NCBI GenBank assembly: GCA_905160935.1
Contig: CAJHZI010000534.1
Span: 248,001 to 312,000 of the forward strand
Source of the DNA: Enchytraeus crypticus
Taxonomy: Eukaryota > Annelida > Clitellata > Enchytraeida > Enchytraeidae
Direction of reading: 5' to 3'
Length of the DNA stretch: 64,000 bases
The notes below the pieces were generated by a model. That model was given only the letters and a program-made list of their open reading frames with translations. It searched no databases and was not told the DNA's origin. The translations under genes were made by a program, and so were the position numbers. Positions 1 through 64,000 of the stretch are shown here, one piece after another. How positions within the stretch are numbered: position 1 is the first letter of the stretch; the number at the start of each line of letters is the position of its first letter.

Positions 1-582
1 AATGAAAGAATTCGGCACAATTTCCTCTGTCTACTTAGCTCTGTTTAGCCATAGACTTAACTATTACTCCCGCTAATTTCCACTGCCTATTTGCTCAACA
101 ATAGACTTTTTATATTCTTAATTATTTTACGAACATAATACTCAAGAGTCAAGAACAGAAAACATTCATAGATATACATATTCATAGATATACATATGCA
201 TAGATATACAACATACAGAGATATACATATTCATAGATATACATATTCATACATATGAATATTCATATCTTTACAGATATACGTATTCATTGATTTGTGT
301 ATTCATATCAATTATAGATATGCTAATTCATAGATATACATATTCAAATATATACATATTCTTATATATGCGTATTCATATGTTCATAGATATACATATA
401 CATATCTTTACAGATATACTTATTCATTGATTTGTGTATTCATATCAATTATAGATATACTTATTTATAGATATACATATTCATATAAATACGTATTCAT
501 ATATTCATATATACATATTCATATTCATATATAAATGTACATTTTCAAATACAGTACATATTCATATGATATTATGTCGTAG
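1..582. other. Intron upstream of D1
   Basis: No exon is visible. The first 160 bases hold nothing I recognise; the rest is a minisatellite-rich stretch ending at the D1 acceptor AG at 581-582. D1 needs a preceding codon base G, so at least one more exon lies left of the window. Confidence 0.6.
165..570. repeat. AT-rich minisatellite with a higher-order duplication
   Basis: Degenerate copies of a ~16-bp motif (ATTCATAGATATACAT) fill this stretch. A longer block containing ATTCATTGATTTGTGTATTC occurs twice, near 266-325 and 397-462, so the array has a second repeat level of about 130 bp. Confidence 0.75.
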
Positions 583-957
583 ACATCCCATGTCTGAGAG
601 AGATGAAGAACGGAGGTCTGATCCCTAAGGACAAGCTAAAGATCACGAAGGTCCCAAGCACCACCACTCCAGCGATCATCATCGAGGCTCCCACCAAGCC
701 AAAGCTGACTCCAGTCTGGGAGAGCATCCAGATCACCAAGGGTGACATTGACCAAGTCAAGGTCACTCCAGTTGACGAGAAAAATAAGCCAACCGACAAG
801 ACCCAGGACGCCAAGGTTTCTGACCCAACCAAGCCGACAAATGTCAAGTTCGACAAGCCATTGGAAGCTGATAAGCTGATCGTTGTGTTTGTGTCCAAGT
901 CTGGAAAACCATCCGACGTTGAAGTCATTTCCGTCGTCTCCTGCATGCCTGACGATG
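583..957 (+). CDS. D1 exon: two-cysteine repeat domain
   Basis: 125 codons, phase 1 to 1. It opens DIPCLREM and closes [10 protein letters not shown], giving the family's Cys near each end. Its middle is closest to D30 far downstream (both share [17 protein letters not shown] and [10 protein letters not shown]). It lies outside the period-three array. The 340-base intron after it holds nothing recognisable. Confidence 0.9.
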
Positions 958-1511
958 GTAGGGAATCGTTTACGCAAATCGTAATTTAGATGCTTTAAAA
1001 GAAACATAAGAATGATTTTATAAATTGAACAATAGATTATTAATAGAACAAGAGTAAAACAGAGAACTATCGGAACGTCTGATTCCGTATCGAAGAAGAT
1101 ACTGGCAGAAATTTTCCAGCTGTTATTTGAACCGATGTCCTCCTGTTTCTCAGTCAAGAGTGCTCTCAAGTTAACCAGCCGATACATTATTTTACTTACA
1201 TGCACCTTACGCTGTTATCAGTTATTTGTTGCTATAAAATATGCCGTATCATTTAATTCTATAATGCAATTGTTACTTATTGTGCCATTTTTTGTAGATA
1301 TCACAACAACCACCACTGCTCCAACCACCGCCGGAACAACTACTGGCACCACAACTGGCACCACAGCTGGCACCACTGTTGGCACCACGGTTGGCACCAC
1401 TGTTGGCACCACAGCTGGAAGCACCATTCCAAGCACACCATCTTCAACCGTCTTCACCACAACCGTTTCAGTTCCATTGGGTAAATATAAATAATTAGAA
1501 TCATTGTCATC

Positions 1512-1561
<50 letters not shown>

Positions 1562-2361
1562 GGTCCTTTGAATCCCAGTTGTTGGATTGTTCAAGACTGT
1601 TGGAATTTTAATTAGGTAATTGCTAGCTTCACTTATTAGAATGTATGTTGTAAATAAGTTATACAACAGGTATCTACATAGTTTTTGTTGCCGTATACTA
1701 TGCACCCATTGTTATTTCGCGTGATATGATAAATTAGTCGAAATTACCACAGATTCTATCAATCAATCAATTAATCAATCATTTGATGTATCAATCAAAT
1801 CAGTTTTATGTCTGGTTCTCTTGTCATCGGTGCCTGTTTTTGTGTCTCTCTCCATTTGTGTCACAAGACACAAATGGAGAGAGACACAAAAACTGACTGT
1901 ATTCGACGATTATAAAATGTTAGAATCAGTCAGTCTGCTGCTCGATAGCGTCTCAGTGACGGGAGAGCACTGAATTTGAACCCTACATCTACTGATCCGC
2001 TGTCAAACAACTTGCTAAGGAGCTTCGGGCTCAGCCCAATATATCAGAATTCTTTTGGCAACTTTTACTTTTATGAGTTATTGAAACTGTATTGTGGTGT
2101 ATTGTAACGACACTCTTTGTATGATCTGTATGATTTGTATGATCTGTATGATTTGTATGATATTCTTTGTTTTTCCAGTCGACCTTCCATGCCTGAAGAA
2201 GATGAAGGACGCTGGCATCGTGCCAAAGGACGAGCTGAGCGTAAAGAGAATCCCAGGAACCCCGACCACCACCATCGTTCTCAAGAGTCCATCCAAGTCA
2301 GACATCGTTCCTGTCTGGAGCAGCGTCAAAGTGACTCCAGGTAGGCACGATTCACTCTCTG

Positions 2362-2406
<45 letters not shown>

Positions 2407-5400
2407 TTGTATGACTCTCTCTCTCTCTCTTTGTCTGTCTCTATATCACTCTGTATGATTCTCTCTGTCTTTGTCTTGCTCTATAATGTACTCTATATCT
2501 GGAATATCTTAATAGCGTAGGGGTAACGTCATGAAGTTTTAAATGACAGCTCCTGAGGTGAATTGAACCCTTGTGGGTTCAAATCCCGGCCGCTCTGATC
2601 TGAGAGTAAAATCTAGGACATTCGCTGGACTAGCTATACGGAAAACAGTATAAATTGCCTAACGATTAAAACATGTGGTATTAAAAGTGATAGATATCAA
2701 CGTAGTTGATCATTTCACAATAATACGTGTTTACTTTTCTTAGAATTAAAAAAAGCCTTTGAAACCCTGAATTCTTTCTTTTTGTAGGAGACGCTAAGAC
2801 GGTTCAGATCATCCCAGCTGATAACAACAACAAGCCCACAGACAGGCCACAGACAGTCGAGGTCACTGATCCAAGCAAGCCCACAGAGATCAAGTTCTCG
2901 AAGCCTCTGGAAGCACCTGAGCTCATCATCATCATCACATCAAAGTCTGGCAAACCAACCGACATGGACGTCATCTCTGTCGTCAGCTGTATGCCCAAAG
3001 ACGGTTAGCGGGATGTCTATTCGTGGTCTGCTAGTATAAAAATGTAGTATTTATATATAATATATTTTATTTCAGTAAAAAGCACTTTTTAATTTCTAAT
3101 TATTATTATTTATAATTTTATTTATATATTAAGTAATAAAAATAATAATGATGATAGTAACAATAATACTAATAATAATGCTAATAATAATAATATAAAT
3201 AATAATTTAATAATAATAATGGTAATAATAATTTTTATACAAGATATTATATATATCCGGACACAACGCAGGAAAATAATGAAATAACAAATAACAATAA
3301 GTAGTAGTTTCCTTAAATAATGTAACTTTAGAGCTTTCATTTATAGAGCATTTACTTTTATACTATATTCTATATATTAAGAGCGTTTGCATTCGCTGAT
3401 GCATTCTTTTTATTTACATAATGTTACAATTGTTACTAGTTAACCTGTTACTAATTAATTAATTATGTTGCTAACGTTGTAAGTAACTGCTCTAATGTTG
3501 TCATTTGTACAGATGCAACAACAACAACACCAGCACCAGGCACAACCACGACAATCGGTGCAGCAACAACAACAATCCGCGCAACAACAACAACAGCAAG
3601 CGTTGCAACCACACCGGGCTCAACCGTTGGAACAACCGTTGTCACCACCAGCACTCCAACCTTGGGTAATTAATCAACTGATTATATTATAACAGTAATA
3701 ATAACAATACTAATACTCATCATCATCATCATATTACCTTAAATTCCAGTTTAACCCTGGTCGGGATACGAATATACTTTCTCCAGTCTTCCTTGTCACA
3801 CACCTTATCGTTAGTCAATCCCCTATTTTTCATGTCCTTCTTAATTACCGCATCCCTCAATTGTGATCAGGTACTAATAATACTAATACTAATGATACTA
3901 AGACCAATATTTAATACCATTACTTAAAATAAAAAATAATTATAATAATAAAAATAAAAGTAACACTACTACTAATTTTAGTAATGAAATGGCTAATAAT
4001 AATATTAATAATTATAGTAATACTAATAATACGTTAACCATATCTTTACCCATTATCATTCCTGACCAGTTAAATGTTTCTCGATGTTCTCTCGCAGACA
4101 TTCCATGTCTGAAGAAGATGAAGAACGACGGAATCGTGCCAAAGGACAAGCTGAAGACCAAGAGAGTTCCTTCTGGAACGACCACCGTCATCATCGCCGA
4201 GAGCCCAACCAAGCCCAAGGAGACTCCGGTCTGGAGCAAGGTGACCATGACACCTGGAGACGTCAAGGAGATCACCGTTGTTCCAGTTGACGAGAATAAC
4301 AAGCCAACCGACAAGCCGCAGGTCACTCCAGTTCCAGAGCCATCCAAGGCCACTGAGATCAAGTTCACCAAGCCGATTGTCTCTGAGAAGATTATGATCA
4401 TCGTCAAGTCCAAGTCCGACAAACCAACCGACGTCGATATCATCTCCGTGGTCAGCTGTCTGCCAGAGGATGGTTAGATATGATTAGTTTATCAATAACT
4501 TAACCGTGTTGTGTCCGGGTTGCTGAAGAATACATCAGCTGTTGACTGCTTGCGTCATAAAAGGCGACAAATCACGTAATCCAAACTTTTTTTAGAATGG
4601 GCATTCTGAAAAAAGTTTGTTTGGAATGGTTTATTTAGCAATAGTTTATTTCAGGCATTTGGAATGGTTTATTTAGCTTCTAGGCTTCAACAATTGGTAC
4701 AAAATTTTTAAATTTCGACCCTAGTTATACTTGGATTCAAAGGAATATGATGATGATGGAAGATGATGATGATGACGTATACTTTTAGAAATATTTCATC
4801 ATCATCATCTTCCCTTAAATCCCAGTTTAACCAGGGTCGGGATACGAATAGACTTTTTTATCCATTCGTTTAAGTTTTGTGGCAATTACTGGAGCCTAGG
4901 CGCTCATCAACCGAATGCCCTTTCTTACGTTGGTATGGATCTTAGTGCGTTAGTCGTGTTCTGCGACACGTGCAGTCACCGGTTGGTCAAAATCAATATA
5001 AATAATATAGAAATATTTAAATTGAGAATTAAATCGATGAATAATTACATGAAATTAGGATTTGATTATTTAATTTTATCGTTATGGTTATAGTTCACTT
5101 ATGGTTTTGTACTTCTTTCAAGCAGTGGCCTCCAGCCATAGATCCTGCTTTTCTAAGAATGTTACCACCAAATCCACAGATGTTAGAAGTCTGAAATCTC
5201 CAACAATACTAGACCAATTTTAGGAGTAAGTTTAAGAAGGAGACCTTAGATTTGCTTAAATAACCTTAATGAAATGATCTTTTAATTTCGTAGAATCCAC
5301 AACAACCACTCCAGCCCCAACAACCGCTGGAACAACCACCGGAACAACCGCTGGAACAACCACCGGAACAACCACTTCAGCACCAACCATTCCGACAACC

Positions 5401-6304
5401 ACCGTTACAACAACCATCGCCAGCGGTAACTATAGTGCATCGATATAATTTATTATACTGTTCTATTATTTTTGCATTGTTATGTTGCTTGTACTGTACT
5501 AATTACAGAATTTTGAGTCAAAATTACCGTTAAGCTTGACTTTAGCTTTAGTCTCTATTTCTTCTAGTAGTGATGTGTGCTGTGGGGACGTCCCTGACAT
5601 AATTCCTGTATGAGGAAACGGACGTTAAACATTATTATTATTATTCTACTTATTGCAGACCTGCCATGCCTGAAGCAGATGAAGGACGGTGGTGTGGTAC
5701 CAAAGGACAAGATGGTCGTCAAGAGAGTGCCTCAGAAGACCACAACCGTCGTGACACTCGAGAGCCCGGTCAAGTCCGCCGAGACGCCCAAGTGGACTAG
5801 CGTACTGGTCAGCAAGGGAGACGTAAAGGAGATCACAGTCCTTCCCGTCGATAAGAACGGTAAACCAACCGATGAGCCACAGTCAGCCAAGGTTCAAGAT
5901 TCCACCAAGCCAACCAACGTTGAGCTGAAGAAGCCAGTGGAGGCCGATAAGCTGATCGTTACTCTGCTGTCCAACTCCGATAAACCTTCTGATGCCGACG
6001 TCATCTCGGTTGTCAGCTGCATGCCACAGCTAGGTGGGTGGATGGATCGCTTTCTGTAACGATTGAGTAATTCTTCATCATCATCATCATCATCAACATC
6101 ATCATCAACAATATCATCATCATTTCATCATCAACAGCTTATATTGAGTATATGTTTAACCAGGGTCGGGATACCAATAGATCTTCTCCATTCCTCTCTG
6201 TCCCACACTATATCATCAGTCAGTTTCCTATAAACTTTACTATTAGAAAATTGTGCATTTGTTCGAGTAATTGTCACCTCAAATATAATGTATTTTGAGA
6301 CGTG

Positions 6305-6370
<66 letters not shown>

Positions 6371-6463
6371 TATATATATAAAGCATATATGACACATCTC
6401 AAAATACAATATAATAATATCTAATTATATAATATAATATAGTATATACTGTATAATTATATA

Positions 6464-6506
<43 letters not shown>

Positions 6507-7301
6507 AAAATATAATCATAATTATATTCTTGTATAGATGAGACAACAACAACACCACAGCCGACCACCCCAGTTTCAACAACGCCAGCAATAACCGCTA
6601 TCACCACTACTGTTTCCAGCGGTATGCAATTATACCTTGCATATAAGCAACTTAAATATATTCCTATTTGCTAATATTCTTACGTTTTATGTCTATTATA
6701 TTATATTTAGTTTTTAATTTCATTCATAATTGTTCTATAATTCTAACTGGAGTTGTCGTAGTTGTAACTCTGACAAACATATACAGTCTACGACGATTTT
6801 GATCTTCAATTAAGATATAGAATCTAATAAATTTTTTGGTTTGGATATATTTGTATGCTAAAACCAGTTTTTAATTATATCTTGGTATGAACACCGTCAC
6901 ATCTGAAGACTAATGGCAAATATATGTTTAAAGTAAACAACGATAGATATAGTTTGGATATAGTTTATATTTGGATTTTAGTTTGGATATTTTTGTATGG
7001 TATAATCAGGTTTTTAATTGTATCTTGGTATGAACACTATCATATCTAAAGACTATTGGCAAATATATGTTTAAAGTAAACAACGATAGATAATGTATTG
7101 AGTTTGTTTTGATCATAATAAATGGACTAATGCATCGTACATCATATGCCGTGCTGGCTAACTTGTTTTAAACAATTTCTCAGTTGATATTTTTCGTATA
7201 ATTGTAATTTTTTATGTTCTTGTGTGTTTTTTTAAATGTAATTTCTATTATTATAATACCTTCCGCTGCACTTTTTATTATGTGTGTGCATATTTGATGC
7301 T

Positions 7302-7347
<46 letters not shown>

Positions 7348-8396
7348 GCTAATATACCTATATACCTGGAGTAAACAATTAACTCATAATCATCTTCATT
7401 ATCAGCTTCCCATAGATCTAAGTCTAACTCGGAATTTTATATCAATTTGTAGATGTCCCATGCCTGAAGAAGATGCCAAACGATGGAATCGTCACCAAGG
7501 ATCAGATGAAGGTCACCAAGGTACCAGGTGCCAAGGACACAACCGTCACCCTTGAGAGCCAGACAACACCAAAGGACACACCAACATGGACAAAGGTCAC
7601 CGTCTCTAAGGGCGATGTAAAGGAAGTCAAGGTCACTCCAACTGGAAAGGATGGTAAACCAACCGGTGAAACCCAGACCGCTCCAGTTCCTGACCCAAGC
7701 AAGCCAACCGACGTTCAGTTCAAGAAGCCAATCGATGCCGACAAGCTGACCGTGACCTTCGTGTCCCAGTCTGGCAAACCATCAGATGCCGAAGTCATCT
7801 CCGTCGTCTCCTGCATGCCAGTCAGTGGTACGTCACCTGCTCTTCTTTCAGACAATCATAGACAAAAATAATGTGTATATGAAGACAGGAATGAATGTTG
7901 CTGGATGGTATAAAGTTCCACTCATATGTAGACATTTTTTACTGGTTTAGATGTTAATTTAAATGTAACTATTATTTAGCTTACTATTATTATTGAACTC
8001 TTTCTGTAAAGTAGTCTCGAAGACAGAGTACGGCCATGACACTGCCATGTAAGTTTTCATTGTTATTAGAGTGCCTACACGTCGTGTTGAAGCAATATTA
8101 AATATAATTTTATAGCTATAATTATAATATTAATATCATATACAAATTTGTGGTATATCTTAAATTTGTATGGGTTGCAAATTTGTTGTAAAGGTTGACC
8201 ACCCATTGACTGGTCATTTCGTAAAAGGCGACAAAGAACTAAATATCCAAACCACCATCAAAGATGGCATTCGGTTGATGATCGCCTATGTGCCAGAAAT
8301 TGATTTAAAAATTTCTATTCCCGATCCCAATATAAAAATGAGATTCAAAGGAAAAACGATGATGATGATGATGATGATGATGATGACGACGACGAC

Positions 8397-8452
<56 letters not shown>

Positions 8453-9962
8453 CTGATATTGTGGTATATTAATATATTTCTTATTGTTATTCGTTATCAT
8501 TTAGAAGCTACCACCACCACTGCAGGCACCACTGTAGGCACCACACCAGGCACCACTGCTCCAGCCACCACCGTGCCAACAACTGTTGTCACCGCCTCCT
8601 CTGTTACTGGTAGGAGTAAATCTTTAACTTTATCACAATATCACATACGATGTAATGTTTTGAGGTTTTAAATATTGTCTTAAATATTAACACAGTACAT
8701 CAGATGCAATGCTATAAAGCCGATGTTAACGTCAGTTTCAGTGAAGGAATACATATAAATGACATTAAGTAAGCAATAAAAAATTCCATAATTCAAGCTA
8801 ACTTTTTTATGATATATCAAATGTCTCTATTTTATATCTAATATATGCAAAAATGAAAACATTTTCCAGATGTGCCATGCCTGAAGAAGATGAAGGACAA
8901 TGGTATCGTACCAAAGGATCGTCTCGACACTAAGAGAGTCCCAGGCGCTAAGACCACCATCATCATCATCAAGAGCAAGATCGTGCCAAAGGAGAAGTCA
9001 GTCTGGAAGAGCGTCACCCTCACAGCAGGAGATCTGAAGAAGGTCGATGTGTTCCCAGCCGATAAGACCGGTAAACCCACCGACAAGCCACAGACCGTTG
9101 AGGTACCAGACACCGGCAAGCCAACCGAGGTCAAGTTCACCAAGCCAATAGAGGCCGATGAGCTTCTGGTTGTTCTTACGCCGAAGTCCGACAAACCAAC
9201 CAACGTAGATGTCGTCTCTGTGGTGGCCTGTCTGCCAGAAGATGGTAATAAGAATTGCGGATTTTATGTTATATTTCTTACTTATATAGTATTTGTTTTT
9301 TATTTCAAACCTCAATTTAATAATGTAGGATAATTGATAAAGAAACTATTGACAATGAAGAATGTTTCGTGGTTTCCTGAGGAGCCCTTAAGCCATCGAG
9401 CAGGACACCAACAGTTTTATATATTAAAAAATACATTGGCCTTTGAACAACTGAGATAATTAATTCAGGTAATATTATTTATTGTTTTATTGTTTCTCAA
9501 TAAGTTATTTGTCTATTTGTTCTCTATTAGATATATATCTATTAGTTATTTCTGTAGTTGCTCTTTACAAAATGTTTGTTTCTCTATTAGTTATTTATCT
9601 ATTTGTTGCATCCATGTTTGTTATCGCCTTGTGGCGACTTTACTATGCATGTTTTTTACCTATCACTTAAATAAATTTCTGATTACTTAATCAATATGTT
9701 TTAAGAATATCTTCAAGTATGTATGGACAGACATGAAAGAACTCTATTTTAAATTGTATTTGTAGAATCCTCTACAACTACCACTGGCACCACAGCTGGC
9801 ACAACTACTGGCACAACTACTGGCACCACAGCTGGCATAACCACACCAGCACCAACTGTGCCAACCACTGTCCTTACTACAGTGGTCGCATCGGGTAAGA
9901 TTCTGTGAAACTGTTTTTCTGAAGTCAGCCTGCAACGAACGTTTAATAAACCTGTGTTATAT

Positions 9963-10033
<71 letters not shown>

Positions 10034-10063
10034 AGGTATATATATATATATATATAACATATT

Positions 10064-10153
<90 letters not shown>

Positions 10154-13100
10154 TAATAAGATTGGAGAAACCTTGCACCTGAACTACCTCATCATTCCAT
10201 GCTGGCGTGACTTCATACATCATTCCGCCTCAGCGTCTGAAGCAAATTCATAAAATCATTTTCCATTCAAAATCTTTTACCGTTTAATCATTTCTGCGGA
10301 ACCCTGTTGCAGCTGAATCATGTGGCAACAGAACTATGTAACAACTGAATCATTTTCTAAATACATCATGTGTTAACTGAATCATGTTGTAACTGAGTAT
10401 GTGAGTATATACGTCATGACGTCACATATATGTGAGTACATACGTCATGACGTCACGTATATGTGAGTACATACATCATATCTCGCAGTAGACTGCCAGA
10501 GGTGATGAGCTGCTGTTCTATGTACATCTCAAAGCTGTTGTTAGAGTGCTGCACTACAGAGAGCAAACAGTCACAACTACAGAGTAATTTCTCACATTGC
10601 CATTTAGGGGACCCAAGATATGTTTTGTTTACTGCTTAAGAGTTTGAGGCTGTTAATAAACTCGCTAATTTTATCCACTATTGCAGATCTGCCATGTCTG
10701 AAGAAGATGCCCAACGATGGAATCGTCACAAGAGATCAGCTGAAGATCCAGAAGCTTCCAGGCACGACCACAGCATTCATCGTGCAGAGCCCAACTGAGC
10801 CAAAGAACACACCAGTCTGGGACAAGGTCACCGTCACTCCAGGCGATCTCAAGGAGGTCAAGGTAATTCCAGTTGATAAGAGCGGCAAGCAGGCCGGAGA
10901 AACCCAGAACGTTAAGGTTCCAGATTCCACCAAGCCTACTGATGTTAAGTTCGAGAAACCGCTGGAGGCTGACAAGCTGATTGTTACCATCATCTCCAAC
11001 ACAGGAAAACCATCTGATGCTCAGATCATCTCAGTCGTGGCCTGCCTGCCTCAACCTGGTGAGCAACAAAACATTAAATTAAATTAAATTAAATTTAACG
11101 ATATGTTCTTTGGCGTCCATTAATTCATCATCACCATTTTCTTCCCTTACATCCCAGTTTAACCAGAGTCGGGATATGAATAGACTTTCTTTAAGTTTAT
11201 CCGTTCATTTAAGTTTTTGTAGATTAATTTCATTAATTAATTTCAATAGCTGGAGCCAGTGGCGATGTCGGTAAGATATTCGACCGCGGATCAGTATGTG
11301 CGGGGTTCAAATTATGGGCTCGCCCGTCACTGACATCACTTTCGAGTGAGGAGTCTCACGTTAAAATTACGTTTCTAGCTTTGGCTAGATTCCTTGTAAA
11401 GGTCTAATAGCATCCAACCCTAGTTGAACTTGGATTCAAAGGAAGACGATAATGATTGCTGAGATTACATGCAAATCAAGATGTCACTAGTATTTATGGC
11501 TGCAATATTTCTCTTTATGTTTGTACTGAAGTGTAATTGGTTAAAGATTATATGTCAAAATTTAAAATCGAATACATTTTTGCTGATACAACTAAGGACG
11601 CTGTTTGGTACTATTTTCAATTTCTTAAATTTTTTTCACGAGACTTCCTATATTCTAATTAGGTTTTAATTTTGAGAATTTCAGTAACAAAAATTGCTAT
11701 TAAATTACTTGTAAAATGTTTGGCAGCGAATGTTTTTGTTTAATCTAAACAGAAGCCTCAACAACAACAACACCTCTGCCAACTACCACACCAATCTCCA
11801 CAACAGCTGTAACCACAGTCATCGCCAAGACCCCAGAGAAGGGTAAGAACTGCTGAATATTTACTTTGTTCTATTTTATTTATTTTATTATATTTATTTT
11901 ATTTAGTATTTATGTAATTTCCCCGTGTTGTGTCCGGGTTGTTTGAAGAATAGACCAACCGGTGACTGCACGTGTCGTAGAAGGCGACTAAAACACTAAG
12001 ATCCATATCAACGTCAGAAAGGGCATTCGGTTGGTGAGCGCCTAGGCTCCAGAAATTGCTACAAAAATTAATCGAATGGAAGAGACTTTTATATGATATG
12101 GGAGAAAGAGGAGTGGAGAAGGTTCATTCGTATACAGATCCAGTTAAACTGGGACTAAAGGGAAGAAGAAGAATATTTTATTTATTTTATTTTATTAGGT
12201 CGCATACATTTTGTTCATAGGACTGGTTACACCTAAAAATGGACTAAATTGTCTAGCGGTTTAAACATGTGGCATCTAATATATAAAGCGTGTGTTTTAT
12301 TTTCTAGAACTGCCGTGTCTGAAGAGCATGCCAAACGGCGGCATTGTCAGAAAGGAGCAGCTCAAGGTCACCAAGGTACCAGGAGTCAAGGACACCACAG
12401 TCGTCCTTGAGAGCCAGACAACACCAAAGGACACACCAACATTCGAGAGCGTGAAGGTCACTCCAGGAGACGTCAAGGAAGTCAAGGTTACTCCAACCGG
12501 AAAAGATGGTAAGCCAACTGGTGAAACAAAGGTCGCTCCAGTTCCAGATTCAGGAAAGGTGACGGATGTTAAGTTTGAGAAGCCCGTTGTTGCTGACAAG
12601 CTGACAGTGACCTTCGTGTCCAAGTCTGGAAAACCATCTGATGCCGATGTCATCTCTGTCGTAGGATGTCTGCCAGCACCAGGTACAATATTACCTTTTT
12701 ACAAAGCACCAGGTACACTATTCCCGTTTACATAGCACCAGATACACCATTACCGTTTACATAGCACTAGGTACATTATTACCGTTTACATAGCACTAGG
12801 TACATTATTACCGTTTACATAGCACTAGGCACATTATTACCGTTTACATAGCACCAGGTACACTATTACCGTTTATTACCGTTTACAAAGCACCAGGTAT
12901 AATATTACCTTTTTACAAAGCACCAGGTACACTATTACCGTTTACATAGCACCAGGTACACTATTACCGTTTACATAGCACCAGGTACACTATTACCGTT
13001 TACATAGCACCAGGTACACTATTACCGTTTACATAGCACCAGGTACACTATTACCGTTTACATAGCACCAGGTACACTATTACCTTTTTTACACAGCGCA

Positions 13101-13513
13101 GGCACACCAGCTACATAGTAAATAGGTAAAAACCTAAATGAAAACAAAATAGATAATCATCAAAATAATGTAATGGAAATATATTAGTTCATTTTTAGAA
13201 ATTAGGCCATCTATGTTAGTTTTTACATTCTAAGAAAGATATTGCACGCTTAAACCCAGTGACTAACTTTAGTGTCATCAGGAGTATAATTAACGAATAT
13301 TCACAAACCACTATTAAGTACAAGAAGGTCCTTTCTTATCCCGACCTTATTTAAACTGGGAATTAAGGGAAGATGACGATGATGATGATGATTCACAAAC
13401 CACCCGAAAATCGATTTATGGAATTGTTAACTGCCAGCAACATTATGATCCAGTTATACACAACAATATATCTGCCTATTGACCATGAGCCTGCCAACGG
13501 GCGTTGGGCTCAC

Positions 13514-13558
<45 letters not shown>

Positions 13559-16500
13559 AATCTTCATTATCAGCATCATCATCTTCTCATGAATCCTAGC
13601 TTGTCTAGGTTTGGGATTTTAAACAATGCATTTCTAAATTTCTCGATTTTTTACAAATTTCAGAAGTGGCTGCCACCACTACCCCAGCTGCAACCACCAC
13701 TACCGGATCCACTGTTGCTCCAACAACAACTCCAGGAGCCACCGTATCAACAACCGTACCAACAACAGTACCAACAACCGTTGCTACCACAACCCTGCTG
13801 TCTGGTAAGTACTAATCTAACCTAAGAATGAAATCTAATTTGCATTCGGAATCAGTTTTAATTTGTAAGATGGCGGGGCTTAAGAATGTAAAAATATAAC
13901 GGTTACATTGATCTAGGGATAACGTCGACCTTCTGGGTAATGCAATGAAATACCACTCAAAGTAATTTTCTTATCCTTCACTGAACATATTTTAAAATAT
14001 CATAAACCCAAGCCCTTTTAGAGAGCATTTAATCATATGACGAATACAAATATATATATAATAATAATAATTCACATTATAGTGCAACGACGTTGCTATC
14101 TATCACTTTTAATACATGATGTTAAATCCGTAGGGCAATTTTGTCCATTTTCCGTGTAACCATTCCAGTGAATATCTGAAATTTTACTCTCAGATCAGCG
14201 CGGCTGGAATTTGAACCCAAGAGGATTCAATTCAATTAATTCACCCCAGGGTCTGTCATATAAAATTTTATGACGATATCTACACCTCTAACCATTTCGC
14301 TATTGAGACATTCAAGATGCCACTTTACTGTTTGTAGAACTCCCATGTCTGAAGAAGATGATCAACGGAGGTCTGGTACCAAAGAGTCAGCTCAACACAA
14401 GGAAGATCCCAGGCAAGAACGTTCTTTACATCGTCAAGAGCAAGTCTGAGCCCAAGTACACTCCAATCTGGGAGAAGGTAACACTCACACCTGGAGATCT
14501 GAAGGAAGTCAAGGTCACTCCAATAGATAAGGCCGGCAAGCCAGCCGACAAGGCCCAGTCCGTTGTGGTTCCTGAATCAGCCAAACCCGCCGAGATCAAG
14601 TTCACTAAGCCAATTGAGGCCTACCAGCTGATCGTAGAACTTATTTCAAAGACTGGTAAACCAAGCGATGTCGACATCGTCTCCGTTGTTGGCTGTCTGC
14701 CAGATAACGGTAGGTTATACTTTTGAAAAGCTAGGGTATACGTCAGTTTCCTCACTTGAAAGCGATGTCAGTGACGGGCGAGCACAGGATTTGAACCCCG
14801 CACATACTGATCCGCGGTCGAGTATCTAACCGATGTCTCCACTGACTCCAGCCATAGTATGTAGAAGTATGGTTATGAAGATCTGAGGGTCCAAATCCTG
14901 GGCGTGTTCGTTCGTCATTGATATTGCTTTCGAGAGGTGAGAGAAACCGAAACTGAAACCGTGGACACCTTTTTGTCGGATCAGCTCGCTCCAATCAGTT
15001 ATCTCTGAATTATAGATTGATGTCTTGAATGTTCGTAAGATTTAAATTCGATTATTTGAACTTATGCTGTCTTGTATATTCTACTATAATTGAATAACAG
15101 TAAAAGTAAATTCTAAATACAAATAAATATTATTATTTTATTAAAAGTAATACATTTCAATTATAAAACTTAATTTAAGTGTGTTGATGATTTTCAGAAT
15201 CCAAAGACATCACTACACCTGGCACCACTGCTGGCTCCACAGTTGGCACCACAGTTGGCACCACAACCACTGCACCAACCGTGCCAACCACTGTGCTGAC
15301 CACAACGGTTGTCTCAGGTATGATTGCAGAGTTTTTGTCGCCTATAATAGTAATAATAATAATATTATATGTTTAACGTCCGTTTCCTCATACAGAGATG
15401 ATATCAGAGACGTCGGTAAAGTACAATACATATCGATTCCATAGTGGAATTTTATTAGTCAAGTACTTTCGTGAAGATTCTTGAACTGGTTTTTATCATT
15501 TGTAAATGCTATAAAGTTGTAATGTTGTAACTTTGTCATATTTCAGTAGGAATTCACTAATGATCATCGTTGCTAATGAGCAGAGCTAGCTCATGTTATT
15601 TTATAACTTCTAAATTGACTTGTGCCATTGGCATGTGCCCGATAAAGCTTGGAAGGGCATGAAAATCTTAACTAGTAATAGTTTATTATTGAGAAATCAC
15701 AACTTGTAAATATCTTAAAAAGCTGTCGGCTTGCAGAAGCGAAAATGCACTCTATTACCTTCTGGTTGGAGTCAGTGGCAATGTCGATATAAGACCCGAT
15801 CGCGGATCAGCGTGTGCGGGGTTTAAATCTTGAGCTCTCTCGTCACTGATATCGCTTTCAGAGATGAAACTAACGTTAACATCTGCTTTACAGTATTCTG
15901 GTGTGCATTTGCAGATCTTCCATGTCTGAAGAAGATGAACAACGGTGGACTCATTCCAAAGACCAGCCTCAAGATGAAGAGAATCCCGAGCAAGAAGAGC
16001 ACAACGGTCATTGTCGAGAGCCTCGTTCAGCCGAAGAACACTCCAATCTGGGAGAGAGTCACCGTGTCCAAGGGCGACGTCAAGGAGGTCATTGTAACTC
16101 CAATCGGAAAGAAGGGTACTCCAACAGGCAAGCCACAGAACGCCAAGGTTCAAGACTCCACCAAGCCAACCGAGGTGATATTCGACAAGCCATTGGAAGC
16201 TGAGAAGCTGCTGGTAACTCTGATGTCCAACTCTGACAAGGCATCCGATGCTGATGTCGTATCCGTTGTTGCCTGCCTGCCTGAAGCCGGTCAGTGTTTG
16301 ATTTGTCATTTTGTTAGACATAAAAAAGGGGAATTGAAAAAATTTCTACATGTAACTTATTTTAAAAATTACTTTTATTTTAAATGTAGGCATAAAATAA
16401 AGACTTTAATAGTCAAACTAGTAGCGAAATATTTAGTAATTTTTCTATTTGTGTTTTGTGTCATTTTTTATTTCAATAGGACACATGTACCAGAAGGGAA

Positions 16501-16680
16501 TTGCATTTATATCGTATAATGAGATTTATTTTATTTTCAGATGTAGCAACAACTACAACACCACAGCCAACAACAACTGTAGCTGTGACAACACCAACCA
16601 CCACCGTTGTAGCAACCACCGTTATCACTGGTATGTCTAAATTACCTACTAGAATTATACATTTATATTATTTATATATA

Positions 16681-16731
<51 letters not shown>

Positions 16732-16787
16732 ATAATATATATATATATATATACATAATATATATATATATGTATATATACATACAG

Positions 16788-16834
<47 letters not shown>

Positions 16835-16876
16835 ACACACACACACATATATATATATATATACATGTATATATAG

Positions 16877-16931
<55 letters not shown>

Positions 16932-19900
16932 TAATGTTACATGTATATCTTAGAGTTATGTCATTTATGCAGAGTTTAATGAATTTACATAAATTTTAGT
17001 GTAGTTTTAATTTCAGTAAATGGCAGTGAAAGTAAACAATTCGAAGGAATCATATCTTTCGTTAAGCATTGACTAATGATAATATTTCGTACTAGTAACT
17101 ATTATCGCACACTACGCTTCACTAGAATCGTATTAATTTAGAGACGCCACAAACATCGGCTTTCGCAGCAGAAACGAACTTTGTCTGCATAATAAGCTAT
17201 TGTTAGAAAAGAAAGTTAAGCCTTTATTATGTTCTATTGTTAGAATAGAAAGTTATTATTCGTAATGTTCTATTGTTAGAAAAGAAAATTAAGTCTTCCT
17301 AATGCTCTATTGTTAGAAAAGAAGGTAAAGTCTTCACATTGTTCTCTTGTTAGAAAAGAAAGTTTAGTTTTTATAATGCTTTATTGTTTAGCTTCTCCAT
17401 GCCTGAAGAAGATGCCAAACGGCGGCGTTGTTCCAAAGGAGCAGCTGAAGGTGTCCAGAGTAACTGATACCACCAGCACTACCGTCACCCTTGAGAGCCA
17501 GACGACACAAAGGGACACGCCAACATTTGAAAGCGTAAAAATCACACCAGGTGATGTAAAGGAAGTCAAGGTAACTCCAGTCGGAAAGGACGGCAAACCA
17601 TCTGGCACTCCACAGGCTGTTCCAGTTCCAGATTCCACCAAGGCGACGGATGTCAAGTTCACAAAACCAATCCAGTCTGATAAGATCTCCGTGACATTCG
17701 TGTCCAAGTCTGGAAAACCATCCGATTCTGATGTCATCTCCGTCGTAGGATGTCTGCTACTTGCTGGTATTATATCACTTTAAAATCGTTCTTGCTTTCT
17801 TGCTTAACGTTGACCTGACTAAGTTTAACGTCAGTTTCCTCTCTCAGAATCGTGTACTGAATTTGACGAGAATTGACATTTTAAGCTGATATAATAATTA
17901 AAATCTGGTAAAACTAAGGTTAACGTCAGTTTCCTCACTCGAAAGCGATGCCAGTAACGGGCGAGCCCAGGATTTGAACCTCGCACCTACTGATCCGCGG
18001 TCGAGTATCTTACCGACTTCACCACTGGCTCCAGCCAGAATTAATAATATTTCCAGCAATTAATAGTAGTTGAAACGGCGTAAAATATCTAATTAATTTG
18101 ATAATTATGTTACAAATGCCCTTAAAAATTGTTTAACAAAATTTATCAGATATAATTTAGTATCTGTAGGTTCTGACTAGAATCGAACTAATAAAAAATT
18201 ATTTCAGATTTTTGTTGCTCGCTAAAAGATAATAATCGGCTTTATTAATAGAACTTGATATAACGACTGACATTACTGTTAAATAAGGCTAAGCTTGTAG
18301 TGGAAATATGAATTTGGCAGATGATTCTAGTATTTATTAAAATTTATTTAAAAAATTTAATTCTTGGAAAACAATTAATCAGTTAGTTATAACTTTGCAA
18401 CAATGAAACAATGACTGCTTCTTTGCATTGTAATGTTTAATATTTATATCAATTTTTTTCATTCATACAGATGTTACCACCACTACACCAGCTGCAGGAA
18501 TAACAACAACTGTTGCTCCTACCACTGCAACGACTGTCGTAACAGCCATCGTTACTCCAGGTAAGCTTTCTGAACTATTAAAACAATATAAATTACTGTT
18601 TATGCAAATCAGTGGAACAAATTTTTATGTGTAAAAATACCCTTTGTAGCGTAGGGTAGCAAAATGAACGGTACTATATTGTAATACTATAAAAACCAGT
18701 AGGAAGAATTCAGCGTGTTTAATAAAATAAAATAAAAACTATAACGCTTTCTAAACTTTATGCACTCTATGACTAATACTAAAGAAATATCCTTTTGAAA
18801 TCAAATTAACATCTTCTGCTATGGAATAATGCATGTATATTATATCATACGCATTAAAACAGCTATGCCATGCCTGAAGAAGATGCCAAATGATGGAGTT
18901 GTTACAAAGGATCAGCTCGACACCAAGAGAGTACCAGCAGGCGAGAAGACAACCATCAGCATCAAGCCAAAGGTTGAGCCAAAGGAGAAACCAGAATTCG
19001 AGAGCATCAAGTTGACACCAGGAGATGCCACCAAGGTTACTGTAACTCCAGCAGACAAGAGCGGCAAGCCTCAGGGTCAGTCACAGACAGCCAACGTTGT
19101 CGATCCTAAGAAGGCTACCGAGGTCAAATTCCCCAAGCCACTTGTTGCCGACCAGCTCATCGTAGAAGTAACTTCAAAGTCTGGCAAACCAACCGATGTT
19201 GATCTCATCTCTGTGCGCGGATGTGTACCGCTTGATGGTATGTTATTGTTTTATATCTCTGATACTATGATATCAAAAACTGGTAAAGCTAATGTTAACG
19301 TCAGTTTCCTCACTCGAAAGCGAAGTCAGTGACGGTCGAGCCCAGGATTTGAACGCCGCACCTACTCATACGCGGTCGAGTATCTTACCGACTATTATTA
19401 TTATTATTATTATTATTATTATCTATTTTTATTACCGATATTGTGATAATATAATATATTTCATCTGTGATGGTATCTTATTATGATATAATATTACCGA
19501 CATTGATACTCGCTGAAACCAGTGGCGTTGCCACTAAAATACCCTACCGCGGATCAGTATGTGCGAGGTTCAAATGCCAGTCAAACCCGTCACTGATATC
19601 GCTTTGAAACTGACGTCTACATCTGCTTGACAGCTTTTACAGCATTAAAAAATATTCGTTTTATTGTTGCGTTATAATATATTATAAATGGTAGACCAAC
19701 ATTTTGTAGTAAATTGTAATATTATTTAATATTTTTGGCGCATTTTTTCAGACTCTACAACAACCACTGCTGGAACAACAGCTGCCACCACAACGACAGC
19801 ACCAACAACTCCAGCTACTACCATCCCAACAACTGTTGTTGCTTCAACAACTGTTAGAAGCGGTATGTTTTAATAATTTGACTATACGGACGCCACCAGA

Positions 19901-22900
19901 TAATCACCTAGATGTTATGTGGACATTTCCCCTATAGTACTTCCGGCTGCTTATGATTAACAAAAAGCTAAGGTTAACGTCAGTTTCATCACTCGAAAGC
20001 GATGTCAGTGACGGGCGAGCCCAGGATTTGAACCCGCACCTACTGATCCGCGGTCGAGTGTCTAATTCGCCACTGGCTCCAGCCGATACAATAATATAGC
20101 GTGATAACAATGCACATTGTTGTATGAGTTTTATTACATGACTTTTATATTTAGAAATGACGCTTTGCTATATTCGAGTTATTAAGGGTATATATCCTTG
20201 CTTCTACTAAAGATTCTAATTTATTACTTATTTATTCAAATTGATTATTTATTTCTTTATTTTTAATTTAGATTGTCATGCATCAGAAGGCTCAAACAGT
20301 TAGAATAGCCTTAGTACTAAAGAGACGCGAGTGTTTGATTTTGGGAAACCAATTTGACATTAAACTATCTTTTAGCCTTAAACCATTCGTTTTACTACCA
20401 TCTAGCGAGGTGTACGCTATCAGATATCTAGAAGTTCTGTGTGTACCAAATCGTGCGCCAAAATTTACAATTATTCATTATCTGAATAATTGCTATTAAT
20501 AATAAATAATCAATTATTATAGTAAATAACCAAACTATATCACATTTTGTTTGCAGTACTGCCATGCCTGAAAGAAATGAAGGACAACGGAGTAGTTCCA
20601 AAGGACGAACTGAAGGTCACTAAGGTCACAGACAAGACAACAACTACCATCACACTGGAGAGCCCAACCAAGACAAAGGACACCCCATCCTGGACGAATG
20701 TAAAGGTGTCCGGAGGTGACATCAAGGAAGCTAAGGTTACTCCAGTTGACAAGAACGGTACTCCAGTCGGCGAGACACAGACTGGCAAGGTTCCAGACTC
20801 AACCAAACCAACCGACGTTCAGTTCACTAAGCCAATTGAGGCTGACAAGCTCGTGGTTACTCTTGTTTCCAACTCTGATAAACCATCCAACGCTGATGTC
20901 ATCTCTGTTGTAGCCTGCCTGCCGAAGGATGGTATGTAGTTTAGATATTGGTTTTCATATTTATGTTTTAATTCTACTGCATTGCGTTCACTATACTTGT
21001 CGGAAGCATATTACTGAATATGTATCTCGATCTTTTTCTCTATCTCTCTTATCTCTTTCTCTCTGTCTCTCTCGCTCTTTCTTGCTATACAAGTGATAGG
21101 GCCTGAATACTTATTCCTACTCATCGTGTTCTTTTGCCTTCAGTAATATAACTACATTGACCTACTATTTTATCTAATCATATGTGATGGAAGTCAATAT
21201 CCAATAATAGAGTATGATAATAACTCGTACTTACTTCTCACTGGTATAATCGATACCAGTGAGAAGTAAGTCTTTATATGGTTTCCCAGATTTTACTCAA
21301 TAAAATTCTTCAGTTGCTGCTTAAAGTCTCATATGATACGCCCATTTGTCCGTTAGTTTATTCGTAGTGGACCAACTAAGACCCTACTAAAGGTCTAATA
21401 ATTGTAAATAGTCTAATGACACAATTGCATTCACTTATGTTTAGACGCAACAACAACAACAACACCACAGCCAACTACAGTGCCAACTACAACACAGCCA
21501 ACAGCTGCTGCAACAACACCAGCAACAACCGTCATCGCCAAGGTACCCACTCCAGGTATGTCAATTTCACTCCCGCTAATAATTAATGAGAAATAACGAA
21601 TGTAAAATATCAAAGGGAATGACTATAGCAGAGGAAAAAAATAAATTAGTCTTAAATTTAAAATGTGCCAATGCTGGCAAGCAATATGTTGGTTCAAGAA
21701 AAGATTCTAATTATCTAACTTACAACTAGTCTTGATTTTTAATTGGGTAACACGTTAATGAGTTATATAGAGACTAGCAGTGCTATTTCTAATAGATTTG
21801 TGTCCACGACTATCCTCCAATACATCCAGTTAGTAGATATCTAAAGGAAGAAGAAATTAATATAATAGAATCACAAATACTATGCTATTATAAACTAACA
21901 TAGAAATATATTTTTTATATTTAATAGAAATATTTCTATTGAGTATTTTAGGCTCTGGGTTGTTTAATTCTATTCGCTATATTATTTAATGTTTAGAACT
22001 TCCATGCCTAAAGAGCATGCCAAATGGAGGAGTAGTTAAGAAGGATCAGCTGAAGGTTACTAAGGTACCAGGAGAGAAGGACACAACTGTCACTCTTGAG
22101 AGCCAGACAACACCAAAGGATACACCAAAATGGGAGAGCCTGAAGGTCACTCCAGGAGATGTTCAATTCGTCAAAGTTACTCCAACTGGAAAGGACGGTA
22201 AACCAACTGGCGAAACGCAGACGGCCCCAATTCCAGATTCAGGAAAGGTCACAGATATCAAGTTCACAAAGACTCTTGAAGCTGATAAGCTCACCGTTAC
22301 ATTCGTGTCCAAGTCTGGAAAACCATCTGATGCCGATATCGTCTCAGTTGTAGGCTGTCTGCCAGCACCAGGTAGGTTAAATTGTACTATCTTCTAGAGA
22401 GAAATTTTAAAGTAGATGTGTGACTAGTTTTAGTTCCTATGAAATTATCTGGTCTCGAATGCCAAATTTAAAATATAGACACATTTAATGTTTTAGCTCT
22501 TTCTAGCGGATAATGCAAATGTAACGCCAGTTTCATCTCTCGAAAGCATACCCGTGACAGGAGCCATGAAATGTAATGACACGTATTCAAATACTTATAG
22601 ATAAGCTACTGATTGAGACGTAATCTACATAAACATTTAATAATGCGGGTTAAGGTATCAATTCATAAACTATTGTTTATACTTTTTCCATATCAAGTTA
22701 CTGTTTTAGCTTATAAGTTCACAATTATTATAAAATGTATGTCACTATTGCAGAGGCTGCTACAACCACCACTTCTGCTACAACAACCACGACCCCAGCG
22801 CCATCAACAGCTCAAACTTCCGCTCCAACTGCTATCCCAACAACTGTGCCAACAACCGTTGCCACAACAATCATCCTGACTGGTAGGTCAAGAATTTAAT

Positions 22901-25900
22901 AATGACATTAACAAGTACAAACTCGTATAAATAATACAACTAATGTAATTACAAATTACGTTACTACGTTACAAATTTTTATAATGAATATATGTTATAA
23001 TGTCTAATTTTATTTCGAACATTTGCTAGCTATTTTCGAAGTAGCCTTATCAACTTAAGGATTATAGAATGGAAAAACTATAATGTGAATTATCGAATAT
23101 TTATATATGTAGAACTTCCATGCCTGAAGAAGATGCCAAATGATGGAGTTGTTACAAAGGATCAGCTCGACACCAAGAGAGTACCAGCAGGCGAGAAGAC
23201 AACCATCAGCATCAAGCCAAAGGTTGAGCCAAAGGAGAAACCAGAATTCGAGAGCATCAAGTTGACACCAGGAGATGCCACCAAGGTTACTGTAACTCCA
23301 GCAGACAAGAGCGGCAAGCCTCAGGGTCAGTCACAGACAGCCAACGTTGTCGATCCTAAGAAGGCTACCGAGGTCAAATTCCCCAAGCCACTTGTTGCCG
23401 ATCAGCTCATCGTAGAAGTGACTTCAAAGTCTGGCAAACCAACCGATGTTGATCTCATCTCTGTGCGCGGATGTGTACCACTTGATGGTAAGCGCATATA
23501 TTCTGATTTTTAATTCATTATCTAAATTGGTCATTGAATTTCATTGAACCTTTTGACGCTTTCACTCTGGTAACATGTTTACAATGGCTTCTCAATATAC
23601 TTACTAAATTTGTAAGGTGTATCTGCCATATTTAATACAGCTTTCACTTTATAACTAAACTAATGAATTCTATTTCAGATTCCACCACAACAACGCCAGC
23701 TCCAACTACTCCAGCCAGCACAACAGCAGCTAGCACCGTTCCAACAACCGTTGTTACCACTGTGTCGGTCCCAATTGGTATGCCAATTTTCGAAAATATC
23801 AAAAGTCTGAAATAATATTCTAAAACTGTCTTTAGCAATAATTGATATTTAAGTTAATCAAGCAAACTATTCCTTTTACAGTACATTGATTATAATTTAC
23901 GGATGTTGCAACAGTTCTCTTAATAGTAAAGCTTTTCAGAAACATAGTCTATTGGGGCATTTCCGTAGTTATCGTTTGTCTTAAAGCCACTTTAGAATAA
24001 CTTGTGCGTATATTTGATCTCTATAAGAACAACTGATATGTTGCAGTTGCTCCATGCCTGAAGGACATGAAGGATGGAGGTGTTGTTCCAAAGGATAACC
24101 TGAAGACCACCACTACCACCGACAAGAACACAAAGACAGTAACACTCGAGAGCCAGAAGACTCCAAAGGATACTCCACAATGGAGCAAGGTTACCGTCAC
24201 TCCAGGAGATGTAAAGGAAATCAAGGTTACTCCAACCGACAAATCCGGCAAGCCAACAGGAGAGACCCAGATCGCCAAGGTTCAAGACTCAACCAAACCA
24301 ACCGACGTTCAGTTCACTAAGCCAATTGAGGCTGACAAGCTCGTGGTTACTCTTGTTTCCAACTCCGATAAACCATCCAACGCTGATGTCATCTCTGTTG
24401 TAGCCTGCCTGCCAAAGGATGGTAAGTATTAATTGGTCTTATTTGCGTTAAATTATCTGCTATTATAATGTCAATGTTTCTTCGCGGTTTTAATCCACAG
24501 ATCAAGAACTCATTTCATAAGTAATAATATTAAATATTCATATAATTTTCAAGAAGTACAAAGCTGATTAGGTGCTAGTGTATTACTATTAAATTCTACA
24601 ATAATGGTTTAATCTATAGTTTGACTTTTACCCCACACCGACTTTTCGTAGCATATATATTTACTTCTAATCTATATCTTAAGTCAATCTTCCCTTTGAT
24701 GTTTGAATGCCAAAAGGCACTGTCTATTTTCTATTCATATTTTACTAGTATTTTTGCACTTTTATATATTTCAATGAATAATATTTATACAGACTTGACC
24801 ACAACAACAACACCACAGCCAACCACTCCAGTTCCTACGACGCCAGCTACAACCGTTACCACGACAACTGTTTCCAGCGGTAGGCTTAGTTGTTGATATT
24901 TATTTATTTTCTGTAATGAATTTTCTTTAAGAAACGTTTTTTGAAAGTGACACTATCTAACGTTATTGATATGTTTCCATTTGTTAAGTATCCCTATTTT
25001 ATTCCTCAATTTGAGAATGACTTGCAATTTAAAGCGCACTTTTGAAACTCTGAGGCTACTTAGTTTACAATTAACAAGACACCGGATCCGTGATATTTAA
25101 ATATTTATTTTATAGATGTCCCATGTCTGAAGAAGATGCCAAACGGTGGTGTCGTCACAAAGGATCAACTGAAGGTCACAAAGGTACCAGGAGAGAAGGA
25201 CACAACCGTCACGGTTGAGAGCCAGACTGCACCAAAGGATACACCAACATTCGAGAGCCTGAAGGTCACTCCAGGTGATGTCAAGGAAGTGAAGGTTACT
25301 CCAACCGGAAAGGATGGTAAGCCAACCGACAAGCCACAGGTTGTCCAGGTACCAGATTCCAAAAAGGCCACAGATGTCAAGTTCCTGAAGCCAATCAACG
25401 CTGACAAGCTGACAGTGACATTCGTATCCAAATCTGGAAAACCATCTGATGCCGATGTCATCTCTGTTGTTGGATGCCTCCCAGTACCTGGTAAAGCCAT
25501 TCTAAAATTATTTGTAAATTATAGAATATTTATAATTATCGGTATAACCTTATAATACTTCTATTATTATATAATATTTGTCTAATTTAAACATATGCAA
25601 CTGCATTGAACTCAGTTTACCTATTTCAAATAAGGTATGAAATAATGACGTGCTGGATCCGTTGTGATTTAGAATGTTATGTATTGTTGCGTTTTTCATT
25701 TACAGTAAGTGTTAATGTAATGAAAATGAACATTTTATAAAAGGATATTGAACTTATTTTACAGAAGCTGCAACAACGACTCCATCTGCTACAACAACTG
25801 TTACACCAGTGCCAACAACTGTTGCTACTACAGTCATTCTTGCTGGTAAGGATTTGATTTCAAATACATAACAGCAGCGCATTTTTGTTCATAAATATAA

Positions 25901-28900
25901 TTCTCCATATATAGTAGAATGAGAATATTTCGAAAATTTACTATGTCGTTTCTAATCAATTCAGTATTTGACGACTTGCAATTTTTTGAATCTGAAAAAT
26001 TAAAGAGTGGGTATGGTCTTCATTTCTGCAGAACTTCCATGCCTGAAGAAGATGCCAAATGATGGAGTTGTTACAAAGGATCAGCTCGACACCAAGAGAG
26101 TACCAGCAGGCGAGAAGACAACCATCAGCATCAAGCCAAAGGTTGAGCCAAAGGAGAAACCAGAATTCGAGAGCATCAAGTTGACACCAGGAGATGCCAC
26201 CAAGGTTACTGTAACTCCAGCAGACAAGAGCGGCAAGCCTCAGGGTCAGTCACAGACAGCCAACGTTGTCGATCCTAAGAAGGCTACCGAGGTCAAATTC
26301 CCCAAGCCACTTGTTGCCGATCAGCTCATCGTAGAAGTGACTTCAAAGTCTGGCAAACCAACCGATGTTGATCTCATCTCTGTGCGCGGATGTGTACCAC
26401 TTGATGGTAAGCGCATATATTCTGATTTTTAATTCATTATCTAAATTGGTCATTGAATTTCATTGAACCTTTTGACGCTTTCACTCTGGTAACATGTTTA
26501 CAATGGCTTCTCAATATACTTACTAAATTTGTAAGGTGTATCTGCCATATTTAATACAGCTTTCACTTTATAACTAAACTAATGAATTCTATTTCAGATT
26601 CCACCACAACAACGCCAGCTCCAACTACTCCAGCCAGCACAACAGCAGCTAGCACCGTTCCAACAACCGTTGTTACCACTGTGTCGGTCCCAATTGGTAT
26701 GCCAATTTTCGAAAATATCAAAAGTCTGAAATAATATTCTAAAACTGTCTTTAGCAATAATTGATATTTAAGTTAATCAAGCAAACTATTCCTTTTACAG
26801 TACATTGATTATAATTTACGGATGTTGCAACAGTTCTCTTAATAGTAAAGCTTTTCAGAAACATAGTCTATTGGGGCATTTCCGTAGTTATCGTTTGTCT
26901 TAAAGCCACTTTAGAATAACTTGTGCGTATATTTGATCTCTATAAGAACAACTGATATGTTACAGTTGCTCCATGCCTGAAGGACATGAAGGATGGAGGT
27001 GTTGTTCCAAAGGATAACCTGAAGACCACCACTACCACCGACAAGAACACAAAGACAGTAACACTCGAGAGCCAGAAGACTCCAAAGGATACTCCACAAT
27101 GGAGCAAGGTTACCGTCACTCCAGGAGATGTAAAGGAAATCAAGGTTACTCCAACCGACAAATCCGGCAAGCCAACAGGAGAGACCCAGATCGCCAAGGT
27201 TCAAGACTCAACCAAACCAACCGACGTTCAGTTCACTAAGCCAATTGAGGCTGACAAGCTCGTGGTTACTCTTGTTTCCAACTCCGATAAACCATCCAAC
27301 GCTGATGTCATCTCTGTTGTAGCCTGCCTGCCAAAGGATGGTAAGTATTAATTGGTCTTATTTGCGTTAAATTATCTGCTATTATAATGTCAATGTTTCT
27401 TCGCGGTTTTAATCCACAGATCAAGAACTCATTTCATAAGTAATAATATTAAATATTCATATAATTTTCAAGAAGTACAAAGCTGATTAGGTGCTAGTGT
27501 ATTACTATTAAATTCTACAATAATGGTTTAAGCTATAGTTTGACTTTTACCCCACACCGACTTTTCGTAGCATATATATTTACTTCTAATCTATATCTTA
27601 AGTCAATCTTCTCTTTGATGTTAAATGCCAAAAGGCACTGTCTATTTTCTATTCATATTTTACTAGTATTTTTGCACTTTTATATATTTCAATGAATAAT
27701 ATTTATACAGACTTGACCACAACAACAACACCACAGCCAACCACTCCAGTTCCTACGACGCCAGCTACAACCGTTACCACGACAACTGTTTCCAGCGGTA
27801 GGCTTGGTTGTTGATATTTATTTATTTTCTGTAATGAATTTTCTTTAAGAAACGTTTTTTGAAAGTGACACTATCTAACGTTATTGATATGTTTCCATTT
27901 GTTAAGTATCCCTATTTTATTCCTCAATTTGAGAATGACTTGCAATTTAAAGCGCACTTTTGAAACTCTGAGGCTACTTAGTTTACAATTAACAAGACAC
28001 CGGATCTGTGATATTTAAATATTTATTTTATAGATGTCCCATGTCTGAAGAAGATGCCAAACGGTGGTGTCGTCACAAAGGATCAACTGAAGGTCACAAA
28101 GGTACCAGGAGAGAAGGACACAACCGTCACGGTTGAGAGCCAGACTGCACCAAAGGATACACCAACATTCGAGAGCCTGAAGGTCACTCCAGGTGATGTC
28201 AAGGAAGTGAAGGTTACTCCAACCGGAAAGGATGGTAAGCCAACCGACAAGCCACAGGTTGTCCAGGTACCAGATTCCAAAAAGGCCACAGATGTCAAGT
28301 TCCTGAAGCCAATCAACGCTGACAAGCTGACAGTGACATTCGTATCCAAATCTGGAAAACCATCTGATGCCGATGTCATCTCTGTTGTTGGATGCCTCCC
28401 AGTACCTGGTAAAGCCATTCTAAAATTATTTGTAAATTATAGAATATTTATAATTATCGGTATAACCTTATAATACTTCTATTATTATATAATATTTGTC
28501 TAATTTAAACATATGCAACTGCATTGAACTCAGTTTACCTATTTCAAATAAAGTATGAAATAATGACGTGCTGGATCCGTTGTGATTTAGAATGTTATGT
28601 ATTGTTGCGTTTTTCATTTACAGTAAGTGTTAATGTAATGAAAATGAACATTTTATAAAAGGATATTGAACTTATTTTACAGAAGCTGCAACAACGACTC
28701 CATCTGCTACAACAACTGTTACACCAGTGCCAACAACTGTTGCTACTACAGTCATTCTTGCTGGTAAGGATTTGATTTCAAATACATAACAGCAGCGCAT
28801 TTTTGTTCATAAATATAATTCTCCATATATAGTAGAATGAGAATATTTCGAAAATTTACTATGTCGTTTCTAATCAATTCAGTATTTGACGACTTGCAAT

Positions 28901-31900
28901 TTTTTGAATCTGAAAAATTAAAGAGTGGGTATGGTCTTCATTTCTGCAGAACTTCCATGCCTGAAGAAGATGCCAAATGATGGAGTTGTTACAAAGGATC
29001 AGCTCGACACCAAGAGAGTACCAGCAGGCGAGAAGACAACCATCAGCATCAAGCCAAAGGTTGAGCCAAAGGAGAAACCAGAATTCGAGAGCATCAAGTT
29101 GACACCAGGAGATGCCACCAAGGTTACTGTAACTCCAGCAGACAAGAGCGGCAAGCCTCAGGGTCAGTCACAGACAGCCAACGTTGTCGATCCTAAGAAG
29201 GCTACCGAGGTCAAATTCCCCAAGCCACTTGTTGCCGATCAGCTCATCGTAGAAGTGACTTCAAAGTCTGGCAAACCAACCGATGTTGATCTCATCTCTG
29301 TGCGCGGATGTGTACCACTTGATGGTAAGCGCATATATTCTGATTTTTAATTCATTATCTAAATTGGTCATTGAATTTCATTGAACCTTTTGACGCTTTC
29401 ACTCTGGTAACATGTTTACAATGGCTTCTCAATATACTTACTAAATTTGTAAGGTGTATCTGCCATATTTAATACAGCTTTCACTTTATAACTAAACTAA
29501 TGAATTCTATTTCAGATTCCACCACAACAACGCCAGCTCCAACTACTCCAGCCAGCACAACAGCAGCTAGCACCGTTCCAACAACCGTTGTTACCACTGT
29601 GTCGGTCCCAATTGGTATGCCAATTTTCGAAAATATCAAAAGTCTGAAATAATATTCTAAAACTGTCTTTAGCAATAATTGATATTTAAGTTAATCAAGC
29701 AAACTATTCCTTTTACAGTACATTGATTATAATTTACAGATGTTGCAACAGTTCTCTTAATAGTAAAGCTTTTCAGAAACATAGTCTATTGGGGCATTTC
29801 CGTAGTTATCGTTTGTCTTAAAGCCACTTTAGAATAACTTGTGCGTATATTTGATCTCTATAAGAACAACTGATATGTTGCAGTTGCTCCATGCCTGAAG
29901 GACATGAAGGATGGAGGTGTTGTTCCAAAGGATAACCTGAAGACCACCACTACCACCGACAAGAACACAAAGACATTAACACTCGAGAGCCAGAAGACTC
30001 CAAAGGATACTCCACAATGGAGCAAGGTTACCGTCACACCAGGAGATGTAAAGGAAATCAAGGTTACTCCAACCGACAAATCCGGCAAGCCAACAGGAGA
30101 TACCCAGATCGCCAAGGTTCAAGACTCAACCAAACCAACCGACGTTCAGTTCACTAAGCCAATTGAGGCTGACAAGCTCGTGGTTACTCTTGTTTCCAAC
30201 TCCGATAAACCATCCAACGCTGATGTCATCTCTGTTGTAGCCTGCCTGCCAAAGGATGGTAAGTATTAATTGGTCTTATTTGCGTTAAATTATCTGCTAT
30301 TATAATGTCAATATTTCTTCGCGGTTTTAATCCACAGATCAAGAACTCATTTCATAAGTAATAATATTAAATATTCATATAATTTTCAAGAAGTACAAAG
30401 CTGATTAGGTGCTAGTGTATTACTATTAAATTCTACAATAATGGTTTAATCTATAGTTTGACTTTTACCCCACACCGACTTTTCGTAGCATATATATTTA
30501 CTTCTAATCTATATCTTAAGTCAATCTTCCCTTTGATGTTTGAATGCCAAAAGGCACTGTCTATTTTCTATTCATATTTTACTAGTATTTTTGCACTTTT
30601 ATATATTTCAATGAATAATATTTATACAGACTTGACCACAACAACAACACCACAGCCAACCACTCCAGTTCCTACGACGCCAGCTACAACCGTTACCACG
30701 ACAACTGTTTCCAGCGGTAGGCTTGGTTGTTGATATTTATTTATTTTCTGTAATGAATTTTCTTTAAGAAACGTTTTTTTGAAAGTGACACTATCTAACG
30801 TTATTGATATGTTTCCATTTGTTAAGTATCCCTATTTTATTCCTCAATTTGAGAATGACTTGCAATCTAAAGCGCACTTTTGAAACTCTGAGGCTACTTA
30901 GTTTACAATTAACAAGACACCGGATCTGTGATATTTAAATATTTATTTTATAGATGTCCCATGTCTGAAGAAGATGCCAAACGGTGGTGTCGTCACAAAG
31001 GATCAACTGAAGGTCACAAAGGTACCAGGAGAGAAGGACACAACCGTCACGGTTGAGAGCCAGACTGCACCAAAGGATACACCAACATTCGAGAGCCTGA
31101 AGGTCACTCCAGGTGATGTCAAGGAAGTGAAGGTTACTCCAACCGGAAAGGATGGTAAGCCAACCGACAAGCCACAGGTTGTCCAGGTACCAGATTCCAA
31201 AAAGGCCACAGATGTCAAGTTCCTGAAGCCAATCAACGCTGACAAGCTGACAGTGACATTCGTATCCAAATCTGGAAAACCATCTGATGCCGATGTCATC
31301 TCTGTTGTTGGATGCCTCCCAGTACCTGGTAAAGCCATTTCTAAAATTATTTGTAAATTATAGAATATTTATAATTATCAGTATAACATTATAATACTTC
31401 TATTATTATATAATATTTGTCTAATTTAAACATATGCAACTGCATTGAACTCAGTTTACCTATTTCAAATAAAGTATGAAATAATGACGTGCTGGATCCG
31501 TTGTGATTTAGAATGTTATGTATTGTTGCGTTTTTCATTTACAGTAAGTGTTAATGTAATGAAAATGAACATTTTATAAAAGGATATTGAACTTATTTTA
31601 CAGAAGCTGCAACAACGACTCCATCTGCTACAACAACTGTTACACCAGTGCCAACAACTGTTGCTACTACAGTCATTCTTGCTGGTAAGGATTTGATTTC
31701 AAATACATAACAGCAGCGCATTTTTGTTCATAAATATAATTCTCCATATATAGTAGAATGAGAATATTTCGAAAATTTACTATGTCGTTTCTAATCAATT
31801 CAGTATTTGACGACTTGCAATTTTTTGAATCTGAAAAATTAAAGAGTGGGTATGGTCTTCATTTCTGCAGAACTTCCATGCCTGAAGAAGATGCCAAATG

Positions 31901-34900
31901 ATGGAGTTGTTACAAAGGATCAGCTCGACACCAAGAGAGTACCAGCAGGCGAGAAGACAACCATCAGCATCAAGCCAAAGGTTGAGCCAAAGGAGAAACC
32001 AGAATTCGAGAGCATCAAGTTGACACCAGGAGATGCCACCAAGGTTACTGTAACTCCAGCAGACAAGAGCGGCAAGCCGCAGGGTCAGTCACAGACAGCC
32101 AACGTTGTCGATCCTAAGAAGGCTACCGAGGTCAAATTCCCCAAGCCACTTGTTGCCGATCAGCTCATCGTAGAAGTGACTTCAAAGTCTGGCAAACCAA
32201 CCGATGTTGATCTCATCTCTGTGCGCGGATGTGTACCACTTGATGGTAAGCGCATATATTCTGATTTTTAATTCATTATCTAAATTGGTCATTGAATTTC
32301 ATTGAACCTTTTGACGCTTTCACTCTGGTAACATGTTTACAATGGCTTCTCAATATACTTACTAAATTTGTAAGGTGTATCTGCCATATTTAATACAGCT
32401 TTCACTTTATAACTAAACTAATGAATTCTATTTCAGATTCCACCACAACAACGCCAGCTCCAACTACTCCAGCCAGCATAACAGCAGCTAGCACCGTTCC
32501 AACAACCGTTGTTACCACTGTGTCGGTCCCAATTGGTATGCCAATTTTCGAAAATATCAAAAGTCTGAAATAATATTCTAAAACTGTCTTTAGCAATAAT
32601 TGATATTTAAGTTAATCAAGCAAACTATTCCTTTTACAGTACATTGATTATAATTTACAGATGTTGCAACAGTTCTCTTAATAGTAAAGCTTTTCAGAAA
32701 CATAGTCTATTGGGGCATTTCCGTAGTTGTCGTTTGTCTTAAAGCCACTTTAGAATAACTTGTGCGTATATTTGATCTCTATAAGAACAACTGATATGTT
32801 GCAGTTGCTCCATGCCTGAAGGACATGAAGGATGGAGGTGTTGTTCCAAAGGATAACCTGAAGACCACCACTACCACCGACAAGAACACAAAGACATTAA
32901 CACTCGAGAGCCAGAAGACTCCAAAGGATACTCCACAATGGAGCAAGGTTACCGTCACACCAGGAGATGTAAAGGAAATCAAGGTTACTCCAACCGACAA
33001 ATCCGGCAAGCCAACAGGAGATACCCAGATCGCCAAGGTTCAAGACTCAACCAAACCAACCGACGTTCAGTTCACTAAGCCAATTGAGGCTGACAAGCTC
33101 GTGGTTACTCTTGTTTCCAACTCCGATAAACCATCCAACGCTGATGTCATCTCTGTTGTAGCCTGCCTGCCAAAGGATGGTAAGTATTAATTGGTCTTAT
33201 TTGCGTTAAATTATCTGCTATTATAATGTCAATGTTTCTTCGCGGTTTTAATCCACAGATCAAGAACTCATTTCATAAGTAATAATATTAAATATTCATA
33301 TAATTTTCAAGAAGTACAAAGCTGATTAGGTGCTAGTGTATTACTATTAAATTCTACAATAATGGTTTAAGCTGTAGTTTGACTTTTACCCCACACCGAC
33401 TTTTCGTAGCATATATATTTACTTCTAATCTATATCTTAAGTCAATCTTCTCTTTGATGTTAAATGCCAAAAGGCACTGTCTATTTTCTATTCATATTTT
33501 ACTAGTTTTTTTGCAATTTTATATATTTCAATGAATAATATTTATACAGACTTGACCACAACAACAACACCACAGCCAACCACTCCAGTTCCTACGACGC
33601 CAGCTACAACCGTTACCACGACAACTGTTTCCAGCGGTAGGCTTGGTTGTTGATATTTATTTATTTTCTGTAATGAATTTTCTTTAAGAAACGTTTTTTG
33701 AAAGTGACACTATCTAACGTTATTGATATGTTTCCATTTGTTAAGTATCCCTATTTTATTCCTCAATTTGAGAATGACTTGCAATTTAAAGCGCACTTTT
33801 GAAACTCTGAGGCTACTTAGTTTACAATTAACAAGACACCGGATCCGTGATATTTAAATATTTATTTTATAGATGTCCCATGTCTGAAGAAGATGCCAAA
33901 CGGTGGTGTCGTCACAAAGGATCAACTGAAGGTCACAAAGGTACCAGGAGAGAAGGACACAACCGTCACGGTTGAGAGCCAGACTGCACCAAAGGATACA
34001 CCAACATTCGAGAGCCTGAAGGTCACTCCAGGTGATGTCAAGGAAGTGAAGGTTACTCCAACCGGAAAGGATGGTAAGCCAACCGACAAGCCACAGGTTG
34101 TCCAGGTACCAGATTCCAAAAAGGCCACAGATGTCAAGTTCCTGAAGCCAATCAACGCTGACAAGCTGACAGTGACATTCGTATCCAAATCTGGAAAACC
34201 ATCTGATGCCGACATCATTTCCGTTGTGGGTTGTCTGCCAGTCTCTGGTATGTCGTTTATTTATTTTAAATACATAGCTTATTTAATCAATATAATAAAA
34301 AACCAGTAGTTTAACGTATGGAAAAGTCTCAAATAACTGAATGGCTGGTGGTGTGGTTAAGGAGAGAGAGGATTTGAGAAGGTCTATTTCTATCCCGTCC
34401 CTGGTTTAACTAGGATTGAATGGAGGAGGATGATGTCGACAATGAATAAAGAACCTATTTTGAGTAAATTTACATCCGCTGACCATCTTTTATTAACTAA
34501 ATAGTTTTTGTATTGTCAATGCTTGTGCTCTCCAACTTTTGTAAATTTTTAAATTATCCGTTGATATTTTATTTAAATCTTAACATTTTATTTTTAATAT
34601 ATTAAGTTGATTGCCTTATAAGATAATTGTAACGCCTTTGCATGTGCAGATGATGCAACAACTACGCCAGCTCCTGGAACTACCCCACCAACAACTGTTG
34701 CTCCAACCACTGTTCCAGCAACAACTACTGCCGCTTCGACAACTGTTGCCACAACAATTATCACCACTATCATCCCCAAGGGTATGTTATTGAAATCTTG
34801 CAATAATTTGATTGTGATCTTTGTCTTTTAACTCCCAGAATAGAATAAATGAAATAAGAATTGTAAGATGTGTTTATTGTACATATTTATATCTATTATT

Positions 34901-37900
34901 TATTTATTTATTTATTATCCTTCACTGACATCGCCTTCGAGTGAGGAAACTGGCATTAACATGGGCCTGACCAGCGTTTTAAAATTAGTAGCCACAGAGT
35001 GTCCTATTCACTCTACGAATAATTGGCGACTTTTTTTGAATTCTTTGTGAACAAAATTTATTCTGATCATTTTGTATTGTTTTTCAAGTTTTTCTGTTTG
35101 ATTATTCTTAAGTTATTGTCTTTATATAATTATCATCATCATTTTCATCGTTATTATCTTCCATTAAATCCCAGTTTAACCAGGGTCGGGATTCGAATAG
35201 ACTTTCTCCAATCCTCCCTGTCCCACACCATATCATCAGTCAATCATATATTTTTCATGTCCTTCTTAATTATCGCATCCCACGTCAGTTGTGGTTTACC
35301 TCTCTCTGGCTTAACATCCAGCCATTCCCTCCAAATTCTCTTTACTACATCCTCATCTGCCTTTCGCACCATATACCCATACCATCCCATTCTTGACTGA
35401 GCCAACCTATCCCCGATCCCCTTGAAAATTCTAATTTTCAAATTCATCCTCGAATAATTATTCATTTTCAATTCTGTCCTTCCTAGTTCCTCTACAAATT
35501 AGACATAACATTTTCATATCTGCCTCATTCAAACTCTGTAAATGTTCCCTTTTTAGTGCCCAACCTTTCGAACTATACATAAAACCATTAATACTATATC
35601 ATGCCTTGTAAATGATACAGTAAAGATGGTTTTGTGAATTATTTTGGTTTTAATCATCTTCATCTTCGTCTCTTGTTTCCCAGATAAACTAGAGTATGGA
35701 TGCGAATAGATCTTCTCCATTACTTGTTTGAATCTTAGCGCGCTGACGCCTTTTACGAAATCGCATTCGACGGTTGGTCTCTCCTCAGCAACCCGGACCA
35801 ACACGAGTTATTACTACTACAATAGTTCTGATATTTAATATATACTTCGCTTTCAATAATATAACATGTATAGTTCAAAAGAGGATCTGCAAATACTCTT
35901 TTTGTAATACATTTACTTCAGTTGAACTTCCATGCCTGAAGAAGATGCCAAATGATGGAGTTGTTACAAAGGATCAGCTCGACACCAAGAGAGTACCAGC
36001 AGGCGAGAAGACAACCATCAGCATCAAGCCAAAGGTTGAGCCAAAGGAGAAACCAGAATTCGAGAGCATCAAGTTGACACCAGGAGATGCCACCAAGGTT
36101 ACTGTAACTCCAGCAGACAAGAGCGGCAAGCCTCAGGGTCAGTCACAGACAGCCAACGTTGTCGATCCTAAGAAGGCTACCGAGGTCAAATTCCCCAAGC
36201 CACTTGTTGCCGATCAGCTCATCGTAGAAGTGACTTCAAAGTCTGGCAAACCAACCGATGTTGATCTCATCTCTGTGCGCGGATGTGTACCACTTGATGG
36301 TATTATGATCTTTATGTACATAGCCTATGATTTCATGTCTCTGAGAATATGATATATTGATATTACGATAATATATTGTTCCATCAATTTAGATAACGTT
36401 TTCATTTATTTCATTTAGAAATACTAAAATTATTGATAAAATGTTTAAGTGAGGACATTGAAAAGATTACGACCTTTTAAATATCTTTTCTTAAATTCAT
36501 GTTAAATTCACACTTTGTAAACATGTTAAGTTCTCGATAGAAATTTATATTTTAAATTCAATTGTAGGAGTCGAAGCTCCATCATCTTTGTAACGTATTT
36601 AATTTCTTATTTCCAGATTCCACCACAACAACACCGGCTCCAACTACTCCTGCCAGCACAACAGCTGCTAGCACCATTCCAACAACCGTTCAAACAACCG
36701 TTGTTACATCTGTGGCTGTCTCCAGCGGTATGAAATCTCATTTCCTTCTTAAAACACTCAATAGAAATATTTAGTTACTCTTCAACAAAATATATATTCT
36801 TTTAGCATTTTCTAATTACATTGTGGCTACTCAAATTATACTGTATTTATCTGTTGTTCTCGGATAATTTTCTGAAACTGGATGTGAGTTATCATTTAAA
36901 ACTCTTTAATAGCTATAAAACAAAGCAAAAAGAAGTTATGATGATTTAACCCTTTTATTGGCGTAAGTTTTTACAACAATTCTGGAATATTTAACAGTCT
37001 TTCTCAGATATTTTATGTGTACATAAACAGATCTTGAGTTATCATAAAAATATATAAAATCTTCAAAATTTGTTTAATACTATCGAATAGCAACTGAGTT
37101 CCTAACAAGTAAATTTATGGCTTCACAATACAAAAAATGTTTCAGGCGATGGCCTTATGTGACGCTAGAGATAAATTGCCACTTTCGAATCACTTTCTAA
37201 TCACTTATGTGACGCTAGAGATAAATTGCCGCTTTCTAATCACTTTGGAAGAAAGTATTGTTAGAAAATTGGATGAAGAAATTGTTATGAAATCAACTTG
37301 GTGAATATTTCAGTTACATTTACGAGGTAATGTCTATACCAAGTTCTTCGTCAAATAGTGCAATTAAATATAAAGAGGAATAAATCGATGTAAATGCTAA
37401 AAGCCTTATCCAGCTGCCATATTTCATCGCGATAAATGCTAACAACTCCATGCATATCTTCATTTTCATTTATTTTTCATTCATCACGATAAATGCTACC
37501 AATGTCATGCATATCTTCAGATCTTCCATGCCTGAAGAAGATGCCAAACGGAGGCGTAGTACAGAAGAGCCAGCTCAGCGTTTCCAAGACACCAGGAACC
37601 ACCAGCACAAAGTTCGTTCTCAAGAGTCCATCGGACTCCAAGGAAACTCCAGTCTGGCAGAGCGTGAAGGTAACTGCAGGAAATGTTCAGAGCATCACCG
37701 TCTATCCAGCCGGAAAGGATGAGAAGCCAACCGCCGCTGAGCAGACCGCCAACGTTCCAGACTCCACCAAGGCTACCGAGATTGTGCTGAAGAAGCCAGT
37801 CGAGGGAGAGAAGCTCGTCGTTGTGATCACACCAAAGAAGACCAGCGAAGCCAGCAACGTTGACATCATCTCCGTCGTAGGATGCGTCGCTGGCGTATCT

Positions 37901-40900
37901 GGTGAGATGCTTTTCTATTTCGTTCTGAAATAGGATAAGTTTTCAACATTAGTGTTTTAATAATTGGTATAGCAAAAAGCTAGTAAAGCTAAGGTTAACG
38001 TCAGCTTATTCACCCGAAAGCGATGTCAGTGACGGTCGAGCCCAGGATTTTTAACTGGATAATTTTTAATCTATCTAACCTACGTGTATTGGATTTCTTT
38101 TATGCAATGACTTCAATCTAGTTATATGTATATGTTTGCCTATTTACAATACGCAAATGCAATAAATACACAATTGCATCTTTCTGAGCTGAAAGCGATA
38201 TCATTTTGATATTCTATTCCTTTCTTAAATGATAAATGTATTCTACAGTTTTTCTACGAAATATTCTCAATTCCATGACCTAGATTAGTAATTATCTTTC
38301 CTTGGGATGTGTCCTATCCAGTTAGTATAGAATATTCTATAAATCAAAAGCAATTTATTAAACTTTATATTTTCCTGGGTTGTAAAGGGTTCTGGGCTAA
38401 AAATAAGATAAAATCATTTTTTTAATTAAAAGAAAGATGAACATTTAAGAGTAATGAAGAAAGATTAAATATACAAAGAAAGATTAAAATAAAGAAAGGT
38501 TTAAACAAATTCCTCTACACACCAGAAAACCGTATTCGCCAATGTGCCACGAACGATTATGTCATAACTTAGTAAATTAAGTCTTGAGAACAATTTTGCT
38601 AAAATTCCAACTAAATAAATTTAATTCATTTACATTCAATCCAGATGAGACAACAACCGCTGGCACAACACCAGGTTCAACTGTTCTAACAAGCGTTGCC
38701 ACCACACCAGCCGCCTCCACACCCGCTCCAACAACAACTTCAGTTCCTCTTCTCAAGTGCACGCGCACTAACGAGGAATCTCTGGCAGTCTGCAGGTGCA
38801 CGCTTACTTGTGAAATGATCAAGGCCGGAAAGACCTGCGCTGATTGGACGCCAGTAATGGGTTCGTAATTAATTAATTAATTAATTAATTAAGCTAAGGC
38901 AATAAAGCAATTAATTAATTGTTTTATTTTTTATTTCTTAATTTATGTATTTAGTTATTTATTTATTTATTTATTTAATATGAACACCTAAATATTTACA
39001 AATATTTCACAATTTTATTCAATATATTTCACGACGATATTCATTAAATGAATGGATTGCTTCGCTATAATTGCTAGTTATCTTTTTGTCAATAGTTAGT
39101 TAACTGTATGCTAACTTATGATACATTTGGAGCCTAATATTTATTAATATGTCATCCTAATATATCCTATTCTTAATACATCTTAATACATCATTCTAAA
39201 CCGTAGTTAAATTGGTATTCAAAGCTAGAAGAAGATGATGATGGTGATGCTATGGAGCCTATTATCGTATATTATTATTGCAGAACATTAGAGGATGAGA
39301 TTAAGGATATAGTAATTGTTGTCGTGTAATGCTTGCAGGACAATGTTGCGCTTGCTCTCCCGGATTTGTCAGGGCCGAGGATGGAAACTGCGTCCCAGAG
39401 TCCAAGTGTACCTGTACGGACATCGATGGAACTAAGCGTCCAGTAAGTACTAGTCGACAATATACATTTTGCTGTATATGTAAAATATGAAAAACGTATC
39501 AATCAATAAAATAAATCAACCACCTCTTCAATCGTATCACGAAGGTATAATATACACATGCGAATACAGACACGCCATACAGAATCACACATTATATAAT
39601 TATACATGTAAACTGTATATAAAGTCTGTTCTGTATGTACACTGACTACACGGGCCTTTAACTAATCAGATATAGTCAAGAAATATATTTTAAGCAACAT
39701 GAAGTTATTGGTCAAAAATTTAGATAACAAATATTATCTACTATTATCTATTATTTATTACATACGTTTGCATATTTGTATGTAGCAATTTTGAGCTAAA
39801 CCTTTACTCGATTCGACTTTTAAAACTGCCACCTACTTCTATCGTCTTCAAAAGCACATGGAATGGTATCTATCAGAAAACATTCGAGTAACTCTACAAT
39901 TACTGTTCAAATAATATGTCATAGCTTTTCATGCATTTAAATATTTCTAGTCAAATTACTCTTCAATGTTTGGCTAAGCATTTGACACACTTCTTATGTC
40001 ATCATTTCTTCCGGATCGTTCTTGATATTTTACGGTCTACTTGATATTTCCAGATCTTCACCGCCTACACAGTTGACAACAAGGAATCTTGCTCAGAGAA
40101 GTGCGTCTTCACCAAGCACTGCGCCAAACAGTGCGTCAAGATCTGCACCAAGAAGTGCGCTGCGGTGAGTTGTTGTTGTTGCTTTCTATCCCGAGGGCTA
40201 ACGAATAATTTTGTAATGTATTTTAAAGTGTACAGATAGGTTGAATTAGACTAAAATAGAAATATAGATTTGGAATTTCACATAAATACGTATAGGCCTA
40301 GTTGGTCACTGGCTCTTTTTGGTAAATGTACTTCTATAATGTAGTTTTCAGACTTATATTGAACTATGAGGTGTTTTTGATATTAATTGATAATAGTTAA
40401 CTTTTTAGTGGGTCTTCAACAAGTATTTACTTGCTTTCTGACTCTGTAATGTTACGTTATGTTAATTGATTTATTAAAATTAAGTATTTAAATTAAGCCT
40501 CACTCTCTCTCTCACTCTTCTATCGTTCTGCCAAGTTACAGCTTCAAGCTACATATTTTTACTCAAAGTTTGCTTTTACGATCTATAAGGAGCACGACAT
40601 ATATCAACATGCTTATCTCTTCTCGAAATATAATGATGGTTCATGGCATATTCGTACTGTCTGTGGCCTATCTCTTAACGAAACGAAAACTTTATGGTAG
40701 TCTGTTTAGCCGTAAACATACATGTTTACGGCTAAATATGTTTACGGTTCTTCGTGTTGTGTTCTGTTTACTTGAGGAATAGAATAACCGTGTAAATATG
40801 CACGCGTTGTAGAAGGCGACATAAAGACAAGATCCAAACCAACTTCAGAAAGGGCATTCGGTCGGAGAGCGCCTAGGCTCCAGATATTGCTATAGAAATT

Positions 40901-43900
40901 TAAACGAATGAGTAAAAGTAAAGGTCTATTCGTATCCCGACCCTAGTTAAACTGGAATTTAAATGAAGATGATGATGATGATATAGCCGTAAACAGGGCA
41001 TTTCGCAGTGCCATCCAGTCATTTTGTAATATTCGCAATTTCAATTCAGCTCCGACTGCGAAAATACAAAGAAATAGCATGAGGACGATGAAGATGATTA
41101 CTTACTTTGTAAACATTCGTAGTAACTAACATAATTCTAATTATACATATTTATTAATCATCACCATCATCTTCCCTTGAATGCTAGTTTAATTAGGATC
41201 GGAATACAAATAGACTGTCTTGCAGCAATTTCTAAAATCTAGGCGCTCACCAACCGAATGCTGTTTCTGACGTTTATTATTAATAAATATTTATTAATAC
41301 TAATCATATTTTTAGGGCTACAAACTCGTAACACCAGCAGGTCAATGCTGCCAGTGTGTCAAGGACGTCACACCAACCTGCACGACTCTCTACGAGGGCA
41401 CCAGGACCACAGTGGTCAAGAAGGTTTGTGGATATGTGTTTCATCTATTAATACATGAATAGAATAGAATAGATAGTATGTTTATTTTCAGCTAAGACAC
41501 AAAATGCATAAACGAAATACAATGTATAAACAGCAATTCCTAAAACTAACGCGAGAAAAATCGGTCGTCAGTGAAAATACAGTGTATTTTATCTAGCTAA
41601 CTACCATGTTAATCGTGATGCTTACAGTTCTTAATGAAGCTAGTACTTAGTAATAGTTCTTAATAGAGTTCAGATTACATAATAGTTCTTATTAGTTTTC
41701 ATAGTTCTTAATACATACTAAGTATGTATTCTTAATATATAATAAACAGAACAAATTGACTAATAAAACTGAAAAATGAAAATAATAATGCATCTATATA
41801 GTGCAATACATTTAAGGTATAAAGTCTACTCGAAGGCGTTATTAGTGACGTCTCAAACGAAATAAACAACGGAATGAAGCTTATTAAATAATCATAGCTC
41901 ATGTAGCAAGGTTAAATCTGAATATTGAAGGTCGTCGTATTTAAAAGGCAATACCGGCTTAATCGGTAGACTTTAAGCCGACAAGCAGCCAGTAAATAAA
42001 ATAACTCCATTTTCATAAAATGCAAGGCTGACTATCCCTCGATAAGCCTGTCAATTACTATCTGTTGGGACGGCATAAAATCGCGCAGTATTAATATTTT
42101 CAATCGCGTAGTAATAATACTTTTAAAAGACAATAAAAAGTACTTTATTATTCCATAGGGTGTTCTTTTGGAAATGTGGCGACAAATTTATAAGATATCA
42201 TTAGTTTCATGTTCATTTGTTTAAATGATTATAGTGAAATAACTATTCTCTTATAAATTAGGATAAATACAATATATGACTTTAGAAGAGTTAAATGATT
42301 AATTAGTTTATAGTTAGTTAGTTAATAGTTGGTTTATAATTTGCTAATAATTATAATTAATTAATTAATAGTTAGTTAATACTTAGTTTTATTAATTCGC
42401 TAACTGATTGACTGGATTAAATTTAAATTTAAGTTTGCAACAGTAATCGTGACTTAATAGTTTGTTAGTTAATTATTGGAAAATTTGTGTTCATAATTAA
42501 ACAATAATTAGATAATATTTGTATTATTTCGTTAACTCGTTAACTGATTCACTGACTCTATTATCAACACAAAAGTTTGCAACCGTAATCGTGACTTTAT
42601 AGTTAGTTAATACTGTGTTAATAATTATTTAATAATTAGTTCATAGTTTAATTGAAACGTTAACTTGAATAACTGGATCAAATTTCTTAATAAACAAATC
42701 AAATATCGAATATCATGAAATAGGTAATCAACTGTAATCGTGACTTTATTATTACAGGACGGAGAAGTCTGGGTCGAGGGTAAGTGCACTCACTGCAAGT
42801 GTGAGGCCGGTAGGAATGTGTGCCAGAAACTCTGCACCATCACCACCTGTGCACAGGTTCGAATCCCAGCATTAAGTTGATACTCAAATATAAAATCAGT
42901 ACTCCAGTAGGAATAAGTAGGAGGATTTGAGACAGTCTGTTCGTATCGCGACCCTAGTTAAACTGGGGTTCAAGAGAAGATGGTGATGATGATGATGATG
43001 ATGATGATGATGACTCCAATACGAATAAATAATTGCTCTGAATTTTCTTACAGTGCCCGCTTAATTTTTAATCCGAAGAATAGAAATTTATAATCGAAGT
43101 AAGTTTAAACAATACAAATAATTTATTGAACCCGTTTACGAATATGTTTTCATAAAACACTGTCGTTGTGAATCAGCATGTAAAGGAATGCCTATATCAA
43201 CTAATCATCGTCTTTTATAACAATGGGGTTAGACGTTGAACCTATATTTAAGATCATATTCCTATGCGATTCTGATTTAGGGCTCGGATATACCCCGATA
43301 GTGTTCGATGTTGCCTTGGACGACAGTAGCATTAGTAGTTAATATTATTATCATCGTTATAAATATTGTAAATAAGCTAAACTGGTAACGTGTCGGTAAG
43401 CTGTTCGACAGCAGATCAGGAGGTGCTGGGTTCAAATCTTGTTCTGTCTCCGTCACTGTCCAGCTTACCAGGCCTGGAAACGGACGGTTAAAAGGACTTT
43501 AAGGAGTATTTCAATTTAATTTAATTAGTCTTTAATTTAAATTAATTATTATTAAATTTAATTAATTAATTTAATTTAATTATTTGTTATTAAATTAATT
43601 AATTAAATTTCATTAATTAAAATTACATTTAAATTAAATTAAATTAAATTTAATTTAATTTAATTAAGCTCTAATGAGTGTTCTTGCTGCGTAACATCAG
43701 GGTCAGATGCTCAACCTCTACGCTAAGGACTCAACGAAATGCTGCGCATGCGTACCAGTGAGTCAGTTCAACGTCACCACCACTCCAGCACCAACCTCTC
43801 CAGTGGCCACCACCACCAGGCCACCAGTCAACAATGCCACCACTCCAGGTAAGACTCCAGAGGAATTGATTTTGACCAATTGTATGAACCTTACTCTGTT

Positions 43901-46900
43901 AATAATCAATAATTCATCAATCATCAATAATAAGCGATATCAATTTCTGCATATCAATACTATCATCATATTGTCATCATATTGTTATCGTATTACTATA
44001 CCTCATCATATTGTCATCATATTGTTATCGTATTACTATACCTCATCATATTGTCATCATATTGTTATCGTATTACTATACCTCATCATATTGTCATCAT
44101 ATTGTTATCGTATTACTATACCTCATCATATTGTCATCATATTGTTATCTTTTTGCATATAAGTACTATCAATAATCAATCATTAATAGTAATCAATCAC
44201 ATCAATATTCTGTCAACAATTATCAATATCAGTGCTTTGAACAATTTGTACAAAAACCAGAATTTGAACACTGATGTTCAAATTCTGGGCTCACCCGTCA
44301 CTTATGTCGCTTTCGATAAATGGAAGAACTGACGTTCATTCTACCTTTTGCATAGAAATGAAAGAAATTAAGAACAAATATTCCACGTCCTTGCTGGTAC
44401 TGATTCGCAGGTGTCACCACCACAGTCAAATCTGGCCAGACCTGCACGGAGAAGGACGTCATTCCAGTCAACGAGTGCAAGAGCATGGTGTGCGAGAAAG
44501 GAAAGATGGTGCCAAAACTCGTCTGCAACAAACAATGCGCCGTGGTATGAAACAAGTTTTAAATTGTTCTTAGAGTATATTAAGTAATTCAAAGTTGATC
44601 TAATTAGATATTTTAATACTTAATATTTCAAATTAGTTGGTCCACTGTCAACTTTGTGTTTAGATTTGGTTAATTATAATTGTTGTTTTCTCTACCATCA
44701 ATATGTCCTAATTAGATTTCGATTTTATTAATAATAATGAATTTGTGGATACATATTCCTTTAGTAATGCAATAAAGCTAGATAATATGGCAGTCATTAT
44801 CTGTATAAGTATAATTGTGCTTTGAAAAACTGTGATATACAAGTAGCGTTGATTCATTTAGTTGAATTAATTTCGATAATGTAAGAATTAATAAGGCAAA
44901 GCTATGTTGTAGGACAGAGAGGATTTGAGACAGCCTATTCGTATCCCGACCCTAGTTAAACTGGGATTCATGGAAAGTTGAAGGTGATGATGATGATGAA
45001 TGTTTGAATTAATCAATTTGCTATCCCACAGCGATTAGGCTGTGATAGCCGGGCTGTGGCTGTGTATTATGGTAACCCTTGTTGAAGTTGAACTGGACTT
45101 GAGGAATGCTGAGGAATTGTGTACTGTGTGTTTGTAGGGACAGATCAAGGTACAGTTCAGCGCTGATTCATGCTGCCAGTGCGTCGATGTTGCCACAGGT
45201 AAATAAATTCTGAGTAACATTTATATTTATTTATGTATTTTAGTTATTTAATTATGTATTTATTTTCTTTATTGGTTGGAACCAGTGGCGAAGTCGGTAA
45301 GATACTCGACCGCGGATCAATCTGTGCGAGGTTCAAATCCTGGGCTCGCCCGTCACTACAATTGCTTTCGAGTGAGGAAACTGACTTTAACCTTAGTTTT
45401 ATCAGCTTTGTAGCTTTTTTACTTAATAAGAACGTAATAATAAAAAACGTCTACTAACGTAATACGTTTCATAGTAAGAGCATCAATTTCGAAATATACT
45501 TTCAGTTTAAAACTGTAATGAAAAGAAATGCTCCAATATGCAATCAGACTGTGATATATATTTTTAATTTGAGGCTATAGCGGAAGGAAATGCAACCACT
45601 AACGTAGAATCTTAATAAAATATTAATAAAGTTGATTAAATTAATAAATTAATATTTAACTCTAAATTTTGCTAGAATGGGCTATAATTTGTTATACGTT
45701 GTTATTTCCGCAGCTCTCAACCTCACAACCACCACTGCCGCCCCTGTTACAACACCAGCTCCAATCAGTGAGTGACTTTCTACTCTCTCTCTCTCTCTCT
45801 CACTCACTCTCTCTCTCTCACTCTCTCTCTCTCACTCTCTCTCTCTCTCTCTACTAATGCACTGCCTTCTGGCAGGTCCATGGTATGTAATGCCTCCACT
45901 CTTCTCTGTCTTCCGTATTTCTCTTCATATCCACATACGAGTGGATCTTTAAATAATTTATAACATTCCTTTTGATACACCACTATTCTTTTGGCATAAT
46001 TTAAATATATAAATAAATAAATTACTGTTGATGTTGTCCGCTCACAGAATGTGCCGCACCTTTGGTGTTCACTTCCTGCATGAAGACCTGCAGCATGTGT
46101 CACTACCTCGAACCCAACTGCGTGAAGAGCGACAAGTGCACGTCTGGCTGCGACTGCCCGGCTGATCTCGTCTTCGACGGATTCAGCTGCGTCAAGAAGG
46201 CTGACTGCAAGTGTATCGCCAGCGACGTCAAGGACTCAAAGACCCCAGTTGTGCTCAAGGTTAGAAAACGTCTGAATAAAGAATAAATATTGTGATAAAC
46301 TTGAGAAAAAGCCTCAATAAAATAATCTGTCTAGTGTTCTGCTAAGTGGCAGGTCCAAAGTAAATATTCCTCCTACTGATATGCCCAGTTTATCTAGGGT
46401 TGGGATACTTTCTTGAACCGAGTTTCTTTAGGGTTGGGATGCGTTCTTGAATCCCAGTTTATTTGGGGTTGGGATATGTATGGACTGCGAATACTATGAA
46501 TAGAATTACAGATCATTTCACTAAAACTGCAATCTACAAAAGAAATATTTCATTCAAACCGATCTACAAAAGAATCAATTTATTCAATTCGATCTACCAA
46601 AGAAATATTTCATTGAAACTTCTCATTAATTCAAATATTTCATTCAAACAATTTTGTTGTTGTTATTATTTCAAAGGAAACATCGTGAAGATAAGTAAGG
46701 TATCGATTAAGTAAATGCTGATTGTTGTTGCTCTACAGCCCGGAGAGGCCAAGGACTCTGCCACCAAAGCCTGCACGGAGCACCTCTGTCTGGACAACAA
46801 GCTCGTCGAGAAGCCAAAGGCCTGCAAGATCTGCGATGTGAGTCCCGATTTTTGATATCTACATATCGATTTTACTCTTAATTGATTTTAATCGATTTTA

Positions 46901-49900
46901 ATCAAATGGGTTCAATTGTATTAAAATTTATTCTATTTTAATCTAATCTATTTTAATCTAATCGGCCCAATTAGAATTAAGCAATATAATCGGTTTTATT
47001 TTAATATTACTTGGTGGTTCTGCTACGAAATCCTTAACGTTTTTAAACTTTAAATATATTTCGCAATACTAATGTTGATTTTTTAAGCTGTTGTAAGGAG
47101 CAATTATTTAAGAATTATTTGTTTATATTATACTATATTATAATATTTAAAGAGTTTAATGTAATATCATGTTGCAAAAGCACTACGATCCATATCAACG
47201 TCAGAAAGGGCATTCGGTTGGTGAGCGCCTAAGCTCCAAAAATTGCTGCAAAAAATTAAACGAATGAAGTCTCGAATAGGGGATTGGGTGGTGGTGTGGT
47301 GTAGGACAGAGAAGATTTGAGGCAGTCTATTCGTATCCCGACCCTGATTAAACTGGGATTCAATGGATGATGATGATGATGATTATATTTTAATATTTTA
47401 ATGTAATATCATGTTGTACGTGGGATACGGTAATTAAGAAGGACATAGAAAATTGGGGATTGACTGATGATATGGTGTGGGACAGATAGGACTAGAGACA
47501 GTCTATTCGTATTCCGACCCTAGTTAAACTGCGATTCAAGGAAGGATTATGATGATGATGATGTATGTAATATCATGTTGACTTTATCTACAGCCTAACA
47601 AGGAGAAGGCTGTTGCCGTCAAGGACCAGTGCTGTCCAGTGTGTGAACCACTGCCAAAACCAGAGCCAACACCAACTCTACCAAGTACGTAGAGTATTTC
47701 GTATTATTTATACGTAAAGATTTTCTTAATATTATACCTATAGTATTTCGTAGTATTTATAAGTACAGTATTTTTTATCATTTATACCTCTCTCTCTCAC
47801 CTTCTAGTGTTCTGCCAAGTGGCAGATCCAAGGTACATTGCTTGGTTAATTTTTTTTCAGGCTCCATAAAGAGCACGCCATCTATTAACGAGTTAATCCT
47901 TTCACAAATGGCTATGCCTTATCCACACCTTAATATAACCTTATAAACTTGGGAAACATGTAGCTTCTGACATGGTTTCTCATTGCCTTCTTCAGTTTTT
48001 CATCTTTCCCCTCTTACGCCAGGTGCAGTTAACAGTTGGTCTATTTCTCAACCTTCCGGACACAACACGGTAAAATGTCTATTCTATGACGCTGTCCTGT
48101 ATTCTTGTAGCCTGCACCGGCGGTAAGGTACCCACGAAGTGCCTCTGCAAGGAAACTTGCGAGACGAAGGCCCTCAAGGACTTCAAGTGCCCCTCCGGTG
48201 ACGCCTGCCGTGCCGGCTGTCAGTGCGTAGAAGGCTTCGTCGAGGACGTTAACGGTGCCTGCATCAAGGCTGATAAGTGCGCCTGCTTCGAGCCTACCAC
48301 CAAGACCTTCCTCAACGTAAGTAGCTGCTGATTACTCGGGGTGGATCGACTCAGATACAAATGGCCTGGGTTCAAAGCCCAGGTCGGTCAAGTAATGATG
48401 GATATCTCCTTGGACCCATGGAAAGTTAAACTTGTATCGGAGCTTGCTGCCGTTTGGCGCTATCAATAGCAAAGATATGATTGATCATGGAAAGGATTAA
48501 TAATAACATGCCGGGAACATGTAAAGCGGTCCCGAAGACCGGACGCAGGTTATGACACCGCTATAGAAATTGTCGGAGGTTACTATTATTATTATTCGCA
48601 AAGTGACAAGTAAGCAGAAGTTCTTTGCACATCAATGTTTCCGTGAATACCGTCATAAACTGTTTGTAGTATTAAATGACTGAATAAGCGAAGAGCTTCT
48701 TCTTAATGTTCTTTGTTATGTTTAGATGAATATACTAACAAACTATTCGCGCATTTTAATGAGTGCTTAACTAAAGTTTTATTTTGTATGGCTTTTGCAT
48801 ATATTGTTTCATAGCTTAATAATTATAACATCTGTTACCATACTATAGCCGTGCGATCAGAGTCAGACTGTCGGACTTCCTTTGTAAACAGATACTTACA
48901 ATAAAACTACATCACACAAAAATTCTAATATGTTAATGTATTTTTGTCATTTAAAAATTAAATCTAAAGGTGTTAAATTGAAATTGAAAACAATAGCTTT
49001 CAAATAAATGAAACGCACGTATAAATAGTATACATATATCTATAATAATCTTATAATTCAGTGATAAATTAGCGTTTAATATACACTGAGTAAGAAACTG
49101 ATAGTTATTAATTGTGAGTTAACCGACAGCAGAAGGAAAGGACATTGCAAATAAGTAATGTATAGACGTTGTTGTTGTTATTCTACAGCTGTTCGAAGCC
49201 AAGCAGATCAAGAACAAGTGCGGCAGTGTCACTCATCTGCTGTGCACCAAGGACGGCATCAAGAGCACTGTAGCCTGCGAGGAGACCTGCGGAGCTGTAA
49301 GTACCCTGCTGTCAATCAAAACATATCCTGCTGTCAATCATAACATATCCTGCTGTCAAACAAGACATACCCTGCTCGCAAACAAGACATACCCTACTGT
49401 CAATCAAAACATAACATACTGTCAATCAAAACATAGCTAGCTTCAATCAAAACACACCCAACTGTCGATTAACATATATACGAATTATGTTTACAGAATC
49501 ACATCCCAGCCATGGTAGATGCTGCCGGCTGCTGCGTGTGCAAGAGCGCCGTCGAGGAACCTCCCAAGGACCCGACGCCAACCACGACCTGCCTTAACAC
49601 CAAGACAATCATCTGCGACCTTCCTTGCACAACCGACTCCAAGACCACCTGCGCAGATTTCATGAAACTTGCTCCAGAAATCACCAAGGGCAAGGTGACC
49701 ATCAGAGAAAAGACCTGCACTTGCCCAGATGGCTACACGTCAGAGATTGCTGGAAAGACTGAGAAGGATACTCTGTACTGCAAGAAGAAGATGGAGTGCA
49801 CATGCATGCATGGCGGCAAAGTCTTCACCGTACGTATAATATGTCGCAATTATCGTTTTGAATGTCTCAATAGCGTAGAATGTCATGAAGTTTTAAATGA

Positions 49901-52900
49901 CTGATCCTGAGGTGATTTGAATCCTCGTGGGTTCGATTCCCAGCCGCGCTGACCGTAGATTAAAATCTCTGACATTCACTGGACTGGTTACAAGGAAAAT
50001 GGAATAAATTGCCTAACGGATAAAAGTGTGGTATTAGAAGTAATAGATATCAATATGGTTGATCTTTTTACTGTAATGCTTGTTAATGATAGATATCAAT
50101 ATGGTTGATCTTTTTACTATAACGCCTGTTATTTTAAGTCTTCCTTCAATGGCTTTTATGTTCCTTTCGTTGTTCACAACAGTCAGGAGAACAGTTCAGT
50201 GAGCTGACACCAGATGGCAAGCCAATCAACTGCAGAACATGCACCTGTCTCCAGGGAGCCGTCAAGTGCGGAGATGTACCAAGCTGGTGAGTTCTGTCAG
50301 AGTTGTATACACAATCTCTCTCTTAGTGCACTGCCTACTGGCAGGTCCATGGTATATAACGCCTCCGCTCTTCTGTGACTTCCGCTTTACCCTTCATTTC
50401 CACATATGCATAGGTCTTTAAATCATCTAATATACCTAATCTCGGCCTGCCCCTGCCTCTTTTTCCTTCCATTCTACCATCTATGACCTACATGTATATT
50501 AATAGACCTTCCCTCCTTAGAATCTGTCTTATCCGACTATTCTTCCTATTTCTTAATACATTTATCAACTGTCGATATACTGTATGTACAGTATATTCAA
50601 TCAATAATCAATAAACCAAGAAATCGTTCATCATTCATCGTCATCGTTACCATCATCATCATCATAATAATCATCATCATCATTATCATCATCCTCATCA
50701 TCTTTCTTTTAATCCTAGTTTAACAAATAAACCAAGAAAGCATTCCTTATTCATCATCATCATCATCATCACTATCGTCATTCTTTTCATCTTTCTTGCT
50801 ATCCCAGTTTAACCGGTCATTTCTTTTTCTCCTCAGTGTATGTCGCAATCGTTCAACAATCGTTTGGCAACTTCATAAGCAGTGTGCAGACGAGCCAAAC
50901 CACCATCACCACTTGACGTGGAGCACTCTTCCACAATGTGAAGATGAGTTTAACTAGTGTCGGGATTCGTAAAGACCTTCTTCATTCCTCTTACCTTATC
51001 CATTGCTCTCTGCCCCAGAGTTATTCAGTCTCCTATCTTTTCATCCAAACCGAGATATCAATCATTTAAGAAAATAATCTATGAATGAATCAATCAAGTC
51101 TTAAATCCTGTGGTAAATAGTATGTCAACTAGGTAACATATGCGTATGTGTATTTTAATCGGTACCTGAGCCCGTGTAGTTCTCTGCTGCACATTATGCA
51201 TTACATTGTGGAAGCGTAGCCATCATCCAAATCATCAAACCTTCATCGAGATTTGAAAACCATCCAAACTTTATCGAGCATCGACTATGTCAAAGATTGA
51301 TGGTGGTTTGATTCGTCTGCATACTGCTGATGAAGTTGCCAAACGATTGTTGACCGAGTGCGACATTCGCTAAGGAGAAAAAGAAATGACTAGTTAAACT
51401 GGGATAACAAGAAAGATGATAAGAATGACGATAATGATGATGATGATGATGAATAAGGAATGCTTTCTTGGTTTATTTGCTAAGAAGAGAAGTAGAAGGC
51501 ACAGTATCTCCATAGTACGGAATCATTTATGCTACTGCCATTGGGTTACATAATAATACGGTATCAAATATGTTGCTACCATTGGGTTATATATTAAAAC
51601 AGTATTTGTTATTTTGCAGCCTGATGTTCACGTCTACCACGACGCTGCCCAGCACCACACCCACACCTCTCAACGTGGCCGCTCAGTGCGCTCAGACAGG
51701 CTGCTTCGAGGACAACGTCTGCCGCAAGGTAGGCTGAGATAGTATAGTAGTAACCGTGTGTATGATTAATAGTGTTTATAATTGAAATAATAGATAAGGT
51801 TCTCTGTGAATTAAGAGATAAATCTCCATTTGAGATTTTAATTAAGATCTTAATTAATTAATTAAGATCTTAATTAACTAATTAACTAAGATCTTAATTC
51901 CATAGGAATTAAGAGATAATCTCCATTTTAATTGCGAGGTAACGCTCTGTGATTGTTAATGAGCTATGATTTCGCACAGGTTAACGAGAGATTGCTCGAT
52001 TAATTCTTTTACTATTAATATCAATAAGCAGAGGATAATAATTGATGATCTCGTTGCAATACGCAGAGGATTATAATTGACTGGTTGATTTATTGAGTGC
52101 TCCATGCTAGCTCTATGTGTGCTCAATGATTGCTATGATTACGCATAGGTTAATGATTGGTTGATTGATAATTTTAAGCACAGGTTAATGATTGATTGAT
52201 TCTATGCTAGCTCTATGACTGCTATGGTTGCACGCAGGTTAACGAGACATGGTCGAAGGCAAACTGTGTGACCTGCAAGTGCTCCGCACCTCGCGCTACT
52301 ATCTGCGAGGTGACGCGCTGTCCTACACTCAAGTGCGACCCCGCCAAGAACGAGATGGAGATCAAACTGAACGGCCAATGCTGCTCATCCTGCGGTAAAC
52401 TATGTTTTTACCGTTCTCTCTCTCTAAAAGTTGGTAAATATAGCTAAAGTTAACGTCAGTTTCCTCACTGCAAAGCGATGTCAGTGACGGGAGAGCCCAG
52501 GATTTGAACCCCACACATACTGACCCGCGGTCGAATATCATGCCGACGTTGCGCCTGGCTCCAGCCTGTGGCAGCGCTCTCGTTCTCTAGAGTTCTGTGA
52601 AGTAGCAGGTCCAATGTACGTATTCCTAGTCACAATCTGCTTCAGGCTGCATAAAGAGCACTCCATCGATTAGTGAATTAATCAATTTAACAAAAACGCT
52701 TTAAACCGTTAGGTACTGTTAAGCGAGCGTAATGATTTAATATTCATTGAAAGTAATTAATTTTAAAATTAACTAATGTTAACTTTTTATTATTTAATTT
52801 AATTATATTAACTAAATAATCAACTATAATTGAAAAATAATAGAGATTTATTTGAAAGAATTAATTAATTCAAATTAATTAATAGAATTGATTCAAGTTC

Positions 52901-55900
52901 GAAAACGAAAATAGAATTGATTCAAGTTCGAAAACGAAACCAGGTCTTCATTCTTATCATTGAATATTACAGCATGTCACTTTATTATTATATATTTGTA
53001 TATTATTATTTAGTATTATATATTATAATACATCATTATATTATTATTATTATATATTCATCATCATCATCATCATCATCATCTTCCCTTAAGTCTCAGT
53101 TTAACAAGTATATATTATTATATATTATTAATTATTATTATATATTATTATATATTATTATTACTATATTATTATTGCTATATAATTTATTAATATCATT
53201 GTATATACTGGTGATTCATTTATTTCCTGTTATATCTTCCAGTCACTCTCTGCTCACTGGACGACAAGATCTACTGTAACGGTAAGAAGGACTGTCCTAA
53301 TGGTATCGACGAGGACCCTGAGGTTTGCAAGCACCGTCCAGTCCAGCCGACCACCCTGCCCAAGTGCGGCGACAAGCTCTTCGAGCACCCACAGGCAAGC
53401 TGCGACCCTGCCACCTTCTGCCGTACTAAGGTCTGCCACTCCGTCAGAAACAAGAAGACCTGCGTAAGGGCCGATAACTGCTGCGAGTGCACCCATGGTA
53501 CCCTCTTCAACGGCACCGCCTGCGTCTCGTCCAACGACCACTGCGACTGTCTGGATGAAGAAGGTATCGTGCGTCCAGCCGGATCCACCTGGAAGGACAA
53601 GAAGAATCCAGACTGCGTGATCCACCAGTGTCTCCACAACGAGATCATCACCGTCGACAACAGCAAGAACTGCGCCATCATCAAGGCCTGTAACGAGAAG
53701 GAGATCGGTCCTTTCAAGGAGCCTGGCCAGTGCTGCGCCGTCTGCAAGAAACCAACCGACACCGCAAACCCACCGAAACCAGTCGACGAACCGGCGAAAC
53801 CAGTTGAGCCGACAACGCCAGCGACCAAGTGTCTGACTGACTCTAAGTGTACCTGCGCTGAGGACTGCTTCAAGCCCCGCAAGTGTGACTCCACCGTCCC
53901 ATGCTGCGAGTCCTTCAAGTGCCCAGAGAAGTACGAGAGGTCAACCACCGGTGCATGCATTCTTAAGGCTAACTGCATCAAGACACCACCAACGCCAGTC
54001 AAACCCATCTGCACCCATCCTCTCCTCAAGGAAACCTCGCTCGTTGCCGATATCCAGGCCTCTTCCGTCTACCGCTCCGCCGAACTCGTCCTCTCTGCCG
54101 CCTCTGACGCCATCGTCGGTCGTAACGGCTGGATCGTCAACGCCGACCGCGACAAGGACCGAGAGCTGACGATAAAGTTCACCGAGCCAACCGTTGTGAC
54201 CGGTATTAGCCTCAAGCAGACCGGAATCGTGACCTTCGAGGTCAGGTTCAGCAACGATGGAAAGCTGTTCACTTCCTACCTCCAGGCTGGTGCACCGAAG
54301 GCATTCCAGGGTGCTCGCTTCCCAAGCGACAAGTACGCCAACGCCTTCTTCGAGTCCCAGGTGACCGTGAGATACATTCAGGTCAAGGTACTGGCTGTTG
54401 ATACCAAGACAACAACTGTGCCAAAACTGAACCTCGAGGTTCTGGGTTGCTACAAGGTGCCAGGTATGTAAATGTTATTGCTGTTTTTTGCTTATTGTTA
54501 AGTGATTTCGATTTTTTGTAACTTTAATATACGTATAGTAACTCGAGTGCTCTGGTAACTCTAGTAAATTTCGTTATTGACATGCTATCGTGTATGAAAC
54601 TGCAGTTAAAATTGGCTTTAGCTATCTATCTTTTAGTAAGTATTGCTGAACTGTAGAATATCGATGTCTAACGCAAGGTGCAAAGTTCAAATCGTAGCTT
54701 CGTTGCTGACACGCTCTATCGAAGGAAAATGGCATTAAAATATGTCTAACCGCATCAAATACTATCTGCATTGATATAGTTGATTCAAATTCCGCTTTGA
54801 TTGGTGCAAATCTGACGTCATTTATCATTTATATTTGATCTAAGGTAAATGATTCACTTTTTGACTCAAATTATCTAATTTTTTTTTGTTCTGACGTCAT
54901 TGATTTATGTTCTGACGTCATAAATTTATGTTATGATGTCATATATTTTTTGACCTCACAGCTATCTGCCAGGAAGTGGAAGGATTCTCCAATCCATTCA
55001 TCATCACAGATAAGATGATCAAGGCCGAGCCCGCCGTTGCCACCAGTCCAATCTCCGAGATCCGCCCAACTGGAGCAGGCTGGAAGGTTCCAGTCAGCAG
55101 TCCAGTCAAGCCAAAGGTCACCGTTCAGCTCACAAACAAGGAAGCCATCAAGGTCCAGAAGATCGAAGTTTCCGGTATGCGAATTCTGTGATGAATTCTG
55201 TTTTTACTTGATTTAATTGATATTTCTAATTATTAATTTCTAAATTAATTCGAAAGACCGGTGACAGTATTTGTAAGAAAACAGGCATTAAAATTAGCCT
55301 TAAGTTCTTATATGTTGTTTTGTCAACTTTACAACAGGCACAGTTGTAGGTTGATTCTTTTTGAGGTGGTGAGGAAAGAAAACTACCTTATCAACATTGC
55401 ACAATTTATATTTTGAGTCTGTCTACTTTCCACTTGTTCTAGGTAACGTTATGTCTACTTTCCACTTGTTCCATGTAACGTTATGTCTACTTTCCACTTG
55501 TTCCAGGTAATGTTATGTCTACTTTCAACTTGTTCCAGGTAACGTTATGTCTACTTTCCACTAGTTCCAGGTAACGTTATGTCTACTTTCCACTTGTTCC
55601 AGGTAACGTTGGAGAGATTAGCGTCAAGTACGTCCAGATCCAGAACGCCGCTCCAGTAACTCCAGGCACCACCGAGGTCTCCTTCGTCAAGAAGGCTGGA
55701 TCAGTGGAGGTCGTCTTCGAGCCGTACATCGAGGCCGTGGCTGTGATTGTCGAGGTCAAGTCCCCAGCTGACCCCAAGGTCGACTACAACATCCATATGG
55801 CCGTCACCGCCTGCTTCGATACCACCGGTATGGCCAATCAATCAATCAATCAATCACTAAGAATGTAACGTACAGTTCCTCGCCATAAGGCAATGTCAAG

Positions 55901-56635
55901 GAGGTCTCTTGCAGACTCTACACAAATAGGCGCCAAAGCATCACAAGATGACGACTGAGTACACAGAGACAACAAGAGAAATCGAGATCAAAATAGTGCA
56001 AGTCCATGATCCAAGGCAAACGGACATATTTCCTACTTCTAGTGCTCTGTAAAGTAACTGGTCCAAGGCATTCCTTTTCCACTCAGTCAGTATCACGCTC
56101 AAAAGGAGTACTGTATTGATCTAGATGTTATTATTATTATTAACAACGAAAACTTATATAACAGTGTCATGGCCGAACGCGGTCTTCGAGACTACTTTTA
56201 CAGGAAGAGTTCAATTGAGAGTTCAATTGTAATCATGAGCTAAATAACAATTACAGTTAAATTAATATCTAAACTAGTAAAAATTTCTAAACATGCGCGG
56301 AACTTTACGCTATCCAGCCACACTCATTCCCGACTTCATATACAAAATACTTATAATAAACATACGTTCATGTTGATCCAAGCTCGAAGACTTAGCCTTT
56401 ACCTACCTTGATGTAAACCTTCATTAGGGAAATATGACCTCTGAGATGGTATCCAATGACTCATCACAGTTTCCTTCTTGGTCGCCTTTTTCTACACTTT
56501 CTGTTTACGTTTAAGATATTATATGGCAGTGGTTGGAACACAATCGGGTAATGTTTCCTGACGTCGATGATATTTAATTTGGTAAATGTGACATGGTCAC
56601 ATTTACCAAATTAAATTAAATATATGGTAAAAGTA

Positions 56636-56704
<69 letters not shown>

Positions 56705-59700
56705 TTCATTTATGCTACATTTAGTGGTGTTTTGTCACGTAGGAGTTCCAGTGATTATTCCACAGCCAACAACAACCATTGCTCCAACTACCGCTGTCAC
56801 TACAGTCGGTGAGTGAATAAATACAAACGCATTTCATAATTACTAATTAAATAAGAAATCTATGTATTCGATCACTAATTTGATTATTTAAATGATTTAT
56901 TTAATATCGATCATTGGCTACATCTGCTCAACAGCCGTCGTGTTAATTTGCTAATGGGTAACATAAAGATGTCAACTTTACGATAAATATAATCAGTAAT
57001 TATCTCAGGAGAATAATATATTAGCCAACTTTAACTTAATTAAAATACAAATTTATATATTCTTATTAATTACATTTTCTGCAAAAATTAAATTAAGCTA
57101 ATAGCTAATTTATTACACATGTATACGTTGCTGTAAGAAAATTTAAATCAACTACTCCTATTAGTTGTATTTTGATAAATAAACTATAACACATTTGGAA
57201 AAAATGAGTAAACTAAGTTAATGTTGTTCACTATGTCTTGCCGCAAAGTTAAATTTCTCTGCTCCTATTAGACCTATTTGTATTTCGATTTCAAATTAAA
57301 TTCATCTACATTAATGAGTTTGATGTTTACTTTTTATGCTTCTACACAGCGCCAACCACAACTGTCGTACCGGGCACAACACTGGCTACCACACCAGCAC
57401 CACAGCCAACCACCACCCCAACCACAGGTGGGTTAAACATACTACTACTACTAATAGTAATAATAAATTTCTAACGTCCGTTTCCTCATCCAAGGATGAT
57501 GTCAGGGACGTATCACATGATGTCAGGTTAAACATTTCACATCACCCCAACCACAGAGTATCATAAGGTTTTACTACAATAGTTTTAATATAATCGTTCT
57601 CATATAGTATTTTTATTGTAATAGCTTTACTGCTATAGTTTCACTATAGTAGTTTTCCTGTATATATTTTGCTGTTCAGAGTTGTTATTGCAACAGCAAC
57701 TAATAATAATGAAAATTAAGTTACGTTTAAACATCGTCCCCGTTATCTTTAGCAATTCCGTGTATGATAGTAGATAATAAACAATGTATATTAATAATAT
57801 AAATAATAGAATACTATTAAATTATAAAACTACGCATTACATTCTATTTTCAGTTCTGCCATGCCTGAAGAAGATGCCAGACGAAGGCGTGGTGCCCAAG
57901 GACAAACTGGACGTCACCAAGGTCACTAAACCAGACGGCACCCAGGTCATCGTGGTCAAGAGCAAGAAGGACGACGACACCCCAGTGTTCATCAGCGCCA
58001 AGGTCACTCCAGGCGATTCCTCCAAGGTCACCGTCACACCAATCGGCGAGAATGGCAAACCGGTTGATGAGCCAAAGTCCACCCCAGTGTCTGACCCAAG
58101 CAAACCAGTCGAAGTTGTTCTCAAGAAACCAGTGGAGGCCGACAGCCTGCTCATCGAGTTTACACCCAAGTCCGACAAGCCAGTCAACGCTGATGTAGTG
58201 TCCGTAGTAGCATGTCTGCGCGATGATGGTATTTCTTATTTTATAATTAATATACTGTGTATATGCTGGTATATTGTAACTATTGTTAACTGACTTTAAC
58301 ATTAGCTTTACCAGCTTTTTTTTAAAATTTTTATATTCTGTTCTTCTTTTCATATATGCATAAAATGCGTTATCAGATCATCTAACATTCCATATAATAA
58401 TCGAAAGCTAAATTGGCTGTTTATATGCTGGTAAATTTTTATATTCTGCTGTTCTTTTCATATCCACGTAAAATGCGCTATCAAATCATCTAACATTCCA
58501 AAGAAAGCTAAAGTTCAACGCTATTCTCGAGACGAAATAACTGTTTGCATGTAATATTGTAATTTTATTTGTGACTAGAAATTAAATTAGTTGTAGGATG
58601 GATGCCTGATTTCAATTTCAATCAACCGATTGACTGGTTTTATTCATAGAAGTAACAACAACTCCAGCACCAGCTGTAACAACAACCATTCCTTCAACAA
58701 CAGTTCCAGGAACAACTCTGCCAGGAGTAACCACTGGAACAACATCTGGAACAACCTCTGGAACAACTTCTGGAACTACCTCCGGAACAACATCTGGAAC
58801 AACATCTGGAACAACATCTGGAACAACCTCCGGAACAACATCTGGAACAACATCCGGAACAACATCTGGAACAACATCTGGTACAACATCTGGTACAACC
58901 GCCGGAACCACATCTGTAACAACCGTTGCTATTACAACTGTACCAACAACCGCTCCACCAACAACTATTGCCATTACCACTGTCACTCCACCAAGTATGA
59001 TCAATTCATATTTCAATATAATTGATAATTATCAAACTACTATCAATTGATATACTAAAATAATTAAGCTGATCATCAGTATCATTTCAAAATCAATTCT
59101 AACTTAAAAACTAAAATTTTCAGTTAACATTTATTATAAATGATTTCATAATATAATGCCGTTGATTGCTACGTATGAGTCGTTCTGTTTTAGTCCGCCA
59201 ATGCAAGGTTCGTTCATTTCCTATTAGATTCTTTATTTCTTTTTTTTTATTCATCATTTTTACTGTATACACAAACAACTGATCTATCACATATCGTAAA
59301 ATGTAATAAAATATCATTTAGACATCATTTTTAAAAATTTACAATAAAAGGATTAATGAAATAAGTCTATTGACACGATAAACAGTACGTTAAATTATTG
59401 AGATTCCTATTTGCGTAATCACGTTAATCATATTCTTATATACTGCCAATGACTCACACTTGACTTCTTCTTTCATCTTCTGCAGGGGACACCAAGCTTC
59501 CATGCCTGAAGAAGATGCCTAACGGTGGCGTTGTACCAAAGGACAAACTCGACGCCAAGATCATTCCCAGTGACAAGACCAAGACCGTCGTACTTCAGAG
59601 TCCTACACCCAGTCCGATCACACCAATCTGGGAGAGCATTAAGGTCACCAAGGGTGACGTCGACCAGGTCAAGGTCACTCCAGTTGACAAGAAGGATCAG

Positions 59701-62700
59701 CCAACCGATTCCACTCAGACTGCGAAGGTCACGGATCCTAACAACCCGACTGAGGTCAAGTTCCAGAAACCACTTGAGGCTGATAAGCTGATTGTCACTC
59801 TGATTTCCAAGTCTGGCAAACCATCTGATGCCGACGTCATCTCCGTTGTTGGATGTCTGCCACAGGCTGGTAAGTGCCTCTGCAGTCTTTGTTCTTTGCT
59901 CAGCTTAGTGCTAGCTAAGTTTGGTTGTAACATGTTCCGTAGTGGGCTTTTGGTTAATGTTATGTTAATTAAACAAAATGGCTAGTTCTGTTTATTACTG
60001 TCTAGGTTTTTGTATTTGTAAATAAAGAAATATTATCTGCTTAACAATATCTCTGACGTAATTTGTGCCACTTAAACATTAAATCACAACTGATATTCTG
60101 GTACTTCTCTATTGGCAATGGAAAGAGTGCTTATGCAACACCTTCCGTTGAACCCCAGTTTACATAGGGTGAGAGATTACGAAATGTTGTAGAATGTCTG
60201 GAGCCTAGGCGCTCCCCAACCGAATGCCCTTTTCTACGTTGGTTTGGATCTTAGAGCTTTGTCGCCTTTTACGACACGTGCAGTGTACGGTTAGTCTCTT
60301 CCTCAGCAACTCGGACACAACACGGGTAATATTCTCTCAATGATATTAATATTATTATAATTACAGACGAGACAACAACACCAGCTGCCACCACGCCAGG
60401 ATCAACGCCAGCTGTCTCCACTACCACCACAGCAACCACACCAGCTGCCACCACACCAGGTTCAACACCAGCAGTTACAACACCAGGATCAACACCAGCT
60501 GTCTCCACTACCACCACAGCTACAACCACATCAGCAACAACAGTTGCTGTAACAACACCAGCTGCTACAACGCCAGCTGCCTCTACCACTGTTGCTGTCA
60601 CAACACCAACCACAGCTGCTCCGACTACCGTCCTATCAAGTAAGAAATATAAGAAACTTGTAATATGCTTCAACCACAATTAAATTACACCTAATAGAGA
60701 CAAAGATTATGAATAATATTCGCAAGTATTAGAATTACAGTAGGGACTTGATTTGACAGTAGGGACACTAATTTGATATTGTTTGTATTTATTCAACATC
60801 CAATAGAAAGCGCTTACATACGAAGACTACTAATCAGCAATTTAAATATAGGTATGGTAAATAAACATAACTGTATTAACCAGTTTAACAAAGACTTAAT
60901 ATATCAGATATCGATTGAAACTTTGCAAAATGTGATGTGTATGACTCTGTGATGGATCGAGATCAGTGGAGGGAGAAAACCCAAGAGAGACTACTCTAGT
61001 GTCCACAAAATGATATCAAACAGAAATCTATGATGATTCAACATCAAGAACGCGTTATTTTATTAGCTAAGTCCTTAATAAATTTCTTGTATTTCAGAAC
61101 TGCCATGTTTGGAGAAGATGGAGAACAACGGTGTCGTACCAAAGGACAAGCTCGACTCCACCACAGTTCCAGGCGACAAGAGCACCACCATCACTCTGCA
61201 GAGCCCCAAGCAGACCGAGACCACTCCAGAGTGGGAGAAGATCACAGTCACTAAGGGAGATCTGAAGGAAGTCAAGGTCACGCCAACAGACAAGAGCGGT
61301 AAACCAAGCGACACACCACAGATCACTCCAGTTACTGACTCCAGCAAACCAACTGAGATCAAGTTCACCAAGACTCTGAAGGGTGACAAGCTCGTCGTTG
61401 AACTGACACCAAAGTCTGACAAGAAGACCGACGCTGATGTCGTCTCCGTCGTCGCCTGCATTCCAGTCAAGAAGGACGATGGTAACTACAGCTTCTCTCT
61501 AATAGAATCGCTAATTTAATAAAAGAGTGTCGTTATTGATTTACATTTTGTAGAAATATTAAATTTAGTAATATATGAATAAAACAAAATGCCAATCCTC
61601 TCAGATTGAGCTGCTCTAGATCGTTTCGATTTATGAGTTTAATATGTTTACATACACTTCGTTATTTCTGTCGATGGACATATAGATCCAATCAGCCCCA
61701 TGTTGCCGACATTCAGAAAGAAATTGATAGACAGTTGGTTCATTTTATGCTTTACGATTTCTGTACTATTTCTGAAGATATTCGCTATAGATATATTGTT
61801 CATTCGTTTTTCTCTTCATGACCTAAAATTTATTTCCGCCCTGGTCATACATTGTTTATCCAGATGGATTCTAAAGGAATCTATCTCTAAGATAGTTATA
61901 AGTGTCACTGTCACCCTTGTTTATAAATGTTACTTATATTTTAAAATCGCTTGCTTCAAATATTATGCAATAGCTGTAGCAACTGAAATTGTTCCTTATT
62001 GACTTGCCTAATATATTCTGCTTTTGTCACTGATTCAAACATAGAAACCACCACTACTGCACCAACAACCGCTGCACCAGGAACAACCGCTGGCACCACT
62101 GCTGGCTCCACAACCGGCACAACAACTGGAACCACATCTGGCACTACAGCCGGAACAACATCTGGCACTACTTCCGGCACTACACCAGGCTCAACTGTTG
62201 GCACAACTGCGGTCCCATCTACCACCATTGTAACAAAGAGACCATCAGGTAATATTTTAAAGTTGTAAAAAGCAGCAGCTGATGGTAAGATACATGCATT
62301 TAGCAGGCGAATTAATTTGTAATTAATTTGATTATGTCATTAAGATATTCGACCAAGAATCAGTATGTGCGGGGTTCAATCCTGGGCTCGCCCGTCACTG
62401 ACATAGCTTTCAAGTGAGGAAACTGATGTTAACCATAACATTTTTAATAAAAATATTTTTACGCTGGTATTACGTTATCACGTATTCTGAAATCGATTTT
62501 CTTTACAATTTAGATGCATAAAGACAAATACTTTCAATTCATATAGATTCTTAAGAATCGCACATTTAAAAATGAGACTTAAACATCCTATTAATTATGG
62601 AGTTCTAAATTTAGACATTCTTGAGTTATATGTTTATATAAAATGTTCCATTGAACTTTTCTAAATTTATATTTTAAGTTCCAACCACATCTGCACCATG

Positions 62701-63672: not shown

Positions 63673-64000
63673 GTAAGTGTTGCAGGAATGTCATAATCTG
63701 TATTATGAATTAGCTTTGACTAAGTAAATAACGCATTCTAAATGGTCTGACAGATTCCGTTTCATTTAAATATTTAGAACTCGAAGGTTTACAGTTTTTA
63801 CACAGATTCGCTTCGAGTCTTGAGCACATACGAACCAATTTGTAATCTAATATTGCGAAATTATTAACCTTCAATGGACACTTTGTCGAATCCATGTGTG
63901 CCTATTAAGATATTTCTATTATTTGTCTGACAGTGCATGATTTCTTAACTTTAACTTTTAAGCTCTGGATGTAATTGCTCTGGATGAAATTTTAAGCACT

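Follow-up and report, generated by a model that had tools for sequence, protein, structure and literature searches.

In gel-forming mucins, CysD segments alternate with PTS segments. Repeats whose unit consists of three parts within a gene are already known from human NBPF, in which 3mer higher-order repeats (Olduvai triplets) with units of ~4,770 bp are described on chromosome 1 (PMC9584774). Nebulin is described as having copied seven domains at once, and each block of chicken nebulin has the same exon pattern (PMC1553488). The array reported here is another three-part intragenic repeat. It lies in the window, the whole stretch of 64,000 nucleotides of Enchytraeus crypticus DNA that was analysed.

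As described for NBPF, the repeat is intragenic, three diverged monomer types follow a fixed order, and there are two exons per monomer and six per unit; the NBPF unit also resembles in length unit 1 of the present array (4,772 bp) (PMC9584774). The domain and the gene are unrelated to NBPF. Canonical NBPF copies are described as diverging by <5% per monomer (PMC9584774), whereas four of the eight units here are old (dS ~0.5–1.3), and, unlike NBPF, these have unrelated introns and stand beside young copies and exon-limited identity. With nebulin (PMC1553488) and the super-repeats of titin (PMC10665226), as described there, the locus shares a duplication unit made up of multiple diverged domains within a giant protein. 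The exon borders of nebulin are placed inside the domains (PMC1553488), whereas each D domain here is one symmetric-phase exon alternating with a T exon; nebulin and titin are muscle proteins with domains other than D.

Rotation of the D and T exons

Exons were delimited by AG and GT and have lengths that are multiples of 3. Between 4098 and 36727, 25 D exons (D3–D27) and 25 T exons were located, all of phase 1 at either end and in one common frame throughout. The first-pass annotation had proposed that the D domains are three subtypes rotating as A-B-C in eight units plus a last A. The located exons, the class marks and the identity lags bear this out, and the unit lengths it gave agree with the A-to-A distances listed below.

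Unit 1, 4098..8869 (+), 4772 bp: D3/A 4098-4472, T3 5294-5425, D4/B 5659-6033, T4 6538-6621, D5/C 7453-7827, T5 8505-8609
Unit 2, 8870..14337 (+), 5468 bp: D6/A 8870-9244, T6 9766-9894, D7/B 10687-11058, T7 11753-11842, D8/C 12308-12682, T8 13664-13804
Unit 3, 14338..18862 (+), 4525 bp: D9/A 14338-14709, T9 15198-15317, D10/B 15915-16289, T10 16541-16630, D11/C 17392-17766, T11 18471-18560
Unit 4, 18863..23112 (+), 4250 bp: D12/A 18863-19237, T12 19752-19862, D13/B 20557-20931, T13 21445-21555, D14/C 21997-22371, T14 22754-22882
Unit 5, 23113..26031 (+), 2919 bp, young: D15/A 23113-23487, T15 23679-23777, D16/B 24047-24421, T16 24793-24879, D17/C 25116-25490, T17 25765-25845
Unit 6, 26032..28949 (+), 2918 bp, young: D18/A 26032-26406, T18 26598-26696, D19/B 26966-27340, T19 27711-27797, D20/C 28034-28408, T20 28683-28763
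Unit 7, 28950..31870 (+), 2921 bp, young: D21/A 28950-29324, T21 29516-29614, D22/B 29884-30258, T22 30630-30716, D23/C 30954-31328, T23 31604-31684
Unit 8, 31871..35921 (+), 4051 bp, young to ~34213: D24/A 31871-32245, T24 32437-32535, D25/B 32805-33179, T25 33550-33636, D26/C 33873-34247, T26 34650-34781
Final A, 35922..36727 (+): D27 35922-36299, T27 36617-36727

The starts of T5 and T9 are ambiguous by one to three codons downstream, and T9 may begin at 15207.

The A mark VD..SV was present in 9/9 A exons and 0/16 other rotation exons (and also in D28, outside the rotation). The DTKRVP-like block, searched with a pattern of our own, gave the same counts, with the exact DTKRVP in seven of the nine A exons. 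SN[ST].K was found in 8/8 B and TFVS in 8/8 C exons, each in 0/17 others, while the second C mark, KVTKVPG, was likewise confined to its class (0/17 others) but is absent from D11 (7/8 C). The T exons carry marks as well, namely Ser in second position after A (9/9, 0/16 others) and TP[QL]PTT after B (8/8, 0/17 others). Ala or Val in second position, put forward for C, follows seven of eight C exons but also three of eight B exons and is therefore non-discriminating. The class marks did not concentrate in loops: of the 24 diagnostic entries, 11 fall in loops and 13 in strands or helices, and nothing is claimed about their location.

The old part of the array (D3–D14) was analysed alone, without the young block. 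Identity at lags 3, 6 and 9 was 61.2, 62.8 and 63.4%, and 47.2–53.7% at the remaining lags. A lag signal equally high occurred in 2 of 20,000 shufflings, and in 0 of 20,000 when all 25 D exons were included. In the old units, same-phase identity exceeded other-phase identity by 9.5 points on average, with D7 and D9 as exceptions. Neighbours as closest kin, named at first pass as the outcome that would contradict the rotation, were not observed: the adjacent exon was nearest for 0/12 of D3–D14 and a member of the same class for 10/12, the exceptions again being D7 and D9. One-by-one copying of neighbours is rejected by the values at lag 1 (53.7%) and lag 2 (53.5%) as against lag 3. Periods of 2, 4 and 5 gave negative differences, and period 6 was positive, as a multiple of 3. 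Convergence alone is also rejected as the origin of the classes: the period of 3 in the old units is present in silent sites and in the T exons, which argues that the rotation reflects descent, although the period test on T-exon DNA was weak (131/5000). Diverged monomer types thus recur in fixed order, and one unit resembles another more closely than its own monomers resemble each other (young units 98.8–99.6% identical with introns, old units on average), as in a higher-order repeat.

Three clades of D exons had been anticipated. In the tree of the 25 exons, C is firmly placed as a clade (support 100/100 for DNA and 98/98 for protein) and A is probably one (91/92 and 85/91), while B forms a grade, its unity not being rejected (AU p 0.26 and 0.18). 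With 13 outside D rows added, A was no longer one group and D9 joined D7 across classes (94/92). The order of the units, judged by eye, differs among the A, B and C trees. The T tree followed the rotation with five label changes (minimum 2, shuffle mean 11.3) but did not resolve into three clean clades. Between same-class exons of the old units, dS is ~0.5–1.3, and dN/dS of old exon pairs is 0.14–0.38.

The young tandem block and exon-limited identity

The recent part of the array and two A exons outside it are located as follows.

Young tandem block, 23113..~34213 (+): 3.8 head-to-tail copies of 2.92 kb
D12, 18863..19237 (+): 98.4–98.7% identical to the young A exons D15–D24, whose flanking introns are unrelated to its own on either side
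D27 minus the three additional bases at its start, 35925..36299 (+): 375/375 identical to D15, D18 and D21; 374 to D24

The young block matches itself over 8235 bp at 99.4% identity with an offset of 2919. Its left junction is the first base of exon D15 and its right junction lies inside exon D26, at exon position ~341; the block thus opens at an A-exon edge and breaks off within a C exon. Outside the young block, the 70 longest among 893 self-matches revealed no homology over 400 bp between old introns at same-class positions. The 25-bp intron flanks gave no period-3 signal, and six intron pairs around A exons had chance-like local scores of 18–26.

D27 is 99.7–100% identical to the young A exons, both of its flanking introns are unrelated to theirs, and the identity begins and stops within a few bases of the exon edges. 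The near-identity of D12 and D27 with the young A exons suggests exon-limited homogenisation, and conversion confined to exons would have made these distant A exons alike. A spliced template (cDNA-mediated conversion) is an unlikely donor in place of a neighbouring genomic copy. The coincidence of identity edges and exon edges in D27 would fit it, as would T27, which is rather similar to T18 despite a dissimilar D-T intron. However, a genomic donor would produce the same edges because homology stops at the exon edges, the T27–T18 similarity is little above the general T-T level, and no tract joining two exons without the intron was seen among the exons examined.

Copy number, exon identity and gene extent are based on one hybrid assembly, described as a MaSuRCA assembly of Illumina and PacBio reads (PMC8460440). 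Use of the wrong copy in short-read correction of noisy long reads could account in part for how closely D12, D27 and the 2.92-kb units agree. We regard this as very unlikely: the young units are separated by 11–28 substitutions per pair, D12 and D27 sit among unrelated introns, and the rotation is visible in D3–D14 without the young block, so that the main finding is independent of it.

The D domain and the surrounding exons

The D domain has 122–123 residues, counted from the first PC, and a predicted discoidin (F5/8C)-like beta-sandwich fold. Cysteines at model positions 3 and 120 are invariant in 26/26 D sequences. In F5/8 type C domains, a Cys pair links the N- and C-terminal ends. D shares with this family (PF00754) the predicted fold and a Cys near either end, and one recognisable member lies in the window. 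D is shorter (~123 residues versus 136–158 in single-domain rows such as 2v72, the domain of 4ag4 and 1kex), and it goes unrecognised by the Pfam profile, which matched 0/26 D sequences at E ≤ 0.1. A search of 5.8 billion proteins, which needs exact shared words, returned eight candidate relatives, none at E ≤ 0.001, and the best sequence match among solved structures (E 0.022) was not accepted as homology. Across the genome, one query gave 46 D matches, all on contig C441 (245,651–329,870); with a single query, distant relatives may be missed. D0, D1, D2 and D28–D32 are D domains outside the rotation.

D1, 583..957 (+): D exon ahead of the rotation
D2, 2179..3002 (+): intron-split D domain ahead of the rotation, halves ~2187-2345 and 2778-3002
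D28, 37521..37901 (+): diverged D exon past the rotation, 44–49% to A, B and C alike
38645..52444 (+): cysteine-rich exons, possibly of the same transcript, with VWC 42728-42877 and TIL 48074-48328 above the Pfam cut-off
Within 38645..52444 (+): matches below the cut-off, TIL 46032-46283 and VWC 52211-52444
53215..54468 (+): open reading frame in which an F5/8 type C domain is recognisable, E 5.3e-08
D29–D32, 57854..63071 (+): start of a second D-T array, continuing past the window to C441:329,870

TIL or VWC matches occurred in four of the eight downstream window frames scanned, two of them above cut-off; VWD had no match in the few frames scanned, and the window contains no tRNA genes. T3–T27 (829 residues) consist of 45.8% T, 12.9% P and 7.1% S, a Thr/Ser/Pro-rich composition as in mucins, and should be O-glycosylated. 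A folded domain alternates with Thr/Pro/Ser-rich spacers here as in gel-forming mucins, in which the folded domain is CysD and not, as predicted here, discoidin-like. Gel-forming mucins combine VWD assemblies and cysteine-rich C-terminal domains in one protein, and the TIL and VWC exons downstream of the array may be a further likeness to them. The gene is probably large, secreted and mucin-like; neither its start nor a signal peptide was found. Judged by predicted fold and composition, it would encode a glycosylated protein of elongated, rod-like shape that bears putative binding heads in many repeats and may occur in mucus, cuticle or glue.

Growth of the array and persistence of its order

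The first-pass annotation held that the ancestral duplication unit was six exons, not two. The positive half stands: growth by the A-T-B-T-C-T unit is shown by sequence in the young block and is best inferred for the four old units as well. The negative half does not, because A, B and C are homologous D-T modules and D domains exist outside the rotation, so that a two-exon module must have duplicated first. Nor, on the sequence comparisons, is the six-exon unit the sole unit of change, as D12 and D27 are near-identical to young A exons without the introns and D9 groups with D7 when outside D rows are included.

Duplication of a D-T module, followed by divergence into A, B and C, would have come first, and the A-T-B-T-C-T unit would then have been copied in tandem by unequal crossing-over, as seen in the young block. 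Phase 1 at both exon ends permits in-frame gain or loss of whole exons or blocks. Since the old introns have no detectable resemblance, long homology between old units persists in the exons alone; same-class exons are on average most alike, and exchange would tend to join exons of the same class (A to A, C to C) and so keep the rotation. Exon-confined conversion would have homogenised the distant A exons. Taken as a whole, a mucin-like domain array shaped by six-exon tandem copying and exon-limited conversion is the explanation we consider likely. More tentatively, exon-confined exchange might itself hold the register: with introns diverged, only same-class exons would pair well, and recombination would treat exons as interchangeable cassettes, swapped between settings of unrelated introns, perhaps with a spliced template as the source, so preserving an old three-type domain code.

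Selection at the protein level could instead be the main keeper of the rotation, if unlike neighbours were favoured (different ligands, or less misfolding between like domains side by side) and order-breaking changes removed. The class marks are fixed in 8–9 of 8–9 exons per class, and the dN/dS of old pairs, 0.14–0.38, also counts in its favour. Selection against aggregation, it has been suggested, may favour the copying of several domains at once (PMC1553488), in work reportedly by Björklund and colleagues. We nevertheless find selection improbable as the main cause, as protein selection alone would not produce the period in silent sites and the young block is plain copying of whole units; it may act together with copying.

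Among the matches listed (best 2–15 of up to 26,742), no paper described this array or such an annelid mucin, and the paper on the E. crypticus genome has 0 occurrences of the word "mucin" in its main text (PMC8460440). The locus is a clear case, outside primates, of a coding gene with a three-part higher-order repeat, and it brings together old and young units with the two junctions of the young block. It makes testable how a domain array grows and how its order persists, through whole-unit crossing-over, exon-limited conversion or protein-level selection, and it points, in a soil model animal, to a mucin-like gene carrying a domain family of predicted discoidin fold that the Pfam profile misses.

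Rotation of the D and T exons

Within positions 4098-36727, 25 exons for D domains (predicted discoidin (F5/8C)-like fold; D3-D27) and 25 threonine-rich spacer exons (T3-T27) were found. All 50 are bounded by AG and GT, have lengths that are multiples of three, and are in phase 1 at both ends. The first-pass annotation had placed the D exons in three rotating classes, A (D3, D6 ... D27), B (D4, D7 ... D25) and C (D5, D8 ... D26), forming eight A-T-B-T-C-T units plus a final A, and its unit lengths agree with A-to-A spacings of 4772, 5468, 4525, 4250, 2919, 2918, 2921 and 4051 bases. The rotation of the D exons is real, as indicated by class marks, lag identity in D3-D14 and the period in silent sites. 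The A mark VD..SV was found in 9/9 A and 0/16 other rotation exons (D28, outside the rotation, also has it), and the B mark SN[ST].K in 8/8 B versus 0/17 others. For C, TFVS was exclusive (8/8 versus 0/17), and KVTKVPG was present in seven of the eight. In the T exons, TP[QL]PTT follows 8/8 B exons and 0/17 others, and the second residue is Ser after 9/9 A; Ala or Val there, proposed as typical after C, follows 7/8 C and also 3/8 B exons.

The chance test was limited to D3-D14 (units 1-4, the old part) because near-copies would inflate any test. Mean identity was 61.2%, 62.8% and 63.4% at lags 3, 6 and 9 and 47.2-53.7% at the remaining lags, a difference matched in 2 of 20000 shuffles. In the identity matrix of these exons, the closest relative was of the same class for 10/12 and a neighbouring exon for 0/12. 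Period three was also detected in four-fold sites (204/20000 shuffles as high), synonymous third positions (73/20000), all third positions (12/20000) and T-exon protein (73/20000), more weakly in T-exon DNA (131/5000), and not in 25-bp intron flanks (2178 and 14337 of 20000).

Three clades had been predicted in both trees. In the DNA tree of the 25 D exons, A (91/92) and C (100/100) are single groups and B is a grade; a tree with B forced into one group is worse by 2.6 log units, with an AU p of 0.26. The protein tree gave 85/91 for A, 98/98 for C and p 0.18 for B unity. A larger protein tree included 13 further D rows not belonging to the rotation, of which two had been joined from split exons, and omitted eight near-copies, D18-D25, and six of a second array; C stayed intact, A required 2 changes because D9 grouped with D7 (94/92), and B also required 2. 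Hence, the C clade stands, the A clade is probable, and a B clade was not shown. The T-exon tree needs 5 changes of class label versus a minimum of 2. D7 (10687-11058) and D9 (14338-14709) are each one codon shorter than the remaining rotation D exons, which, with their grouping, suggests exchange across classes; no sharp switch was seen in D7/D9 identity windows.

The window corresponds to C441:248001-312000 in an assembly containing 802 contigs (524,188,772 bases); the published report on the Enchytraeus crypticus genome gives 525.2 Mbp, 910 scaffolds and a mitogenome of 15,205 bp (PMC8460440). The mitochondrial contig, C802, has 15,205 bases, with protein genes on one strand, as assigned in this analysis, in the order cox1-cox2-cox3-nad6-cob-atp6-nad5-nad4L-nad4-nad1-nad3-nad2. 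This order is usual for annelids. Five broken cox1-like pieces on contigs C361, C424, C796, C373 and C166, four exceeding the family cut-off, are probably nuclear copies.

Young block and exon-limited identity

Units 5-7 and part of unit 8 form a young block (23113 to ~34213), with an 8235-bp self-match (99.4%, offset 2919) spanning 23100-34250. Units 5-7 differ from one another by 11, 15 and 12 substitutions and from the partial unit 8 by 28, 22 and 22, the latter counts including the end of unit 8 beyond the junction. Both junctions touch exons: resemblance begins at the first base of D15, upstream of which the introns of D15 and D18 share 7, 4, 1 and 4 matches per 10 bases walking outward, and ends inside D26 at exon position 341 (~34213).

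D27 is identical to D15, D18 and D21 at 375/375 positions and to D24 at 374. Its introns on both sides gave local alignment scores of 14-18 against those of D15-D24; for 372 draws of unrelated flanks the median was 16 and the 95% level 23 on the left side and 20 on the right, and a score of 200 marks identical flanks. D12 differs from D18 at 7/375 positions, four within the first five bases, and its flanks score 14-16 against D15-D24 and 19 and 30 against D27. The dS is 0.04 for D12-D18, and 0.53 and 0.77 for the next exons of those units (D13-D16 and D14-D17). Segmental copying alone is ruled out as the source of the D12 and D27 identity by the near-identical exons in unlike introns and this jump in dS; conversion bounded by the extent of homology can produce it. 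As one unrelated right-flank pair reached 72, slight residual intron resemblance may exist. This exon-limited identity is the part of the finding most deserving further work.

D exons outside the rotation

A second D array lies at C441:309098-322282 of the same contig (from window position 61098), its exon types running X Y X Z Y X Y X Z. Identity between exons of one type is 94-100%, while most flanks are unlike; one 2108-bp copy is 99.86% identical. TIL/VWC exons lie downstream of the first array, and since TIL and VWC frames recur after the second (C441:331206-334308), the arrays may be paralogous halves of like layout. In D2 and in D0, unlike in the other D exons, an intron interrupts the domain close to its middle. 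The following were also observed:

2179-3002, D2
C441:245654-247069, D0
12675-13092, 29-bp minisatellite in the intron following D8
55420-55610, 32-bp tandem repeat overlapping the next feature
55593-55817, weak D-like half domain directly after an F5/8C domain (profile E 0.00016)
58734-58923, 12-bp tandem repeat coding for most of T29

Proposed mechanism and predicted protein

The human NBPF genes have a 3mer higher-order repeat of ~4,770 bp with three monomers of two exons apiece (PMC9584774). The A-B-C array is of the same kind; the three-part repeat is thus real and of a kind already known. The exons being symmetric, gain or loss of whole modules would leave the frame intact. The D-T module would have come earliest, three diverged modules later becoming a single unit copied whole. 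This assembly shows the whole-unit copying step and the exon-limited identity. Once introns had drifted past recognition, exons would be the sole remaining pairing sites between units; we infer that pairing, on average strongest within a class, tends to keep the rotation while conversion homogenises single exons. With a computed dN/dS of 0.14-0.38 in 13 old pairs, the D domains are under purifying selection. The predicted protein would be a mucin-like rod carrying repeated putative binding heads.
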